Translations under genes and position numbers: made by a program
Origin: Candidatus Faeciplasma pullistercoris
GTDB taxonomy: Bacteria > Bacillota > Clostridia > Oscillospirales > Ruminococcaceae
Assembly (NCBI GenBank): GCA_018715525.1
Contig: DVLL01000015.1
Location: 1-64,000 of the forward strand
DNA length: 64,000 nucleotides
Reading direction: 5' to 3'
Part shown: positions 1-64,000 of the stretch, piece after piece
How positions within the stretch are numbered: position 1 is the first letter of the stretch
Layout of the letters: each line of letters begins with the position of its first letter
Notes under the pieces: model-generated
Seen by the model: only the letters and a program-made list of their open reading frames with translations
Told to the model about the DNA's origin: nothing
Database searches by the model: none

Positions 1-860
1 TTCTGAGCTTCGTCTTGGGTATGGACGTCGCGATAGAGTTCAGAGGAGGAACCATCATAACCTATTCCTACACCGGTGACATCAGCGATAGCGAGATTGC
101 CTCGGCTGCTGCGGAGGTGACCGGTCACACCTGTGACGTGTCCTTGGGAGAAAGCCTTGCTGACAATGCGCAGACGGTATCTCTTTCCTTCCCGACCTCC
201 TCAGGTCTGACGGCGGAGGTACAGTCGGAGCTTACCGACGCTCTGACATCGGAGTTTTCAGGCAATCAGCTTGAGCTTTATAACTCTCAGGACGTAAATC
301 CCACCACCGGCGCGGGCTTCTTGGGCAAGTGCATTGTGGCGGTAGCCTTCTCGGCGGTAGTGATGATAGTTTACATCGGCTTCCGCTTCAGGAAGATAGG
401 CGGCTGGATCGCGGGCACCTGCTCGGTAATAGCGCTTGTTCATGATATGTTCTTCGCATATGCCTGCTGCGTAGTTTGCAGATTTGACATCGACTCCAAC
501 TTCATGGCGGTGCTGCTCACTATCCTGGGCTACTCGATCAACGCGACCATCATCATCTACGACAGAATAAGAGAGAACAGAAGGCTTTACGGCGACTCCA
601 AGACGCTTGACGAATATGTCAACATGAGCGTAACTCAGTCGCTCGGCAGATCGGTTCACACTACCGTCACCACCGTAATCGCGATGCTTACCGTCTGTGT
701 TGTCGGCTTGGTATCCGGAGTTGAGTCGATTCTCGGCTTCGCCTTCCCGCTGGTAATCGGGCTGATTGCCGGCGTCTACTCCTCAAACTGCATCGCGCCT
801 ACGCTTTGGACGCTCTGGCAGGGAGCCGTAGACCGCAAAAAGGCTGCTAAAAACAACTGA
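1..860 (+). CDS. secF: Protein translocase subunit SecF (5'-truncated by window edge)
   Basis: The SecF half of the SecDF proton-driven accessory of the Sec translocon, which helps pull exported proteins across the membrane. The reading frame is already open at base 3 and continues out of the window, so the first membrane segment is missing; about 285 residues are visible. The SecF signature (GMDVAIEFRGG) comes first, then an extracytoplasmic domain, then five membrane segments. The hallmark segment reads GYSINATIIIYDRIREN. The usual SecF motif is GYS-I/L-ND, so the membrane aspartate is alanine here (codon 543-545). The C-terminal segment ILGFAFPLVIGLIAGVYSS is typical. Whether SecD is upstream or fused cannot be seen. 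A GC-rich hairpin follows the stop. Family assignment is secure; the effect of the alanine is inference. Confidence 0.93.
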   Translation, partial: LSFVLGMDVAIEFRGGTIITYSYTGDISDSEIASAAAEVTGHTCDVSLGESLADNAQTVSLSFPTSSGLTAEVQSELTDALTSEFSGNQLELYNSQDVNPTTGAGFLGKCIVAVAFSAVVMIVYIGFRFRKIGGWIAGTCSVIALVHDMFFAYACCVVCRFDIDSNFMAVLLTILGYSINATIIIYDRIRENRRLYGDSKTLDEYVNMSVTQSLGRSVHTTVTTVIAMLTVCVVGLVSGVESILGFAFPLVIGLIAGVYSSNCIAPTLWTLWQGAVDRKKAAKNN

Positions 861-872
861 ACCGACGCGGCT

Positions 873-906
873 AAGCGGCGTGGAGATTTGCTCTGCGCCG
901 CTTTAT
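873..906 (+). terminator. Probable rho-independent terminator after secF
   Basis: AAGCGGCG at 873-880 pairs with CGCCGCTT at 896-903, followed by a short T-rich tail. It sits directly after the secF stop and before the ribosome binding site of the next gene. The T-run is weak, so read-through is possible. Confidence 0.6.
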
Positions 907-951
907 TGTATCCGATTCAGCATGCGCCAAAGGCTCAAAGGAGGAATAAAA

Positions 952-1752
952 ATGGAATCGGGAAAGATATCCGTCGGGGTGTCGACCTCCTGCGGCTACC
1001 CCGAGGTGCCGGAAAAGACGCTTGCCTCTCTGTGCGAAAGAGGAGTAAGACGGCTTGAGATATTTGTCAACACCCACTCTGAGACCGACCCGGGGTACAT
1101 CAGGGAGCTTGCCGGGATTCTCAGGGCGAACGGCTCGGAGTGCGTCTCCTTACACCCGTTTACCTGCGGCATAGATACATATATGCTCTATACCGGCTAT
1201 GAGCGCAGAATAAGGGACTACCTTGAGTACCACAAGAGATACTTTGAGGCAATGAATATCCTCGGCGCGAGGTACTTTATCCTGCACGGAAACAAGAACC
1301 CATGCCCGATAGAGACGGTCGTCGAGGGGTACGCAAGGCTCAATGAGGTCGCGTCAGGCTTCGGCGTGACGGTGCTTCAGGAGAACGTATGCCGCTGCAC
1401 TACCGGGGAGCTCAGCGAGCTTCTTGAGATGAAGAGGCTTTTAGGAGACGGCGTGAGCTTTGTCCTTGACACCAAGCAGGCTATACGCAAGGGGCTTGAC
1501 CCTTATGACTTTATACCTGCCCTCGGCAAAAGCATCAAGCATGTGCATTTTTCAGACCACGGAGCACTTGGCGATTGTCTTCTGCCCGGAGCGGGGGATA
1601 TAGACACCCATAGGTTTGTAAGAGCGCTTAGTTCTGTGGGCTTCAGCGGCACGATTATGCTCGAGCTGTACCGAAGCGGGTTCAATTCATATGACGACTT
1701 GGTGAAATCAATGATGTTTATACAAAGCGTAATATATTCTGAGCAGGCATAG
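952..1752 (+). CDS. TIM-barrel sugar phosphate isomerase/epimerase (AP endonuclease 2 superfamily)
   Basis: A 266-residue member of the xylose-isomerase-like TIM-barrel superfamily, which covers sugar isomerases, epimerases and endonuclease IV-like enzymes. Candidate metal ligands appear in the expected order: ILHG, a LQEN glutamate, a VLDTKQ aspartate, HVHFSDH and a C-terminal LELY glutamate. The start at 952 is chosen because AAAGGAGG at 937-944 sits 7 bases upstream; the longer open frame from 880 has no such signal and would run through the secF terminator hairpin. There is no signal peptide, so it is cytoplasmic. It stands alone, between secF and a bidirectional terminator, so context does not reveal the substrate. 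Confidence 0.8.
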   Translation: MESGKISVGVSTSCGYPEVPEKTLASLCERGVRRLEIFVNTHSETDPGYIRELAGILRANGSECVSLHPFTCGIDTYMLYTGYERRIRDYLEYHKRYFEAMNILGARYFILHGNKNPCPIETVVEGYARLNEVASGFGVTVLQENVCRCTTGELSELLEMKRLLGDGVSFVLDTKQAIRKGLDPYDFIPALGKSIKHVHFSDHGALGDCLLPGAGDIDTHRFVRALSSVGFSGTIMLELYRSGFNSYDDLVKSMMFIQSVIYSEQA

Positions 1753-1802
1753 GCGTAAGCTGCCATGCAAACGATTTTATAAAGTTTTGAACGGACAAAA
1801 CA

Positions 1803-1846
1803 AAATCGGGATGCTTTCCCTATCCGGGGAAGGCGTCCCGATTTTT
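1803..1846. terminator. Bidirectional terminator between isomerase gene and nrdR
   Basis: A strong imperfect hairpin: AAAATCGGGA begins the left arm and TCCCGATTTT ends the right arm, with a second inner paired block (TTTCCC/GGGGAA). A/T tracts on both sides let it terminate the converging plus-strand isomerase gene and minus-strand nrdR. Confidence 0.85.
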
Positions 1847-1864
1847 ATTCAGACAAGCCGCACT

Positions 1865-2308
1865 TTACTTATTCAGCTCGGTGATGATATTGATAAAGCT
1901 CTCCAGGTCGTTAAAGTCCTTGTAGACTGAGGCGAAGCGGACATAGGAGACAAGGTCTACCGCCTTGAGGGCGGTAAGGACGGCGTCGCCTATCTCGTAG
2001 GTGGAGATCTCGGTCTTCATGTCGTTGGCGGCGGTATTTTCAATGTCGTCCACGATTTTTTCTATAAGCTCAGGGTTGACGGTTCTTTTCTTGGTCGCGG
2101 TGAGTATTCCCCTTACCAGCTTGTCGCGGTCAAACGGCTCGAAGCTGCCGTCCTTTTTGCGAACCATAAGAGCAGGCTTTTCGACCACCTCGTAGGTAGT
2201 GAACCTCTTTCCGCACTGGGTACACTCTCTGCGGCGTCTTTTTTTACCCTCGCTCGGTCTGGAATCAATTACCTTTGTGTCCTCATATCCGCAAAACGGG
2301 CATTTCAT
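1865..2308 (-). CDS. nrdR: Transcriptional repressor NrdR
   Basis: NrdR represses ribonucleotide reductase genes by sensing ATP/dATP. The 147-residue protein has the full family layout: an N-terminal zinc ribbon (CPFC at residues 3-6 and CTQC at 29-32) with the RRRRECTQCGKRF stretch, then an ATP-cone from about residue 47 to 137 (PALMVRKKDGSFEPFDRDKL). Length matches the family. It is monocistronic, ending at a bidirectional terminator, with a consensus-like promoter 66-94 bases upstream of its start. No nrd target gene is in this window. Confidence is very high. Confidence 0.98.
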   Translation of the reverse strand: MKCPFCGYEDTKVIDSRPSEGKKRRRRECTQCGKRFTTYEVVEKPALMVRKKDGSFEPFDRDKLVRGILTATKKRTVNPELIEKIVDDIENTAANDMKTEISTYEIGDAVLTALKAVDLVSYVRFASVYKDFNDLESFINIITELNK

Positions 2309-2373
2309 ATACTGTCACTCCTAATCGTATATATCGCTCTTTGAAACTGAGCATATCCGGTACTTATGCACAA

Positions 2374-2402
2374 ATTATAGCATATTAAAGCCCGCATTGC
2401 AA
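2374..2402 (-). promoter_or_regulatory. Sigma-A-type promoter of nrdR
   Basis: On the minus strand TTGCAA (2402-2397) and TATAAT (2379-2374) are separated by exactly 17 bases, reading towards nrdR. Confidence 0.75.
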
Positions 2403-2418
2403 CAAAATGTTGAAGCTT

Positions 2419-2793
2419 TTATAAAATTTTGCTCCATGTCACCTTTTCCGACTCCAAAATCATCCGGGCATACTCTTTAATTTCTGAGCATACAGCTAAA
2501 AATTCATCTGAATTGCTCTGATACATCGGCATCAGCCTTGCCGTGGACAGCTCCATTTCTCCCAGGAGCTCGTCGCTTACCACCCAGCCAAGGCGTTTTG
2601 AGTAGTCCGCGACGCTGCGTTCAAGCTCGGAAATGTTTTTTTCGACATCCGGGCTTTGGGAGCGGTAGCTGTCCGTCACCAGCTCGAGCTGGCCGTACAG
2701 ACGGTCGTTTCCGGAGTCTATCAGGGCGACTGCGGAGTATCCTGCCACAAAAATGAGTGCGATTATCGTGATGCTGATAGCTATTCTTTTCAT
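2419..2793 (-). CDS. DUF4363-type small membrane-anchored protein
   Basis: A 124-residue protein with one N-terminal membrane segment or uncleaved signal anchor (residues 4-24) and a helical, charged domain outside. It has the size, topology and position of DUF4363 proteins, which in Clostridia usually sit next to a DUF421 gene. The stop of the upstream DUF421 gene is only 4 bases before this start, and a GGAGCG ribosome binding site overlaps the end of that gene, so the two are translated from one message. The biochemical function is unknown. Linkage to a forespore-type promoter and the neighbouring ger operon suggests a spore-related role; that is inference. Confidence 0.7.
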   Translation of the reverse strand: MKRIAISITIIALIFVAGYSAVALIDSGNDRLYGQLELVTDSYRSQSPDVEKNISELERSVADYSKRLGWVVSDELLGEMELSTARLMPMYQSNSDEFLAVCSEIKEYARMILESEKVTWSKIL

Positions 2794-2797
2794 ACGG

Positions 2798-3475
2798 CTA
2801 TTTACGCTCCTTTGGAATGATTTTTATCGACTTGTCCGGGTAGCCCAAGCACAAAAGGACATCCTCAGGCGAGATATGCTGCTTTTTCAGCTCCCGCAGG
2901 AGCTCCTTGTGTGTCAGGGTAGGGCTCGGTTCAAGGCTGTTAAGTATATTTCCGTCTGAAATCAGTATCTGAGGCGGATCGGCTGGAGCAGGCGGAGGGG
3001 CTGACGCGGTTTCGGGAGTCAGCGGAAGCTTTTGTGGCTTTTGGAGGACGCTTATGCTGCCTGTTGTCTCGACGACCGCGTACTGCACCTCGGTGACGTC
3101 GAATATGCCGTTTGCTCTCAGGGATGCGCACAGGTCGTCCACGGTGAATCTCAGCTCGCCGAGCACAGCCTGATCTATCACGCCGTTTGATATTATGACC
3201 TTTGGTCTGCCTGTTATCAAATGTCTGATTTTTCGTGATTTAAGAGCGACATACGACGCGAGGACGTCTAAGCTCACAAGCGTGAGAATAGGCAGCACGC
3301 CGGTGACAAGCGGGAGGTTTCGGTCCTCCATCGAGAGGGTGGCGATATTTGAGATAAGTATGGTTATGACCAGCTCTGAGGGGGAAAGCTCGCCGAGCTG
3401 ACGCTTGCCCATTACTCTCGTTGAGAACAGGACAAGAAGGTAAACTATTATACCTCGTATAAAGATAATGAGCAT
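2798..3475 (-). CDS. DUF421 (YetF-like) membrane protein
   Basis: A 225-residue YetF/DUF421-family protein. It has three N-terminal membrane segments within the first about 80 residues, with the family motif RVMGKRQLGELSPSELVITI at 21-40. A small cytoplasmic domain follows (RPKVIISNGVIDQAVL and the region after it). A proline-rich linker (PETASAPPPAPADPP) interrupts the C-terminal part, which is unusual compared with compact family members. It is first in a two-gene operon with the DUF4363 gene and is transcribed away from gerA from a mirrored promoter region. The molecular role of the family is not established; involvement in spore formation or germination is inferred from the promoter and neighbours. 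Confidence 0.85.
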   Translation of the reverse strand: MLIIFIRGIIVYLLVLFSTRVMGKRQLGELSPSELVITILISNIATLSMEDRNLPLVTGVLPILTLVSLDVLASYVALKSRKIRHLITGRPKVIISNGVIDQAVLGELRFTVDDLCASLRANGIFDVTEVQYAVVETTGSISVLQKPQKLPLTPETASAPPPAPADPPQILISDGNILNSLEPSPTLTHKELLRELKKQHISPEDVLLCLGYPDKSIKIIPKERK

Positions 3476-3504
3476 TATTGGCAGTCCTTTACGTAAGATT
3501 TGTA

Positions 3505-3537
3505 ATAGTGTTGCACAAAATCGGAAAAATATTATCC
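3505..3537 (-). promoter_or_regulatory. Forespore-type (sigma-F/G-like) promoter for the DUF421 operon
   Basis: Minus strand: GGATAATA (3537-3530) is followed by TGCAACACTAT (3515-3505), close to the sigma-F minus-10 pattern GGNRANAHTD. It ends about 30 bases before the DUF421 start. The decamer GCAACACTAT is the exact inverse of the element at 3581-3590. Confidence 0.45.
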
Positions 3538-3559
3538 CCGGACAGGATAGTTTTACTGC

Positions 3560-3589
3560 GTATATTTACCTTGACCCGGGGCAACACTA
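3560..3589 (+). promoter_or_regulatory. Forespore-type (sigma-F/G-like) promoter for the gerA operon
   Basis: GTATA (3560-3564) matches the sigma-F minus-35 pattern GYWTA, and GGCAACACTA (3580-3589) matches every position of the sigma-F minus-10 pattern GGNRANAHTD, with a 15-base gap (usual 16). It lies 30 bases before the gerA start. Germinant-receptor operons are normally forespore-specific, which fits. Confidence 0.55.
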
Positions 3590-3618
3590 TCCGAGATAGC
3601 AAAAGGTGGGATTAAATC

Positions 3619-5121
3619 ATGAACCAAGCCGAAAACTCAGCTAACCCGATATACCGCTCTCTCGGGCGCACTATTTCCTCGCTCAAAAAAATGTTCGGCA
3701 ACTCCGCCGATCTGAGCATAGCCAAGCTCAATGTCTGCGGAATAGGCTGCGCGGTAGTAACGCTTGAGGGGATGGTCTCCTCGGCGGATCTATCCGTAAT
3801 GCTCTTTGAGCCTCTTATGAGCTACAGAAGGCGAAGCCTGTCAAAGCTGTGCACTTTGCCGGAGGATATCTATGCGTTTCTTTCAAGGCAGGGCATTTTT
3901 TCCACGGGAAAGACAGAGGTTTATACCCTTGACGACATATCTGATAAAATCTGCTCAGGCTTTGCGGTCATACTGGTTGACGGGCTGGCAAAGGGCGTTG
4001 CGATAACCGCTCAGGCGTTCAAGACAAGCTCTATATCCGAGCCTGACAGCGAGGTAAACATAAAGGGCACCAAGGAGGCTCTTACCGACAGCTTAAGAAT
4101 CAGCATGTCGCTGATACGCAGGAGAATAAAAAGCCCGCTTCTGCGGTTTGAGCTGATAAAGGCGGGAACGCTTTCCGACATAGAGCTCGCAATAGTTTAT
4201 ATTGAGGGCAAGACTCCGGAACGGCTGAGGGAAGAGGTCAAAAAGAGACTCAAAGCCATCAAGCTTGAGCTTGTACTCACAAGCGGAAGTATCATGCCCT
4301 TTGTTTCGGAGGACAACGGCTCGTTCTTTTCCGGAGCGTCCACAACTCAGCGTCCGGATGTCCTCGCCGCGAAGATAAACGAGGGCAGACTTGCGGTGCT
4401 GATAGACGGCGTGCCGTACGCGGTGGTTTTTCCGACTCTTTTTACAGAGAACTTTCAGTCGGTTGACGACTATGAGGAAAAGCCGTATTATGCAACCTTC
4501 CAGCGCTGGGTAAGATATCTCGCGTTCTTTATCGCCGCTTTTTTGCCCGGGGTGTATGTGGCGAGCGCGACATTCCACTCCGAGGCGCTTTCCCGTCAGC
4601 TCCTTTTGAACCTGATAGCGTCTGAGGAGAGTACGCCACTGCCTCTTGTGACGGAGATGATCATGGTGATAATCATGTTCGAGATTCTCCGCGAGGCGGG
4701 GCTCAGGCTTCCCAGAGCCGTAGGAGGAGCTGTCTCGATAGTTGGAGGCCTTGTGATAGGCGACGCCGCCGTAACGAGCGGGCTTATCTCCGCGCCGCTG
4801 CTGATAATCATAGGAATAACCGCGACAAGCTCGTTTGTAGTCCCTGGGCTCAACCCGCAGGTGACGATACTCAGGCTGTTAGGAGTGATACTCGGAGGAA
4901 TGGCCGGCCACTTCGGCATAGCGGTGCTGATAGTCGTAACTCTGGTAAATGCCGGAGCCACGGATGGCTTCGGGGTTCCGTATACCGCTCCTCTCTTTCC
5001 GTTTACCCTCAGGGCGATGAGAGACGTCGCTACCCGCGTAGGGTTCAGAAGGATGCAGGAGCGTACCGCAAGTATAGAAAAACTGAACGGCTCGGGAGGG
5101 GAAAATGCAGAACAGCCATAA
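3619..5121 (+). CDS. Spore germination receptor, GerA-type A subunit
   Basis: A GerA/SpoVAF-family A subunit of a nutrient germinant receptor, expected in the spore inner membrane. The 500-residue protein has a soluble N-terminal domain (about 1-300) and a C-terminal membrane domain with several helices beginning near residue 300 (WVRYLAFFIAAFLPGVYVA). It carries the family motifs LPLVTEMIMVIIMFEILREA and VSIVGGLVIGDAAV. AAAGGTGGG lies 9 bases before the ATG. It overlaps the B-subunit gene by 17 bases, the classical gerA-gerB-gerC order. The assignment is secure; the germinant is not predictable from sequence. Confidence 0.95.
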   Translation: MNQAENSANPIYRSLGRTISSLKKMFGNSADLSIAKLNVCGIGCAVVTLEGMVSSADLSVMLFEPLMSYRRRSLSKLCTLPEDIYAFLSRQGIFSTGKTEVYTLDDISDKICSGFAVILVDGLAKGVAITAQAFKTSSISEPDSEVNIKGTKEALTDSLRISMSLIRRRIKSPLLRFELIKAGTLSDIELAIVYIEGKTPERLREEVKKRLKAIKLELVLTSGSIMPFVSEDNGSFFSGASTTQRPDVLAAKINEGRLAVLIDGVPYAVVFPTLFTENFQSVDDYEEKPYYATFQRWVRYLAFFIAAFLPGVYVASATFHSEALSRQLLLNLIASEESTPLPLVTEMIMVIIMFEILREAGLRLPRAVGGAVSIVGGLVIGDAAVTSGLISAPLLIIIGITATSSFVVPGLNPQVTILRLLGVILGGMAGHFGIAVLIVVTLVNAGATDGFGVPYTAPLFPFTLRAMRDVATRVGFRRMQERTASIEKLNGSGGENAEQP

Positions 5122-6193
5122 GATAAGCAGCCTGCAGCTCTTTATACTCTTGCTTTTGGCAAGGGTGATGCACACTATGATATACTATCACGGCGATGAG
5201 GGAGTAGGGCTGTGGATGATGCCTCCGGTGCTGGCTGTGACCGCCATAGAGGCTGTAATAGCCATACCCGTTGTGAAGCTGGCAAACTCGGGTGAAAGCG
5301 TAACGAGCGCCCTCGGAAGCAGGCTGGGCAAGGCGGCGGCTATATGCTACTCCGCCTTCTTTATCTATATCTTGAGCGGAACCATGTCCTATTTTGCCGA
5401 GTTCATGCACAGCGAGTTCTGGCGGGTAGGAGCTCCCGCCGTAGTCATACTCATCCTTTGCGCGGCTGCCGGGTATTGCGCCTACCTTGGGATCGAGCCG
5501 GTTGCGAGGGCGGCAAGCGTCGTTGCGGTTGCCTTTTTTACGCTGTTCATAGCCATGGCGCTTGTGAGCGAAGCCGGGTTTGACTCGCTCAATTTTGAGC
5601 CGCTGAGAAATTCTGACGCTCCGAACATGCTGAACATGTTTGTACAGGACCTGTCCTCAAGCTGGTGGCTTCCGATGCTGGCTGCGCTTTCACCTCATTT
5701 GGGCGGAAACGCCGTAAAGACGGCTGCAAGCTATCTTATTTCAAAGCTGTTGCTGATAGAGCTTCTGATGTTTTTGCTGATAGGAGCGCTCGGAGACTTT
5801 GTGCGGGTGATAGGATACCCGATACTTGCTCTGGGCGCGTACGCGAGAACAGACTTTATAAGACACTTTGACGCGGTCAACATGTTTGTCTGGAGCTTAA
5901 ACTGCGTGATTGTCGGCGCGGTATATCTATTTATCGCTTCAAGGGGTATAAGCCCAAAGACCAAACCGGGGAGAATAGCCTCGGTGGTGGTTGTATCGGC
6001 GGTCGCGGCTGCGGGAGGCATAACGTCCTACTACCTGAACATCGACTACAGGAGCGATACGGCGTATATTATAAAGCTTTTGGGAATAGTTGTTCTCGGG
6101 GTTATCCTGCCTGCCGTTTGTCTGCTGGCAAAAAGGTTCAGGCTCAAAAAGGAGGAAAGCAGATGCGAGTGCAGCCGCAGATACGAATGCTGA
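5105..6193 (+). CDS. Spore germination receptor, GerB-type B subunit (amino-acid permease-like)
   Basis: The B subunit of the germinant receptor, belonging to the amino acid/polyamine transporter superfamily, in which it acts as ligand-binding membrane subunit. The 362-residue protein is almost entirely hydrophobic with about ten membrane helices. It starts with the family-typical motif KISSLQLFILLLLARVMHTM. It overlaps the A-subunit gene by 17 bases and the C-subunit gene by 31 bases, so translation of the three is coupled. The C-terminus ends in a short basic and cysteine-containing tail lying over the start of the next gene. Confidence 0.92.
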   Translation: MQNSHKISSLQLFILLLLARVMHTMIYYHGDEGVGLWMMPPVLAVTAIEAVIAIPVVKLANSGESVTSALGSRLGKAAAICYSAFFIYILSGTMSYFAEFMHSEFWRVGAPAVVILILCAAAGYCAYLGIEPVARAASVVAVAFFTLFIAMALVSEAGFDSLNFEPLRNSDAPNMLNMFVQDLSSSWWLPMLAALSPHLGGNAVKTAASYLISKLLLIELLMFLLIGALGDFVRVIGYPILALGAYARTDFIRHFDAVNMFVWSLNCVIVGAVYLFIASRGISPKTKPGRIASVVVVSAVAAAGGITSYYLNIDYRSDTAYIIKLLGIVVLGVILPAVCLLAKRFRLKKEESRCECSRRYEC

Positions 6194-7320
6194 AAAGATG
6201 TATTGCCGCACTGTGCGCAGCGGCAGCTGTAGTCCTTTTGAGCGGCTGTACTAAGACGGCGGATGTAAACCTCAGGCTGGTAGTCCACGCCGTGGGCATA
6301 GACGTCGATGAGGACGGTATATACACAGTGAGCGCTCAGGTGTTTTCCGCACAGCATCCCGATGGCGGCGGACCTGTGGACGCCACCGGCAATAACATTC
6401 TGACGATGGTGGTATACGGCAGGAGCATGGCGGAGGTGAAAAAGAGCCTCGAGCTTCAAACCGGCAAGGAGGTGCTCGTAGGAAACATAGAGCTGATAGT
6501 CCTTGGAAGCAGCATGGCTGACCGGGATATATCAAGAGTGCTGTCCTACTTCTGGGAAAACCGTGAGGTGTACATGGGAGTAAACGTGGCGTTTTGCAGG
6601 GGAATGGCGGTAGACGTCGTAAGCGCGCAGTTTGAGCACGGCACGGCCACTTCGGAGCTGTTGAATCAGATGATATTGTCCGCCGGTGATATGGGTGTCA
6701 CCATACCCGCGAGGCTTATAAGCATCAGCAATCGCCTGAATGAGGAATCAAGCGGATTTCTGATGCCGGTGTTTACTGCGGAAAAGGCGGAGCTTCCGAT
6801 TGAGGACGCCGGCGAAGGTATGTACGACAAGGCGATAGGCGTGTTCGACAGCGTGCTGGTGGTAAACGGCAAGCCGCAGGAATACCTTAGCTCCCGGGAG
6901 TCGGTGGGAGTAAGCGTCATGACAAAAAGCGCAAAAAGACTCGAGTGGGTGCTTGAGGTTGATGGCGAGCTGACCGCGGTGGAGGTGAAGATAGGCAGAG
7001 TAAAGCGGAAGGTGTCCTTGGGTGACAACGGGCTCCCGAGACTTGATATTACTATCGCGGGAACTTTGAGGGTCACGGATAACCCCGCTGCGGTAAGCGA
7101 GGAAGAGATAGTCCGGGCGGTTCAGAACGAGCTCTTGGAGTGCTGTCGGGCGGCCTATCTCAAAACCGCTGTGAGCTGCCCATGCGACGCCCTCGAGATA
7201 GGCAGGCTGGTAAGAAGCAGGCTGGGAGGAGATTACGCCGAGGGAGAAAGCATAAGCGACATTATAGCGGACACCACGGTGAGCGTGGATGCTTCGTTCC
7301 GGATATACGACAGGTGGTAA
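6163..7320 (+). CDS. Spore germination receptor, GerC-type lipoprotein subunit
   Basis: The Ger(x)C lipoprotein, which anchors on the outside of the spore inner membrane and completes the receptor. The 385-residue form starts at 6163, where AAGGAGG at 6149-6155 is 7 bases upstream; the open frame from 6118 lacks a site. The N-terminus is a lipoprotein signal with lipobox LLSGC and Cys29. The family features ADVNLRLVVHAVGIDVDEDG and QTGKEVLVGNIELIVLG follow, and the C-terminal third carries the Ger(x)C domain. It is the last gene of the ger operon; no obvious terminator follows before the next promoter at 7337. Confidence 0.93.
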   Translation: MRVQPQIRMLKRCIAALCAAAAVVLLSGCTKTADVNLRLVVHAVGIDVDEDGIYTVSAQVFSAQHPDGGGPVDATGNNILTMVVYGRSMAEVKKSLELQTGKEVLVGNIELIVLGSSMADRDISRVLSYFWENREVYMGVNVAFCRGMAVDVVSAQFEHGTATSELLNQMILSAGDMGVTIPARLISISNRLNEESSGFLMPVFTAEKAELPIEDAGEGMYDKAIGVFDSVLVVNGKPQEYLSSRESVGVSVMTKSAKRLEWVLEVDGELTAVEVKIGRVKRKVSLGDNGLPRLDITIAGTLRVTDNPAAVSEEEIVRAVQNELLECCRAAYLKTAVSCPCDALEIGRLVRSRLGGDYAEGESISDIIADTTVSVDASFRIYDRW

Positions 7321-7336
7321 TTGTGCGCATATCTAC

Positions 7337-7365
7337 TTGCAATAGCGCAGGAAGTATGTTATTAT
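7337..7365 (+). promoter_or_regulatory. Sigma-A-type promoter for the Asp23-fakA genes
   Basis: TTGCAA at 7337-7342 and TATTAT at 7360-7365 with a 17-base spacer, about 80 bases before the Asp23 gene. Confidence 0.65.
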
Positions 7366-7444
7366 AGCTAAAATAGACTTAGTTTACCCGGCGGTTCGGC
7401 ACATTAGCCGGAATATTTCCGGACACGAAGAGGGGAGAGACCGT

Positions 7445-7801
7445 ATGATAAAAATCGACAACCATCTCGGCAGCATAAATATAGCAAATTCCTACCTGAC
7501 AGCTCTCATAGGCTATACAGCGGCAAGCTGCTTCGGAGTGGTGAGAATGAGCCCTGTCGGCGCGGTTCAGGGGGTAAGGACAAACCTCCTCGGAGGCGTA
7601 TCGATAGACAACGGAGTCAGGGTATATGTCCCCAAGGGGGAGAGCTATATGGTCATAGATCTGCATATCTATGTCACATACGGCGTAAATGTCTCCGCTA
7701 TAGTTGACAGCATCGTCAACAAGGTCAGGTATGTAGTTGAGAGCGAGACCGGAATCGAAGTAAAAAAAATAAATGTCTATGTTGACGGCATGGAATCATA
7801 A
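7445..7801 (+). CDS. Asp23/Gls24 family protein (YloU-like)
   Basis: A 118-residue Asp23/Gls24 protein. Family members are small cytoplasmic proteins, often membrane-associated through partners and linked to envelope stress. Family hallmarks are seen in GCFGVVRMSP and in the C-terminal half, VDLHIYVTYGVNVSA-like, here IDLHIYVTYGVNVSAIVDSI. A GAGGGGAGAG site precedes the ATG. It is followed 21 bases later by fakA, the same pairing as yloU-yloV in Bacillus subtilis, which supports the assignment and suggests co-transcription. Confidence 0.9.
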   Translation: MIKIDNHLGSINIANSYLTALIGYTAASCFGVVRMSPVGAVQGVRTNLLGGVSIDNGVRVYVPKGESYMVIDLHIYVTYGVNVSAIVDSIVNKVRYVVESETGIEVKKINVYVDGMES

Positions 7802-7822
7802 TAAAGGAGACCGGATAAAAAG

Positions 7823-9484
7823 ATGATAACCGGAAAAATTCTTCGTGACGCTTTTATCAGCGCAGCCAACAGCATCTCGAACAACAAAAAGAAGGTAGAC
7901 GAGCTAAACGTCTTTCCCGTTCCCGACGGCGATACCGGCACAAATATGTCAATGACGCTTGCCAACGCCAAGAAGGAGCTCGAGCTTATGCCGGACAGCA
8001 CGACTGTTTCCGATGTCGCCAAGGTGATGGCTTCCGGGCTTCTTCGCGGCGCGAGGGGCAACTCCGGAGTGATAACCTCGCTCCTTTTCAAGGGGTTTGA
8101 CAAGGCGCTTGCCGGAAAAGCGGAGGCGGATACCGCGCTTTTGGCGGATGCTCTTGACATAGGTGTGTCCAAGGCGTACAAGGCTGTGATGAAGCCCACC
8201 GAGGGAACGATACTCACCGTCGCGAGGCTTTCGGCGGCGAAAGCCAAGCAGGTGTGCCAGGACGTCACCGATATATCCGAGTTCTGGGAGATAGTCTGCC
8301 GTGAGGCGGAGGCAGTTCTTGACACCACTCCGGAGCTTCTTCCTACCCTCAAGAAGGCGGGCGTTGTGGACGCCGGCGGAAAGGGTCTTTGCATAATTTT
8401 CAGGGCGATGGGAAAGGTATTCGCGGGCGAAAAGATGGTGGAGAGCGAAACGAGCGTAAAATCCGCGGAGCCCGTGACGGTGGAGACCTTCTCCTCGGTG
8501 GTCGGAGAGTTTGACGAGGAGATACACTTTACCTATTGTACCGAGTACATAGTGAAGAAGGCTCACGGCTGCGACGACGCCATAAAGCTCAGAGCCTACC
8601 TCGAGACGATAGGCGACTGCGTGGTCGTAGTCGAGGACGACGAGATCATAAAGGTTCATGTCCACACTAACAACCCCGGACTCGCTATAGAAAAGGGACT
8701 CGAGTTTGGCTCGATGAACCTCCCGAAAATAGAGAACATGCGCTATCAGCATGAGGAAAAGCTAAAGGAGAGCACCGTAAACGTCTCAAGCTCGAATAAG
8801 GCCTACGCCTATGCTGTTCCCGAGAACGAGTACGGCTTTGTCGCCGTGGCGAGCGGAGAGGGCATAGAGGAGATGTTCAAGGACGCCGGAGCCGACTGCA
8901 TAGTCAAGGGCGGGCAGACAATGAACCCCTCCACCGAGGATATACTCGCGGCGATACAATCCTGCCCTGCGCACACGGTGTTCGTTCTTCCGAACAACAA
9001 GAATATAATCATGGCTGCTGAGCAGGCGGTAAAGCTTGCCGACAGGAGGGTGTGCGTGCTCCAGACAAGGACTATACCGCAGGGAATAGCCGCGCTTTTA
9101 GCGTTTGACCCGTCCGCCGACTATGCCTCGAACAGCAGCGAGATGACAAGGGCGTTTGAGCGTGTCAAGACAGGACAAATCACCTTTGCGGCCCGTGACA
9201 GCGAATTTGACGGACAAAAGATAAAGGAGGGCGAGGTGCTCGCTCTTGACAACGGCAAGCTCGCCTTTGTCGAGGAGGATGTTGGCAAGGCTGCCTACAG
9301 ACTCATTAAGAAGCTGGTAAGCTCGGACAGCGAGTTTATAACCATAATATACGGCAGCGGGATTTCCGAGGACGAGGCGGAGGAGCTTCGAGCCAAGGTG
9401 GAGGAGAAGTTCGGGCAGAGGCTGGATGTGAGTCTTCTCAGCGGCGGTCAGCCGGTATATTACTATATTATCAGCGTTGAATAA
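7823..9484 (+). CDS. fakA: Fatty acid kinase subunit FakA (YloV-like, DhaL/DegV architecture)
   Basis: FakA phosphorylates exogenous fatty acids bound by a FakB carrier so they can enter phospholipid synthesis. The 553-residue protein has the N-terminal DhaL kinase domain (about 1-200), with the nucleotide/metal motif NVFPVPDGDTGTNM holding aspartates 35 and 37. A middle domain follows, then a C-terminal domain from about residue 340 with the DegV-like end GGQPVYYYIISVE. Length matches YloV/FakA. The ribosome binding site AAAGGAG is rather far (14 bases) from the ATG. No fakB gene lies in this window, so the carrier must be encoded elsewhere. It follows the Asp23 gene as in many Firmicutes. 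Confidence 0.93.
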   Translation: MITGKILRDAFISAANSISNNKKKVDELNVFPVPDGDTGTNMSMTLANAKKELELMPDSTTVSDVAKVMASGLLRGARGNSGVITSLLFKGFDKALAGKAEADTALLADALDIGVSKAYKAVMKPTEGTILTVARLSAAKAKQVCQDVTDISEFWEIVCREAEAVLDTTPELLPTLKKAGVVDAGGKGLCIIFRAMGKVFAGEKMVESETSVKSAEPVTVETFSSVVGEFDEEIHFTYCTEYIVKKAHGCDDAIKLRAYLETIGDCVVVVEDDEIIKVHVHTNNPGLAIEKGLEFGSMNLPKIENMRYQHEEKLKESTVNVSSSNKAYAYAVPENEYGFVAVASGEGIEEMFKDAGADCIVKGGQTMNPSTEDILAAIQSCPAHTVFVLPNNKNIIMAAEQAVKLADRRVCVLQTRTIPQGIAALLAFDPSADYASNSSEMTRAFERVKTGQITFAARDSEFDGQKIKEGEVLALDNGKLAFVEEDVGKAAYRLIKKLVSSDSEFITIIYGSGISEDEAEELRAKVEEKFGQRLDVSLLSGGQPVYYYIISVE

Positions 9485-9568
9485 ATTTTGATGCGGCGTC
9501 GCTTATCTTGGCATGTTAGGCGGCGCCGGCACTTTGACGATATCGGCATGACTGAAAGGAAGAGTTAG

Positions 9569-11302
9569 TTGAAAGAGCTTTTGAAGTATTTTAAGGGATT
9601 TCGGATAGAGGCGATATGCGCCCCCTTCTTCAAGATCATAGAGGTAGTCTTCGAGCTTATGGTCCCGCTCGTCGTGGCAAGGATCATAGACGTCGGCATA
9701 CCCTCGGGCGACAAGGGCTATATCGCGGCGATGTGCGGCGTGATGGTGCTTTTGGGAGTGGTAGGCCTTGGAAGCACTCTTACCGCGCAGTATTTTGCCG
9801 CAAAGAGCGCTGTAAGGTTCACCTCGGCCGTCAGGCAGGCACTTTTTGACCATATACAGTCGCTGTCGTTTACCGAGCTGGACAATTTGGGACCGTCTAC
9901 CCTGATAACGAGGCTTACAAACGACCTCAACCAGGTTCAGAACGGCGTGAACCTGACTTTGAGGCTTTTGATGCGCTCGCCTATCATAGTTTTCGGAGCT
10001 GTGTTCATGGCGTTTTCTATCGACCCCGGCTCCGCTTGGATATTCGTGGGCGTCATACCCGCGCTTTCGATAGTTATATTCGGTATAATGCTGATAAGCA
10101 TACCTCTTTACACCAAGGTGCAGCGCAGGCTGGACGGAGTGCTCCTAAAGACAAAGGAGAACCTCGCCGGCGCGAGGGTGATAAGGGCGTTCTGCATGGA
10201 GGAGAGCGAGACCCGCGATTTCGTTGAGAAGAACGACATGCTCGCCTCCACCCAGAAGTTCGTCGGAAGGATATCATCGATAATGAACCCGATGACATAT
10301 GTGATAGTCAATCTCGGAATAATTTTTCTTATCTACTCCGGAGCTCTCAGGGTAGAGGCCGGAGCGCTGACACAGGGAATGGTAATAGCGCTCTATAACT
10401 ACATGTCGCAGATACTCACCGAGCTTGTAAAGCTCGCCAACCTCATAATAAGCGTCACCAAGAGTCTTGCCTGCGCCAAAAGGGTTTCGGCGGTTCTCGC
10501 GGTACGCTCCTCTATGACCGACGGAACGCTTGAGGAGTCGAACAGGAAAAGCGAGTACTCCGTGGAGTTCAACGATGTGTCGTTCAGATATTCGGGAGCG
10601 GCGGCTGATTCTGTCGAGCGGGTGAGCGTGAAGATAAAGAAGGGAGAAACGGTTGGGATAATCGGGTCTACCGGCTGCGGAAAGACTACGCTTGTCAGCC
10701 TGATCCCGAGATTTTACGATTGCAGCGAGGGAGAGGTGCTCGTTGACGGAGTAAACGTCTCACAGTACCGCTCGGAATCTCTCAGGGACAAGATAGGTAC
10801 AGTCATGCAGAAGTCGGTGCTCTTTAACGGCTCGATAAGGGAAAACATCAGGTGGGGCAAGCCGGACGCCACCGACGGCGAGATAATGGACGCCGTAAAG
10901 GCGGCGCAGGCGGAGAATGTCGTCGCCGCGAAGCCTGAGGGACTCGATTATGTCATCGAGCAGGGGGGGAAGAACCTGTCCGGCGGACAGATGCAGAGGC
11001 TGTGCATAGCCAGAGCGCTTGTAAAGAAGCCGGAAATACTTATACTTGACGACAGCTCCTCCGCGCTCGACTACGCCACCGATGCGGCGCTCAGGAAGTC
11101 GATAGCATCCCTTGAGTATAATCCGACCGTCCTGACGGTGTCCCAAAGGGTATCGACCGTCATGCACGCGGACAGGATAATAGTTTTAGAGGACGGACGC
11201 ACAGTCGGAATAGGCACGCATGACGAGCTCTTGAGCGAATGCCCTGAGTATAAGGAACTGTACGAGTCTCAGATCAAGAGCAGCAGCGGAGGTGTCAGGT
11301 AA
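9569..11302 (+). CDS. ABC exporter half-transporter with degenerate catalytic site (heterodimer subunit 1)
   Basis: A 577-residue fused membrane-ATPase ABC exporter subunit: six membrane helices in residues 1-310, then the nucleotide-binding domain. Walker A GSTGCGKTT is near residue 365 and the signature NLSGGQ near 467. The Walker B/D-loop reads LILDDSSSALD, so the catalytic glutamate after Walker B is aspartate. This is the pattern of the non-hydrolysing site in heterodimeric exporters such as BmrCD or TM287/288. It begins with TTG, with GAAAGGAAG upstream. Its stop overlaps the next start by one base (TAATG), fixing the pair as one complex. The substrate (drug, lipid or peptide) is not predictable. 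Confidence 0.92.
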   Translation: MKELLKYFKGFRIEAICAPFFKIIEVVFELMVPLVVARIIDVGIPSGDKGYIAAMCGVMVLLGVVGLGSTLTAQYFAAKSAVRFTSAVRQALFDHIQSLSFTELDNLGPSTLITRLTNDLNQVQNGVNLTLRLLMRSPIIVFGAVFMAFSIDPGSAWIFVGVIPALSIVIFGIMLISIPLYTKVQRRLDGVLLKTKENLAGARVIRAFCMEESETRDFVEKNDMLASTQKFVGRISSIMNPMTYVIVNLGIIFLIYSGALRVEAGALTQGMVIALYNYMSQILTELVKLANLIISVTKSLACAKRVSAVLAVRSSMTDGTLEESNRKSEYSVEFNDVSFRYSGAAADSVERVSVKIKKGETVGIIGSTGCGKTTLVSLIPRFYDCSEGEVLVDGVNVSQYRSESLRDKIGTVMQKSVLFNGSIRENIRWGKPDATDGEIMDAVKAAQAENVVAAKPEGLDYVIEQGGKNLSGGQMQRLCIARALVKKPEILILDDSSSALDYATDAALRKSIASLEYNPTVLTVSQRVSTVMHADRIIVLEDGRTVGIGTHDELLSECPEYKELYESQIKSSSGGVR

Positions 11303-13050
11303 TGAGAAGAGCGGGCTCAGGAGCACAGACGGAGACGATAAAGAAGCTTGTCCATATGCTAAGGAAATACCGCGTGCTGATGGTAATGTCCATAATTTTC
11401 GCGGCGGCGTACGTCATTATGACACTTTATGCCCCGATAATCTTCGGCAAGGCGATAGACAACATCGCCGACGATGGAGTAAACCTCGGGATGGTAGTGG
11501 AGTATCTTGTCAAGGCGGGAATAATCGTCGCGGCAGCTTCCGTGCTCCAATGGATAATGAACCTTATCAACAACCGAATCACCTTTGAGACGGTGAGGGA
11601 TATAAGGGACAGGGCGTTCAAAAAAATCGAGGCTCTGCCGCTGAAGTATATAGACTCCCACGCCCACGGCGACCTTGTCAGCAGAGTAATAGCTGATGTC
11701 GACCAGCTCGCCGACGGACTTTTGCTCGGTTTTTCGCAGTTTTTCACCGGAGTCGTGACGATAGTCGCCACGCTTTGCTTCATGCTTTCAATAAGCTGGA
11801 AGATAAGCCTTATAACCGTTGTGCTCACGCCGCTTTCGCTTTTTGTCGCGAGATTCCTTGCAAAATCCACCTACGACCTCTTCAAGAGGCAGTCTCAGAC
11901 GAGGGGCAGGCAGACCGCGCTCATAGACGAGATGATAGGCTCGCAGAAGGTGGTCAAGGCGTACAACTACACCGGCAGGAGCCATAAGCGCTTCTGCGAG
12001 ATTAACGACGAGCTGACAAAGGTATCGGTCAAGGCGATATTCCTTTCCTCGCTTGTAAATCCGTCCACGAGGTTTGTAAACGCCATAGTCTACGCTGCTG
12101 TGGGGCTTTCGGGAGCCTTTTCGGTGGTCGCGGGGACGGTCACGGTGGGCGGGCTCACCTGCATACTCAACTATGCCAACCAGTACACCAAGCCGTTCAA
12201 CGAGATAAGCGGCGTAGTGACCGAGCTTCAGAACGCGCTTGCCTGCGCGGCGAGAATATTCGAGCTTATCGAGGCTGAGGAGCAGCCCTCTGACGCCGGC
12301 AACGAGGAGCTGCGCGACATAACCGGTCATGTCCAGCTTGACAACGTATGCTTCTCATACGTTCCCGGAAGAAAGCTCATCGAGAATTTCAACCTAACGG
12401 TCGAGCCGGGTCAGCGCATAGCTATCGTGGGACCCACCGGCTGCGGAAAGACTACTCTTATAAACCTGCTTATGAGGTTTTACGATGTCGATTCGGGAAG
12501 CATCAGGGTAGAGGGCAAGGACATACGCGAGGTCACAAGAAAGAGCCTGCGCTCCGGCTACGGAATGGTATTGCAGGAGACATGGCTCAAGTCGGGGACT
12601 ATCCGTGAAAATATCAAGATGGGATGCCCGGACGCCTCCGACGAGGAGATGATAGAGGCGGCGAAGGCTACCCACGCCCACAGCTTCATAAAGCGTCTGC
12701 CTCAGGGCTATGACACCGTTATAGGCGAGGACGGCGGAAGCATTTCAGCGGGGCAGAAGCAGCTCCTTTGCATCACGAGGGTCATGCTCGCAAAGCCTCC
12801 TGTGCTTATCCTTGATGAGGCGACCTCCTCGATAGATACAAAGACGGAGATAAGGGTGCAGCGTGCGTTTGAGAAGCTGATGCAGGGCAAAACCAGCTTT
12901 GTCGTGGCGCACAGGCTGTCAACCATAATGAGCTCCGACCTTATACTCGTCATGAAGGACGGAAACGTCATTGAAAAGGGCACTCACGACCAGCTAATGG
13001 CAGCCGGTGGCTTCTACTGCGAGCTGTATAACAGCCAGTTTGCCCACTGA
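11302..13050 (+). CDS. ABC exporter half-transporter with consensus catalytic site (heterodimer subunit 2)
   Basis: The partner of the preceding subunit, 582 residues with the same layout. Walker A GPTGCGKTT is near residue 376. Walker B is canonical (LILDEATSSID near 502-509), so this subunit supplies the catalytic glutamate. Its signature loop is ISAGQKQ rather than LSGGQ, the complementary degeneracy expected in a heterodimer. It is translationally coupled to subunit 1 through a one-base overlap. It is probably a plasma-membrane exporter of the BmrD/LmrD type. No clear terminator follows. Confidence 0.92.
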   Translation: MRRAGSGAQTETIKKLVHMLRKYRVLMVMSIIFAAAYVIMTLYAPIIFGKAIDNIADDGVNLGMVVEYLVKAGIIVAAASVLQWIMNLINNRITFETVRDIRDRAFKKIEALPLKYIDSHAHGDLVSRVIADVDQLADGLLLGFSQFFTGVVTIVATLCFMLSISWKISLITVVLTPLSLFVARFLAKSTYDLFKRQSQTRGRQTALIDEMIGSQKVVKAYNYTGRSHKRFCEINDELTKVSVKAIFLSSLVNPSTRFVNAIVYAAVGLSGAFSVVAGTVTVGGLTCILNYANQYTKPFNEISGVVTELQNALACAARIFELIEAEEQPSDAGNEELRDITGHVQLDNVCFSYVPGRKLIENFNLTVEPGQRIAIVGPTGCGKTTLINLLMRFYDVDSGSIRVEGKDIREVTRKSLRSGYGMVLQETWLKSGTIRENIKMGCPDASDEEMIEAAKATHAHSFIKRLPQGYDTVIGEDGGSISAGQKQLLCITRVMLAKPPVLILDEATSSIDTKTEIRVQRAFEKLMQGKTSFVVAHRLSTIMSSDLILVMKDGNVIEKGTHDQLMAAGGFYCELYNSQFAH

Positions 13051-13199
13051 CATTAGCTGATGTCCCGCCGTTTTAAGACAGGCGTGGCAGGCAGTACTAT
13101 TTCATCACAGCCAAGCATATATTTCACCAAGACCGAATAAAGCGCTTGACGGACGCTTTGGCATAGGCTGAAATACTTTATCGAGGTATGGTGAAATTT

Positions 13200-13670
13200 A
13201 TGTTTGTAAAAACTATTAAGCTCAAAAAAGCCGCAAAAACCCTTGTTATCCTGCTCATAGCGCTTGCAGTCCTGTTTTTGGCGCTCTACTCGCTCAACAG
13301 GCTGATTTCTCCTAAGGGAATAACCCTTGAGTCGCAGTCAGAGCAGATTGAATTTCTTTCCGGTCTCGGCTGGGAGATTTCTCCCGAGCCCATAGACTGC
13401 CGCACCGTGATGATACCCGAGGAGTGGAACGAGGTATATACTCAGTATAACAGCCTTCAGCTACAGCAGGGCTTTGATCTCGACGGCTACAGGGGAAAGT
13501 ACGCGGAGATCTATACATATGAGATCTACAACTATCCGGACGGCGACGAGCCGAAGCAGAATATCGTGGCTCACCTGATGATCTGCGACGGCAGGCTGAT
13601 AGCGGGAGACGTTTGCAGCACCGAACTCGGAGGCTTCATGCAGGGACTCATGAAAACGGAACAGCACTAA
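13200..13670 (+). CDS. DUF4830-type membrane-anchored protein
   Basis: A small protein of about 156 residues with one N-terminal membrane segment (VILLIALAVLFLALYSLN) and an extracellular domain resembling DUF4830: GLGWEISPEPIDCRTVMIPE, then the YAEIYTYEIYNYP region. In-frame alternative starts exist at 13188 (ATG) and 13191 (GTG). 13200 is preferred because GAGGT at 13183-13187 would be too close to the others. It lies 150 bases after the ABC exporter and 34 bases before the pseudouridine synthase. The function is unknown. Confidence 0.7.
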   Translation: MFVKTIKLKKAAKTLVILLIALAVLFLALYSLNRLISPKGITLESQSEQIEFLSGLGWEISPEPIDCRTVMIPEEWNEVYTQYNSLQLQQGFDLDGYRGKYAEIYTYEIYNYPDGDEPKQNIVAHLMICDGRLIAGDVCSTELGGFMQGLMKTEQH

Positions 13671-13704
13671 ATAGCGCGGCGACATGACCGCGCGGGAGGT
13701 CAAA

Positions 13705-14424
13705 ATGCCGCTTATAAGACTTGACAGGTTTATCTGCTCCCAGCTTCCCGGGGTTTCAAGGTCGGGAGTAAAAGAGCTGTGCAAAAAAGGGCAGATATCT
13801 GTAAACGGGGAAACGGAAAGGTCTCCGGAACGAAAAATAGACCCTTATACTGCCGAGGTAGCCGTCCTTGGCAGGAGGATAACGTATAAAGAGCATCTGT
13901 ATATCATGCTCAACAAGCCGGCGGGCGTGGTTTGCGCCACACGCGACGGGCTTTCACAGACGGTGATAGAGCTTCTTCCGCCCGAGCTGCGGCGGCAGGG
14001 GCTTTTTCCTGCGGGAAGGCTGGACAAGGATACCGTCGGGTTTGTGCTTATAACCGACGACGGTGAGCTCGCGCACAGGATGCTCTCCCCAAGGAGCCAT
14101 GTCCCAAAGACCTATTTTGTTCGTCTTGAGAAGCCGATTTGCCCCGGCGCGGGCGAGGCCTTTGCCGCCGGACTTACCCTTTTGGACGGAACCAAATGCC
14201 TTCCGGCGGAGCTGATATGCTCTCAAAAGCCGGACGAATGTACTGTCGTCTTGCATGAGGGAATGTTCCATCAGATCAAAAGAATGTTCGAAGCCTTGGA
14301 CAATAATGTGATTTTCTTAAAGAGAATCGCCATTGGAGGAGTAAAACTCGATAATAATTTGCCATACGGCGGCGTAAGAGAGCTCAAATCCGATGAGGTA
14401 AAAGCTTTGACGAGTGCCGAATAA
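13705..14424 (+). CDS. RsuA/RluB-family rRNA pseudouridine synthase
   Basis: Converts a specific uridine of ribosomal RNA to pseudouridine. The 239-residue protein has an N-terminal S4 RNA-binding domain (IRLDRFICSQLPGVSRSGVK, about 3-60). The catalytic domain follows, with the family motif GRLDKDTVGFVLITDDGE; the aspartate in RLDKDT is the catalytic residue. A C-terminal GMFHQIKRMFEAL motif is also present. The usual family sequence after the catalytic motif is TEGL/TTGL, here TVGF, and small size favours the RsuA branch (16S rRNA). The start at 13705 is set by GGGAGGT five bases upstream; the frame extends to 13684 without a site. Confidence 0.88.
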   Translation: MPLIRLDRFICSQLPGVSRSGVKELCKKGQISVNGETERSPERKIDPYTAEVAVLGRRITYKEHLYIMLNKPAGVVCATRDGLSQTVIELLPPELRRQGLFPAGRLDKDTVGFVLITDDGELAHRMLSPRSHVPKTYFVRLEKPICPGAGEAFAAGLTLLDGTKCLPAELICSQKPDECTVVLHEGMFHQIKRMFEALDNNVIFLKRIAIGGVKLDNNLPYGGVRELKSDEVKALTSAE

Positions 14425-14490
14425 AGTCGTTGTGAGAAGCTACCGTCAAATTAGATAAAGTAAAGGTGATAACTTTAGTTAAAAAAACAC

Positions 14491-14519
14491 TTGTGATATA
14501 TTTACCAAGCGGTTATAAT
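14491..14519 (+). promoter_or_regulatory. Sigma-A-type promoter of msmK
   Basis: TTGTGA at 14491-14496 and perfect TATAAT at 14514-14519 with a 17-base spacer, about 70 bases before the msmK start. Confidence 0.75.
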
Positions 14520-14592
14520 AATAACCATGTAAAGCTGTATTAGTATTATGGTATGGCGGCAAAAGAAAATATATCGTCAAGGAGGCCTTCCA

Positions 14593-15735
14593 ATGGCAAG
14601 CTTATCACTTAAGCACATCTACAAAAAGTATCCCGGCGGCGTAGTTGCGGTATCCGACTTCTGCCTGGAAGTAAAGGACAAGGAATTTATTATATTCGTA
14701 GGTCCTTCCGGCTGCGGAAAATCCACTACTCTTCGTATGATCGCAGGTCTTGAGGAAATCACCGACGGCGAGCTGTACATAGGCAACAGACTGGTTAACG
14801 ATATCGCTCCTAAGGACAGAGATATCGCCATGGTTTTCCAGAACTATGCTTTGTATCCTCATATGACGGTATTCGAGAACATGGCATTCGGTCTCAAGCT
14901 CAGAAAGACTCCCAAGGATCAGATCGCGCGCAAGGTTGAGGAAGCCGCCAGAATACTCGATATCCAGCACCTTCTCGACAGAAAGCCGAAGGCTTTGTCA
15001 GGCGGTCAGAGACAGCGTGTCGCTTTGGGACGTGCTCTCGTTCGTGAGCCTCAGGTGTTCTTGCTCGACGAGCCTCTTTCCAACCTCGACGCCAAGCTGC
15101 GTGCTCAGATGAGAACCGAGATCGCTCTTCTCCACAAGAGACTCGGAACCACCTTTATCTATGTAACCCACGACCAGACCGAGGCTATGACCATGGCCGA
15201 CAGAATCGTCGTTATGAAGGACGGCTTCATTCAGCAGGTCGATACTCCTCAGACTCTTTATTCCTACCCCTGCAACCTCTTCGTGGCAGGATTTATCGGA
15301 TCTCCTCAGATGAACTTCATTGAGTCCAAGCTTGTGAAGATCGACGGCAGGTACAACATCGAGTTCGGTTCCGAGGACACCAAGGAGAGAAGAGGAAGAA
15401 AGTTCTATATCGAGATCCCCGAGTCCAAGGTAAACGAGGAGCTTCTGCTTCCCTACCTCAACAAGGAGATCATCACCGGCGTTCGTCCCGAGTGCATCCA
15501 CGACGAGGAGATGTTCATTTCCTCCGCCAAGACGGGTATCATCGAGGCTACCGTAAATGTTGCCGAAATGATGGGTGCTGAGACCTATCTCTACCTCAGC
15601 TGCGAAGGCATCAACCTTACAGCAAGGGTTTCTAACCGCTCTACCGCAAGACCTCAGGATGTCATCACCTGCGCTATCGACGCAAACAGAATCCATATCT
15701 TTGATAAGGAAACTGAGAAGACTATTCTCAACTGA
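14593..15735 (+). CDS. msmK: Sugar ABC transporter ATPase, MsmK/UgpC/MalK type
   Basis: The energising ATPase of carbohydrate importers. The 380-residue protein has the MalK layout: ATPase domain with Walker [10 protein letters not shown] (37-45), Q-loop, signature [16 protein letters not shown] (near 135) and Walker [15 protein letters not shown] (near 156). A C-terminal regulatory OB-type domain follows (about 240-380). AAGGAGG lies 7 bases before the ATG; the longer frame from 14548 has no site. No permease or binding protein adjoins it: it has its own promoter and terminator. In Firmicutes such lone MsmK proteins serve several sugar transporters. It is therefore the best candidate ATPase for the four ATPase-less permeases at 31.2-33.1 and 38.1-40.1 kb (inference). 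Confidence 0.92.
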
Positions 15736-15747
15736 TTTTGTCATGGG

Positions 15748-15796
15748 ATGCGGCTGCTTTGTTTTTGGCAGAGCTGCCGCATTTTGTATATTTTTT
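15748..15796 (+). terminator. Terminator after msmK
   Basis: ATGCGGC at 15748-15754 pairs with GCCGCAT at 15776-15782, extended inwards with one mismatch, followed by a T-rich tract. Confidence 0.75.
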
Positions 15797-15817
15797 AAAT
15801 TTACGAGGAATATTGAT

Positions 15818-17074
15818 ATGAAAAAAATAATTTCCGTACTGCTTTGCGCAGCTTTGACATTGGGAATCATGAGCGGCTGCAACGCAGAAGCCGTCTCGGA
15901 AGGAGAAAAAGAGAAGAGCATGCCACTTGAATGGATAGAAGAGCCCCAGAGCTATGAGGACTATCTCAACAACGCAAAAATCACGTCGCTGACCCAGCTC
16001 GGCAACACCTACCGTCTCAAGAAGGCGATGGACAAGGCCAGAGCAGGAGAGACGGTAAACATCGCGTACATAGGCGGTTCGATAACCGAGGGCGATATTT
16101 TGCAGCCCGAGGAGAGGTATGTAAACCGCACCTACAACTATTTCAAGGAAAAGTTCGGCAAGGGAGACGGCGAGAACGTCCAGTTCTTTAACGCCGGCTT
16201 CAGAGGCACCGGCTCCAAGCTCGGCGCGCTCAGGCTTGAGGACGACGTTCTTTCTCACCAGCCCGATATAGTATTTGTCGAGTACGCCGTAAACGACGGA
16301 GGCGACCCCAGCGACAAGGACGGCTTCGAGAGCATTATCAGAACCTGCCTCGAATATGAGACCCAGCCTGCCGTGATTCTTCTCTTTGCCAGAATGGACA
16401 ACGGCGGAAGCTCTCAGGACTGGAAGAAGGAGATAGGCGAGTATTACGACGTCTCCATGATAAGCTATGCGGACGGCATAACCTATCTTATGGACAACGG
16501 AGCGATGACCTGGGCGGAATTCTCCGACGACTACACCCACCCCAACGCGCACGGCGGAGAGGTCATAGCGGAGTTTATAAACTACTTCTATGACGAGGCG
16601 GACAGACTTCCCGCATCGGAGTCGGATATAGTTATACCCGAGCTCATGTTTGACGGCTACTATGTCAACGCTCACCTGCTCACCAAGAACAATTATGAGC
16701 TAACCGACGAGACCAAGGGCTCGTGGAAGAAGGGAAGCACAGGCGACCATTTCCCGAACGGCTGGACAAAATCGTTCAGCGAGGAGAACGAGCCTATCGT
16801 ATTTGAGTTTACCGGCAAGGACGCCTATGTCATTCATCCTCAGGCGGGAAATCAGACCTATGGCACGCTTGTCTGCAACGTATACTTCAACGACGAGCTG
16901 GTTGTGACTAAAGAGATACTCGAGTATTCAGAGGGCGGCTGGATGGCTGCGATCCCCGTTGAGCTGTACCATGCTCCCGAGGAGGGCGAGTACCGCATCG
17001 AGTTTACCGCAAGCGAGGACTACGTCAAGTGCGACCTTCAGATACTCGCGGTCGGCTACACCACCGTTGACTGA
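15818..17074 (+). CDS. Secreted SGNH/GDSL-family esterase lipoprotein
   Basis: A 418-residue lipoprotein: signal peptide with lipobox IMSGC, Cys21, then an SGNH hydrolase domain. Block I reads IAYIGGSITEG (catalytic serine in GGSIT). The asparagine block is VEYAVNDGG, and the aspartate-histidine block is DDYTHPNAHGG. All four SGNH residues therefore appear intact. The last about 160 residues form a beta-rich domain without a recognised family. The family hydrolyses esters, often acetyl groups on polysaccharides, so a glycan deacetylase role is plausible but not shown. GAGGA at 15805-15809 and the signal peptide define the start; the open frame extends far upstream through msmK. Confidence 0.85.
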   Translation: MKKIISVLLCAALTLGIMSGCNAEAVSEGEKEKSMPLEWIEEPQSYEDYLNNAKITSLTQLGNTYRLKKAMDKARAGETVNIAYIGGSITEGDILQPEERYVNRTYNYFKEKFGKGDGENVQFFNAGFRGTGSKLGALRLEDDVLSHQPDIVFVEYAVNDGGDPSDKDGFESIIRTCLEYETQPAVILLFARMDNGGSSQDWKKEIGEYYDVSMISYADGITYLMDNGAMTWAEFSDDYTHPNAHGGEVIAEFINYFYDEADRLPASESDIVIPELMFDGYYVNAHLLTKNNYELTDETKGSWKKGSTGDHFPNGWTKSFSEENEPIVFEFTGKDAYVIHPQAGNQTYGTLVCNVYFNDELVVTKEILEYSEGGWMAAIPVELYHAPEEGEYRIEFTASEDYVKCDLQILAVGYTTVD

Positions 17075-17126
17075 CGCTCATACTGAAAACAAAGCTAAAA
17101 AACGCGGGCATAAACCGCGGAATAAC

Positions 17127-17160
17127 AAAACAGCCGCTCCGGCGAGGGACGGCTGTTTTT
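17127..17160. terminator. Terminator between SGNH lipoprotein and M28 peptidase genes
   Basis: AAAACAGCCG (17127-17136) pairs with CGGCTGTTTT (17150-17159), ending in a T-run. The A-run on the left side allows termination of the converging M28 gene as well. Confidence 0.85.
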
Positions 17161-17189
17161 ATGTGCAAATAAGCTGTAAACAGAAAAAT

Positions 17190-18422
17190 TTATTTTATCT
17201 TTTGCTCGTCTCTTTTGCGAAGAAGGTAGATATCCAGCTTTTCTTTAACGCTTTCTGGTATCTCTCTTGCAACAGGAACTCGCCTTGAGTTTGCCATTCT
17301 GTCCGCGAACGCTGTGATGAAGGCGATATCGTCAGAGAGCTTGTCGGCGCTTAGAACCGAGGTCGTGTCATAGGAGTTGTGGATGTCGCCGGTTCCCTTG
17401 GGCGCTATCCGGGCGAAGCTTACAGAGGGGATACCCTTGTCTGAGAACGGTGTGGAGTCGCTCGAGTAAACGTCCTGATAGGGCTTTACGCCGAAGCCGA
17501 GCTCGCTGCCCATGTAGCCCAGATAGCTGACGAGCTTCTCCTCAGAGGTGCAGCAGGCTATAAAGTGACCCATAGCTGAGCCTATCATGTCAAGGTTTAT
17601 GCACAGAGCTATTTTTTCAAGCTCCTCCTCATGCGCGGAGCAGTACGCCTTTGAGCCTAAAAGCCCGCGCTCCTCGCTTCCGCACCATACAAATTTCAGG
17701 GTATATCTATGCGGCTTTCTTGAGAAGTAGTCGGCAAGCGAGATAAGGCCGACGCTTCCCGACATATTGTCATAAGCTCCCTCCGATAGGGAGGTGGAGT
17801 CGTAGTGAGCGGTAAAGACTATCTCGTCCTCTATTTCTCCGGGGAGGGTCAATACTACGTTTCTTGATTCGCCGCTGTATTCGTTCTGGGCGACGCACAG
17901 CTCTACTTTGCTGAAGTTGTATTTTATGAGCTTGAGTGCGTCCTTGACGTTTATATTGACGCAGGGGATCTTGACTCCGTTGCTGACAAAGCTGCGAAGC
18001 TCCCTGTAGTCTATATCCCTGTCGGGATAGTTGATGTTTCCGTCGTAGGTTATGATCCCTAAGCCGCCGTTATTTATGATGTCCTGATATCTCCAGTAGC
18101 CCAAGTAGCCGTCTATCATAACTATCTTATCTTTGCACAGGGAGAGGCTGTACTTGTCTGTGCCTGTCAGATAGTATAAAGGCGCGCTTACCGTTCCTGA
18201 GCCACAGAGCATATATCCCTTGCAGCGGATATTTACGCCCTCGGCGCACATGCTCGAGCGAGTGAGCTCTCCCATCTCAACAGGAAAAGGCTCGATGGTT
18301 GTTTCCCCGTATTTTGAGCAAAGCCCGGCTATGTATTCCGCACATTTGAGCTCTTCCCCGGTTCCGCCCATGCGGACATACGCGTTGTCCTTAAAGATTC
18401 GCATGAGTTCTCTTTTATTCAT
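17190..18422 (-). CDS. M28-family zinc peptidase with PA-type insert
   Basis: A 410-residue M28 metallopeptidase (aminopeptidase/glutamate carboxypeptidase-like). The dizinc ligands are visible in order: FTAHYDS histidine, AYDNMSG aspartate, SEERGLLGS glutamates, NLDMIG aspartate and DIHNSYDT histidine. A protease-associated-like domain lies between about residues 80 and 170. No signal peptide is present, which is unusual since many M28 enzymes are secreted; this one appears cytoplasmic. AAAGGAA precedes the ATG at 18422, and a consensus-like promoter lies 41-69 bases upstream. It is monocistronic. Peptidase activity is likely; the substrate is unknown. Confidence 0.88.
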   Translation of the reverse strand: MNKRELMRIFKDNAYVRMGGTGEELKCAEYIAGLCSKYGETTIEPFPVEMGELTRSSMCAEGVNIRCKGYMLCGSGTVSAPLYYLTGTDKYSLSLCKDKIVMIDGYLGYWRYQDIINNGGLGIITYDGNINYPDRDIDYRELRSFVSNGVKIPCVNINVKDALKLIKYNFSKVELCVAQNEYSGESRNVVLTLPGEIEDEIVFTAHYDSTSLSEGAYDNMSGSVGLISLADYFSRKPHRYTLKFVWCGSEERGLLGSKAYCSAHEEELEKIALCINLDMIGSAMGHFIACCTSEEKLVSYLGYMGSELGFGVKPYQDVYSSDSTPFSDKGIPSVSFARIAPKGTGDIHNSYDTTSVLSADKLSDDIAFITAFADRMANSRRVPVAREIPESVKEKLDIYLLRKRDEQKIK

Positions 18423-18462
18423 TATTGTCGTTCCTTTCCGAATGGAAACAGTTTACCGCTAT

Positions 18463-18491
18463 ATTTTACACCTAAACTCGCGGTATTTCAA
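18463..18491 (-). promoter_or_regulatory. Sigma-A-type promoter of the M28 peptidase gene
   Basis: Minus strand TTGAAA (18491-18486) and TAAAAT (18468-18463), 17-base spacer. Confidence 0.65.
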
Positions 18492-18590
18492 CAATATTTT
18501 GTAGTGCGGCAGGATTTTTTTTACACACGATATACCTACAGATAACATTATTAAATATATTTATATGTTAATAGTGCAAAAACATATGAG

Positions 18591-18627
18591 AAAAAACCGG
18601 CGGCCTTTAGTAACAGGCTGCCGGTTG
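18591..18627 (-). terminator. Terminator of rny
   Basis: On the minus strand AACCGGCAGCCT pairs with AGGCCGCCGGTT (one mismatch), then a T-run. It lies about 35 bases after the rny stop. Confidence 0.85.
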
Positions 18628-18660
18628 CTTTAGTTCTCTTATGCGTCGCTGAGTGAAGGA

Positions 18661-20226
18661 CTACTTCGCGTATTCCACCGCTCTTGACTCTCTTATGATA
18701 TTTACCTTTATCTGTCCGGGATAGTCCATCTCGTCCTCTATCTTTTTGGCTATCTCCCTGGCGACTATAATCATCTTCTCGTCGTTTACCTTTTCGGGGG
18801 AAACCATGATTCTTACCTCACGTCCCGCCTGGATAGCGAACGACTTATCTACGCCGTCATAGCTGCGGCATATCTCCTCGAGCTTCTCAAGGCGCTTGAT
18901 GTAGTTCTCGAAGTTCTCGCTTCTTGCGGCGGGTCTGGCAGCAGATACGGCGTCGGCAGCCTGGACAAGCACTGCGATAACTGTCTTAGGCTCGACATCG
19001 CCGTGGTGAGCCTCGATCGCGTGAATGACGTCAGCCGACTCGCGGTACTTCTTGCAGACGTCTACGCCTATCTGGACGTGAGAGCCCTCTATTTCGTGGC
19101 TGAGCGCCTTGCCTATGTCGTGAAGGAGTCCCGCTCTTCTTGCAAGCGCAGGATCGACTCCGAGCTCGCTCGCCATCATTCCGGCGAGGTGAGCTACCTC
19201 TATCGAATGGTTGAGGACGTTCTGGCGGTAGCTGGTCCTGTAGTGGAGCCGTCCTATGAGCTTGATGAGCTCGTGGTTGAGGCCGTGGATATTAGCCTCG
19301 AGAACCGCTCTTTCGCCCTCGGACTTGATCACCTGCTCGACCTCGCGCCTTGCCTTGTCCACCATTTCCTCTATTCTTGTGGGATGTATTCTGCCGTCCT
19401 GAATGAGCTTTTCAAGTGCGATTCTGGCGACCTCTCTTCTTACGGGGTCGAAGCAGGAGAGGGTAATAGCCTCAGGCGTGTCGTCTATGATAAGGTCAAC
19501 GCCGGTGAGCTGCTCGAGGGCGCGTATATTTCTGCCCTCTCGTCCTATGATCCTGCCCTTCATCTCGTCGTTAGGCAGCGGAACCACCGATACAGCCGAC
19601 TCGGATACCTGGTCTGCCGCGCATCTTGACACAGCAAGAGAAATAAGATGGCGCGCCTTTGCTTCGCACTCCTCCTTTGTCTGCTGCTCATAGGCGGCTA
19701 TCTTCATCGCTTTCTCGTGAACCAGATCGTCCTCAAGGGACTTGAGCAGATACTCCTTTGCTTGGTCAACGGTAAGCTGAGATATCCTTTCAAGCATGTC
19801 CATCTGGCTCTGTCTGATTTTTTCAGCTTCCTTAAGCTTTTCGTCCGCCTGCTTGAGCTTCTGCTGGACGTTTTCTTCCTTCTTGTCAAGGGAGTCGAGC
19901 TTTTTGTCGAGGGATTCCTCCTTCTGCTGAACCCTTCTTTCCTGTCTGGACACCTCGGAGCGGCGCTCCTTTATCTCGCGCTCAGCCTCTGTCCTGTTCC
20001 TGTAAATCTCGTCCTTAGCCTCGATAAGCTTTTCTTTTTTGAGCGACTCCGCTTTTTTAGCCGCTTCGTCTACGATTCTTACCGCTTCCTGCTCGGCGGA
20101 GCCTATCTGCGCTTCCGCAATTTTCTTTCTATGCTCAATACCAAGCCTGAACAGTATCACGCCGCTTATACCGGCGCCGACTGCAAAGGTGGCTATACAT
20201 AAAAGTATGGCTTGCCACAATTCCAT
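18661..20226 (-). CDS. rny: Ribonuclease Y
   Basis: RNase Y is the membrane-bound endoribonuclease that starts mRNA decay in many Firmicutes. The 521-residue form has an N-terminal membrane anchor ([18 protein letters not shown]) and a long charged coiled coil (about 28-190). A KH RNA-binding domain follows ([20 protein letters not shown] near 227), then an HD domain with [14 protein letters not shown] near 370. Length and order match the family. The start at 20226 is supported by AAAGGAG 8 bases upstream; the frame extends 54 codons further, but that stretch is not family-like. The gene is monocistronic with a strong terminator. Confidence 0.97.
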
Positions 20227-20885
20227 AAAAAAACTCCTTTCATCAAAATTTCGTGTCAAATGATGATGTATAAGCAGTATACAGAAATCACTATTCCGAA
20301 ATTTCTCAGACAGGGAGTATAATACCTCAAAAATAATACTATGGGTACAATTTGCCTGTAACTCGGCAAAAAAGAGGCTCAGCCGCAAAACGGGGAAAAC
20401 CGGTGAATTTACCGACTTTTCACCATACCGCGTCCGCCCCGGGCTTATATCCGGCTCTCATATCTCATATGGTATATAATCTAATCTTTGAATAAAGAAA
20501 CACAACTTCTGTATAGCGCAATGCCACATACAAACGTATTTTACAATAGAATTGGCGGCATGTCAAGTATATTGGCTTACAAGATAAGCTTTTTTGGGAA
20601 TTTTTGCATTGAGGCAGTAGTCCGACAAAACTAATAAACAAAATATGAAGTTGAATTTTGTGCAAAATTACGCCTAAAAAAGCCGGATATCCTATTGACA
20701 ATATATATATATATATATATAATATGTATATAACGGTATGGTTTATAATGTAAAAAACAGGCTTATCAGGGTCGAAAATGTCAATTTCGCCTTGGCTCCG
20801 CAAAAAATAATCCCATTTAATGCAATAAAAAGCGAGGCTTGTCTGTTTTATCAATAGAAGTAATTATTTTCAAGGAGGCGTCGAT
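20227..20885. other. 659-base intergenic region between divergent rny and lipoprotein genes
   Basis: It holds the rny 5' region, where no clear minus-strand promoter could be fixed, and an AT-rich stretch. It also holds the perfect promoter with the AT-repeat spacer at 20695-20723, and an untranslated leader of about 155 bases before the lipoprotein gene. A short palindrome, ATTTTGTGCAAAAT, lies at 20656-20669. The minus-strand open frame across 20465-20854 has no family resemblance. No known riboswitch was recognised in the leader. Confidence 0.5.
20695..20723 (+). promoter_or_regulatory. Perfect sigma-A promoter with an all-(AT)n spacer (possible phase-variable switch)
   Basis: TTGACA (20695-20700) and TATAAT (20718-20723) are both perfect consensus at the ideal 17-base spacing. 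The spacer and the first bases of the minus-10 box form ten uninterrupted AT dinucleotides (20701-20720). Loss or gain of one AT unit would change the spacer to 15 or 19 while keeping both boxes. It drives the lipoprotein gene at 20886. Confidence 0.75.
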
Positions 20886-21827
20886 ATGTACAAGTTTAAG
20901 TCATCAAAAAAATTCAGGCTTTCCGAAGCGCTTCCCGCATTGATTCTTTCCGCTGTTCTTGCGTCGGCGCTGCTGCTCAGCTCCTGCGCTGCCGGGGACG
21001 ATATAAGCCCGCAGCGGGTGGAAAACGAGCAGACGGAACAGGCGCAGCAAACGGAGCAGACTGAAACTACTGACTCGGCGGGCGGTGAGCAGGAGATTTC
21101 CGAAACAAACGGCATCCAGGAGTACGATGCAGACGCATGGGACGGCGTTTTGATAGACAGCATGCCGCCGGCGATACGCATAGGCGGTGAGGTTTATTAC
21201 GGAAACAAGCCGGGCGCGCAGTACCATATTATTGAAAGCGGCTCGGAAATAACGCCGTATGAATACGTTCTTGAACTGACAGAGGACAGACAGTATCTCG
21301 GGACTTCGGTTTACACCGAGGACTGGGCAGGCTCTGATGATGTGGATTTTGCCGCCACATATATCGACGGGGCGGCGGTGTATTATAAAAATTTTGACTC
21401 GGTGCTTTTGATTCTCGACGAGCCTGCAGAGCTTGACGGAGATATTCTCGTCGGCTATACATACGTTATGGATATGAGCGGTAAAACTGTTCAGGACGAA
21501 CCCCGTTCGGCGGTAAAATGCGGCGATATCGTTTACACCTCTGACAGGACCGGATACAGGGTGCTTTATCTTGCGCCCGACGTAGACCTGACCGCAAGCC
21601 AGATGGAGCTTGTTCTTACCGAGAACGCCCAGCTCATCGGAGAGATATCGCATCGGGAGTATCCGTTTGAGGAGGAGTCGGACGGAGCGGTGACAAACGA
21701 CGAGGGCATTGCCGGAGCAAAGGCGTACAGGGACGCCGGTTCGCTGCTTATAATACTTGAAGAGCCGATAGAGCGCGACGGCGGCTATATAGTCGGCTAC
21801 CGCTATATGGAGGACGAAAGGTTTTAA
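20886..21827 (+). CDS. Unknown lipoprotein with two internal repeats
   Basis: A 313-residue lipoprotein with no family I recognise. It has a signal sequence with lipobox LLSSC and Cys34, then a Glu/Gln/Thr-rich linker (about 40-75). Two copies of a beta-rich module of about 70-100 residues follow. In copy 1, GGEVYYGNKPGAQY leads to VLELTEDRQYLGTS, LLILDEPAELDGD and VGYTYVMD. In copy 2, CGDIVYTSDRTGYRV leads to LVLTENAQLIGEI, LIILEEPIERDGG and VGYRYMED. The order and spacing of these matching pieces indicate an internal duplication. AAGGAGG precedes the ATG. It would sit on the outer face of the membrane. The unusual upstream promoter suggests heterogeneous expression. Confidence 0.8.
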   Translation: MYKFKSSKKFRLSEALPALILSAVLASALLLSSCAAGDDISPQRVENEQTEQAQQTEQTETTDSAGGEQEISETNGIQEYDADAWDGVLIDSMPPAIRIGGEVYYGNKPGAQYHIIESGSEITPYEYVLELTEDRQYLGTSVYTEDWAGSDDVDFAATYIDGAAVYYKNFDSVLLILDEPAELDGDILVGYTYVMDMSGKTVQDEPRSAVKCGDIVYTSDRTGYRVLYLAPDVDLTASQMELVLTENAQLIGEISHREYPFEEESDGAVTNDEGIAGAKAYRDAGSLLIILEEPIERDGGYIVGYRYMEDERF

Positions 21828-21927
21828 CGGCGTTGTGCGTGGATTACTGTTCCGAGGCGGCAAATACTTAAAATACATCCTTTTTTCATTATTTCTTCTC
21901 ACTTAAGGACAAGGGCAGCTTTTGTTC

Positions 21928-21956
21928 TTGACAAACCGTTTTTTCTGTGCTATATA
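21928..21956 (+). promoter_or_regulatory. Sigma-A-type promoter of the thrS leader
   Basis: Perfect TTGACA at 21928-21933 and TATATA at 21951-21956, 17-base spacer, directly upstream of the T-box leader. Confidence 0.7.
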
Positions 21957-21962
21957 TAGCCT

Positions 21963-22214
21963 TGATGAAACGCTTTGACGGGGAAGCCCGCCGCGTACGG
22001 CTCAAAGAGAGCGCCTGTGGGTGTGAGGGCGCAGCGTGTGCGGCAAGTGGGACACCGCCCCCGAGCAGCGCGTGAGGAGCGCGCCGTATGCCCGCGATAA
22101 GGGCAGGGTGCCGTGCGGCACAGAGTGATAAGACAAGGTGGAACCGTGCATATTATGTATGATATGCGCCCTTGAACGCTTCTTTTCGAGGCGTTTTGAG
22201 GGCGCTTTTGTTTT
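21963..22214 (+). promoter_or_regulatory. T-box riboswitch leader of thrS
   Basis: The T-box sequence AAGGTGGAACCGTG is at 22135-22148. Upstream is a T-box-like body: AGAGAG near 22009 followed by a GCGCC/GGCGC hairpin with a TGTGAG segment, then a CCCCCGAG block. Downstream is the terminator half: GCGCCCTTGAACGC (22166-22179) pairs with GCGTTTTGAGGGCGC (22191-22205), followed by TTTTGTTTT. Uncharged tRNA should stabilise the antiterminator. Placement before thrS implies a tRNA-Thr specifier; I could not fix the specifier codon by eye. Confidence 0.88.
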
Positions 22215-22272
22215 ATCGGTCGGCAGCCTAAGAAATACGGATTTATATTTTAATGAGGAAAGGAATTTAGCT

Positions 22273-24045
22273 ATGAAGGTAATTATGCATGACGGAAGCA
22301 TCGAGGAGCATTCCTTTGATGAGGAAATAGGCAGAGGCGCTTTGCGCCACACCGCCTCCCACATACTGGCGCAGGCGGTCAAGAGGCTTTTCCCTGAGAC
22401 AAAGCTCGCCATAGGTCCCTCTATCAAGGACGGCTTCTATTACGACTTTGACCGCGACGGCGGCTTTTCAAACGAGGATATCGCCGCTCTTGAGGCTGAG
22501 ATGAAAAAGATAGTAAAGGAGAACCTCAAGCTTGAGAGATTCACCCTCCCGAGAGCCGAGGCTATCAAGCTCATGCAGGAGAAAAACGAGCCTTATAAGG
22601 TGGAGCTTATAGAGGATCTTCCCGAGGACGAGGAACTCAGCTTCTTCAAGCAGGGCGAGTATGTGGACCTCTGCGCGGGTCCTCACGTCACATACACCTC
22701 TGCGGTGAAGGCGTTCAAGCTGACGTCGGTAGCGGGCGCATACTGGCGCGGCTCCGAAAAGAACAAGATGCTCACCCGTATCTACGGCACGGCGTTCTCG
22801 AACAAGACCGACCTTGACGAGTACCTCACAAGGCTTGAGGAGGCCAAAAAGCGCGACCACCGCAGAATAGGCAAGGAAATGGGACTCTTCATGATGAGCG
22901 AGGAGGGACCCGGCTTCCCGTTCTTCCTTCCCAACGGAATGATAGTAAAGAACACTCTTATAGACTATTGGCGTCAGATACACACCCGCGAGGGCTATGT
23001 CGAGGTATCTACTCCGATGATACTCAACCGCCACCTTTGGGAGACCTCCGGTCACTGGGATCACTACAAGCAGAACATGTACACAACTGTTATAGATGAT
23101 ACCGATTACGCCATCAAGCCGATGAATTGCCCCGGCGGAATGCTTGTATACAAGTCTGAGCCTCGCTCCTACAGAGATCTGCCGATGAGAATAGGCGAGC
23201 TCGGACTTGTCCACCGCCACGAGAAGAGCGGCGAGCTCCACGGCCTTATGCGCGTTCGCTGCTTCACACAGGACGATGCCCACATCTTCATGACAGAGGA
23301 TCAGATAACCTCAGAGATCAAGGGAGTAGTAAGGCTTATAGACGAGGTGTACAGCCTCTTCGGCTTCAAGTATCATGTCGAGCTCTCCACCATGCCGGAG
23401 GATCACATCGGCGATGAAAAGGACTGGGAGACCGCCACAAACGGCCTCAAGGAGGCTCTTGAGGAGCTGAATCTCCCGTATGTTATAAACGAGGGCGACG
23501 GAGCGTTCTATGGTCCGAAGATAGACTTCCACCTTGAGGACTCTATCGGAAGGACATGGCAGTGCGGCACCATCCAGCTCGACTTCCAGCTGCCGATGAG
23601 GTTTGAGGCGGAGTATACCGGCGCTGACGGCGCAAAGCACCGCCCGATAATGATCCACCGCGTTGTATTCGGCTCTATCGAGAGATTTATCGGCATACTC
23701 ATCGAGCATTACGCCGGAAAGTTCCCGACATGGCTCGCGCCCGTTCAGGTCAGACTTTTGCCGATAACCGACCGCAACAACGATTATACCGACGAGCTGA
23801 TGGCAAAGCTTCGCGCAAAGGGCGTGCGCTGCGAGGCCGATAAGCGCGCCGAGAAGACCGGTTATAAGATAAGAGAGGCTCAGATGTCCAAGGTTCCTTA
23901 TATGCTGGTAATAGGCGATAAGGAGCAGGAGGACGGCACTGTAGCGGTAAGAAAACGCGATACAACCGAGACTGTCACTATGCCTGCCGACGAGTTTGTT
24001 GAGCTTATTACAAACGAGATAGCCGCAAAAGGCAAGAACTGCTGA
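22273..24045 (+). CDS. thrS: Threonyl-tRNA synthetase lacking the TGS domain
   Basis: Charges tRNA-Thr. The 590-residue protein starts at 22273, with GAGGAAAGGAA upstream; the open frame from 22138 overlaps the T-box terminator. The editing domain begins almost at once (HTASH at residues 26-30, later CAGPHV). The class II catalytic core follows, with zinc-ligand motif MNCPGGM, HRHEKSGELHGLMRVR (motif 2) and HRVVFGSIERFIGI (motif 3). A C-terminal anticodon-binding domain follows (APVQVRLLPI onwards). Full-length bacterial enzymes carry an N-terminal TGS domain of about 60 residues, which is absent here. Expression is controlled by the T-box leader. A tRNA-Thr gene lies at 60.3 kb in this window. 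Confidence 0.97.
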   Translation: MKVIMHDGSIEEHSFDEEIGRGALRHTASHILAQAVKRLFPETKLAIGPSIKDGFYYDFDRDGGFSNEDIAALEAEMKKIVKENLKLERFTLPRAEAIKLMQEKNEPYKVELIEDLPEDEELSFFKQGEYVDLCAGPHVTYTSAVKAFKLTSVAGAYWRGSEKNKMLTRIYGTAFSNKTDLDEYLTRLEEAKKRDHRRIGKEMGLFMMSEEGPGFPFFLPNGMIVKNTLIDYWRQIHTREGYVEVSTPMILNRHLWETSGHWDHYKQNMYTTVIDDTDYAIKPMNCPGGMLVYKSEPRSYRDLPMRIGELGLVHRHEKSGELHGLMRVRCFTQDDAHIFMTEDQITSEIKGVVRLIDEVYSLFGFKYHVELSTMPEDHIGDEKDWETATNGLKEALEELNLPYVINEGDGAFYGPKIDFHLEDSIGRTWQCGTIQLDFQLPMRFEAEYTGADGAKHRPIMIHRVVFGSIERFIGILIEHYAGKFPTWLAPVQVRLLPITDRNNDYTDELMAKLRAKGVRCEADKRAEKTGYKIREAQMSKVPYMLVIGDKEQEDGTVAVRKRDTTETVTMPADEFVELITNEIAAKGKNC

Positions 24046-24169
24046 AAATAGGCACGAGCCGGATAATGGCGTGAATGCCCGAGCGGATTTTAATAGCGTG
24101 GGGCATAGCTTGACTGAGCAAAAAATTTTTTAAAAAATTCTTCTTGGAAAAGCTCGTTTAAATAAATTT

Positions 24170-24208
24170 CGGGGACAAATTTTGACGCGATTTGTCCCCG
24201 AGATTTTT
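24170..24208 (+). terminator. Terminator of thrS
   Basis: CGGGGACAAAT (24170-24180) pairs perfectly with ATTTGTCCCCG (24190-24200), followed by a T-run at 24204-24209. Confidence 0.9.
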
Positions 24209-24433
24209 TGATTGGCAAGGATAAGCCGCTGTTATTTGAGGAAATCCGCTTAAAATACAGTTTAAATGCTCAAATTATCACAATAATATCAAATATAAAA
24301 TATGCATATTTCACAAACCAAAGATTTTTTGAAAATGCCTGCAACAATTTGAGCACATATCGACACTATTTAGACAGCGGAAAGTTAAAGCCGTGCCGAC
24401 ATAAAGCCGGTCAGCAGCAATGTTAAAAATTGC

Positions 24434-24462
24434 TTGACAAAATTAACGATCGGTGATATAAT
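24434..24462 (+). promoter_or_regulatory. Perfect sigma-A promoter of the NPPTG surface protein gene
   Basis: TTGACA (24434-24439) and TATAAT (24457-24462) with a 17-base spacer, both perfect consensus. Strong expression is likely. Confidence 0.85.
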
Positions 24463-24539
24463 GCTGTCGTCTCGGGACTTCCGAGTAAACAAAGATCTCT
24501 ATACCCGTATAGGGATAAAAATTTAAGGAGGAAAAATTC

Positions 24540-25934
24540 ATGAACATGAAGAAACTCATGGCTGTCGTTTTGGCAGTCGTGATTGCCATCTCTGCAATGG
24601 CAGTCAATGTGTTTGCTGAGACCTACAGAATAGATCTCGCAAGAAGCAGCACATACAAAAATGGATTAGAGGTCACTTGGACCTTCGACATCAACAACTA
24701 CAGCCTCTTCGGCTACGCCGATCAGGACAGCTACCTCGAGCTCAGACTCCCTTCCAACCTGACCAAGGCAAACCTTACAGCTACTCCCATCACTTGGTCT
24801 ATCGAGGTTAATGGAGCAAGCTACGGCCTCAAGAGTGTGGCAGCTGATGCTGGTTACTTTACTCAGTATGTAAACTTCGGCGCTTTCACTCACTCTTACT
24901 ATAACTCCGGTACGGCTGAAAATCCTGTTGACAACTGGGCAACCATTCCTCAGTCTCAGATGGTTGGCGATATCTCCACCATCAGACTCGTTGCGAAGAT
25001 GACCTACGCCAGCAACTGGGATGATTCTCTGGATACCGGCGAGCCCAGCTGGGAGAACGGCTTCAAGGACAACAACTACGACATGTATGTTCAGCTCTGG
25101 ACTGCCGGAGATAACGGCAAGAACTACGGCAACACTGATCAGAACGCTCCAATGGACGATGTGAAAGTTACCGGTTCCTACACTCCCGTTGCTTTCATGA
25201 CTGTTAACAAGTCCAGCAACCAGAAGACCGAGGGCTACTCCTTCGTAAACAGCGAGATGAAGGACAATGGCACCGGAGTTGAGGCATGGAACAACGCTTG
25301 GGTTTGGGATCACAGCCTTGTCAACAGAGCTATGATAATGGGCGCTGAGTCCGCTAAGGTTGTTATCAAGCTCGCTAACCCCACAAACGGTGTAGCTCTT
25401 TACTCAATGAAGACTGCAGACCAGCCTAAGGGCTCTTATGACACCGGTGTTGGTGTTGATAACGGTTATGAGCAACCTTGGTGGAACTACGGCAATGCTA
25501 ACACTGAGTTCGTTTCTTCCGTACTGGTTGACGGTCAGGTTTCCGAGCTGGTATTCGATATGCCTCTTGAGAAGCTCTATAACGCAACCTACGGCATCTA
25601 CAACGGCGGTATCTGGTTCACTGAGCGTATAACTCTTCAAAACTACGAGCCCGTTTTGGGGCAGAAAGACCACTACAAGGGCAATCCGATCAACTACGAG
25701 CACAAGTTCTCTGAGATGTACATCGAGCTTACAATGCCCGAGACAGACGACGAAGATGAGATCGAGGTTGATGATCCTATTCAGGCCGGCGATGTAGAGG
25801 ACGAAGAGGATAACATCGAGGTTACTGACCCCGTTGATGAGCCTGAGGATACCAATCCTCCTACCGGCATCGTACTCGCAGTTCTTCCTATGGCTATCGC
25901 TGCTGCTGCAGTAGTTGCTTCTAAGAGAAGATAA
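24540..25934 (+). CDS. Secreted surface protein with NPPTG-type C-terminal anchor
   Basis: A 464-residue exported protein of unknown function. It has a cleavable signal peptide (ending near VNVFAE), a long Asn/Tyr/Trp-rich, beta-type ectodomain, then an acidic spacer (about 405-435). The C-terminus is sorting-signal-like: NPPTG, a hydrophobic stretch (IVLAVLPMAIAAAAVVA) and SKRR. This resembles LPXTG-type signals with a variant pentapeptide, so sortase-mediated wall attachment is plausible. No sortase gene is in this window. A perfect promoter, AAGGAGG and a strong terminator frame the gene as a single, highly expressed unit. It lies directly upstream of the large transporter operon, but a functional link is unproven. 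Confidence 0.8.
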   Translation: MNMKKLMAVVLAVVIAISAMAVNVFAETYRIDLARSSTYKNGLEVTWTFDINNYSLFGYADQDSYLELRLPSNLTKANLTATPITWSIEVNGASYGLKSVAADAGYFTQYVNFGAFTHSYYNSGTAENPVDNWATIPQSQMVGDISTIRLVAKMTYASNWDDSLDTGEPSWENGFKDNNYDMYVQLWTAGDNGKNYGNTDQNAPMDDVKVTGSYTPVAFMTVNKSSNQKTEGYSFVNSEMKDNGTGVEAWNNAWVWDHSLVNRAMIMGAESAKVVIKLANPTNGVALYSMKTADQPKGSYDTGVGVDNGYEQPWWNYGNANTEFVSSVLVDGQVSELVFDMPLEKLYNATYGIYNGGIWFTERITLQNYEPVLGQKDHYKGNPINYEHKFSEMYIELTMPETDDEDEIEVDDPIQAGDVEDEEDNIEVTDPVDEPEDTNPPTGIVLAVLPMAIAAAAVVASKRR

Positions 25935-25979
25935 TTTCCTCCTGAAAAGAAGGATTTGCTGATTACTTGTCAGCTTCAT

Positions 25980-26014
25980 CACCTACCGGATGCAGACCGG
26001 TAGGTGATTTTTTT
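25980..26014 (+). terminator. Terminator of the surface protein gene
   Basis: CACCTACCGG (25980-25989) pairs perfectly with CCGGTAGGTG (25997-26006), then an eight-base T-run. Confidence 0.93.
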
Positions 26015-26222
26015 TGCGGCATTCTTACGGCAAGCGGTTATTTATTAAACAAAGATTGAAGATATATAGATATATCAAATATATATAGTATACCCACATC
26101 AGCCGTAGCGTAACATATTGATATAGTTGCACAAATTATAGACCTTCACGCATAAGCTGTCGCCGCTCAGTTGGTCATTTCTTATAAATGACTCGCCGAA
26201 AATAGTTTTTTTGTAATGGATA

Positions 26223-26251
26223 TTGACATAACGGCTTAGGTTTGATATAAT
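26223..26251 (+). promoter_or_regulatory. Perfect sigma-A promoter of the large transporter operon
   Basis: TTGACA (26223-26228) and TATAAT (26246-26251), 17-base spacer. It lies about 260 bases before the first ATPase gene. Confidence 0.8.
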
Positions 26252-26404
26252 GAAGTAGCTAAAAACAGGACAAATTTAGGCAAATAGACACTATGACATA
26301 ATAAATTTTGCGAAAAGCAAATATTTTTTGGGGCAGCATGTGTTGTGCAAGTTGCTCGAAAAAATGTTTGCTTATCCGTGTTTATAGGGGTTGTTATACC
26401 TTCT

Positions 26405-26421
26405 TTGTGCAAAATGCACAA
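26405..26421. promoter_or_regulatory. 17-base palindrome, putative operator (site A)
   Basis: TTGTGCA-AAA-TGCACAA is a perfect inverted repeat about 90 bases before the first ATPase gene. Its complement matches 16 of 17 bases at 42629-42645 upstream of the membrane-fusion/FtsX genes. Confidence 0.6.
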
Positions 26422-26509
26422 TTAACTAACTTCGTTTTTGTGCCTCAGATCTGACCGCAGGTCGGGAATGACAGCACTTTTGCTACTTGGAACATTTTTT
26501 GGAGGAACT

Positions 26510-27187
26510 ATGGAGACAATCATTGCAACACACGGTCTGTCTCGTGACTTTAAAATCGGAGACGGCAGCGTCGTTCACGCGCTGAAGAACATCAACATTA
26601 CGGTGAACGAGGGAGTTCTTACCATCCTCAAGGGAAGGTCGGGCTCCGGAAAGACTACGCTTATCAACCTGTTGGGCGCGCTTGACCGACCGACTGAGGG
26701 CGAGGTTTTCTTTGACGGAGTTGACATTACCAAGCTGTCTGACTCAAAGCGTGACGAGCTGAGAAGGTACAAAATGGCTTTTGTATTTCAGTCGGTAGCG
26801 CTTATGAGCTCTATGACTGCATACGAAAATGTTGATTTTGGCTTGAGGCTTTCTAAATTTCCCTTTGACAAAAGGGATGAGAAGGTAAAAATGTGCCTTG
26901 AGCAGGTGGGACTTGGCAAAAGGATGTACCATCGCCCGGGCGAGCTGTCGGGCGGTGAGCAGCAGCGCGTCGCGATTGCAAGAGCGTTGGCTCACGACCC
27001 GAGGATAATATTTGCCGACGAGCCTACGGCTGAGCTTGACTCTGCGACCAGCCATCATGTTGTTGAGCTTTTTAAGCAGCTTGTAATAAGAGATCATATA
27101 ACTATTGTCATGACTACTCATGACCCGAGCTTGTTGGAAATCGCCGACAGGGTTTACACGTTAGAGGACGGTGAGATCATTGGGTAA
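26510..27187 (+). CDS. ABC transporter ATPase, MacB/LolD type (1)
   Basis: A 225-residue stand-alone ATPase of the MacB/LolD/FtsE class, which drives mechanotransmission by FtsX-type permeases rather than substrate translocation. Walker A GRSGSGKTT, signature LSGGEQQRVAIARAL, Walker B IIFADEPTAELD and an H-loop (MTTHD) are intact. GGAGG lies 5 bases before the chosen ATG at 26510; the longer frame from 26438 has no site. It overlaps the next ATPase gene by 8 bases, so the two are likely made together and could form a heterodimer. No FtsX permease adjoins it; the nearest is at 43.8 kb, behind the matching palindrome. Confidence 0.92.
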   Translation: METIIATHGLSRDFKIGDGSVVHALKNINITVNEGVLTILKGRSGSGKTTLINLLGALDRPTEGEVFFDGVDITKLSDSKRDELRRYKMAFVFQSVALMSSMTAYENVDFGLRLSKFPFDKRDEKVKMCLEQVGLGKRMYHRPGELSGGEQQRVAIARALAHDPRIIFADEPTAELDSATSHHVVELFKQLVIRDHITIVMTTHDPSLLEIADRVYTLEDGEIIG

Positions 27188-28163
27188 GAAGAAGCAGAGA
27201 AGGATAGAGCATCAGCAGGAGATCTTCGTCCAGGGAGCGGAAAATTCAGAGTACGCCATCGAGTGTGAGAATCTTGTAAAGATATATAAAACGGATAAAA
27301 TCGAAGTGGTTGCCCTTCAGGGACTCGACATGCAGATAAAGAAGGGCGAGCTTGTCGCGATAGTAGGCTCATCCGGCTCAGGCAAGTCTACGCTTCTTAA
27401 CATGCTCGGCGGACTTGACAAGCCTTCTGCCGGCTCGCTTGTGGTATACGGCAGGAACCTCCTTAAGTTCAATGAGGAGGACTACATGATTTACAAGCGC
27501 AATATTGTAGGCTTCGTTTGGCAGAACAACGCGAGAAACCTTGTTCCGTACCTCACTGCTGTTCAAAATGTGGAGCTTCCGATGCTTTTGCAGAACCAGA
27601 AGAACAGGCGCGAGAGAGCTCTTGAGCTTTTAGACGCAGTGGGGCTTTCAAAGAGAGTCAATTCAAGGCTCGATCAGATGTCGGGAGGCGAGCAGCAAAG
27701 AGTCGCGATTGCCATAGCGCTTGCCAATAATCCGAGCATTCTGCTGGCTGACGAGCCCACCGGCTCGGTAGACACCAAGACATCTGACCAAATCCTTAAC
27801 GTTTTCAAGGAACTGAACAGAACAAAGGGAATTACTATTGTAATAGTCACCCACGATTTGAGGCTTGCCAAAAAGATCGATCGAGTTATCGCGATAAGAG
27901 ACGGCAGAACCTCAAGCGAAATCATAAAGAAATCTCATGCGGATATAATCCGGGAGTCACGCGGTCTCGGCGAGGAAAATACTTCGCCTGAGACAGAAGC
28001 CGAGGCGGAAGAGGAGTCTGTAGAGCTTGTGGTTCTCGACAGAACGGGAAGGCTTCAGCTTCCCAAGGAGTATCTCGAAGCGCTTGAAATCAAGGGAGGC
28101 TCGAGGGTGAAGGCGGATTTGGATATGGAGGCAAAACGGATCTATATCGAAAAAGCCGAATAA
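27180..28163 (+). CDS. ABC transporter ATPase, MacB type, with C-terminal AbrB-like domain (2)
   Basis: A second MacB-class ATPase, about 327 residues. The ATPase domain (about 20-245) has Walker A GSSGSGKST, signature MSGGEQQRVAIAIAL and Walker B ILLADEPTGSVD. Beyond it come an acidic linker (ETEAEAEEE) and a final module of about 45 residues reading LDRTGRLQLPKEYLEAL-EIKGGSRVKADLDMEAKRIYIEK. This fits the AbrB/SpoVT/MazE swapped-hairpin pattern (DxxGRxxIPKexxexLxIxxGd). Such a fusion is not standard for MacB ATPases. Starts at TTG 27180 or GTG 27171 are possible; GAGGA spacing favours 27180. The first ATPase gene overlaps its start. Confidence 0.88.
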   Translation: MGKKKQRRIEHQQEIFVQGAENSEYAIECENLVKIYKTDKIEVVALQGLDMQIKKGELVAIVGSSGSGKSTLLNMLGGLDKPSAGSLVVYGRNLLKFNEEDYMIYKRNIVGFVWQNNARNLVPYLTAVQNVELPMLLQNQKNRRERALELLDAVGLSKRVNSRLDQMSGGEQQRVAIAIALANNPSILLADEPTGSVDTKTSDQILNVFKELNRTKGITIVIVTHDLRLAKKIDRVIAIRDGRTSSEIIKKSHADIIRESRGLGEENTSPETEAEAEEESVELVVLDRTGRLQLPKEYLEALEIKGGSRVKADLDMEAKRIYIEKAE

Positions 28164-28229
28164 GCATCTTTTTTAACCTATTTGGATTTTATACAAGCAG
28201 TTAAGTTTATAAGAAAGGTGGAAAAAATA

Positions 28230-31181
28230 GTGAAGAACAAACTGTTCAGGCGTTTGATATCGCTTTTGCTCGTTCTGGCGATGATAATGCCTACCTTGTC
28301 CGCGGTCTATGCTCAGGATAACACCGATTCAGTCGATGAGTCCGAATCTGACGACGGTGAGGTCAAGGAAACTTCTGCTCAGATTATTGATGAGTTGAAC
28401 CGCGCATATACATACAGCACCTACTACACAACTCACAAGGATGACCCGAGACCTGATGCAGAGGTAATCATCAACGGCGTCGACTTCATAGCCCAAGGCG
28501 ATGAAAACGAAGGCTACATAGACACGATCGAAGGAGTCGAGGCTTATGTTTGGCCGGGCGAGGTAGGCTATGTTGAATATCCCTTCACGATCGAGGAAGA
28601 GGGTATATACAACATAGAGATAACCTACTATGCGCTTGCGAGCGTGTCTAACGACATCGAGCTTTCCTTCTTTATCGACGGCGAGAGCCCGTATTCTACA
28701 GCCGACCGTATTGTTCTGTCCAAGTGCTGGGTAGACGAGGAGGATTCCTACACCATTGACGAGAACGGTGTAAAGACATTCAACGTCGATGAAAACGACA
28801 ACCAGATCAGACCTTCTCTGACTGAGTACCTCACATGGCAGACATCTCCTCTTAAGGACACCGACGGACTTTTCAATGATCCGCTCATATTCAATTTCAC
28901 CGAGGGCGAGCATGTTTTAAGAATCGAGTCTCAGAAGGCAAGGCTCGCTATAGCTCAGATAAGGATCTACAACGAGGAGCCTACTCCTGCTGCGGCAGAT
29001 GCTGAGAATGTCACCACAGACGAGTCGGTTGCCTCCCAGACAACCGGAATTTATATTCCCCTCGAGGGCGAAATGGCAGATTACAAGTCAGACGTAACCC
29101 TCTACGCTACATATGACCGTTCTACATATCTGACTTCCCCCTCCGACCCTGTTTTGATGCGTTATAACACGATAGGTCTTGAGAACTGGAAGTCCTCCGG
29201 ACAGACAGTCACATGGAAATTCACCATGCCCGAAGACGGCTGGGTAAAGATAGGCATAAGAGGCAAGCAGAACCAGATGAGAGGTCTTTACTCCAACCGT
29301 AGGCTCTATATCGACGGTGAGGTTCCCTGCGAGGAGGCGGAGGCTGTCAAGTTCTATTACTCCGAATCATGGCAGTGCGTAACGCCTACCGACGCTGACG
29401 GAAACACCATTTACTTCTGGCTGGAAGCAGGCGAGCACGAGATTGCTCTCGAGGCGGTTCCCGGCGAGATAGGCGACATCATGCGCCGTCTTGACGACTT
29501 AGTATTCTACCTGAACAGCTACTACAGGCAGATCCTCCAGATCACCTCACCTACTCCCGACGAGTACAACACCTACATGATCGACAAGCAGATACCCTCT
29601 ATCATCCCTGACTTCCAGATCTACGCAGACGAGCTCAGAGCTGTCAAGGACGATATCGAGACCCTCGCCGGAACAGCCGGAACTGAGGCGGTATCTCTTG
29701 AAACTATGGCTCAGCTCCTTGACAAGTGTATCGAACGTCCCGATAACATTCCCTCGATGCTCGGACAGCTCAAGGACGATATAACATCCCTTTCTCAGTG
29801 GATGACCGATTACCGCAGCCAGTACCTTGAGGTAGACCTTATTGAGATTGTCTCCGCCGACAACGAGTTTTCCAGCGTCAAGGAGAATTTCTTGAAGAGT
29901 CTTGCCTTCAGCTTCAAGTCCTTCCTCGGCTCGTTCTTCCAGGACTACAATGTCCTTTCAAGCGACGAGGACGGAGCTCTCAACGTTTGGGTATCCTTAG
30001 GACGTGACCAGGCCCAGATAGTAAAGGAGCTCGTTGATTCCTACTTCGTACCCGAGACCGGAATAAAGACGTCCATCAACCTTGTTCAGGGCGGTATCCT
30101 CGAGGCGACGCTTGCCGGCAAGGGACCTGACGTCGCGCTATTTATCGGCGGCGACCTTCCGATTCAGCTTGCCGCCCGTGATTGTATAGTAGACCTGTCT
30201 GAATTTGAGGACTACGAAGAGATAACAGAGCGATTTGCTCCTAACATCATGACCCTCTACACATATCAGGAGGGCAACGAAAAGGGCGTATACGGACTTC
30301 CGATATCTCAGACATTCTCGATGATGTTCTACCGCTCCGACGTGCTTCAGTCATTCGGATTTACCGACGTCCCGGAGGATTGGGATCAGCTCATTGAGAT
30401 GCTGCCGACCCTCCAGAGAAGCTACATGGGCATAGGCTTGTCCTTTGATGTATTCGGAACATTCATGGTTCAGCGAGGGCTCAACTACTACAACGAAATG
30501 AAGACCGCGACTATATTCGACGATCCTCTGGCGGTAGACGCGTTTGAGACCTGGACAAAGTTCTACACCACCTACAGCTTCGAGCAGACCTTTGACGCCT
30601 TCTCGAGATTCCGTACCGGTGAGTATCCGATAATCATTACCGGCTACACCTTCTACAATCAGCTTTACATGGCCGCACCCGAGATAAGAGGTCTTTGGGA
30701 CTTCGAGGTAATGCCGGGCTACAGGAACGCCGACGGAACCGTCAACCACTCGACGACCTCAGCTTCCTCCGGCGGTATCATCTTCAGCAAGCTCAACCAG
30801 GAGCAGAGAGAGGACGCATGGGAGCTTCTCAAGTGGTTCACCTCCGCTGAGATCCAGTCCGAGTACGGCAGATCGATAGAAGCGCTGTTGGGTCCTTTGG
30901 GACGATTCGACACAGCCAACATGGAAGCTCTAACACAGCTCTCATGGTCGCGCTCTGAGGTAGATAAGATACTCGAGCAGATGGAGGCGACAGTCGAGAT
31001 AGACATCATCCCGGCTACCTACATAGTCACACGAAACATAACAAACGCATTCAGAGAGACCGTCAACCTCAACAAGAACCCCAGAGATACCTTCCTGTGG
31101 TTCAACCGTGACACCAACGACGAGATCTTGAGAAAGTACGAGGAGATGGGAATTGAAATTCCCGCCTCCACCGGAAATTAA
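28230..31181 (+). CDS. Giant secreted solute-binding protein with N-terminal carbohydrate-binding-like domains
   Basis: A 983-residue exported protein. The GTG at 28230 is preceded by GAAAGGTGG, and the frame then encodes a signal peptide (ISLLLVLAMIMPTLSAVYA, cut before QDN). Two beta-sandwich, CBM-like regions follow (about 100-230 and 270-430). A helical linker (about 440-570) leads to a family 1 extracellular solute-binding domain (about 583-940: LNVWVSLGRDQAQIVKEL, GPDVALFIGGDL, GVYGLPISQTFSMMFYRSDV). Sugar-binding proteins of Gram-positives are usually about 450-residue lipoproteins; this one is twice as long and has no lipobox cysteine. It sits directly before two sugar-type permeases, its probable partners. 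The ligand is presumably a glycan but is unknown. Confidence 0.88.
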   Translation: MKNKLFRRLISLLLVLAMIMPTLSAVYAQDNTDSVDESESDDGEVKETSAQIIDELNRAYTYSTYYTTHKDDPRPDAEVIINGVDFIAQGDENEGYIDTIEGVEAYVWPGEVGYVEYPFTIEEEGIYNIEITYYALASVSNDIELSFFIDGESPYSTADRIVLSKCWVDEEDSYTIDENGVKTFNVDENDNQIRPSLTEYLTWQTSPLKDTDGLFNDPLIFNFTEGEHVLRIESQKARLAIAQIRIYNEEPTPAAADAENVTTDESVASQTTGIYIPLEGEMADYKSDVTLYATYDRSTYLTSPSDPVLMRYNTIGLENWKSSGQTVTWKFTMPEDGWVKIGIRGKQNQMRGLYSNRRLYIDGEVPCEEAEAVKFYYSESWQCVTPTDADGNTIYFWLEAGEHEIALEAVPGEIGDIMRRLDDLVFYLNSYYRQILQITSPTPDEYNTYMIDKQIPSIIPDFQIYADELRAVKDDIETLAGTAGTEAVSLETMAQLLDKCIERPDNIPSMLGQLKDDITSLSQWMTDYRSQYLEVDLIEIVSADNEFSSVKENFLKSLAFSFKSFLGSFFQDYNVLSSDEDGALNVWVSLGRDQAQIVKELVDSYFVPETGIKTSINLVQGGILEATLAGKGPDVALFIGGDLPIQLAARDCIVDLSEFEDYEEITERFAPNIMTLYTYQEGNEKGVYGLPISQTFSMMFYRSDVLQSFGFTDVPEDWDQLIEMLPTLQRSYMGIGLSFDVFGTFMVQRGLNYYNEMKTATIFDDPLAVDAFETWTKFYTTYSFEQTFDAFSRFRTGEYPIIITGYTFYNQLYMAAPEIRGLWDFEVMPGYRNADGTVNHSTTSASSGGIIFSKLNQEQREDAWELLKWFTSAEIQSEYGRSIEALLGPLGRFDTANMEALTQLSWSRSEVDKILEQMEATVEIDIIPATYIVTRNITNAFRETVNLNKNPRDTFLWFNRDTNDEILRKYEEMGIEIPASTGN

Positions 31182-31199
31182 AGGAGGGAAGGAATAAAC

Positions 31200-32147
31200 A
31201 TGGCTAAAAAAGAAGCTGCCGCAGTAGCGAGGCCGATAAACACAACCAGCAAGTCAGCTTATACCTGGCACCTCGTGAAGAGGAACTGGGCGTGCTATGT
31301 CATGATGCTCCCGTTCTTCGTGCTGTTTACGATCTTTACGATAGTGCCTGTAGTACTGAGCTTTCCCCTCGGACTAACGAACTTCAATCTTGTTCAGTTC
31401 CCGAGGTTTATAGGACTTCAGAATTTCTACTCGCTCTTTGTAAATGACGACGTATTCCTCATCGCGATAAGAAACACACTTATCTTTGCGATATTCACAG
31501 GTCCTTTCTCGTATGTGCTCAGCTTTATTCTTGCTTGGCTGATAAACGAGATGAACCCATTCTTCAAGGTGTTCTTCACCTTTGTATTCTACGCTCCGTC
31601 AATGACCCCCTCTGCCTTTGTTATCTGGCAGCTGGTATTCTCAGGCGACTCCTACGGATACCTCAACTCAGTCCTGATGGATCTCGGAATCATAAATACG
31701 GCTCAGCAGTGGCTGACGGATACGACGTACATGATGACGGTAGTTATCATAGTGCAGCTGTGGATGTCGATGGGCGCGGGCTTCCTTGCGCTTCGAGCAG
31801 GATTCCAGAATATCGACGACTCGCTCTATGAGGCGGGTGCAATCGAGGGAATCCAGAACAGATTCCAGGAGCTCTTCACCATTACGATTCCCGCGATGGG
31901 ACCGTCGCTTCTGTTCGCCGCGGTACTTGCCATTTCAGGCGCGTTCACCGTCGGCGGAGTAGGAGCTACGCTCTGCGGCATGCCTTCAACAAACTACGCG
32001 GTTCATACGATTATGAACCACGCTCAGGACTATGGTTCGATCCGTTACGAAATGGGTTACGCCTCAGCGATATGTATGGTACTCTTTGTCGCGATGCTTG
32101 TTACCAACCACCTGATTCGTAAGGCGCTGAGCAGATATACTGACTGA
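31200..32147 (+). CDS. Sugar-type ABC permease, MalF/UgpA family (pair 1)
   Basis: A 315-residue inner-membrane permease with six helices. The cytoplasmic EAA loop (YEAGAIEGIQNRFQELFTIT, then IPAMGP) docks a MalK-type ATPase. AAGGAGGG precedes the ATG, and the gene follows the binding-protein gene by 18 bases. Together with the next gene it would form the translocation pore for the solute-binding protein's ligand. No MalK-type ATPase is in this operon; MsmK at 14.6 kb is the visible candidate. Confidence 0.92.
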   Translation: MAKKEAAAVARPINTTSKSAYTWHLVKRNWACYVMMLPFFVLFTIFTIVPVVLSFPLGLTNFNLVQFPRFIGLQNFYSLFVNDDVFLIAIRNTLIFAIFTGPFSYVLSFILAWLINEMNPFFKVFFTFVFYAPSMTPSAFVIWQLVFSGDSYGYLNSVLMDLGIINTAQQWLTDTTYMMTVVIIVQLWMSMGAGFLALRAGFQNIDDSLYEAGAIEGIQNRFQELFTITIPAMGPSLLFAAVLAISGAFTVGGVGATLCGMPSTNYAVHTIMNHAQDYGSIRYEMGYASAICMVLFVAMLVTNHLIRKALSRYTD

Positions 32148-32164
32148 TAAGGAGGGGAGAATAT

Positions 32165-33124
32165 ATGGCATCAGATAAAAGACTGACTGCTGAAAAGCAG
32201 GCGGCGATTCAGGAAAAGAAGCTGCGCAAGCTCAGACGCCGCCATGTCAACATAAATACCGTTCATGTCAAGAAGTCAAAGGGAAAGCATATAAACGGCT
32301 CCCTCGCAGGTGATATTTCAATTTTCATTTTGCTGGCGCTGCTGGGTATATTCATGATATTCCCGCTCTACTACTCGATTATCCAGTCCTTCAAGCCGAT
32401 AAGCGAGCTGTTCGTATTCCCGCCCAAGCTCTATGTAATATCGCCTACGACCGAGAACTTCTCCAACCTCTTTAAGGTTGCCGGAAACCTCTGGGTTCCC
32501 TTCTCGAGATACGTATTCAACTCGGTATTCATCACGGTAGTTATCACTATCATGCACGTATTTGTATGCTGCTGCTGCGCTTATGTGCTTTCAAAGTGCC
32601 GCTTCCCCGGCTACACCGTGGCGAACCAGATCATAGTAACCTCCCTTCTGTTCACCTCTACCGCGACCGGTATCATGCAGTTCGTAGTAATGGCTAAGAT
32701 GGGAATGATCAACACCTACTGGGCGCTGATTCTTCCGAGCGTTGCGACCCCGATGGGTCTGTACCTCATGCGACAGAGCATGTCGACTATCAACGACTCG
32801 ATAATAGATGCCGCGAAGGTAGACGGCGCGGGCGTATTCAGAACCTGCTGGCAGGTAGTAATACCCAACCAGAAGCCGGCTATAGCGACGCTTATCATCT
32901 TCGTGTTCCAGGGTGCGTGGAACGTACAGGGCGGCGCTCTTGTATACCAGGAGAACCTGAAGACTCTGCCCACCATCATGTCGCAGATCGCGGCCGCAGG
33001 TATTGCCCGACAGGGTATTATCTACGCGTCGGCGGTAGTGCTCATGATCCCTCCGCTCGTCATCTTCCTTATCGCGCAGAGTAATGTTATGGAAACCATG
33101 GCGAACTCTGGTATGAAGGATTAA
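32165..33124 (+). CDS. Sugar-type ABC permease, MalG/UgpE family (pair 1)
   Basis: A 319-residue permease, partner of the preceding one. It has an unusual basic N-terminal extension of about 45 residues (KKLRKLRRRHVNINTVHVKK) before the first helix (ISIFILLALLGIFMIFPLYY). Six membrane helices follow, with an EAA loop DAAKVDGAGVFRTCWQVVIP. AAGGAGGGG precedes the ATG. The basic extension would face the cytoplasm and is not needed for the standard fold; its role is unknown. Confidence 0.92.
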   Translation: MASDKRLTAEKQAAIQEKKLRKLRRRHVNINTVHVKKSKGKHINGSLAGDISIFILLALLGIFMIFPLYYSIIQSFKPISELFVFPPKLYVISPTTENFSNLFKVAGNLWVPFSRYVFNSVFITVVITIMHVFVCCCCAYVLSKCRFPGYTVANQIIVTSLLFTSTATGIMQFVVMAKMGMINTYWALILPSVATPMGLYLMRQSMSTINDSIIDAAKVDGAGVFRTCWQVVIPNQKPAIATLIIFVFQGAWNVQGGALVYQENLKTLPTIMSQIAAAGIARQGIIYASAVVLMIPPLVIFLIAQSNVMETMANSGMKD

Positions 33125-33172
33125 ACCACAAGCTAAATGTTTGATTTAAGAAAAGGAAAAAGGTGATAAGCG

Positions 33173-34837
33173 GTGACGAGTAAAAATACGAAAAAGCTGC
33201 TCTGCGTGCTTCTCACGGTAATATTGACCTGCTCGCTTATGGCGCAGGCTATATTTGCGGAGGACCCGTATGAATCGTACAGCTATGACGCATGGGGCAG
33301 TGCCGTCCCCTCACAGAACGGCTACATAGTCAAGGACACTATTACCGGTGCCGACATGGGTCTTGAACAGCTTTCAGACCCTGAAAGTCCGCTGTTCATA
33401 AGCGAGACCGAGCCGGCAGTCCTCAACGATGCGAAGGACTTTTACCTATCCCCGAACAATGAGTTCTTCATCGTTGATACCGGAAACAACAGAATTATCA
33501 GAACGGATATCAACTTTAATCTTATTGCCTGCTACAAGACCTTCACCGGAAGCAACCTCACCGAGGAGGTAACCCTTGAGGATGGAACCACCGAGGAGCG
33601 AGTGGTGACCGATCTGAAGTCTCCCTACGGAATATTTGTTGACGAGGACGATATAATGTACATCGCCGACAGAGACAACCAGAGAGTCATTAAGGTAGGC
33701 TTTGACTGCGAGATCATTACCGAGTACACAAGACCCGATACTGAGCTTTACAATTCGGTATCCTTCTACTGCACAAAGGTTTTGGTCGATGCCGCCAAAA
33801 ACGTATATGTAATCTGTCCAGCGGTAAATAAGGGAGCTGTAATGTTCTCTCCCTCCGGCTCGTTCATAGGATTCTACGGAGCGAACAGGGTTCAGGTTAC
33901 TGCCGAGGTCATAAGAAACAAGATCTGGAGAAAGTTCGCGACCGAGTCACAGGCGGCTTCTCTGGCAGGTACGACTCCTGTTGAGTACGCCAACTTTGAC
34001 ATCGACGATGAGGGCTTTATCTACACGGTAACCGAGGTAGCTAACGTCTCGACCGACGCGCTCAAGAAGCTCAATCCGGCTGGAACGAACATACTTGAGC
34101 TGACAACCAACGCCGCTGACATTGAATTCGGCGATCAGGAAGCAGTTACATATTCGGGCACTACCTATGTAACCCGACTCACCGACGTTTCGATAGGAGA
34201 CAACGGGCTTATCAACATACTCGACTACACCTCAGGACGTGTGTTCCAGTATGACAGAGAGTGCAATCTTTTGTTCATCTTCGGCTGCGACCAGGAGGCT
34301 CAGAACGGCGGATTTGACAACCCGAACGCGATAGAGTGCCTTGGCAATCTCATATACATACTTGACGGAAGAAACGACGACATAACGATATTTGAGGAAA
34401 CTCTCTTCGGTTCCTATGTTCACGAGGCTGCCGAGCTGTTCAACAGAGGTCTTTATGAGGACTCCGTAGATCTTTGGGAAGAGGTTCTCAAGAGAGACGG
34501 AAACTACAACATGGCCTACATTGCGCTCGGAAGAGCTTACCTGAACGAGGACAGGTATGATGAGGCTGTCGAGTACTTCAAGCTTGCCTTCCAGGATGAC
34601 GACTATGACAGAGCCTTCGAGTCAAGGCGTAAGGAGATGCTAAGAAATAACTTTACGCTTATAGTCATAATTGTGGCCGCTCTCTTAATCGTATGGATCG
34701 TTCTCGGAATATTCAAGAAAAAGGGAAAGATACCAAAGAAGCTGATTGCCACCGGAGTAGGTTGGGTCGTTGATAAGGCGAAACCGGCGGTAACAGGGCT
34801 TGTCGCTAAGATCAAGGAGGGAGGAAAGAAGAAATGA
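33173..34837 (+). CDS. Membrane-anchored NHL-repeat/TPR protein
   Basis: A 554-residue exported protein. The GTG start has AAAGGTG upstream and a clear signal peptide (LLCVLLTVILTCSLMAQAIFA). The ectodomain has NHL/six-bladed propeller repeats, seen as FFIVDTGNNRIIRTD, PYGIFVDEDDIMYIADRDNQ and GGFDNPNAIECLGNLIYILD. TPR helices follow (about 420-490: LFNRGLYEDSVDLWEEVLKR, ALGRAYLNEDRYDEAVEYFK), then a C-terminal membrane helix (about 497-517) and a lysine-rich cytoplasmic tail. The propeller and TPR would both lie outside the cell, suggesting a docking or scaffold role. It overlaps the Yip1 gene by four bases (ATGA). Confidence 0.88.
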   Translation: MTSKNTKKLLCVLLTVILTCSLMAQAIFAEDPYESYSYDAWGSAVPSQNGYIVKDTITGADMGLEQLSDPESPLFISETEPAVLNDAKDFYLSPNNEFFIVDTGNNRIIRTDINFNLIACYKTFTGSNLTEEVTLEDGTTEERVVTDLKSPYGIFVDEDDIMYIADRDNQRVIKVGFDCEIITEYTRPDTELYNSVSFYCTKVLVDAAKNVYVICPAVNKGAVMFSPSGSFIGFYGANRVQVTAEVIRNKIWRKFATESQAASLAGTTPVEYANFDIDDEGFIYTVTEVANVSTDALKKLNPAGTNILELTTNAADIEFGDQEAVTYSGTTYVTRLTDVSIGDNGLINILDYTSGRVFQYDRECNLLFIFGCDQEAQNGGFDNPNAIECLGNLIYILDGRNDDITIFEETLFGSYVHEAAELFNRGLYEDSVDLWEEVLKRDGNYNMAYIALGRAYLNEDRYDEAVEYFKLAFQDDDYDRAFESRRKEMLRNNFTLIVIIVAALLIVWIVLGIFKKKGKIPKKLIATGVGWVVDKAKPAVTGLVAKIKEGGKKK

Positions 34838-35469
34838 TTTATGATATGACGCCGCTTCAGTGGCTCAAGCATGTACTTTTCCACCCTATCGAGGGCTATG
34901 AGGATATGAGATGGAAAAAGGCAGGCTCCATAAAGATTTCCATCGTGATTGTATTCTTCCTCTTTGTAGCACAGGTATTTAACGCAAGATTCGGCGGCTT
35001 TGCCTACAATATGAGAGCCTATTCCGATGTATTCAACGTTGTTCCGATACTTGTGCAGAGCGTAGTCTACTACATAACATGGGTAGTCGCCAACTGGAGC
35101 TTCTGCACCCTGCTCGACGGCGAGGGCAACATGCGCAGAATAGCCATTTATTCCGCTTATGCGCTGGTTCCCTTCATCGTCGGAAGCATAGTTTCTACGA
35201 TAATTTCTTACTTTGTAACGCTTGACGAATCCATTTGGGTAACTGCGGTATCCCAGATAGGACTATGGTGGTCAATCGTGCTCATGATTTTTGGAATGAA
35301 GGCGTGCCACCAGTATTCATTCAGCAAAACGATAGTCTGCATAATTCTGACTCTGATCGGTATGCTCCTGATACTCTTCCTGGTCGTACTGCTCATGTCA
35401 CTTTTCCAGCAGGTTTGGCTCTTCTTCTTCACTATCTATACTGAGATCATGTATAGAATAAGAAGCTGA
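34834..35469 (+). CDS. Yip1-family integral membrane protein
   Basis: A 211-residue protein with about five membrane helices and the Yip1-type opening (TPLQWLKHVLFHPIEGYEDM), including the conserved HP-x(2)-GY-x(2)-M pattern of bacterial members. It is translationally coupled to the NHL/TPR gene (ATGA overlap) and 20 bases before the DUF5696 gene. The bacterial family has no established activity. Coupling suggests that it works with the NHL/TPR protein in the membrane. Confidence 0.85.
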   Translation: MIYDMTPLQWLKHVLFHPIEGYEDMRWKKAGSIKISIVIVFFLFVAQVFNARFGGFAYNMRAYSDVFNVVPILVQSVVYYITWVVANWSFCTLLDGEGNMRRIAIYSAYALVPFIVGSIVSTIISYFVTLDESIWVTAVSQIGLWWSIVLMIFGMKACHQYSFSKTIVCIILTLIGMLLILFLVVLLMSLFQQVWLFFFTIYTEIMYRIRS

Positions 35470-35489
35470 CGGGCAGAAAGTGAGTTGCT

Positions 35490-38054
35490 ATGAAGAATAA
35501 AATTTTCAAAATAATCGCTTGCCTGCTTGTCGCGGCGATGCTTACTACCGGATGGGTATTCCCTGCTTCGGCGGACAATAACGCCGCCGATCCGGCAGTT
35601 ACGGACGCCCCTGCGGCTGAGGAGACAACCGGAACAGACCCCGCCGACACAGAGGCGGAGGTGACCGATCCCGAGACTAAGGTGACAGATCCGGAGGCAG
35701 AAGTTACCGAAACGGAGGCACAGACCACTGATCCCGAGGTAGATGTGACCGACCCCGAGGGAACCGATGAGTCAGCCGACTCCGATACCGACTCCGATAC
35801 CGACTCTGAAGATGATTCTGAGGAGGAAGAGGAGGAAGAGGAGGAAACAGTCGAGTATCTTACCGACGAGCAGTCTCTTGCGAGGTGCTACGAGGTTGCC
35901 GAGAACGACAATTTCATCCTCTATCTCGACGAGGAATATGAGAGAATAGGTATATATGTAAAGGAGACCGGTTTTGTTCACTGGTCAAACTGCGTCAATG
36001 CCGAGCTTGAGCCTACCGATGCGAGCCCGGTTATAAAGCGCAGAAGGATGTCAAACATGGCCGTATCCTACGGCAACGCAACCGACCTTTACACCTCCGA
36101 CAATCTCTTCTCGTACACAGAGTCTACAAGAGAGACAAGGCTTGAGGAGCGCAAGACGACCTATGAGCTGATCGACAACGGCGTAAAGATTACATATCAT
36201 ATGGATTCAGCCAGCGCCATCGTACCCATGTATGTAGTTCTCGAAGAGGACAACGTGTATGTTTATATCGATACCGATGAGATCATCGAGGAGCAGGGCT
36301 ACGAGGAAGGCGTGGACGTTGAGGACGCAGAGTCTGACGTAATAATCCTCACTGAGATCATGATGATGCCTTTCATGAGCGCCGCTGATTATACCGAGTC
36401 TGGCTACATGTTCATTCCGGACGGCTCAGGTGCGATAGTTAAGCTCAACAACGGCAAGGGCAACTACAAGGGCTACTCCCAGACACTTTACGGAAGCGAC
36501 ATTACCAAGGTAAGAGAGCTTCAGGAGGATGCCATGGAGCAGGCTTACCTGCCGGTGATGGCTATGGTCAGAGGAAACAACGGTCTTGTAATGATTGCCT
36601 CTGACGGCGACACCTTTGCGACAGTAAACGCTCAGGTCTCCTTCAATTCCGATGAGGAGACAGCCTACAATCACTGCTGGTTCTCCTTTACCCTGCGTTC
36701 GAACGACACCTACAACATGGCGGGTGAGTCGAACATCATGATATTTGAAAGAGGAGACGGCAAGATACCCGTTGACAGAATAGGAGTAAGGTTCTACCCT
36801 ATAACCAGCGAGGAAGAGGAAGTTCCCTACACGGATATCGCCGATGTTTACCGCGACTACCTCATCGGGCAGGGTCTTGAGAAGAAGACCGACGCGGACT
36901 ATGCGCCTTTGTTCATTGACTTCTACGGCGCTACGCTCAAGTCAAAGTCTATTCTCGGTATTCCGATAGACATAAAGACCGCGTTTACAACATTTGAGGA
37001 AGCTATCGCGATAGTAGACGAGCTTACCGAGCTCGGAGTTGACCAGATGGTCATAAACTACAACGGCTGGTCAAACGATTCTATGACCGGAAAGATAGAC
37101 ACAGCCAAGAGCGTTGCGTCCTGCGTCGGAGGAAAGGGCAAGTACCTCGACATGATCGAGTACTTTAACGAGCTTGGCATCGACTTCTACGGCTCTATTG
37201 ACAGCATCACCTTTACCAAGAACGGCAACGGCTTCTGGACGCTCTTTGATACCGCTTACAGGGTTTCGAGGTCGTACGCGCGTCCTTACAATTACAATCT
37301 GGCTTACGGCACTCCGGAGCCCGGCGTAGCCCCGGCACTTCTGGCTCCCAACTCTTTGCCTGATCTGAAAAATAAGCTTGAAAAGAGCTTTGCCAAGTAT
37401 GAGGGCGCAGGCGCGGGACTTGGTTCGCTTGCAACCTCGCTGTGGTCAGACTTCTCCACAAGAAACGCCGTAAACCGTTCCACTACTGCCGAGTATATCA
37501 AGGAGATCTATCAGGCGGTCAGAGCGGTAAGCGGAAAGATAATCGCCGACACGCCGAACGCTTACCTGCTGCCGTACGTTGACACAATCAAGAACGTACC
37601 GCTTCAGTCCAGCCAGTTCAAGATAGTCGATCTTGACATACCGTTTATCCAGATCGTGCTTCACGGCTATACACCGTACTCTACAGAGGCGATAAACGGT
37701 TCTCCAGAGTCAAGAGAGCTCTTCCTCAGGGCTATCGCGGCAGGTTCAAGCATTCAGTACGACTTTATTGACAGCACGGCTACAGCTCTTGCTCACACCG
37801 ACTATGTTGATCTTTATTACGCCACATACAGCGGCTGGAAGGAAGAATGTGTAGCTGAGTACACACTCGCAAACGAAATACTGAGTCAATGCTCAGACGC
37901 AGTAATTACCGGCTATGAGGTTGACGGCTCGGTCATCACAACCACCTATGATAACGGCTTTGAGACTGTTGTCGACGTTGAAACAGGCGTAATCAAGGCC
38001 GGCGGCAAGACCTATAACTATTCTGACTACGTTCAAGAAGGAGGTTTGGGATAA
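35490..38054 (+). CDS. Secreted DUF5696-type glycoside hydrolase-like protein
   Basis: An 854-residue exported protein: signal peptide (KIIACLLVAAMLTTGWVFPASA), a low-complexity Thr/Asp/Glu/Pro linker (about 31-120), then a large domain resembling DUF5696, with TIM-barrel-like features. Examples are the INDELTELG-like stretch (VDELTELGVDQMVINYNGW), YNELGIDFYGSIDS-like segments and the C-terminal PFIQIVLHGYTPYSTEAING. It probably acts on or binds an extracellular glycan; catalytic residues cannot be assigned from sequence alone. Its stop overlaps the next permease start by one base (TAATG). The repeat-rich linker DNA (35600-35850) is the only strongly biased stretch of the operon. Confidence 0.78.
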   Translation: MKNKIFKIIACLLVAAMLTTGWVFPASADNNAADPAVTDAPAAEETTGTDPADTEAEVTDPETKVTDPEAEVTETEAQTTDPEVDVTDPEGTDESADSDTDSDTDSEDDSEEEEEEEEETVEYLTDEQSLARCYEVAENDNFILYLDEEYERIGIYVKETGFVHWSNCVNAELEPTDASPVIKRRRMSNMAVSYGNATDLYTSDNLFSYTESTRETRLEERKTTYELIDNGVKITYHMDSASAIVPMYVVLEEDNVYVYIDTDEIIEEQGYEEGVDVEDAESDVIILTEIMMMPFMSAADYTESGYMFIPDGSGAIVKLNNGKGNYKGYSQTLYGSDITKVRELQEDAMEQAYLPVMAMVRGNNGLVMIASDGDTFATVNAQVSFNSDEETAYNHCWFSFTLRSNDTYNMAGESNIMIFERGDGKIPVDRIGVRFYPITSEEEEVPYTDIADVYRDYLIGQGLEKKTDADYAPLFIDFYGATLKSKSILGIPIDIKTAFTTFEEAIAIVDELTELGVDQMVINYNGWSNDSMTGKIDTAKSVASCVGGKGKYLDMIEYFNELGIDFYGSIDSITFTKNGNGFWTLFDTAYRVSRSYARPYNYNLAYGTPEPGVAPALLAPNSLPDLKNKLEKSFAKYEGAGAGLGSLATSLWSDFSTRNAVNRSTTAEYIKEIYQAVRAVSGKIIADTPNAYLLPYVDTIKNVPLQSSQFKIVDLDIPFIQIVLHGYTPYSTEAINGSPESRELFLRAIAAGSSIQYDFIDSTATALAHTDYVDLYYATYSGWKEECVAEYTLANEILSQCSDAVITGYEVDGSVITTTYDNGFETVVDVETGVIKAGGKTYNYSDYVQEGGLG

Positions 38055-39010
38055 TGGCTGAAGCAGCAGTAAAAGCCGCGAAGGTTAAGGCTCAGAAACC
38101 ACCTAAGCAGAAAGGTCTTAGGATCCCATACGAAAGGCGTAAGGCCATTTATGGCTACGGATTTCTAACAGTTTGGATTTTAGGTACGCTCTACTTCTTT
38201 ATCAGCCCGCTTGTTGTATCGCTCTGGTATTCATTCAACGAGACGGCGGTTACGATGGGCAAGATGCAGACTACCTTCATCGGCATTCAGAACTATATAA
38301 GGGCGTTCACTGAGGACACGCAGTATACCGAGGCGCTCCTCACCGTCCTTAAGGACACGCTTTGGAAGACCCCGATAATAATCATCTTCTCGATATTTAT
38401 CTCGGTCATACTCAACCAGAAGTTCAAAGGAAGAACATTTGCCCGTGCGGTATTCTTCCTCCCGGTTATCATCGCGACCGGACCTGTTATCACCATTATC
38501 AACGGTGATATGGACACCTCCGGTTACGCCGGGGGATCTGACGCTTTCTCAACGATGTTTGAGACTGATATGGCGGGAGCGCTCTTAAGATTCCTTGGTG
38601 TATACAACATCAACGACAGCCTTACCGAGCTCATAACAATTGTTACCAGCGACATCTTCAACCTGGTATGGAACTCGGGTATCCAGATAATCATCTTCCT
38701 CGCAGCCTTGCAGAACATTCCGTTCTCCGCTAAGGAAGCGGCGCAGATCGAGGGAGCCACATCATGGGAGTTCTTCTGGAAGATCACTCTTCCCTACATC
38801 AGCCCCATGATAGTTGCGAACCTCATCTACACTATAGTCGACTCCTTCATCGATCCGAACAACGCCGTAATGGAGATAGTTTTGCAGCAGGCGTCGGGCT
38901 GGTACCACGGTTTTTCGGCTGCGATGGCTTGGGCGTACTTCTTGATAGTAATATTGGCGCTGTGCATTGTTCTGCCGATTATCAACAAGTTCGTTTATTA
39001 CGAAGTGTAA
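38054..39010 (+). CDS. Sugar-type ABC permease, MalF/UgpA family (pair 2)
   Basis: A 318-residue permease with six helices and the EAA loop KEAAQIEGATSWEFFWKITL, then PYISP. The N-terminus has a Lys/Ala/Pro-rich basic stretch (AAKVKAQKPPKQK) before the first helix. Its start overlaps the stop of the DUF5696 gene by one base. This is the second permease pair of the operon, yet there is only one solute-binding protein; the DUF5696 protein occupies the place of a second one. Confidence 0.92.
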   Translation: MAEAAVKAAKVKAQKPPKQKGLRIPYERRKAIYGYGFLTVWILGTLYFFISPLVVSLWYSFNETAVTMGKMQTTFIGIQNYIRAFTEDTQYTEALLTVLKDTLWKTPIIIIFSIFISVILNQKFKGRTFARAVFFLPVIIATGPVITIINGDMDTSGYAGGSDAFSTMFETDMAGALLRFLGVYNINDSLTELITIVTSDIFNLVWNSGIQIIIFLAALQNIPFSAKEAAQIEGATSWEFFWKITLPYISPMIVANLIYTIVDSFIDPNNAVMEIVLQQASGWYHGFSAAMAWAYFLIVILALCIVLPIINKFVYYEV

Positions 39011-39023
39011 AGGAGGGATTCGA

Positions 39024-40142
39024 ATGGCAACTGCAAAAGAAGAAAGAGAGTTTGCGCGTGAGCGCGCAAAGCATCTCAAGGAAAAAGCAAAGGCCTATAA
39101 AGCCGCTAAGAAGGCAGGAACCCTCGATGAGCGTCAGCTTGCTCCCGAGCACCTAAGATACCTCCGCCGCAAGAGAATTTTTGAGAAGGTCTGGCCTATC
39201 GCGAGATTTCTTATTCTCTTCGGGCTCTGCTTTGTAATACTTTACCCTCTTATCTATATGATTTCGACAGCTTTCCGTCCGTCTGTTCAGATGAACGACC
39301 CGTCGGTAATCTGGCTTCCCAAGTCGCTTACATTCAGCAATATTATTGAGGTATGGGATGCGACAAACTTCGGCGAAACGCTTTTGAACACCCTGCTTCT
39401 GAACATGGTCTGCTCAGTTCTCTCAGTAGGTGTGTGCGCGGTCACCGGTTACGGTTTTGCAAGATTTGAGTTTAAGGGAAAGATGATACTCTTCGCAATA
39501 GTAATCATGCAGATTATAGTTCCTCCGCAGATTACGGTTATCCCGCTTTACCTCCAGTACTCGTTCTTCAATCCGCTCGGAATAGTGGACGCGTTTGCGG
39601 CAGGCGGAGCGAAAGAGTTTCTTGGCATGACCATAAAGATGTCGGACGACGGAACGCAGCACTATGTATCTCTTATCAATAACCCGATTGTCATGTACGC
39701 ACCGGCGCTGATGGCGAACGGAATCAAGTCCGGATTGTTCATACTGATATTCAGACAGTTCTTCAAGGGACTTCCGAAGGAGCTGGAGGACGCCGCGTAT
39801 CTGGACGGCTGCGGTCCGTTCAAGACCTTTATCAAGATAATGGTTCCCAACGCCGCATCTTCCTTCCTGACAGTATTCCTCTTCTCGATAGTTTGGTACT
39901 GGAATGATTACTACATAAGCTCGACCTTCTTCAACAACAACCATACGGTTGCTATCGCGCTGCGGCGTCTGTCGACAACGCTTGATCACGAGCTGTTCAA
40001 CGGAACACAGGTCAGCACGCGAAGAAAGATTGTTTGGCTTGAGGCAGGCTGCCTTCTCTCGATAGCGCCCATACTCGTAATGTACATTTTCCTGCAAAAG
40101 TACTTCACCGAGGGACTTGAGAGATCCGGTCTTGTAGGATAA
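39024..40142 (+). CDS. Sugar-type ABC permease, MalG/UgpE family (pair 2)
   Basis: A 372-residue permease, long for the family because of an extension of about 60 residues rich in Lys/Arg/Glu/Ala at the N-terminus (EEREFARERAKHLKEKAKAY) that could form a charged helix. Six membrane helices follow, with an EAA loop LEDAAYLDGCGPFKTFIKIM, then VPNAAS. AAAGGAGGG lies 7 bases before the ATG at 39024; the earlier in-frame start at 38967 lies inside the preceding gene. It is the last gene before a strong terminator. Confidence 0.92.
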   Translation: MATAKEEREFARERAKHLKEKAKAYKAAKKAGTLDERQLAPEHLRYLRRKRIFEKVWPIARFLILFGLCFVILYPLIYMISTAFRPSVQMNDPSVIWLPKSLTFSNIIEVWDATNFGETLLNTLLLNMVCSVLSVGVCAVTGYGFARFEFKGKMILFAIVIMQIIVPPQITVIPLYLQYSFFNPLGIVDAFAAGGAKEFLGMTIKMSDDGTQHYVSLINNPIVMYAPALMANGIKSGLFILIFRQFFKGLPKELEDAAYLDGCGPFKTFIKIMVPNAASSFLTVFLFSIVWYWNDYYISSTFFNNNHTVAIALRRLSTTLDHELFNGTQVSTRRKIVWLEAGCLLSIAPILVMYIFLQKYFTEGLERSGLVG

Positions 40143-40169
40143 ATTTTAGATTGTGTCCTTCCTTTTTTC

Positions 40170-40206
40170 CCGACCGTGGCGTTTGTGCCGCGGTCGGTTT
40201 TTTAAA
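40170..40206 (+). terminator. Terminator of the large transporter operon
   Basis: CCGACCG-t-GGC (40170-40180) pairs with GCC-g-CGGTCGG (40187-40197), followed by a six-base T-run. Confidence 0.9.
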
Positions 40207-40217
40207 TGTATTATATA

Positions 40218-40252
40218 CAAAATGTAATAGCAATACTTTGTATTACATTTTG
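40218..40252. promoter_or_regulatory. Inverted repeat upstream of bioY, putative operator
   Basis: CAAAATGTAATA (40218-40229) and TATTACATTTTG (40241-40252) are perfect 12-base arms with an 11-base gap, ending 15 bases before the bioY minus-35 box. BirA often controls bioY, but this is not the standard GTTAAC-type BirA site, so the regulator is uncertain. Confidence 0.55.
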
Positions 40253-40267
40253 GCAAAATCTTTAAGC

Positions 40268-40296
40268 TTGAAAAAAAGCTGATATTATGTTAGAAT
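40268..40296 (+). promoter_or_regulatory. Sigma-A-type promoter of bioY-GH26
   Basis: TTGAAA (40268-40273) and TAGAAT (40291-40296) with a 17-base spacer, 47 bases before the bioY start. Confidence 0.6.
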
Positions 40297-40343
40297 AATA
40301 CCGTATATTTAAGATTTGACGTATAATATTAGGAGAATGGCAA

Positions 40344-40952
40344 ATGAACTTTAAACTCAGAACAAATAAGCGAGCATTAGAAGAAAAGGCATGTGAAGGA
40401 GTTGCTGTTGGTAGAGTTTCTAAGCTGCAAAACGGTGTAATGGCAATGAGCATGACAGCCCTTGCAGCAGCGATTATATCGGTAATTTCGCCGTGGAGCA
40501 TTCCGGTGGGACCGATACCGGTCACGCTGTGCAGCTTTGCTATATATCTCATATCGAGTGTTCTCGGAGGAGTGAGGGGAGCTGCGGCGGTAGGGATATA
40601 TATACTTCTGGGAGGAGTAGGACTGCCAGTTTTTTCAGGCTTCGCAGGAGGACTTCAGGTCGTAGCCGGCGCAACCGGCGGATACATAATAGGCTATATC
40701 CCGTGCGCTCTGATTACAGGAGGGATAACCTCGCTGTCAAGGAAATGGTACTGGAGCTTTGCGGGAATGCTTTTGGGCACGGCTGTTTTGTACGCAGTGG
40801 GCACGGCGTGGTATATATTGCTGAGCGGAGTAGAGCTGGTTCCGGCTCTTTCGGCGTGCGTCCTTCCGTTTTTGCCCTTTGACATAGTGAAGATGGCGGT
40901 CGCATCATATCTTGGCAGGCGGCTGAGGACGGCAATGGAGAGAAGGTTATGA
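40344..40952 (+). CDS. bioY: Biotin ECF transporter S component BioY
   Basis: BioY is the membrane substrate-binding component for biotin uptake, working with the shared ECF module (EcfT, EcfA1, EcfA2), which is not in this window. The 202-residue protein has the six-helix BioY fold and family motifs: VGPIPVTLCSFAIYLISSVL, LLGGVGLPVFSGFAGG and GATGGYIIGYI. It has about 25 extra residues before the usual start of the fold. AGGAGA precedes the ATG. The GH26-like gene overlaps its stop by four bases (ATGA), an unexpected pairing. Confidence 0.94.
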   Translation: MNFKLRTNKRALEEKACEGVAVGRVSKLQNGVMAMSMTALAAAIISVISPWSIPVGPIPVTLCSFAIYLISSVLGGVRGAAAVGIYILLGGVGLPVFSGFAGGLQVVAGATGGYIIGYIPCALITGGITSLSRKWYWSFAGMLLGTAVLYAVGTAWYILLSGVELVPALSACVLPFLPFDIVKMAVASYLGRRLRTAMERRL

Positions 40953-42583
40953 AAAGAGCCGCGTGTATAATATTATCCGCGCTTATGCTTTGTTCCTGCA
41001 CAGCTTTTGAGTCTGACATTAACGAGCAGGGAACAGGGCAGGATACTGTTGTGATACATACCGATTCCGCACCAGCGACCACCACTGCCGAAGCAATGAC
41101 AACGACTGATACTGACCAGCCGGAGATAACCGAGCCTGTTGTGATTACACTGCCAAGCTACCCGGAGACCGAAATAGGCGAGGTGGTTTACGAGCAGGAG
41201 GATTGCTATAAGCTTTATGAGGCGGAAAACGGCAGTCTTTCCGGCTATGCGGCGGCTGCCTCCTCCCGTGAGGGCTTTTCAGGGGATGGGTATGTCAGCG
41301 GACTTTCTCTGCCGGACAGCTCGCTCAGGATAGAGCTGGAGATCGACTCGCCGCAGCATTACTCGGTGACAGTCTGCGCGGCGTCGGACACGCCGGTAAG
41401 CTGCGAGCTTTTTGTTGACGGACTTGCCAGAGGCATGCTCGAGATTTCCGGCAGCGGTGAATTTGAGGCGATAAAGTTTGACAATATATATCTTACGCCC
41501 GGCGAGGCTATAGTCAGCTTTGAGGGACTTACCGGCGAGTGCGACATGGATTTTGTTCTGCTTGAGAACTCGGACGAGGTATATCAGCTTGAGTACAGCA
41601 TAACAGGCGAGCTTTGCACGCCTCAGCCGTCTGAGAGCGCTTCAAGGCTTTATCGCTATCTGTGCGAAATATACGGCAGCTCCGTGCTGAGCGGTCAGCA
41701 ATGCTCGGTAGGGACAAACCTTGAGCTTGACGCAGTGGCAAATGTAACCGGAAAATATCCCGCCATACGCTTCGGAGAGCTTATGGGTTATGCCTCGGGA
41801 GTAGACACAGGAGACATCGAGCTGTCCATTGAGTATTATCAGAACGGCGGGATTGTGGGATATGTCTGGAACTGGATGCAAAATTCCTCCTGCTATCTTG
41901 AAAAGTCGGGGTTTGATCTAAGTCTTGCCATGACAGAAGAAAACGTGAGCGGCATTGACTCCGATGAGATTGAGTCAATGCTTGAAAGCGGGGAAATAAC
42001 CTCCGAATGCGCGGCGCTGCTCACAGGAATAGACAGGATAGCCCAGCAGCTTTCAAGGCTGGACGACTTAGGGATCTCTGTTCTTTTCAGACCATTGCCT
42101 CAGGCAGGAAATACCGACTTCTGGTGGAACTGCGATAAAGAGAGCTATCAATGGCTGTACGAGCTGATATTTGAGCGGCTGACAGACTATCACGGGCTTG
42201 GCAACCTGATTTGGGTGTGGAGCGCGTATGACCCGGAGTGGTATGTTGGCGACGGATACTGCGATATAATCTCACTTGACGTATATGATTTCAGTCATAA
42301 GCCGTGGGACAATCAGAGCAGAGTCAATCAGTTTATTAGGTTAGAGGACATATCAAAAGAAAAGCCGCTCGCAATAAGCGAATGCAACGTCCTTCCGGCC
42401 CCCGCGAATATTTTGCGCGATAACGCCTATTGGCTGTACGCCTCGGTGTGGTCCGGAAATTACGCCTGCAACAACTCGGGAAACATTTCTACTGAGTACA
42501 TCTCTACGCAGGAATGGATAGTATTTTACAACTGCTCTGCTGTTATCACGAGAGAAAAGCTTACCGAAAGCAGCTCGAACTAA
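40949..42583 (+). CDS. GH26-like lipoprotein with CBM35-like domain and altered acid/base site
   Basis: A 544-residue lipoprotein (lipobox ALMLCSC, first cysteine near residue 15-17) with a Thr-rich linker. A CBM35-like galactose-binding domain follows (about 88-210; YEAENGSLSG, GYVSGL), then a GH26 mannanase-like TIM barrel (about 230-540; SGQQCSVG, NGGIVGYVWNWM). GH26 enzymes carry RPxHE at the acid/base site. Here it reads FRPLPQAGN, so the His-Glu pair is Pro384-Gln385. The nucleophile glutamate is kept (LAISECN, Glu478). It may bind beta-mannan or hydrolyse it poorly. It is translationally coupled to bioY. Confidence 0.82.
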   Translation: MKRAACIILSALMLCSCTAFESDINEQGTGQDTVVIHTDSAPATTTAEAMTTTDTDQPEITEPVVITLPSYPETEIGEVVYEQEDCYKLYEAENGSLSGYAAAASSREGFSGDGYVSGLSLPDSSLRIELEIDSPQHYSVTVCAASDTPVSCELFVDGLARGMLEISGSGEFEAIKFDNIYLTPGEAIVSFEGLTGECDMDFVLLENSDEVYQLEYSITGELCTPQPSESASRLYRYLCEIYGSSVLSGQQCSVGTNLELDAVANVTGKYPAIRFGELMGYASGVDTGDIELSIEYYQNGGIVGYVWNWMQNSSCYLEKSGFDLSLAMTEENVSGIDSDEIESMLESGEITSECAALLTGIDRIAQQLSRLDDLGISVLFRPLPQAGNTDFWWNCDKESYQWLYELIFERLTDYHGLGNLIWVWSAYDPEWYVGDGYCDIISLDVYDFSHKPWDNQSRVNQFIRLEDISKEKPLAISECNVLPAPANILRDNAYWLYASVWSGNYACNNSGNISTEYISTQEWIVFYNCSAVITREKLTESSSN

Positions 42584-42628
42584 TTAACAAATATGAAATA
42601 AAATATATTAAGAAAAATTACAGTATAG

Positions 42629-42645
42629 TTGTGCATTTTGCAGAA
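42629..42645. promoter_or_regulatory. 17-base near-palindrome, putative operator (site B)
   Basis: TTGTGCATTTTGCAGAA differs at one base from the complement of the perfect palindrome at 26405-26421. It ends 7 bases before the minus-35 box of the membrane-fusion protein promoter. Confidence 0.6.
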
Positions 42646-42652
42646 ATTTCTC

Positions 42653-42681
42653 TTGTAATTTTCTTTGAATTTTGGTATGAT
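42653..42681 (+). promoter_or_regulatory. Sigma-A-type promoter of the membrane-fusion/FtsX genes
   Basis: TTGTAA (42653-42658) and TATGAT (42676-42681), 17-base spacer, about 80 bases before the gene. Confidence 0.65.
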
Positions 42682-42760
42682 TTAAGATAGTAAAATATCG
42701 GTGAGAATACTTGGAACGCACTCGCCGAATAGTGCAAAGCGAGAAGAAAGGAAAGTAGAT

Positions 42761-43810
42761 ATGAAGATTTCAAGGGTTATATTCCTGACGGCTGCCGCAG
42801 CGATGCTGGTTATGTCGCTCAGCGGATGCTATTTTCTTCCCGAAGAGGAGGAGGTATACGACCCGCCGGTAGTAAAGGCGAGCGAGGTATCGTATACTAC
42901 GACCACTGCTACGCGCAAGGATCTTGTGAAGCAGGTAGTAGCAGCCGGAACCATCACCTCCGGAACAGAGTCGAACGTCGCTTTTACCGAGTACGGCGGC
43001 TCGATCAAGCAGGTATATGTTTCTGCCGGGGACGCCGTTGAAGAGGGACAGCTTCTTGCCGAGCTTGAGACCTATGCTCTTGATCAGGAGATAACCATCA
43101 AGGAGATGGAGGTATACCGCGAGGAGCTGGAGTATCAGATAGCAGTGGAAAACGGCGAGTCTGAGACTGTGAAAGCGAAGGAAAAGCTTGATGTTGAGCT
43201 TATGCAAAACGAGCTTGACGGACTTCTCGAGCAGAAGGCCGCTGCCGCTATTTACGCGGATGTTGCCGGAACCGTTTCCTACGTCAGAACGCTTTCGCCC
43301 GGAAACTGGGTAAACGCAGGCGACACGATAGTCACTATTATAGACATAACCGACCTTTACATAGACATTTCTCCCACGACTGAGGTGGGGCAGTTCCTCA
43401 TTGGCAGACCTCTCTCGATAAGATACGAGGGAGAGTACTATGACGGAGTTGTCGTAGCCAACAAGTCGGGCAAGCAGTGGGATGAGGAAACTCAGGGAGA
43501 GCTTCTCGGCGAGGACGGAGAGCCTGTGCTTGCGGAGGGCTCGGAAAAGATAAGGGTAGCCTTCAAGGACGATATACCCGTGTCCTCGGCAGTCGGAAAC
43601 ATTGCCGACGCGGTTCTGGTTCTTGACAGCCGCGAGGATGTAATAGTAATATCAGCTAACCTGATAAAGACAGATAACGGTCAGCAGGTCGTATATTTGT
43701 TCAAGAACAACGAAAGAGTCCGCACGCCCGTAACCACAGGGCTGCAAAGCGGCTCGTCGATAGAGATCACCTCCGGCCTCGAAGTGGGCGACGAGATTAT
43801 AATCAGATAA
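42761..43810 (+). CDS. Membrane-fusion (HlyD/MacA-type) lipoprotein
   Basis: A 349-residue periplasmic-adaptor-type protein, here a lipoprotein on the outer face of the membrane (lipobox SLSGC, Cys23). It has the MacA/HlyD layout: a barrel-sandwich strand (GTITSGTESNVAF), a lipoyl half-motif (VSAGDAVEEGQLLAELET), a short helical hairpin (about 110-160), the second lipoyl half (AGTVSYVRTLSPGNWVNAGD) and beta-barrel parts. The C-terminal TGLQSGSSIEITSGLEVGD is typical. AGAAAGGAAAG precedes the ATG. The FtsX permease gene follows after 35 bases. In Gram-positives such proteins pair with MacB-like transporters. Confidence 0.9.
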   Translation: MKISRVIFLTAAAAMLVMSLSGCYFLPEEEEVYDPPVVKASEVSYTTTTATRKDLVKQVVAAGTITSGTESNVAFTEYGGSIKQVYVSAGDAVEEGQLLAELETYALDQEITIKEMEVYREELEYQIAVENGESETVKAKEKLDVELMQNELDGLLEQKAAAAIYADVAGTVSYVRTLSPGNWVNAGDTIVTIIDITDLYIDISPTTEVGQFLIGRPLSIRYEGEYYDGVVVANKSGKQWDEETQGELLGEDGEPVLAEGSEKIRVAFKDDIPVSSAVGNIADAVLVLDSREDVIVISANLIKTDNGQQVVYLFKNNERVRTPVTTGLQSGSSIEITSGLEVGDEIIIR

Positions 43811-43845
43811 TCAGCCGGCCGCTTGGGTATTAGGAGGGAAAATAA

Positions 43846-46656
43846 ATGCTGACATTACTGCTGCGCAAGATGCGCAACACCAAGTGGATGGTGATATGCC
43901 TACTCATAGGCTTTGTTATGGCTACCGCCATGACCAGTACCATCCCGATATACATGAACGCCTCGCTGCAGCGAATGCTGATAAAGGATATGCAGGCGTA
44001 TCAGGACGAAAATAACGAATATCCGGGTGTTTACGCCGTTTCAAAGACTATTATAAGCGGAACGAACGCACTCGAGCAGAGCACTACCGTAAACACCGTC
44101 TACCGCAACGCGACAGGACGCTTCAACTCGCTGCTGGTTCCGATGCTCAACCGCAAGTGCTTTACCTCTGACCCGTATCTTTACGTGCCCGCGATTCAGT
44201 CTACCGAGCTCGCCATGCTAAAGCTCGGCGGTATGACCGACATCGAGGATCATATAGTCATTACTTCCGGAAGAATGTATACTCCCGGCAAGAACGAGGA
44301 AGGCGTTTACGAGGTAATTTCAACCGAGATCGCGCTTGTAAATTCGCAGCTCTCGCTCGACCAGGTCTACGATGTAACAAACATTTTCAACCCCGGAGAA
44401 TCCATCAAGATAAAGGTAGTAGGAACCTTTGAGCTTGCCGACGAGCGGGACACCTACTGGTCAGAGGGGCTTTCCGAGTATGACAACACCTTCTTCACCG
44501 ACTTCAACACTCTGACAGGCGAGCTGGTCATGACCGGCATAGTCAACCTCAATCAGGTCGAGTGCCGCTTCATAATCGATTACCAGAACATGAGCATGAA
44601 TGTCATCGAGCATGTCATAAGCAGCTTTGAAAGACAGTCTGAAACGTATGACAGCGAGGGAGTGGATTTCGAGGTTCCGGCCTTTGAAATACTCAAGGCT
44701 TACGCCGAGAAGGCGGCTTCGCTCAGGTACATACTCTTCATGCTCGACATACCGGTAGTTATCATGCTGATATTCTATCTCTTCATGGTATCTCAGCTCA
44801 ACATCGAGTCTGAGAAGAATGAGATAGCGATGCTCAAGTCAAGAGGAGCGTCGAGGTGGCAGATTGTAAGGATTTACGCATACGAGACGCTGATCCTCGG
44901 AGCGGTATCGGCGATCATAGGACCCTTTGTAGGGCTTGGGCTCTGCGGAATACTCGGCGTGTCAAATGGATTCCTTGAGTTTGTCAACCGTCCCGCGCTG
45001 AACGCCAGCCTTTCGCTGACCGCTTTCGTATACGCAATCATAGCCGTCGGCGTGTTCTTTATAGCGACCATCGTGCCTGTCGTTCCCGCATCGAGGATAT
45101 CGATAGTAGGACACAAGCAGAGCAAGGCTCACAAGCAGCGCAAGCCGCTGTGGCAGAGAGCGTATCTTGACTTCCTCATGGCGATTCTGCCGGTAGTCTG
45201 GCTGTGGTGGCACAACAGGCAGGAGCAGATGCTCATCGAGCAGGGAGTTACCGACACCTCCGCCACCATGAAGAATCCGCTGATGTTTGCGGCGTCTACA
45301 CTGTTTATACTCGGTGTGGGACTTGTGTGCATCAGGCTTTATCCATACTTCATCAGGCTTATATACCTCATCGGAAAGAAAAAATGGTCGCCTGCGGCGT
45401 ACATTTCGCTCAATAATATAAGCCGCTCCTCTACCGGCAGGGAAAGATTCATAATGATCTTCCTGATACTCACCGTTGCGCTCGGAATATTCTCGGCAAA
45501 CACGGCGAGGGCCATCAACCGCAACACAGAGGAAAGGATAAAGTATAACCTCGGAGCGGACGTAGTCCTTGAGGAGCTTTGGAAGTACGCGAGAGTTCCC
45601 GTGACCGACGCCGAGGGCAATCAGGTCAACGAGGCTCAGTATTTCGAGCCTGAGTTCACCACATATCAAGCCCTTGACGGCGTAAAGCTCGCAACTCCTG
45701 TATTCAAGAGGGAAACGGTGCAGCTGAGGTACAACGAAAAGACCCAGACCGACTGTCAGATCATGACCATAGTGCCGGATCAGTTTGCGCAGGTATGCTG
45801 GTTCAGGAACAATTTGCTTCCGGTGCACATCAACTACTACATCAACGCACTAAGCGAGTGCATTAACGGCGTGATCGTATCCTCGTCCTATCAGGAAAAG
45901 ACCGGACTTGAGCTCGGAGATGTTATTCAGGTCAAGTGGGGTCAGAACGAGTGGTTCGAGGGAACGGTGGTAGCGGTAGTGGATTACTGGCCGAGCATCA
46001 ATCCCTATGAGAAGAACTCCGCCGGAGAGTACCGCGACTTCGTGATAATGAACTACGACTATGTGAACGTGCAGACGAGCTTAGAGCCGTATCAGGTGTG
46101 GATCTCAATGGAAGACGGCGCGTCGATCCAGCAGTTCTACAACTCCATTGAGGAGGCGGGAATAACCGCGACAAGGCTGGACGTAGCGTCGCAGATGATA
46201 ACCTCGTCAAAGACGGACGCCACGCTCCAGGGCGTGAACGGAGCGCTGACGCTCGGCTTTATCACCATCATGGCGCTCTGCTTCATAGGCTTCATAATCT
46301 ACTGGATACTCTCGATAAAGGGTAGGACGCTGCAATTCGGTATTCTCAGAGCGATGGGTATGTCCTTCAGGGAGATAATCTCGATGATAATCTACGAGCA
46401 GATCCTTGTCTCGGGAGTCTCGATATTCCTCTCTATCATAATAGGCGGCGTCGCGTCAGACCTGTTCGTGCCTTTGTTCCAGGTGCTGTACAATGTCACC
46501 GACCAGGTTCCTCCCTTCGTCGTCGCGTCGCAGCGCTCCGACTACATCAAGCTGTATATCATAGTCTTTGTAATGCTGCTTGTAGGCTTCATAGTGATAT
46601 CAAGGCTTATCAAGTCTATCAACATCAACAAGGCGCTCAAGCTGGGTGAGGATTGA
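43846..46656 (+). CDS. Large ABC permease with two FtsX domains
   Basis: A 936-residue permease of the MacB/FtsX superfamily without its own ATPase. An N-terminal helix is followed by an ectodomain of about 250 residues. The first FtsX core follows (YLFMVSQLNIESEKNEIAML, KSRGASRWQIVRIYAYETLI), then middle helices, a second ectodomain (about 560-790) and a second FtsX core (LQFGILRAMGMSFREIISMI) ending in ININKALKLGED. Double-FtsX permeases need a MacB-class ATPase. The only such ATPases in view are at 26.5-28.2 kb, sharing the palindrome upstream. TAGGAGGGA precedes the ATG, and a bidirectional terminator follows. Confidence 0.92.
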   Translation: MLTLLLRKMRNTKWMVICLLIGFVMATAMTSTIPIYMNASLQRMLIKDMQAYQDENNEYPGVYAVSKTIISGTNALEQSTTVNTVYRNATGRFNSLLVPMLNRKCFTSDPYLYVPAIQSTELAMLKLGGMTDIEDHIVITSGRMYTPGKNEEGVYEVISTEIALVNSQLSLDQVYDVTNIFNPGESIKIKVVGTFELADERDTYWSEGLSEYDNTFFTDFNTLTGELVMTGIVNLNQVECRFIIDYQNMSMNVIEHVISSFERQSETYDSEGVDFEVPAFEILKAYAEKAASLRYILFMLDIPVVIMLIFYLFMVSQLNIESEKNEIAMLKSRGASRWQIVRIYAYETLILGAVSAIIGPFVGLGLCGILGVSNGFLEFVNRPALNASLSLTAFVYAIIAVGVFFIATIVPVVPASRISIVGHKQSKAHKQRKPLWQRAYLDFLMAILPVVWLWWHNRQEQMLIEQGVTDTSATMKNPLMFAASTLFILGVGLVCIRLYPYFIRLIYLIGKKKWSPAAYISLNNISRSSTGRERFIMIFLILTVALGIFSANTARAINRNTEERIKYNLGADVVLEELWKYARVPVTDAEGNQVNEAQYFEPEFTTYQALDGVKLATPVFKRETVQLRYNEKTQTDCQIMTIVPDQFAQVCWFRNNLLPVHINYYINALSECINGVIVSSSYQEKTGLELGDVIQVKWGQNEWFEGTVVAVVDYWPSINPYEKNSAGEYRDFVIMNYDYVNVQTSLEPYQVWISMEDGASIQQFYNSIEEAGITATRLDVASQMITSSKTDATLQGVNGALTLGFITIMALCFIGFIIYWILSIKGRTLQFGILRAMGMSFREIISMIIYEQILVSGVSIFLSIIIGGVASDLFVPLFQVLYNVTDQVPPFVVASQRSDYIKLYIIVFVMLLVGFIVISRLIKSININKALKLGED

Positions 46657-46691
46657 TTACGGCTTTGGCAGTTTGATTCAAGGCATAATAA

Positions 46692-46725
46692 AAAGGCGTA
46701 TCGCTTTAGTGCGGTACGCCTTTAA
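46692..46725. terminator. Bidirectional terminator between FtsX permease and ROK-like genes
   Basis: AAAGGCGTA-t-CGC (46692-46704) pairs with GCG-g-TACGCCTTT (46711-46723). T-rich tails exist on both strands, the better one for the minus strand. Confidence 0.8.
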
Positions 46726-46743
46726 GCTTTGTATGCGATTATT

Positions 46744-47358
46744 TTACTTGTCCGCAGATGGAGAGATAAACAGGTCTCTTATCACCTTGCCACAGCCGTA
46801 TATATACAGCTCCTCGGGATTTACCGGCAGGTATGCCTTTGAATACTCAATATAGCCGTCGGCCTGCTCGGCTATCATTCTAACCCCGGGAATGAAAGCG
46901 GGCGGCTCGTCTCCTAATAGCTTTCTCGCATCCCCGTCGAGACATAGCCCTATGCCGATGATTCTGCCCGAATCTATGCAGCAATCCCTCATAATATCGC
47001 TCATCATTTGCCTTATCAGGCCGATAAGCTTTTCACTCGGCGCATCGGTTGGAAAGTCAGCCGTCCTTTTGCCGAGTGTGTCGCCCCTGACGGTAGTAAG
47101 TCCTACGCATACCACTCCGCCATAGACGCCGACTCCGAAGGCAAACTTATAGGACGGATCGACGTCGAGGAGAATGTTTTTTCTTCCTCTGCCGTCTCTG
47201 GGGCGGTATCCCGACTCGACAAGTATACCCTCCTCGCAGAGCCGTGCGGCGGCGTCGGTTATTCCGGAGGCGGATATTCCGAGCTTTTTTGAGAGCTCTG
47301 CCCTTGACGCGGGGCCGTCATACAGAATGGCTCTTAGTATTTTTGCCCTTGTTTTCAT
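46744..47358 (-). CDS. Shortened ROK-type transcriptional regulator
   Basis: A 204-residue protein beginning with a winged-helix domain (about 1-65: ILRAILYDGPASRAELSKKL, GISASGITDAAARL). It continues with only part of a ROK fold (FAFGVGVYGGVVCVGLTTVR, IIGIGLCLDGDA). Full ROK repressors have about 380-400 residues; this one stops where the second half should begin, and the usual ROK zinc cysteines are absent. It overlaps the 3' end of the histidine kinase gene by 41 bases, with AAGGA 8 bases before its ATG. It is therefore the third gene of the regulator operon. DNA binding is likely; sugar sensing is doubtful. Confidence 0.75.
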   Translation of the reverse strand: MKTRAKILRAILYDGPASRAELSKKLGISASGITDAAARLCEEGILVESGYRPRDGRGRKNILLDVDPSYKFAFGVGVYGGVVCVGLTTVRGDTLGKRTADFPTDAPSEKLIGLIRQMMSDIMRDCCIDSGRIIGIGLCLDGDARKLLGDEPPAFIPGVRMIAEQADGYIEYSKAYLPVNPEELYIYGCGKVIRDLFISPSADK

Positions 47359-48898
47359 CGCTATTGTCCTTGCTCTTGGCTTTGGCTTTGCCTTTACCGC
47401 TGCCGTTGTTCTCTTCTCGCTTTATTTCAAACCAGAAGGTGGAGCCGTGTCCCAGCTCGCTCTGGACGCCGAACCTAAACTTGTGGAGGTCGAGCAGCTC
47501 CTTTACTATTGACAGTCCCAATCCGCTTCCGACGACATCGCGCTTTGTGCGCTCATCGCGATAGTAGCGGTCAAATATCAGCGGAAGCTTTTCCTTTTCT
47601 ATACCGACTCCGAAGTCCCGGACTTCTATTCTTGTCACTCCCGGACGGTTTGACTGCCTGACTATTATCCTGCGCGAGTCGCCGGAGTAGTTGACGGCGT
47701 TGTTTATGAAGTTGTACATGACCTGTCCTAATTTGCTGCGGTCTGCATACAGCGTGACATCCTCGTCAAGCTCAAGCTCAAACTTGAACCCTTTCTGCTG
47801 AGACAGGATATCGTATTTAGAGAGGACCTCTTTAAGAAAATCGTGGCATGAAAATTCGGTGCGGCTGAGCTCCATTCCGCCGCTCTGGAGCTTTGAAAGC
47901 TCCAAAAGCCCGTTCACAAGCTCGGAAAGACGGTTGGTCTCGTCTATTATGACCTGAAGGTGCTCCTGCCTCTTTGCGGGGTTGTCTCCTGAGAGATCCC
48001 TTATCATTTCGGCGTACGCCTTTATCATGGTGAGAGGGGTCCTGAGGTCGTGGGATACGTTGGCTATAAGCTCGTTTCTCAGCTTATCCACCTTTGATAT
48101 TTCTGACGCAGCATAGTTAAGGGTGTCCGCAAGCTCGTCTATCTCATAATACGAGCCTTTTTTGAAGCGGGTGGAGTAGTCTCCGTGCGCAAGGTTTCTC
48201 GCCGACTCGGTGAGGTGGGCAAAGGGTCCTGAGAGTCTTTTTGAGAGAAGCATGGTGATAAACAGCGCGATAAAGAAGGTCAAAAGCGTTATGAAGACAA
48301 ACTGCTCCTTGATTATCTCGACCGTGGAGCCGATAGGCTCGAGGAAGGTGTTAATAAATATCAGATAGCCCCGGCTGTTTATTTTTGGGGAGCTGAGCAC
48401 CTGACCGTAAAGTATTTCGGTGGTTCCGAATCTTTCGTTTTTGAATATGTCGTATTTTTTTCTTTCGGGACTGGAAAGAAGCTCATTGCGGTAGCCGAAC
48501 AGGATGTAGCTTTTGTCGCTTGTGATAACCGAGTAGCCTCCCATAAAGTCGGCGGTCGAGACAGGGTTTCCGTTCCAGTCGGTCACCGCAATAGTCATGC
48601 TGTTCTCGTACGCAAGATCCTCGACAATAGAGTCTATGCCGTCCGGGTCGCTTTCGTCAAAGGCGGCGGCTATTTTATCGCTTACCTGCGATATCTTCCT
48701 GCGCTTGGAAAGCTCGTAGTATTTGTCCATGGTAACTACCTGAAACAGCCATATGAGTATGAGTATTACCGCGGTGAATACCGAGAAGTAGAGCCATATC
48801 GTAGCTCTTAGGGTCGCTGAGTGCCAGCCTGAGCGGCAATCGCAGTCCTCACTGCGCTTAGCCCCGGCTTCACTGATTTTCTGCCTTAATGTTGTCAA
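47318..48898 (-). CDS. Sensor histidine kinase (HAMP-HisKA-HATPase)
   Basis: A 526-residue membrane kinase: first membrane helix about 30-52 (WLYFSVFTAVILILIWLFQV), an extracellular sensor domain (about 60-195), second helix about 200-220, HAMP, and HisKA with the phospho-acceptor in NVSHDLRTPLTMIKAYAEMI (near His283). The ATPase domain has N, G1 (VRDFGVGIEKEKLP) and G2 (GSGLGLSIVKELL) boxes. The C-terminus carries an odd basic/charged tail (GKGKAKAKSKDNSDENKGK) whose DNA overlaps the ROK-like gene. It overlaps the response regulator gene by 29 bases. The signal is unknown; the neighbouring transporter genes are possible targets. Confidence 0.95.
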   Translation of the reverse strand: MTTLRQKISEAGAKRSEDCDCRSGWHSATLRATIWLYFSVFTAVILILIWLFQVVTMDKYYELSKRRKISQVSDKIAAAFDESDPDGIDSIVEDLAYENSMTIAVTDWNGNPVSTADFMGGYSVITSDKSYILFGYRNELLSSPERKKYDIFKNERFGTTEILYGQVLSSPKINSRGYLIFINTFLEPIGSTVEIIKEQFVFITLLTFFIALFITMLLSKRLSGPFAHLTESARNLAHGDYSTRFKKGSYYEIDELADTLNYAASEISKVDKLRNELIANVSHDLRTPLTMIKAYAEMIRDLSGDNPAKRQEHLQVIIDETNRLSELVNGLLELSKLQSGGMELSRTEFSCHDFLKEVLSKYDILSQQKGFKFELELDEDVTLYADRSKLGQVMYNFINNAVNYSGDSRRIIVRQSNRPGVTRIEVRDFGVGIEKEKLPLIFDRYYRDERTKRDVVGSGLGLSIVKELLDLHKFRFGVQSELGHGSTFWFEIKREENNGSGKGKAKAKSKDNSDENKGKNTKSHSV

Positions 48899-49559
48899 AT
48901 TTATACCCCATTCCTCTCAAGGTAACGATAAGGTCTCTGTACGGACCCAGACTGTTTCTGAGCATCTTTATGTGCGTGTCCACAGTTCTGTCGTCGCCGT
49001 AGAAGTCGAAGCCCCAGACCTCCTCAAGAAGCTTCTCGCGGGACATGGCGATGTTCATATTTTTTGCAAGGAAGAAAAGAATGTCGTATTCCTTTGGCGT
49101 CATCTGCACCTTTTTGCCGTCGATAAGCACCTCGCGGGCGGCAAAGTTTATTTCAAGCCCCTTATAGCGCAGGATGTCGTCGGTCCTGGGGTCTTTTACT
49201 CTCTTGATAGCGACCTTTATCCTCGCCATAAGCTCCTTGGGGGAAAACGGCTTGACCACATAGTCGTCGATTCCGACCTCAAAGCCGAACAGCTTGTCAT
49301 ACTCCTCGCCCCTCGCGGAAAGCATTATAATAGGCGTGGAGCAAATCTTTTTTATCTCCTTGCAGGCTGAGTAACCGTCAAGGCGAGGCATCATGATGTC
49401 CATAATTATGCAGTCAAAGCCGTTCTTCTCCGCCCTGACCTTTTCGATCGCCTGCATACCGTCGGCAGCCTCGGCGACCTCATAGCCCTCAAAGAGCGCG
49501 TACTCCTTGACTACTTCTCTTATCTTTTCCTCGTCGTCAACAATTAAAAGCTTTGGCAT
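48870..49559 (-). CDS. OmpR/PhoB-family response regulator
   Basis: A 229-residue response regulator. The receiver domain (1-120) has the acidic pocket (IVDDEEK), phospho-acceptor aspartate in CIIMDIMMPRLDGY and lysine in VKPFSPKEL. A winged-helix DNA-binding domain follows (about 130-229), ending in DDRTVDTHIKMLRNSLGPYR and VTLRGMGYKF. It is first in a minus-strand operon with the kinase and the ROK-like gene. AAAGGATG lies upstream. Target promoters are not evident. Confidence 0.96.
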   Translation of the reverse strand: MPKLLIVDDEEKIREVVKEYALFEGYEVAEAADGMQAIEKVRAEKNGFDCIIMDIMMPRLDGYSACKEIKKICSTPIIMLSARGEEYDKLFGFEVGIDDYVVKPFSPKELMARIKVAIKRVKDPRTDDILRYKGLEINFAAREVLIDGKKVQMTPKEYDILFFLAKNMNIAMSREKLLEEVWGFDFYGDDRTVDTHIKMLRNSLGPYRDLIVTLRGMGYKFDNIKAENQ

Positions 49560-49705
49560 AAATTTTTCATCCTTTCGGGTATATAGCGGCTGTAACGTGC
49601 AGGAAAGCTTATGTATACAGCTATCTTATTTTATAGTATATCGCAAAATTGTGTCCGAATTATGAAATTTTGCGGAGAATTTTATGTTTTAAGCACAACT
49701 TACGC

Positions 49706-49734
49706 TTGTTATTGAGCACTTTTTGTGGTAAAAT
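49706..49734 (+). promoter_or_regulatory. Sigma-A-type promoter of the GNAT operon
   Basis: TTGTTA (49706-49711) and TAAAAT (49729-49734), 17-base spacer, 35 bases before the GNAT gene. Confidence 0.65.
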
Positions 49735-49769
49735 TAAGCTAAACTGATTTTTGCCGAGGAGGGCACACG

Positions 49770-50240
49770 ATGGCGTACAGGATAAGAAGAGCAAACGGGG
49801 GAGACCTGCCGGGAGTGATATCGCTTTTGAAGCAGGTTTTGGATATTCATTACAATATTCGCCCGGATTTATATAAGCAGGGAGCGACAAAGTACTCTAA
49901 TGAGGAGCTGCTCGAGATTTTCGCCGACGACGGGCGTCCGGTGTTCGTATATGATTCAGACGGAATAAAGGGCTACGCCTTCTGCGAGATGAGGGACTAT
50001 TCCGGGCATGAGGGTCTAAAACCGATAAAGTCGTTGTATATAGACGACCTGTGCGTGGATTCGGAGTGCAGAAGAGAGCATGTCGGCAGAGCTCTTTTTG
50101 AATATGTCAAGGGCTACGCCAAGGACAACGGCTGCTACAACGTCACCCTTTGCGTATGGGAGGGAAACGACTCGGCGAGGGCGTTCTATGACGCGATGGG
50201 CATGGGAGTGCAGAAAACGGTCATGGAAGCAATACTTTGA
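49770..50240 (+). CDS. GNAT-family N-acetyltransferase
   Basis: A 156-residue acetyltransferase with the GNAT fold: N-terminal RIRRANGGDLPGVISLLKQV, a core strand (SLYIDDLCVDSECRREHVGR) containing the acetyl-CoA loop (here CRREHVGRAL instead of the common RGxGxG/A), and a C-terminal LCVWEGNDSARAFYDAMGM. The substrate is unknown. GAGGAGG precedes the ATG. It heads a compact group with the nucleosidase and the XRE-M18 gene (gaps of 18 and -4 bases). Confidence 0.9.
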   Translation: MAYRIRRANGGDLPGVISLLKQVLDIHYNIRPDLYKQGATKYSNEELLEIFADDGRPVFVYDSDGIKGYAFCEMRDYSGHEGLKPIKSLYIDDLCVDSECRREHVGRALFEYVKGYAKDNGCYNVTLCVWEGNDSARAFYDAMGMGVQKTVMEAIL

Positions 50241-50258
50241 GCGGCGGGAGGAAAAGCA

Positions 50259-50954
50259 GTGAAAATCGGAATGATAGTCGCTATCGCGGATGAGATAGCG
50301 GCGCTCTTGGGCAAAATAGGCGAGCCGGTGAGAACCGAGGTCTCATGCGGGCTGGAGGTTTCGATATACGATATGGGCGGAGACGAGCTGTATGTGACCC
50401 AGAGCGGAGCGGGCGAGATATACGCCGCGGCGGCAACGCAGCATCTCATCACGGGATACGGCGTGGAGCTTATCGTGAATTTCGGGATATGCGGAGGGCT
50501 TACGCCCGAGATGTCGCTTTGCAGGATATGCGTTGTGGGAAGCGTGGTCCACTACGATTTTGACACCTCGCCGGTGGACGGCTGCGAGGTCGGCAGATAT
50601 ATTGATTACCCGGATGTGTTTATTCCCGCCGACAGAAAGCTTTTGCGGCTCGCGACAGCTCTTCGTCCCGAGCTTACAGAGGTGATATGCGCCTCGGGGG
50701 ACAAGTTTATAGCGGACGAGAAAAGAAAGCGCGAGCTGAATGCGCTTTACGGCGCCCGGATATGCGAGATGGAGTCGGCGGGAATTCTCCTCACCGCAAA
50801 CCGTTGCCATGTGCCGGCGCTTCTGGTGAAGGCGGTGTCGGACAGCGTGAGCGGCGGAGCGGAGGAGTTTAACAAAATGGCGTGCGAGTCGGCAAGGGCT
50901 TGCGTAGAGCTGACTCTCGAAATAATAAGTAAGCTTCAGGAGGTAAAAGTATGA
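50259..50954 (+). CDS. 5'-methylthioadenosine/S-adenosylhomocysteine nucleosidase-like protein
   Basis: A 231-residue member of the purine nucleoside phosphorylase/MTAN superfamily. Residues matching the MTAN active site are present: Glu12 in IADEIAALL, ASGDKFIAD, the purine-site glutamate in CEMESAGI and the catalytic aspartate in KAVSDS. The glycine segment is NFGICGGL. This supports a nucleosidase cleaving MTA, SAH or a related nucleoside. The MES motif differs from the usual MEG/MEA, so substrate range is open. GTG start with GGGAGG upstream. It overlaps the XRE-M18 gene by four bases (ATGA). Confidence 0.82.
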   Translation: MKIGMIVAIADEIAALLGKIGEPVRTEVSCGLEVSIYDMGGDELYVTQSGAGEIYAAAATQHLITGYGVELIVNFGICGGLTPEMSLCRICVVGSVVHYDFDTSPVDGCEVGRYIDYPDVFIPADRKLLRLATALRPELTEVICASGDKFIADEKRKRELNALYGARICEMESAGILLTANRCHVPALLVKAVSDSVSGGAEEFNKMACESARACVELTLEIISKLQEVKV

Positions 50955-52519
50955 CTACACTCGGGGAACGCCTCAAGAAGGCGAGAAAGAGAAAGGGTCT
51001 TTCTCAGGCAGAGGTATATGAGCTGACCGGGATAGGCAACAAGTCGCTCTCAAGATATGAAAACAACGCCTCTTCGCCCTCTCCCGAGGCATTGCAGAAG
51101 CTGAGCAGGCTTTACGATGTGTCCGGAGAATACCTTCTCGGGCTGACCGGGGACATGGGAAGCTCCGGCGACGGCGGGGCTGAGGCGGCGGAAAGCGAGA
51201 ATATGGTCGGCATGGCGGATCATAAAACCTCCGCCTCTAAGCTGATAAGCTTCATAGCCTCAAGTCCCTCCAAGTTCCATGCGGTATACAACATCTGCCT
51301 CAGCCTGCAAAACGAGGGCTTTACCGAGCTTTCCGAGTCGGAGCATTGGGAGCTGCAAAAGGGCGGGAAATACTTTGTCACAAGGAACCGCTCCTCGGTG
51401 ATAGGCTTTAAGGTGGGCTCCGGCGAGATAGGCGGGTTCAATATCATCGCCGCTCATTCCGATTCGCCGTCCTTCAGGATAAAGCCGGATGCGGAAATGG
51501 AGACGGTGGGGGAGTACATCAGGATAAATACCGAGAAGTACGGCGGGATGCTCCTTTCCACATGGCTTGACAGACCCCTGTCTGTGGCCGGAAGGGTGGT
51601 AGTCTCTAAAGGCGGAAGGCTTAAGACCGTGCTTGTGAATATAGATTCCGACACTCTTCTGATACCTAATGTGGCTATACACATGCAAAGAAACGCCAAC
51701 GACGGAATGTCCTATAACCCTCAGGTCGATATGATACCTCTTATGGGGAGCATGGCTGCAAAGGGGGAGCTTAAGAGGCTGGTGGCTCAGGCGGCGGGAG
51801 TCAAGCCGGGCGACATAGCCGGCAGCGACCTCTATCTTTACAACAGGATGAGAGGCACCTCGTGGGGAGCGGATTCGGAGTACGTCTCTGCGCCTCAGCT
51901 TGACGACCTGCAATGCGTATACGCCTCGCTAAGGGGCTTTTTGACCGGCGGCTGCGACAATAATGTGTCGGTGCTCTGCGTTTTGGACAACGAGGAGGTA
52001 GGGAGCGGCACAAAGCAGGGAGCGGACTCTGATTTTCTGAGGTCTGTAGCGGGAAGGATAGCCAAAAGCCTTGGCAAGGACATAAGCGAGCTTTTGCCAT
52101 CGAGCTTCCTTGTATCGGCTGACAACGCCCATGCGATACACCCAAACCATCCGGAATACGCCGACAAGTCCAACTATCCTGTGATGAACAAAGGAATTGT
52201 GATAAAGTATAACGGCAACCAGCGCTATGCAACCGACGCCGTCTCGGAGGCGGTTTTCAGGCATATATGCGAGGCGGTGGATGTGCCTGTTCAGGTTTAT
52301 GCCAACCGCTCCGACATCCCCGGCGGTTCTACATTGGGAAACATCTCGACCTCGCAGCTCTCGGTAAACACGGTGGACATTGGCTTGGCACAGCTCGCGA
52401 TGCACTCAAGCTATGAAACGGCGGGAGCTAAGGATACGCTGTATCTTGAAAGAGCGGCAGCGGAGTTTTACTGCACCGAGATAGCGAGGCTTTCGGACGG
52501 CGAGCTTGAGATAAGGTGA
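50951..52519 (+). CDS. XRE-type DNA-binding domain fused to M18 aminopeptidase
   Basis: A 522-residue fusion. Residues 4-68 form a complete XRE/Cro helix-turn-helix (LGERLKKARKRKGLSQAEVY, NKSLSRYENNASSPSPEALQ, YDVSGEYLLGLTGD). A short acidic linker follows, and from about residue 90 a full M18 aspartyl aminopeptidase. Its metal ligands are intact: AAHSDSP, QLDDLQC, LDNEEVGSG, SADNAHAIHPN and AMHSSYET. Free M18 enzymes begin at the position of MADHKTSASKL here, so the DNA-binding domain is an addition. The frame is continuous and the ATG overlaps the upstream stop, so the fusion start is well supported. It may be a peptide-sensing or peptidase-coupled regulator (inference). Confidence 0.9.
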   Translation: MTTLGERLKKARKRKGLSQAEVYELTGIGNKSLSRYENNASSPSPEALQKLSRLYDVSGEYLLGLTGDMGSSGDGGAEAAESENMVGMADHKTSASKLISFIASSPSKFHAVYNICLSLQNEGFTELSESEHWELQKGGKYFVTRNRSSVIGFKVGSGEIGGFNIIAAHSDSPSFRIKPDAEMETVGEYIRINTEKYGGMLLSTWLDRPLSVAGRVVVSKGGRLKTVLVNIDSDTLLIPNVAIHMQRNANDGMSYNPQVDMIPLMGSMAAKGELKRLVAQAAGVKPGDIAGSDLYLYNRMRGTSWGADSEYVSAPQLDDLQCVYASLRGFLTGGCDNNVSVLCVLDNEEVGSGTKQGADSDFLRSVAGRIAKSLGKDISELLPSSFLVSADNAHAIHPNHPEYADKSNYPVMNKGIVIKYNGNQRYATDAVSEAVFRHICEAVDVPVQVYANRSDIPGGSTLGNISTSQLSVNTVDIGLAQLAMHSSYETAGAKDTLYLERAAAEFYCTEIARLSDGELEIR

Positions 52520-52581
52520 AACGGCGGGGCAGGCATAAGGATTTTTGATATCTGATATCTTGATATCATGGAGACAAAATA

Positions 52582-52613
52582 AAAACGAGCGGTCGCGGTG
52601 ATCGCTCGTTTTT
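52582..52613. terminator. Bidirectional terminator between XRE-M18 and GH25 genes
   Basis: AAAACGAGCGGTC (from 52582) pairs with GATCGCTCGTTTT (to 52612), with a G-T wobble. T-runs occur on both strands. Confidence 0.9.
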
Positions 52614-52652
52614 GACTGTATGTGCATTTTTTTCAGCAGCAGGCGCGTGCGG

Positions 52653-53744
52653 TTATTCTTCCACGGAGTAGTCCTTGAAGGATATGTTAAGGTCTACGTC
52701 GGCGTCTATGCCGGGCACTCTTCCGTCCGAGGAGTACTGCCAGATGTCAAAATCGTAAAAGTAGGTGGGAGCGTCTGAGTATTCGGCCATCCATATGTCT
52801 ATGCCGTCCAGCCTTGAAAGGTCATACTTCCAGACGGCGGTCTTTCGGTTGGCGTATATGCCGGGCTCAAAGCCGGCAAGGCGTATCCTCTCGGCGAAAA
52901 CAAGCGCGTTGTTGGTCAGCGTATCCGGCTCTATGTAGGCGGTTCTCGGCGTGTCGCCGTCCTTGTCTATAACTACCTCCCAGTCGTAAAACACAGGAAG
53001 CTCAAGCTCATAGTCCCCAAGCGCGTCTATACACATCTCGGCCTCCTCAAGAGCCTCATCGACGGTAAGCGCCTGTGAGAAGAAGTATATCCCGACCTTT
53101 ATGCCCGCCTCCTTGGCGCCGGCTATGTTCTTGCGGAAGTTGGCGTCCTCGGCGACTAAGCCGGTGACATATCCTCGGTAGCCGCAGCGGATAATCGCGA
53201 AGTCTACTCCCGCCGCCTTGACCGCCTCCCAGTCTATGTCGCCCTGATATACGGAAACGTCTATTCCCATGTAGCCCGGCTCGTCCGGGTCGGTGTAGCT
53301 TATGTAGCCGGTCTCATCGTCCTTGACAAACAGCTCGGGTATGTACTCGTTTTTGGGGACGTCCTTAAGAGCGGGCATCCATATCGGACCGTAGTTGGAG
53401 TCGGTGAGCAGGAAGCTGTCGTCCGAGAGCTCGTGAGAGTACTCGTTGGAGGGGTCTATCGCTATGTACTCCGGAACCTCCACTTCCTTTATCACCTCGA
53501 CCGTTTCTATCTGAGGGACTATCGTGCCCTGCTCGTGAGTCCAGCCTACCGCGACGGCGATTATCGCCAGCGCGAGCACCGCTATTATCCCGAACATCAG
53601 CCGCATCATCGAGCGGTAGCTTCTTATAAGCTCTGAGGTTCTTTTTTCCTCTGCGCGGCGGTATATTTCCGCGACATGAGCCATCTCGTCCCGGATATCC
53701 GGGGTACGGGCGGCTTCGGTGGTTTCCTGCGTATAGTTGTCCAT
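52653..53744 (-). CDS. Membrane-anchored GH25 muramidase
   Basis: A 363-residue peptidoglycan hydrolase. The cytoplasmic N-terminus (about 50 residues) is followed by one membrane helix (MFGIIAVLALAIIAVAVGW), a linker of about 90 residues and a GH25 lysozyme domain (about 157-360). The domain has its conserved acidic motifs: MGIDVSVYQGDIDW, AIIRCGYRGY, PVFYDWEVV, IWMAEYS and DIWQYSSDGRVPGIDADVD. The start at 53744 has AAGGAGG 11 bases upstream; an in-frame ATG eight codons earlier has no site. The catalytic domain faces the wall. Role in wall turnover or division is inferred. Confidence 0.92.
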   Translation of the reverse strand: MDNYTQETTEAARTPDIRDEMAHVAEIYRRAEEKRTSELIRSYRSMMRLMFGIIAVLALAIIAVAVGWTHEQGTIVPQIETVEVIKEVEVPEYIAIDPSNEYSHELSDDSFLLTDSNYGPIWMPALKDVPKNEYIPELFVKDDETGYISYTDPDEPGYMGIDVSVYQGDIDWEAVKAAGVDFAIIRCGYRGYVTGLVAEDANFRKNIAGAKEAGIKVGIYFFSQALTVDEALEEAEMCIDALGDYELELPVFYDWEVVIDKDGDTPRTAYIEPDTLTNNALVFAERIRLAGFEPGIYANRKTAVWKYDLSRLDGIDIWMAEYSDAPTYFYDFDIWQYSSDGRVPGIDADVDLNISFKDYSVEE

Positions 53745-54076
53745 CTTTCTTGCTGCCTCCTTCGACATAATTCGACATACATACTGCTAAAACTAATTTA
53801 GCATATACTGAGCCCAAAGTAAAGACGGGAATTTGAGGACGTGTTCAGGGCTTGTTTGAATGTAGAAGCATGATACGCCGAAATTTGCATTTTCAGTGGT
53901 GCAACATGGTTATTTTTTAGCTGATGATCGGCGCTATGTAGTGCATATAGCGGTAATTTTGCAGGATTTAATAAAAACGCTTGCATTTTTAAAAGCAAAG
54001 TAATATAATGTAGGGCAGACTGTGACGACGCGCATATCGTCTTATCACTTACAACTTATACATGGAGGCAGGTACC
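53745..54076. other. Intergenic region between divergent GH25 and aminotransferase genes
   Basis: It holds a weak minus-strand promoter candidate for GH25 (TTTACT 53823-53818, TAAATT 53800-53795, 17-base spacer) and a short direct repeat TTCGACATA near 53760-53780. The plus-strand aminotransferase promoter lies at 53981-54009. Nothing else is recognised. Confidence 0.45.
53981..54009 (+). promoter_or_regulatory. Sigma-A-type promoter of the aminotransferase gene
   Basis: TTGCAT (53981-53986) and perfect TATAAT (54004-54009), 17-base spacer. Confidence 0.7.
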
Positions 54077-55354
54077 GTGAATATCAAACAGCTATCAAAA
54101 ACCCAGCTTGAGGAGCTCTACTCAAAGGAGTCGGCTATACTTGAGGAGTACAAGAAAAAGGGACTCAAGCTCGATATGTCCAGAGGAAAGCCGAGCCCCG
54201 AGCAGCTCGATCTGTCGAACGACATGCTCACCCATTGCCTTGACGGAGACCATATCTCGGAGACGGGAGTCGACTGCCGCAACTACGGCGTTCTCGACGG
54301 CATCTACGAGGCGAAAAGGCTCTTTATGCCTATGATGGGCGTAGGAAGATACGAGATAATCATCGGCGGAAACTCCAGCCTTCAGCTTATGTACGATACC
54401 ATCGCGAGGGCGATGCTCCTCGGCGTAAAGGGAAGCCCGAAGCCCTGGAGCAAGTGCGAGAGGGTCAAGTGGCTCTGCCCCGCTCCCGGCTACGACAGGC
54501 ATTTCGCGATCTGCCAGGCGTTCGGCATCGAGATGATAACCGTTCCGATGCTCTCTGACGGTCCCGATATGGATATGGTGGAGAGACTTGTGTCCGAGGA
54601 CGGGGACATAAAGGGAATCTGGTGTGTTCCGAGGTATGCCAACCCGACCGGCGTGGTGTATTCCGACGAGGTGGTAAGGCGCTTTGCCAACCTCTCGCCT
54701 AAGGCGCCGGATTTCAGGATATATTGGGACGACGCATACTGCGTACACGACCTGACCGATGAAAGAGCGGAAATACTCAACATACTTGAGGAGTGCAAGA
54801 AGACCGGCAAGCAGGATATGCCCGTCATCTTCGCCTCAACCTCGAAGATATCCTTCCCGGGCGGAGGAATCGCCGCTATCGGCGCGAGCGAGGAGAACAT
54901 CGAGTTCATGAAGCAGCAGATGTCCTTCCAGATCATCGGCTACGACAAGCTCAACCAGCTCAGGCACGCGAGGTTCTTCAAGGACTTCAACGGCATACTC
55001 GAGCACATGAAAAAGCATCGCGCTATACTCAAGCCAAAATTCGATCTCGTTGTCTCCACCCTCGACAGGGAGCTTTCCGACCTGGGCATAGGAAGCTGGA
55101 GCAATCCCAAGGGCGGCTACTTCGTTTCCTTTGACGGCCTTAACGGAACCGCCAAGAGGATAGTCGCGCTTTGCAAGGATGTGGGAGTAAAGCTTACCGA
55201 GGCGGGAGCGGCGTTCCCCTACGGCGTAGACCCACGCGACTCAAATATCAGGATAGCTCCTTCTTACCCATCTCTTGAGGAGCTTGAGGCGGCTATAAAT
55301 ATCTTCTGCACCGCAGCGAAGGTGGCTGCGTGCGAGGTTCTCCTCGGAAAATAA
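54077..55354 (+). CDS. Class I aminotransferase, MocR-like aspartate aminotransferase type
   Basis: A 425-residue PLP-dependent aminotransferase without a DNA-binding domain, of the group sometimes annotated Aminotran_MocR (bacterial type Ic aspartate aminotransferases). Features: LDMSRGKPSPEQLDLS near the start, GGNSSLQLMYD, CVPRYANPTGVVYSDE, the cofactor aspartate in YWDDAYCVHDL and the Schiff-base lysine in FASTSKISFPGGG. The C-terminus is SNIRIAPSYPSLEELEAAI. It likely interconverts aspartate and oxaloacetate. GGAGG (54064-54068) fits the GTG at 54077 better than the ATG at 54062, which overlaps it. It is monocistronic with its own promoter and terminator. Confidence 0.9.
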   Translation: MNIKQLSKTQLEELYSKESAILEEYKKKGLKLDMSRGKPSPEQLDLSNDMLTHCLDGDHISETGVDCRNYGVLDGIYEAKRLFMPMMGVGRYEIIIGGNSSLQLMYDTIARAMLLGVKGSPKPWSKCERVKWLCPAPGYDRHFAICQAFGIEMITVPMLSDGPDMDMVERLVSEDGDIKGIWCVPRYANPTGVVYSDEVVRRFANLSPKAPDFRIYWDDAYCVHDLTDERAEILNILEECKKTGKQDMPVIFASTSKISFPGGGIAAIGASEENIEFMKQQMSFQIIGYDKLNQLRHARFFKDFNGILEHMKKHRAILKPKFDLVVSTLDRELSDLGIGSWSNPKGGYFVSFDGLNGTAKRIVALCKDVGVKLTEAGAAFPYGVDPRDSNIRIAPSYPSLEELEAAINIFCTAAKVAACEVLLGK

Positions 55355-55384
55355 ATACGCTTGTATCCTGCAAATTTAAAAACC

Positions 55385-55425
55385 AAGCCGTGCTTTCCCT
55401 GATAACCGGGATGGCGCGGCTTTTT
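55385..55425 (+). terminator. Terminator of the aminotransferase gene
   Basis: AAGCCG-t-GC-tt-TCCC pairs with GGGA-tg-GC-g-CGGCTT, followed by a T-run. Confidence 0.88.
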
Positions 55426-55464
55426 GCTTATTTTTAACTTAATGAATTTTTAATCAAAGGCTCG

Positions 55465-55493
55465 TTGACGCTTAATCTTTTTCCGGGTACACT
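55465..55493 (+). promoter_or_regulatory. Sigma-A-type promoter of the glycosyltransferase gene
   Basis: TTGACG (55465-55470) and TACACT (55488-55493), 17-base spacer. Confidence 0.55.
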
Positions 55494-55550
55494 TCACGCA
55501 TAAGGGGCGGTCTTACGCCCGGTGTGAAATGTGAAAGGAGAAAATATGCC

Positions 55551-56819
55551 GTGATTACCGTCGGTCTTATAAACAAGGCGATATCCGTCCTGTTTGTCGT
55601 CTGCTATTTTTACCAGGTTGTGTACACGCTGATAGCGGTCTTGAGAAAGAAAAGCAGGGTAAGCAGCTTCAGGCTGCACAGCTACGCCGTTCTGATAGCT
55701 GCGAGAAACGAGCGGGAGGTCATAGCCGAGCTGATCAAGAGCCTTAAAGCTCAGCGCTATCCCTCAGAAAGGATAAAAATCTTTGTGGTCGCGGACAACT
55801 GCACCGATGACACGGCCGTTGTCGCCGAAAAGGCGGGCGCCGTCGTCTACCAAAGGCGAGACACTATCCATGTTGGAAAGGGGTATGCGCTCGACTATCT
55901 TCTTGGGTGTATTGAAGCGGATTATCCGGCAGGCAGCTTCGACGGGTATTTCGTCTTTGACGCGGATAACCTCCTTGAGGAGGAATACATATATGAGATG
56001 AACAAGCTGTTTTCTCAGGGATACAGGGTGATAACAGGCTGCCGCTGCTCAAAGAACTACGGCGACAACTGGATATCCTCAGGCTATGGGCTGTATTTTC
56101 TGCGGGACACCCAGCTTCTGAACAAGGCGAGACATCTTTTGGGCTTATGCTGTCACATATCCGGCACCGGGTTTATGTTCTCTGACGAAATACTCAGGGA
56201 AAACGGGGGCTGGAAGTATTTCTCGCTTTCGGAGGACACCGAGTTTACAGCAAAAATGATAATTGCGGGCGAGAGAGTAGGCTACTGCGAGTCAGCGGTG
56301 CTCTATGATGAGCAGCCGACGTCTCTTGGGCAGTCTATAAGGCAGCGGCTTCGCTGGGCAAAGGGTCATATACAGGTGATGTCGAGCTGCGGCGGCGGGC
56401 TGGCAAGGGGAACGCTGATGCCCGGGAGCGCACGAAAAAGGCTTTCCTGTCTTGACATGCTATTAAGCATTACTCCCGCCTATGTACTGACTGTCGCTGC
56501 GGTAGTTGTAAACCTTGCGGGGCTTTTAGTCAGCCTGACCGAGTCCTCAGCGCTGTTATTTACGGTATCAGGACTTATTTCCTGCGCAGTCGGAAGCTAT
56601 TTATCATTTTTTGCCGTAGGGCTGGTGACCACCCTTTGCGAGTGGAATAAGTTAGGGTGCGGCGCTTTAAAAAAGCTTATGTATGCTTTCAGCTTCCCGC
56701 TTTTCATGGCGACATATGTACCGATATCCGTTGCGGCACTGTTTGTCAGGGTGGAGTGGAAGCCGATTGTCCACCGCAGGAGCGTGAGCCTGAGTCAGCT
56801 CCGCGAGGCGCAAAAGTAA
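55551..56819 (+). CDS. Membrane GT2 glycosyltransferase (cellulose/hyaluronan synthase-like)
   Basis: A 422-residue processive-type family 2 glycosyltransferase. One N-terminal membrane segment precedes the GT-A domain: AVLIAARNEREVIAELIKSL, VADNCTDDT, the DxD motif in FDADNLLEEEY, SGTGFMFSDEIL, LSEDTEF and the QxxRW motif (QRLRWAKGH). About four C-terminal membrane helices follow. All catalytic motifs of this class are intact. It probably makes or extends a surface polysaccharide; donor and product are unknown. The GTG at 55551 has AAAGGAG 10 bases upstream; the frame could extend to 55524, but that start precedes the site. No partner genes adjoin it. Confidence 0.88.
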   Translation: MITVGLINKAISVLFVVCYFYQVVYTLIAVLRKKSRVSSFRLHSYAVLIAARNEREVIAELIKSLKAQRYPSERIKIFVVADNCTDDTAVVAEKAGAVVYQRRDTIHVGKGYALDYLLGCIEADYPAGSFDGYFVFDADNLLEEEYIYEMNKLFSQGYRVITGCRCSKNYGDNWISSGYGLYFLRDTQLLNKARHLLGLCCHISGTGFMFSDEILRENGGWKYFSLSEDTEFTAKMIIAGERVGYCESAVLYDEQPTSLGQSIRQRLRWAKGHIQVMSSCGGGLARGTLMPGSARKRLSCLDMLLSITPAYVLTVAAVVVNLAGLLVSLTESSALLFTVSGLISCAVGSYLSFFAVGLVTTLCEWNKLGCGALKKLMYAFSFPLFMATYVPISVAALFVRVEWKPIVHRRSVSLSQLREAQK

Positions 56820-57185
56820 AAATAATATTCCGAATCTGCCCGGCCCCGATTTGATTATATGGGGCACAGGGCAGATTTTTGCGTTTTTCTCTTGTATTCC
56901 GGCGCAAAATAGTATATAATAAACTCTATCTTTAGCCATTGAGATTTTTGTGCTGAAAATTTTGCCGCGGCTATGACACCCGTCGGTAAAATCAAAGCAG
57001 CATTTTTATATTGTGGCTCGATGGGGAGATTTTATACAATCTGTAAAAAATACAGAGGCTGTTTGCGCAAATTTTCCCCCTGATTTTTTTGAGCCGAGTG
57101 CAACAATTCCGCTTGTTTTTGACACTTAATATACAGAGCCTTGAGACGGCGCTGTATTCATTCTGCGGCAACTTGAGGTGAGAGA
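56820..57185. other. Intergenic region between glycosyltransferase and ECF sigma genes
   Basis: It contains a strong terminator (56833-56880) and AT-rich sequence with TATATAATAAA near 56915. Before the sigma gene is a possible ECF-type promoter: TGCAACAATT near 57099, then a TTTTTGACAC segment, followed by about 60 bases to the start. The promoter is a weak call. Otherwise nothing is recognised. Confidence 0.4.
56833..56880 (+). terminator. Terminator of the glycosyltransferase gene
   Basis: AATCTGCCC (56833-56841) pairs with GGGCAGATT (56869-56877), with an inner CCCC/GGGG stem and a T-run. Confidence 0.88.
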
Positions 57186-57734
57186 ATGAAATCCGGCTTT
57201 TCAGAGCTTGTAGCCAAAGCAAAGAAGGGCGACAGTCAGGCGTTTGCCGAGCTGTATTCCGCTGTTTATAAAGAGCTTTATTATTATGCCCTGTGCAACC
57301 TTAACAACAGTGACGACGCCGCGGACGCGGTGAGCGACGCTGTTCTTGACGCGTTTTCGAGCATAAAGAGTCTCCGCAATGAGGATGCCTTCAAGGGCTG
57401 GATGGTCAGGATACTGACGGCGAAGATAAAGAGGAAGCAGGCGGAGTATATCAGCCGGCGCGAGTATGTGACGTCTATGACCGCCGATTCTGATGACGAC
57501 GACGACAAGCTTATGGATATACCGGAGCACGAGTCGAAGTATGAGGGAATTGAGCTTTTGGATCATATCGAGAGCCTGACCCATAACGAAAAAATGTGCT
57601 TCTCACTCAACGCGATTTACGGCTATACCGGCGACGAGATAGCCAAGATAACCGGAATAAATTCAGCGACAGTCAGAACATATCTCTCAAGAGGCAAGGC
57701 AAAATTAAGAAAGCTTCTTGCGGAGAGCATGTAG
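57186..57734 (+). CDS. ECF-type RNA polymerase sigma factor
   Basis: A 182-residue sigma-70 family factor with only regions 2 and 4. Region 2 (about 8-80): DSQAFAELYSAVYKELYYYA, then NSDDAADAVSDAVLDAFSSI and the FKGWMVRILTAKIKRK end. Region 4 (about 120-178): LTHNEKMCFSLNAIYGYTGD, EIAKITGINSATVRTYLSRG. Its start has TTGAGGTGAGAG upstream. The next gene, 53 bases downstream, encodes a single-pass membrane protein with a cytoplasmic N-terminus, the expected anti-sigma arrangement. Probably autoregulated. Confidence 0.93.
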   Translation: MKSGFSELVAKAKKGDSQAFAELYSAVYKELYYYALCNLNNSDDAADAVSDAVLDAFSSIKSLRNEDAFKGWMVRILTAKIKRKQAEYISRREYVTSMTADSDDDDDKLMDIPEHESKYEGIELLDHIESLTHNEKMCFSLNAIYGYTGDEIAKITGINSATVRTYLSRGKAKLRKLLAESM

Positions 57735-57787
57735 CCTAATCAGGCTTTACACTAACTATTTAAATGACGAAAGGAGGCCGTGTTAAG

Positions 57788-60118
57788 ATGAACAATATTT
57801 ACTCCGAGATGCTAAGCAGTCTTCCAGTACCGGAACGACTCAGCCCGGAGAATATTGCCTTAATGCTTGAAGAGAATTCGGCGGCGAAGAAAAAACGCGC
57901 CATGATCTCGTCGGATTTAGGGGCGGAGAGCAGGCGAGAGCTGCCTAAGTCGAAAAAGACGGTAACAGTGACACGACCCTCCGAGATATACACTCAGGAC
58001 GCCGGGAAGGAGACTTCGGCGGAGCCGGAGGAAAGCACCGCCGGAACGAAGATAAAGGAGATTTCGGTATCCGGCGAGAAGGCCGTGAGCACTCGCGAAG
58101 AGAAGACTGCGGCCGGCAGGTCGGGCAGACGCACAGCTTACTACAGAGCTGTTTTGTCGATAGCGGCGTGCGCGGCGCTTGTTTTCGGAATGACGAGGTA
58201 CTTTGACAACGGAGAGGTCGCTCAGATAGACACCGAGATAAAGGGCAGCACCTATGCCAGCGACTATGACGAGCTGCACAAGACCTTCAGGAAGTATTAT
58301 GTGGACGACGAGGAAAAGCAGACTCTTGACTCCGCGATGGCGCAGATAGAGCATTCCTACGATGAATCTCAGGGCAGCGGGGTGAGCGACAACGTCACCG
58401 AACCCTCCCAGACCACGCCTGAGGACGCGGTCACCGGCGAGGTAACCGAGCCGCAGGAGGACACTACCGGGGAGAACACTGCTCCGACAGTTCCTGACGA
58501 GACGGAGACACAGCCTCAGACGCCTGACGAAAATGTAAGCATAGAGGAAGTAGACCCGGCGGATACTCCTCTTCCTGAATTTACCGGAGAGGCTTTGGAT
58601 AATGCCATCATCTCGGGCAACAGGATTTATGTGATCGACGGCAACACCGTAAAGGTCATATTGACGGATAACGGTCAGATGAGCTATATCGGCGACATAA
58701 CGCCCTCGTGCGATGTGTTTGAGACAAAGACCCTTGAGAGGGTAATCCCGATGGGGGACAGGGTCGCGATGATTTACTCCTCTGTAAATGAGGAGCCGGA
58801 GACAATACCGGTATTTGAGGACAGCGGCACGCTGGTCGATGAGATATTCGACATCTTCTACACCGAGGAGCAGGCTTCAAGTCAGGTTCGCTCTGTCGAG
58901 GTGGCTATATACGATGTTTATCAGAACGGTGTGATTTCACAGCTGTCTGTTCTTTCTCAGAACGGCACGCTGGTCGATGTAAGGTCTGACGGGGAGTACA
59001 TCTACCTTGTAACCGACTATGACGACTACAGAAACTCTCCTCTTACCGGAGTCGATGATCTTGACAGCTATGTCCCCAGCTACGAGCAGGACGGCGTCAA
59101 GTATTACATTCAGCCCGAGAATATTCTAATTCCCGGATATGTCTCGACAACCGACTATACGATCGTCAGCGGAATGTCGATAGGCGCGTTTGGCGTTACC
59201 ACCGATGTTCAGGCGGTTCTGGGCTCCGAGGGCAAGGTGATCGTCACTGACAGCGCGGTGTATATATACGGCTACTCAGGAGGCGACGGGGTTGATGAGA
59301 CTGTCTGCGAGAAGCTCAGGCTAAGCTACGGAACAGCTCGTTACGAGAATTCCTACGCCGTAGAGGGCGTGGCTCTTGCAGGCGGAATATACGAGTGCGA
59401 CGGCACGATCTTTGTCACCACACTTAAAAAGAGTGATACCGACTATACCACGGTGGTATATGCGTTTGACTCGGAGATGAACATGCTTTCAAGGGTAGAG
59501 TTCCCGGCCGCTTTGAGCAAGGTAAGCTTTAACGGCAAGAAGGTATATCTCACAAGCGGAGCGAAGAGTTACGGCGCGGACTTCAGCCAGCCTGCAAACC
59601 CGCAGCTCATAGACTATAAGGATCAGGCTGAAATAGATCTTACATCTGATCTCATGGAGTTTGGCAACGGATATGTCACGCTGACCCGTGGTGAAGACGG
59701 CAGCATAGTGCTTTCAAAGATAGTTTCCGCAGACGGCGGGTACATCACCGAGGCGTTCACGACCGTAGCCTCCCCGACGGGAGATCCCACGTCGATGGCG
59801 CTCGGGGACAACAGCGTTATGTACCTTGATCCGTACAGCGGATACGTTGGAGTTCCGTACGGCTTCTTTGACGGTTACGATTATTGCTACAGGTACGCGC
59901 TGTACAGACTTACCGGGGCAGGCTTTGAGCTGGTAGGTCAGATCGAGTCCCACGAGGTAGACGAGGCGTTTGAAATGGGACGCTCTGAGCTCAGCGGCGG
60001 AATACTCTATATCTTCTCTGAGGGAAGAATATACTCGGCGACAGCAGGAGGCTCGCTCTCCGTAATAAGCTCAGCGGAGCTTATCGAGTCGAGCTACAGC
60101 GGTCACTCAAGCTGGTAA
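57788..60118 (+). CDS. Membrane beta-propeller protein, probable anti-sigma partner
   Basis: A 776-residue single-pass membrane protein. The cytoplasmic N-terminus (about 115 residues) begins NNIYSEMLSSLPVPERLSPE, resembling short sigma-binding segments. A membrane helix follows (about 118-136, VLSIAACAALVFGM), then a Thr/Glu/Pro-rich stalk (about 195-260) and a large ectodomain. The ectodomain resembles the beta-propeller family distantly related to WD-40 (NRIYVIDGNTVKVI, SYIGDITPS, GEYIYLVTDY, IYECDGTIFVTTL). In the usual bacterial form this propeller is secreted; here it is joined to a membrane anchor and follows an ECF sigma gene. Anti-sigma function is inferred from topology and position. 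AAGGAGG is 10 bases before the ATG. Confidence 0.85.
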   Translation: MNNIYSEMLSSLPVPERLSPENIALMLEENSAAKKKRAMISSDLGAESRRELPKSKKTVTVTRPSEIYTQDAGKETSAEPEESTAGTKIKEISVSGEKAVSTREEKTAAGRSGRRTAYYRAVLSIAACAALVFGMTRYFDNGEVAQIDTEIKGSTYASDYDELHKTFRKYYVDDEEKQTLDSAMAQIEHSYDESQGSGVSDNVTEPSQTTPEDAVTGEVTEPQEDTTGENTAPTVPDETETQPQTPDENVSIEEVDPADTPLPEFTGEALDNAIISGNRIYVIDGNTVKVILTDNGQMSYIGDITPSCDVFETKTLERVIPMGDRVAMIYSSVNEEPETIPVFEDSGTLVDEIFDIFYTEEQASSQVRSVEVAIYDVYQNGVISQLSVLSQNGTLVDVRSDGEYIYLVTDYDDYRNSPLTGVDDLDSYVPSYEQDGVKYYIQPENILIPGYVSTTDYTIVSGMSIGAFGVTTDVQAVLGSEGKVIVTDSAVYIYGYSGGDGVDETVCEKLRLSYGTARYENSYAVEGVALAGGIYECDGTIFVTTLKKSDTDYTTVVYAFDSEMNMLSRVEFPAALSKVSFNGKKVYLTSGAKSYGADFSQPANPQLIDYKDQAEIDLTSDLMEFGNGYVTLTRGEDGSIVLSKIVSADGGYITEAFTTVASPTGDPTSMALGDNSVMYLDPYSGYVGVPYGFFDGYDYCYRYALYRLTGAGFELVGQIESHEVDEAFEMGRSELSGGILYIFSEGRIYSATAGGSLSVISSAELIESSYSGHSSW

Positions 60119-60147
60119 GGCTGTAATCGTTCAGGATAAGTGAATAT

Positions 60148-60182
60148 GCGGCATGGGGCTTTAGGCACTGTGCCGCTTTTTA
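60148..60182 (+). terminator. Terminator after the sigma/beta-propeller operon
   Basis: GCGGCA (60148-60153) pairs with TGCCGC (60171-60176), followed by TTTTTAT. Confidence 0.7.
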
Positions 60183-60286
60183 TCCCTGGCGGTTAGGCTT
60201 GTAAGAGCGCTTTGCAAAAATGTGGGCATAGGGCTTACGAGGTGAAAAAGAATTTCAATAAAAACTTGAAAACTCGAAAAAAGCAC

Positions 60287-60315
60287 TTGACATTTTTACT
60301 CGCCTGTGCTAAAAT
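60287..60315 (+). promoter_or_regulatory. Promoter of the tRNA pair
   Basis: Perfect TTGACA (60287-60292) and TAAAAT (60310-60315), 17-base spacer, 19 bases before tRNA-Thr. Confidence 0.8.
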
Positions 60316-60333
60316 ACCTATCGTTGCAGCGCT

Positions 60334-60409
60334 GCTGGTGTAGCTCAGTTGGTAGAGCAGCTGATTTGTAATCAGCAGGTCGGGGGTTCGAGTCCGTCCA
60401 CCAGCTCCA
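60334..60409 (+). tRNA. tRNA-Thr (anticodon TGT)
   Basis: Acceptor GCTGGTG pairs with CACCAGC. The anticodon stem GCTGA/TCAGC encloses TTTGTAA, with TGT at 60367-60369. The T-loop is TTCGAGT, and CCA is encoded (60407-60409). The T-stem has one G-G mismatch. Decodes ACA; thrS with its T-box is in the same window. Confidence 0.96.
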
Positions 60410-60447
60410 AGTACGCCTTCGATAAGGGCTGCAAGCAAACTGAATAT

Positions 60448-60533
60448 GGGAGAGTTCCCGAGTGGCCAAAGGGGGCAGACTGTAAATCTGTTGCTATTTA
60501 GCTTCGATGGTCCGAATCCATCCTCTCCCACCA
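60448..60533 (+). tRNA. tRNA-Tyr (anticodon GTA)
   Basis: A class II tRNA with a long variable arm (GCTATTTAGC). Acceptor GGGAGAG pairs with CTCTCCC, anticodon GTA is at 60482-60484, T-loop TCCGAAT, and CCA is encoded (60531-60533). It is co-transcribed with tRNA-Thr. Mobile-element DNA begins just downstream, so its 3' end is a candidate integration site. Confidence 0.96.
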
Positions 60534-60538
60534 GATTA

Positions 60539-60568
60539 TGTGCCTGATTTTACTGTCAGGCACATTTT
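60539..60568 (+). terminator. Terminator of the tRNA pair
   Basis: TGTGCCTGA (60539-60547) pairs perfectly with TCAGGCACA (60556-60564), followed by TTTTT. Confidence 0.9.
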
Positions 60569-60873
60569 TCTTAGTATTCATGCGGGTTTGCGGGCTTTTT
60601 TCCGTTTCAAAAAAGGATTGGTGTCCCATTACTGTCATCCCCGTTTTTAGAGATATCTGCAAAGCTAAGCGGAGTTTTCACCTGATTTTTCAGGCTGGGA
60701 ACTCCGCTTTTTTGCGTTTACCACTCTTTTTTCCGTTGTCGGAAGTGTAAAAGTTTCCGACAGTTATATAGATAGATTAACGAAAGCCCCAAATGGGTCA
60801 ATTTCAAGCCCTCAAAATACAAGGGGGTAGTGCGCCCTTTTTTAGAAGCGCCTCGGCTGGCTGGCCGGGGCTT
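60569..60873. other. Non-coding stretch between tRNA-Tyr and the insertion sequence
   Basis: Contains a second strong terminator-like hairpin (60667-60712), an inverted repeat TGTCGGAA/TTCCGACA (60737-60744 and 60755-60762), and a GCCTCGGC/GCCGGGGC hairpin (60850-60871) right at the insertion-sequence edge. No gene is supported. It is probably flanking DNA of an integrated element. Confidence 0.5.
60667..60712 (+). terminator. Terminator-like hairpin upstream of the insertion sequence
   Basis: AAGCGGAGTT (60667-60676) pairs perfectly with AACTCCGCTT (60700-60709), followed by a T-run. Confidence 0.8.
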
Positions 60874-62213
60874 TGTATAGTATCATGAGAAAGGTAAGTA
60901 AAAAGATTCAGGACATAGGTAAGTTAAAGGAATAAAATGAACAGGAGAACAACTGAAAAGGAGGTCTTCTGTTTGAGTTGGAAGGAGAGCACAGCAGTGG
61001 AACAGAGAAAAGAATTCATACAGGAATATCTGGCAGGGAAAGCAGACAGTTTTAAGGCCCTCTGCCATAAACACGGAATATCAGAGAAAACAGGACACAA
61101 GTGGAAAAACCGATTTTTTGAATATGGATATGCAGGACTTTGTGACCGAAGCAGAGCGCCGGAGAACAGCCCGTCTAAGCTGGATGAGGATACGGTGATA
61201 CGGTTAATTAAACTGCGGACGGCACATCCGACTTGGGGACCTAAGAAGATAGCGGTATTGTATCAAAAGGCATATCCGGAAGAACAGGTGCCATCTGAAA
61301 GCAGTATTTACCGCGTGTTAGGGAAAGCCGGACTGATTCAGCGCAGACAGGTTCGTACCGTGCAGCCTGATCCGTCCCGGATGAGAAAATATATCAAGGC
61401 TACCAATCCCAACGATGTATGGACGGTAGATTTTAAGGGATGGTGGTATTCACAGGGGGAAAAGTGCCTTCCGTTGACAGTAAGGAATATATTTTGGAAA
61501 TCCGTCTTATGCAAAGCGGCACAGCTGAAGCAGTAAAAGCTGTATTCGAAAAACTATTCCAGCGCTATGGTATGCCCAGAGTAATCCGAAGCGACAACGG
61601 GGTTCCTTTTGCTGTAAACTGCAGTCCTCTGGGACTCACCAGGCTCAGTGCATGGTGGGTCTATCTTGGGATACGCCCCGACCGTACAGATCCCGGATCC
61701 CCCACGCAAAACGGCTCTCATGAGCGAATGCACGCAGACCTCAGCCGGGAGATTCAGGGAAAATTTGCAGGCGGCGTAGCAGCAAATCAACGAGCGATTG
61801 ACGCATGGGTGGAGGAATACAATTTTGTGCGCCCGCATGAATCTATTGGGATGATGACCCCATCAGAAGTTTATACAAAGTCAGACATGCTATATGAAGG
61901 CACCCCGGATACCATTGAATATCCTATTGGATTTGAAACAAGAAAGATCAATAAGCATGGGTATGTGAAGGTTAATAAAACTCTAATTCAGGTCAGCACT
62001 GCCCTGCGAGGACTTACCGTTGGACTACAGGCACAGGGTGAGCGTGAATTTGTTCTTTGGTTAGGAGATTACCCGTTAGGTATTGTCAGCACTGAAACTT
62101 TTAGTTTTTCTTGTTTGGAAACGAAGCCGCTAAATTCAAGATGACTTACCTCTTCCTAAAATTGACTTACCCTTGTTTTGAAACTAATCACTTACCCATG
62201 TCTTGACTGGACA
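60874..62213 (+). mobile_element. IS481-family-like insertion sequence (about 1.34 kb), inactivated
   Basis: Proposed ends are TGT at 60874 and ACA at 62211-62213. The ends contain matching subterminal repeats: GGTAAGT at 60893 and 60918 on the left, and ACTTACC at 62144, 62165 and 62190 on the right. The two outer repeats on each side are exactly 25 bases apart. The imperfect terminal repeats align as TGT..AGT..A..GGTAAGT. No clear target duplication is visible. The element carries one frameshifted DDE transposase. Confidence 0.7.
60937..62144 (+). pseudogene. IS481-type DDE transposase, frameshifted
   Basis: Two overlapping frames encode one transposase. The first (60937-61536) holds the helix-turn-helix part (FKALCHKHGISEKTGHKWKN) and the first catalytic aspartate (VWTVDFKGWW). 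The second (within 61440-62144) holds the second aspartate (VIRSDNGVPF) and the glutamate (NGSHERMHADL), plus RPHESIGMMTPSEVY. The family-like text passes from PLTV in frame one directly to SKEYILEIRLM in frame two near 61478-61490. Related proteins carry a few more residues (RDEYS-like) at that point. A small deletion is more likely than programmed frameshifting, since no slippery heptamer is in the right phase. The true start may be the TTG near 60975. Confidence 0.8.
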
Positions 62214-62366
62214 AGCGATTCTTCGCTTCCCCCCTCTCACACTCTCCCCCCTAATACTTTACCAGCTGGGAAAGAACAATACTTGTTCTCGAACAATACT
62301 CTCTAAGCTCTTAACCAGCAGGAATCTTAAGTTTTCAACAACCAACCAGAAAGGATGAGCAAAACC

Positions 62367-62906
62367 ATGAACATTGGCATCGACCATGGCTATTACGCCA
62401 TCAAAACCCGGCATTTTTCTTTCCCAGCCGGTATCTCGGAATATTCCCACGAACCCTACACCCTGCAGAACACACTGGAGTACGGCGGGAAGTTTTTCGT
62501 GTGCGGGACGGGCAGACAGCCGATCCTGCGCAACAAGATGGAAAACGACAATTACTTCCTGCTTACCCTTGCCGCCATCGCCAAGGAGATCAAACAGCGC
62601 AGCGGAACCACAGAATGTTCCGTCAAACTCGCAGCCGGGCTGCCTCTGGCTGGCTTTGGTAGGGAAAAGAAACCTTTCCGGGAATACCTTCTGCGTTCTT
62701 CCCAGCCGGTGTGCTTCAAAAGCTCTTCGCCAGACTTAACAAGCCGTGAGGAACCGGAGCAAAAGCCTTCGGTGAAAAAACAGCTGCAGGAGATCAAGCA
62801 GGAGCAGGCGAAAAAGCAAGCGGAGAAATCCAAACAGCAGGATCGTCAGCATCCTGTTCCCGGCCATTCCAAGCAGAAGAAAAAGAAAAAACAGAAAGGC
62901 AGATGA
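62367..62906 (+). pseudogene. Chimeric remnant: ParM-like N-terminus joined to a PcfB/DUF3801-like C-terminus
   Basis: The open frame starts like ParM/StbA-type plasmid segregation actins of conjugative elements (MNIGIDHGYYAIKTRHFSFP, then KLAAGLPLAGFGREKKPFRE) but stops resembling them near residue 115. The rest (REEPEQKPSVKKQLQEIKQE, QAKKQAEKSKQQ, ending KKKKKQKGR) looks like the C-terminus of PcfB/DUF3801 proteins from Tn1549-like elements. A normal ParM-like protein has about 300 residues. The simplest reading is an internal deletion that joined two genes in frame. The ATG at 62367 is preceded by AGAAAGG at some distance; an ATG at 62355 is also in frame. Confidence 0.6.
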
Positions 62907-62927
62907 TGCAATATCGATTTATCCAGT

Positions 62928-63344
62928 TTGATCGGCAAAAAGCAGGAAGCCCAGCCTCAGCCGGAACAGCAGTATACCAAGGAAGAATACGCTGCCATGA
63001 AGCAGGCTGAACGTGAGGACGCTTGGGCAAAAGTGGACGCTCAGGCACAGGAGGTTTTCAAGGATGGCGAATCCATGAAAGGCTTTCTCAGCTTTATGGC
63101 CCAGTGCACCCCGCAGAGTACCCGCAATCTTCTCATTCTCTATGAGCAGAATAAAGAGATCACCCATCCCCGCACCTTCGATAAATGGAAAGAAGCCGGG
63201 CGCTCCATCCGTTCCGGCGAGAAGGGATACACCTTCCTTGCAGACCAGGAGTATGCAAAAGAGGATGGCTCTATCGGGAACGGCTATAGACCGCAAAGGT
63301 TCTTGGCGTCAGCCCGAAGTCGAAAATCCGGTTGCTCACCATGA
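62928..63344 (+). pseudogene. Truncated ArdC/LtrC-like N-terminal domain protein
   Basis: It encodes the N-terminal domain of ArdC/LtrC-like proteins of conjugative elements (LLILYEQNKEITHPRTFDKW, KEAGRSIRSGEKGYTFLADQ). The family-like text begins upstream as NIDLSSLIGKK, before the first usable start (TTG 62928), so the original ATG seems lost. At the 3' end resemblance stops near GNGYRP. A plausible continuation (KVLGVSPKSK) lies in another frame from about 63297, indicating a frameshift. Full-length relatives have a much longer C-terminal part. A decayed fragment. Confidence 0.55.
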
Positions 63345-63398
63345 AAAATCCGTTTCGTTTTGGCATGTTCTCACCTCACTTTTCTGAAAATAAAAGGG

Positions 63399-63427
63399 CC
63401 TTTGCTTTCCATGGCGAAAAAGCAAAG
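63399..63427. repeat. Hairpin repeat unit 1
   Basis: CCTTTGCTTT (63399-63408) pairs perfectly with AAAGCAAAGG (63418-63427) around a CCATGGCGA loop. It resembles unit 2 about 100 bases on (arm-TTT-CATGG-AAAA-arm). Confidence 0.6.
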
Positions 63428-63502
63428 GGGTTACAACCTGAAAGCCCAAAAATTCATAAAGTATTTACATGTTTAGAAATTCGCGCTATTCCCACGTGAA
63501 AA

Positions 63503-63539
63503 AACCTCCTTACTTTTCATGGTAAAAAGTAAGGAGGTT
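63503..63539. repeat. Hairpin repeat unit 2, perfect 15-base stem
   Basis: AACCTCCTTACTTTT (63503-63517) pairs perfectly with AAAAGTAAGGAGGTT (63525-63539) around CATGGTA. The right arm contains AAGGAGG, so a ribosome-binding-like sequence would be locked in the stem. Confidence 0.65.
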
Positions 63540-63799
63540 GCACGGAAAAATTTTTTTGGAAACGACTTGACTTTTTGCCGTTTCGGAGTTGTACTACACA
63601 CGGCGGGATTTCCCCGGCATAAAAATAACGCCGCAGCAGGCGAGGATGTTGCAACCATCCCCGCCCTGCGCAAAGATGAATAGGGCACCCCTGCACAACC
63701 GAGTTCTCGGCACCGCGGCAAAAACAGTATAGCGTATTTGTCGTAGGAAAACAAGTTTTGTATTTCAGCGTGTGCAAGGGGCAGGAAAGGAGGATCGAT

Positions 63800-63877
63800 T
63801 TGCGTCCTTGCATGCGTTTTTTGCGAGCGTTTCTACCCGGAAACGCTTTGGGGACTTTCCTGACTATATGCGCTTAA
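63800..63877 (+). CDS. Possible leader peptide (25 residues)
   Basis: AAAGGAGG (63786-63793) is 6 bases before a TTG that opens a 25-codon frame beginning MRPCMRFLRAFLPGN; an in-frame ATG follows four codons later. A perfect ribosome binding site on so short a frame suggests a regulatory leader peptide, but the downstream gene lies outside or at the edge of the window. A chance frame cannot be excluded. Confidence 0.35.
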   Translation: MRPCMRFLRAFLPGNALGTFLTICA

Positions 63878-63903
63878 AAGCGCAAAAGAAAGGTCGGGAT
63901 AAC

Positions 63904-63972
63904 ATGAATATATTTTATGATGATGAAGGTATCGTCGGCAAAGCTGAAAAAGCGTACTTATCCTTTACATAA
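63904..63972 (+). CDS. Possible 22-residue peptide at the window edge
   Basis: ATG at 63904 with AAAGGTCGGG upstream opens MNIFYDDEGIVGKAEKAYLS and two more residues before TAA. It is not recognised. It could be a second short leader or the remnant of a gene start. Confidence 0.25.
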   Translation: MNIFYDDEGIVGKAEKAYLSFT

Positions 63973-64000
63973 GGGGACTAACCGAGCCGGTCGATCTCGA

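Follow-up and report, generated by a model that had tools for sequence, protein, structure and literature searches.

The window analysed here, a stretch of 64,000 nucleotides from the genome of Candidatus Faeciplasma pullistercoris, contains two MacB-class ABC ATPases upstream of a sugar-importer gene cluster and, downstream of that cluster, a membrane-fusion lipoprotein (MFP) and a double FtsX permease (Table 1). This raises the question of whether all these genes form one apparatus, as a sequence-only reading had proposed, or whether separate systems meet at one locus. The genes listed in that reading are all real, as judged by open reading frames and Pfam matches; it overlooked BioY, the GH26-like lipoprotein and a terminator-like hairpin. 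The hairpin starts 28 bases 3' of the end of the P4 gene, and the MFP-FtsX unit starts 2.6 kb past the end of the cassette, by which we mean the genes from the large sugar-binding protein (SBP) to P4. Because the hairpin and the BioY and GH26-like genes lie between P4 and MFP, the cassette and MFP-FtsX are probably separate transcription units. BioY is a neighbour gene outside both modules.

Table 1. Features of the locus, with positions in the window and supporting matches
Feature	Position	Strand	Evidence
ATP1, LolD/MacB-class ABC ATPase	26438..27187	+	ORF; PF00005 116.6 bits
ATP2, second LolD/MacB-class ABC ATPase	27171..28163	+	ORF; PF00005 112.7 bits
Large sugar-binding protein (SBP), 999-aa ORF	28182..31181	+	PF13416 70.1 bits
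Permease P1, MalF-like	31200..32147	+	PF00528 37.8 bits
Permease P2, MalG-like	32165..33124	+	PF00528 26.9 bits; EAA-like loop
NHL/TPR protein, C-terminal membrane helix (helix by eye)	33173..34837	+	PF01436, PF07719
Yip1-domain membrane protein	34834..35469	+	PF04893 58.9 bits
DUF5696 protein, signal peptide by eye	35490..38054	+	PF18952 478.8 bits
Permease P3, MalF-like	38054..39010	+	PF00528 24.5 bits (just misses cut-off of 26.4); EAA-like loop
Permease P4, MalG-like	38967..40142	+	PF00528 49.2 bits; EAA-like loop
Intrinsic-terminator-like hairpin	40170..40197	+	12 pairs, 9 G-C, then T6
BioY, biotin-uptake component	40344..40952	+	PF02632 132.4 bits
GH26-like lipoprotein	40949..42583	+	PF02156 128.6 bits; CBM_35 21.7 (under cut-off of 28)
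Membrane-fusion (HlyD/MacA-type) lipoprotein MFP, lipobox by eye	42701..43810	+	PF13437, PF16576
Double FtsX permease, 936 residues	43846..46656	+	Two PF02687 stretches, PF12704
MalK/MsmK-type ATPase	14536..15735	+	PF00005, OB_MalK, TOBE; 14536 is the chosen frame start, start codon not fixed

Within the window, the two ATPases seem to stand alone. To place them, we compared 38 FtsX-centred loci of relatives, which come from 16 of the 19 other genomes of the order with FtsX (G334, G373 and G378 were omitted) and from 22 places in the class, two of which (L150 and L151) were picked since they adjoin a cassette. We observed that 23 of the 38 loci hold MFP, FtsX, ATP1 and ATP2 in a single cluster, as scored with HMMs built partly from the same loci; 13 are without a local ATPase pair, and in two the contig ends after ATP1. 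Since the orthologues of ATP1 and ATP2 are clustered with MFP-FtsX, we reject the view of ATPases without a permease: gene order in relatives places the flanking ATPases in one system with MFP-FtsX, and this proposal of the sequence-only reading is upheld. Orthologues of FtsX (E <= 1e-30) occur in 39 of 293 class genomes, including the window's own, and an MFP orthologue with 69% identity adjoins FtsX in L199.

The proteins are of the MacB class. The permease has two PF02687 stretches (71.2 bits against a threshold of 25.5) and matches MacB_PCD (28.4 against 27), both ATPases have LolD, DevA, FtsE and MacB among their best NCBIfam matches, and in ATP1 the Walker A, signature, Walker B and H-loop motifs look complete by eye; MFP scores 85.9 for RND_mfp, under the cut-off of 94.9. 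The system falls outside the named subfamilies. For LolCDE, the LolD scores of 205.1 (ATP1) and 236.5 (ATP2) lie below 307.75, and the FtsX score of 21.9 lies below the 362.45 of LolC/E. MacB proper (NF007826) joins ATPase and permease in one chain and requires 966 bits, compared to 178.7 for ATP1 and 208.5 for ATP2, which are encoded by separate genes. In YknXYZ-type systems, in part according to excerpts of PMC5985334, the ATPase is encoded by one gene (YknY) and the permease (YknZ) is a single unit, and two ATPases with a double permease are found in the 23 loci. What our system has in common with YknXYZ and SpMacAB, which the same excerpts describe as MacB family systems of Gram-positive bacteria (PMC5985334), is an adaptor protein, a MacB-type permease and an ATPase in bacteria without an outer membrane; it differs in its two different ATPases, its double permease, the MazE/AbrB-like tail on one ATPase and, in some genomes, the location of the ATPase genes away from the permease gene. 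Like the BceB- and YbbP-type permeases (fused according to excerpts of PMC5985334), the double FtsX joins two permease units in a single polypeptide, whereas its clustering with genes for a membrane-fusion protein and two ATPases sets it apart from them.

The tail is a C-terminal MazE/AbrB-like domain of ATP2 (about residues 289–328). It is recognisable in all 29 aligned rows, two of which are the same gene, and PF04014 exceeds its cut-off in two of seven ATP2 proteins scanned (L182 and L175), with the window's protein at 17.8, under the 24.7 needed; for an AbrB-tailed MacB-class ATPase we found nothing in the open-licence literature. We then counted ATP2 in 12 genomes, each chosen for at least one FtsX without a local ATPase pair. 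Exactly one close orthologue is present in every one of them (61–71% identity outside the window, next best at most 48%), and in 11 the ATPase lies apart from every FtsX found. As ATP2 is single-copy in these 12 chosen genomes, even where there are two (G182, G277) or three (G031) copies of FtsX, several MFP-FtsX permeases probably depend on a single ATPase pair.

The cassette has the order SBP-permease-permease-NHL/TPR-Yip1-DUF5696-permease-permease, and it is complete in 68 of 81 DUF5696 loci of relatives. These comprise L032 and 80 loci fetched from the places of a DUF5696 search (left out were G100, G221, G042:C57, G065:C2, G111 and G202 as well as shorter or weaker matches), with gene content taken from six-frame reading of at most 9–10 kb on each side and less at contig ends. 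DUF5696 occurs in 70 of the 293 class genomes (E below 1e-20), a sample of 74 families as inferred from family labels. In 36 of the 81 loci, NHL/TPR and Yip1 are one fused ORF. SBP matches PF13416 and PF01547, as expected for a component of a CUT1 sugar importer, and its AlphaFold2 model (pLDDT 89) has N-terminal beta-rich regions and a helical region followed by an oligosaccharide SBP domain, with oligosaccharide SBPs as the best Foldseek matches. The cut-off of PF00528 (BPD_transp_1) is passed by three of the four permeases, and the EAA-like loop was found by pattern in three and by eye in P1. Permeases of the MalF/G type require a MalK/MsmK-type ATPase; OB_MalK is found at two places in the genome, and the one inside the window is likely the motor of all four permeases. 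Downstream of the cassettes, 30 of 75 picked genes (73 of 96 listed and two from L076) match SBP_bac_1 and others GH26, GH10, GH5, GH43, GH16 or GH9, with families listed for 25 of the 75. CUT1 importers served by MsmK, an ATPase that such importers share in Caldicellulosiruptor bescii according to excerpts of PMC8579813, likewise combine an SBP with MalF/MalG-type permeases without an ATPase of their own and with an MsmK-type gene elsewhere; the cassette differs in that its operon combines two permease pairs and a 999-residue SBP with NHL/TPR-Yip1 and DUF5696. Searches of the open-licence literature, which does not cover subscription papers, returned no paper on DUF5696 and nothing relevant on a large SBP with a carbohydrate-binding module or on the gene combination.

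According to its model (pLDDT 91), the DUF5696 protein has a predicted fold like that of GH129 and GH101 glycosidases. The best PDB matches are GH129 (Foldseek E 2e-28; TM 0.60–0.64 by query and 0.69–0.74 by target), and GH101 follows with E 6e-19. The overall fold is thus shared with GH129 (NagBb, ZgGH129) and GH101, whereas identity is 12–13%, DUF5696 is the sole family matched in Pfam at E 0.001, without a GH129 or GH101 match, and acidic residues are variable. In an alignment of 59 sequences, columns 654, 714, 715 and 750 vary: Asp occupies column 654 in 44 sequences, and Glu occupies column 715 in 32 (Leu in the window) and column 750 in 51 (Ala in the window). Because of the missing family match and the varying acidic positions, catalysis by DUF5696 is only putative.

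When comparing the distribution of the two modules, we find that they mostly occur apart. ATP1/ATP2 adjoin the cassette in three of the 81 DUF5696 loci (two from the window's family, and L032, a near relative) and FtsX in two; we therefore reject the idea of a single apparatus in which ten families co-occur. ATP1/ATP2 also adjoin the cassette in L194 and L195, two more members of the family, so that the order ATP1-ATP2-SBP is present in all four other family members found with DUF5696 (L167, L168, L194, L195) and in L032; the two sampled members without DUF5696 are also without an FtsX orthologue. The nearest relative found has MFP-FtsX on the same contig and strand as the cassette, but about 44 kb away. 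Across the class, DUF5696 is present in 25 of 39 genomes with FtsX compared to 45 of 254 without, which hints at a functional tie; in the order, by contrast, co-occurrence does not exceed chance (8 of 20 compared to 52 of 97, p 0.33). The sequence-only reading had named two observations that would speak against it. As to the first, ATPases beside a different permease elsewhere, the ATPases do adjoin an FtsX permease in relatives, but this permease is the orthologue of the window's FtsX; the second, relatives without MFP-FtsX, applies to most cassette relatives within the stretch read.

The observations to be explained are the gene content, the separate distribution, the synteny that pairs the ATPases with FtsX, a single copy of ATP2 in each of the 12 chosen genomes and the predicted folds. 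We consider it fairly probable that two separate machines meet at this locus. The first would be a conserved Clostridial-type glycan-uptake cassette, in which the large SBP feeds two CUT1-type permease pairs that are presumably energised by the MsmK encoded in the window, NHL/TPR-Yip1 may act as a membrane scaffold, and the secreted DUF5696 protein, with its GH129/GH101-like fold, may hold or trim the glycan. The second would consist of the membrane-fusion lipoprotein, the fused double-FtsX permease and ATP1 and ATP2, a putative heterodimer in which each ATPase probably docks on its own half of the asymmetric permease. The ATPase pair heads the glycan operon in the window's family, and MFP-FtsX is probably a separate unit. 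Expression of the glycan operon may thus also supply the motors of the MacB-class machine, and the pair would serve separate permeases, as MsmK does for sugar importers. What the MacB-class machine moves is the least certain part; most likely, it works on the outer side of the membrane, and its target is a lipid-linked or amphipathic molecule that is encountered when glycans are degraded. The components are each of known kinds, and what is unusual is their splitting and perhaps their sharing. We tentatively extend this to a MacB-class counterpart of MsmK sharing, although we would sooner doubt than assert it: the single-copy, MazE/AbrB-tailed pair could be one motor that several MFP-FtsX permeases have in common, each permease being kept beside a different, often glycan-breakdown, locus, with the motor built into the head of the glycan-uptake operon in the window's family and the tail possibly linking it to regulation.

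An unlikely but serious alternative is that the two modules are chance neighbours, with ATP1-ATP2 rearranged once to the front of the cassette in a family ancestor and serving only a non-glycan envelope function. One such event accounts for all cases within the family. Furthermore, in four other members of the family the genes scanned next to MFP-FtsX encode PTS enzyme I, CTP synthase, polyphosphate kinase, poly(A) polymerase and a PH-domain protein, and the ATPase-linked clusters scanned adjoin mostly housekeeping or unknown genes. Against this, ATP2 is kept beside SBP in five relatives (65–82% identity), and glycan-related genes adjoin seven of 15 FtsX loci without local ATPases compared to one of 17 ATPase-linked loci scanned (p 0.013; without L197 among the glycan-related loci, six of 15 and p 0.033; the comparison is post hoc and the loci are not independent).

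We regard as less probable still a single integrated machine, in which ATP1/ATP2, MFP-FtsX, both permease pairs, DUF5696, NHL/TPR and Yip1 import glycans or process surface glycans. It would fit the ATPases that head the cassette in those family members that were read, FtsX directly upstream of SBP in two genomes from outside the family (L150, L151), the class-wide co-occurrence and the three genomes with both at most 15 kb apart compared to about 0.46 expected (two without the window, a rough p of about 0.07). However, both ATP1/ATP2 and FtsX are absent from the stretch read around 76 of the 81 cassettes, DUF5696 (E < 1e-20) is missing from 14 of 39 FtsX genomes in the class and 12 of 20 in the order, many FtsX clusters adjoin housekeeping genes, and in the window the hairpin and two other genes intervene. 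That ATP1/ATP2 replace MsmK and power P1–P4 directly is very improbable and was rejected: the operon encodes no other ATPase and the SBP ORF begins 19 bases past ATP2, but Pfam finds no MalK OB/TOBE domain in ATP1 and ATP2, their orthologues cluster with FtsX, most cassettes are without them in the stretch read, and a MalK-type gene is present in the window.

With two separate machines as the preferred reading, two widespread and apparently undescribed modules can be set out. DUF5696 gains a predicted fold and a glycan-uptake context, and MFP-FtsX-ATP1-ATP2 adds to the MacB class a machine that has two ATPases, one of them with a MazE/AbrB-like tail. Should the pair prove to be shared, an adjacent ATPase is no longer to be expected for each MacB-type permease in annotation.

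Lastly, we examined the GH26-like lipoprotein between the two modules. It has RPLPQ where 3zm8 and four relatives have RPLHE, so that Gln stands in place of the Glu of RPxHE, which we take to be the GH26 acid/base residue, and the protein thus lacks this hallmark of a GH26 mannanase. The solved 6hpf chain also has Gln, native or engineered, at this position.

It is likely that the stretch holds a widely distributed glycan-uptake cassette and that, in one family, this cassette also bears the motor pair of a distinct MacB-class machine. The sequence-only reading had taken all ten gene families as one conserved apparatus, which we judge to be wrong. Its further proposal, that the split ATPases (ATP1 and ATP2) belong with the membrane-fusion lipoprotein (MFP) and the double FtsX permease, was borne out, as MFP and both ATPases are contained in the FtsX cluster at 23 of the 38 FtsX loci read in relatives (L150–L166 and L169, without L167 and L168, and L174–L193). 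The contig ends just past ATP1 at two loci (L156, L160), and 13 loci, four of them from the window's family, have no local ATPase pair. FtsX orthologues were found in 39 of 293 class genomes (E≤1e-30) and in 20 of 117 order genomes (E≤1e-100), the window's own genome included. Among three additional second-copy FtsX loci, two ABC ATPases adjoin FtsX at L198, and no local ATPases of the ATP1/ATP2 kind were seen at L196 and L197; at L196, two ABC exporters of another type adjoin FtsX. Three tandem MFP-type genes stand 5' of one FtsX at L160, L161, L162, L163, L164, L169 and L188.

In the window's family, the ATPase pair is found with the cassette. ATP1-ATP2 lie directly 5' of the gene for the solute-binding protein (SBP) in all four other sampled family members that bear DUF5696 (genomes G126, G228, G374 and G386) and at L032, the locus of the nearest named relative found, an Oscillospiraceae MAG. 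In the same five genomes, MFP-FtsX are located elsewhere and have no adjoining ATPase pair (L152, L153, L154, L157, and L199 for the L032 genome); in the L032 genome they are 69% and 72% identical and lie about 44 kb downstream on the same strand of the same 175,843-base contig. G228 has another DUF5696 locus (L065), whose contig is too short to judge ATPase neighbours. No FtsX orthologue was found in G212 and G257, the two sampled family members without DUF5696. Outside the window's family, two genomes (L150, L151) have FtsX itself directly 5' of SBP, one of them with MFP as well. Among the 25 class genomes holding both, FtsX and DUF5696 are neighbours within 15 kb three times versus about 0.46 expected (p 0.012), or twice without the window (p 0.074), by a rough estimate that takes assumed values for mean copy number and for genome size. 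DUF5696 (E below 1e-20) co-occurs with FtsX at the class level (25/39 FtsX genomes versus 45/254 others, p 7e-9) and at the family level (12/17 versus 17/57 families, p 0.004), whereas no association was detected in the order sample (8/20 versus 52/97, p 0.33). The association is thus not uniform across these levels, and the tests ignore phylogeny.

The ATPase pair may be a motor shared among FtsX permeases. Twelve genomes with at least one FtsX lacking a local pair were searched for ATP2. Each of the 12 has exactly one close orthologue (61–71% identical, the window excepted, with the runner-up at ≤48%), a figure that is not a survey because the genomes were chosen in this way. G031 has three FtsX copies, G182 and G277 two each; ATP2 adjoins one of the three in G031 and is apart from every FtsX found in the other 11 genomes. 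Glycan-type neighbours (a glycoside hydrolase, sugar-importer genes, or DUF5722 plus a LacI-type regulator) are present at 7 of 15 scanned ATPase-less FtsX loci (L150, L151, L178, L179, L186, L187 and L197; absent from L152, L153, L154, L157, L176, L177, L183 and L196) compared to one of 17 ATPase-linked loci scanned (L181; Fisher p 0.013), a comparison that was framed after seeing the data and involves related loci. With L197 left uncounted, the ATPase-less figure is 6/15 (p 0.033). The scan took in between one and three neighbours at each locus, with no family match at L158, L165 and L191, and omitted the window and six of the 23 ATPase-linked loci; sugar oxidoreductases, a polysaccharide deacetylase and MurG were scored as not glycan-catabolic. 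At L197, a DUF5722 protein (718–2271) lies directly 5' of MFP-FtsX without local ATPases, and the LacI-type regulator is further downstream.

The C-terminal stretch of ATP2, LDRxGRxQxPxEYLxxLGI, occurs with variation in 29 of 29 aligned rows (one gene being represented twice), and a MazE/AbrB-like domain at residues 289–328 is recognisable in all of them. Of seven ATP2 proteins scanned, those of L182 and L175 exceed the PF04014 (MazE_antitoxin) cut-off, and the remaining five, among them the window's, fall short of it. In the NCBIfam comparison, no listed match reached its cut-off; the lists gave the best 25 of 190 and of 191 matches for the two ATPases, and every match for MFP and FtsX. According to a review of the MacB family (PMC5985334), Gram-positive adaptor systems such as YknXYZ have one ATPase gene, and fused permeases are known from BceB and YbbP; the system here is a two-ATPase form. 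No description of a two-ATPase MacB-class system was found in the literature searched. Judging from known members of the class, we would guess at an outer-face, lipid-linked or amphipathic substrate.

The cassette itself is widespread: DUF5696 scores above the cut-off in 75 of 293 class genomes. Of 81 neighbourhoods examined by six-frame scan (80 plus L032), 68 have the full arrangement, with SBP, two permeases and NHL/TPR or Yip1 upstream of DUF5696 and two permeases downstream; most of the remaining 13 sit on short contigs or miss one recognised permease. At no fewer than 36 of the 81 loci (including L036, L053, L060 and L062), a single ORF encodes both NHL/TPR and Yip1, which suggests that the two proteins function together. 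Among 75 genes picked 3' of cassettes, 30 match SBP_bac_1 and four GH26, others matching GH10, GH43, GH5, GH16 and GH9; a common form thus resembles a pair of sugar importers sharing one scaffold, plus a second SBP. The window has no second SBP directly downstream, and its genome has two MalK-type places, one inside the window. At L036 (5532–10929), the two parts of the DUF5696 gene are separated by a pair of ORFs (263 and 498 aa) on the opposite strand, and at L045 the gene is spread over two ORFs.

Residues 125–854 of DUF5696, modelled from 59 sequences (mean pLDDT 91), best match GH129 enzymes in the PDB (Foldseek; 5opq, 8rzk, 5wzr and others, E 2e-28 to 5e-23), followed by GH101 and then GH36/GH31; for some entries, GH129 and GH101 are the families to which we take them to belong. 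Because a Pfam scan (E 0.001) gave no family besides DUF5696 and the candidate acidic residues differ between family members (the window has Leu and Ala at two mostly-Glu positions), we call the modelled protein a glycosidase fold, with putative activity. In the SBP model (residues 45–999, pLDDT 89), the C-terminal end is an oligosaccharide-binding domain resembling 5ysf and 5ci5 (Foldseek). By eye, the modelled N-terminal beta-rich regions are candidate sugar-binding modules; the 50 Foldseek matches listed fall on the SBP domain.

The draft genome holding the window comprises 1.71 Mb in 25 contigs. ORFs and Pfam confirmed the genes named earlier between 26438 and 46656, all those counted being on the + strand, and added two that had been overlooked, BioY and a GH26-like lipoprotein. 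From ATP1 through the last permease (P4), genes overlap or are tightly spaced and so probably share a transcription unit, with MFP-FtsX in a second one. The consensus-match scan behind the regulatory sites in the table returned 29 promoter-like sites versus 20.3 expected and 25 terminator-like sites versus 15.0 expected.

Features between the last permease and MFP in the window
Feature	Position	Strand	Remark
Terminator-like hairpin	40170-40197		12 pairs then six T; after P4
Promoter-like site	40268-40296		before BioY; consensus match only
BioY	40344-40952	+	
GH26-like lipoprotein	40949-42583	+	
Promoter-like site	42653-42681		before MFP; consensus match only

In the GH26-like lipoprotein, RPLPQ stands in place of the RPLHE of 3zm8 and four relatives, with Gln at the acid/base Glu position, as also in the solved 6hpf chain; the lipoprotein may be a glycan-binding pseudo-enzyme. 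GH26-like ORFs with a weak match to its profile lie a few genes from MFP-FtsX in L150 and L153. Facing the end of the window's FtsX gene, a MarR-like HTH gene, a histidine kinase and a response regulator are encoded on the - strand (46744–49559).
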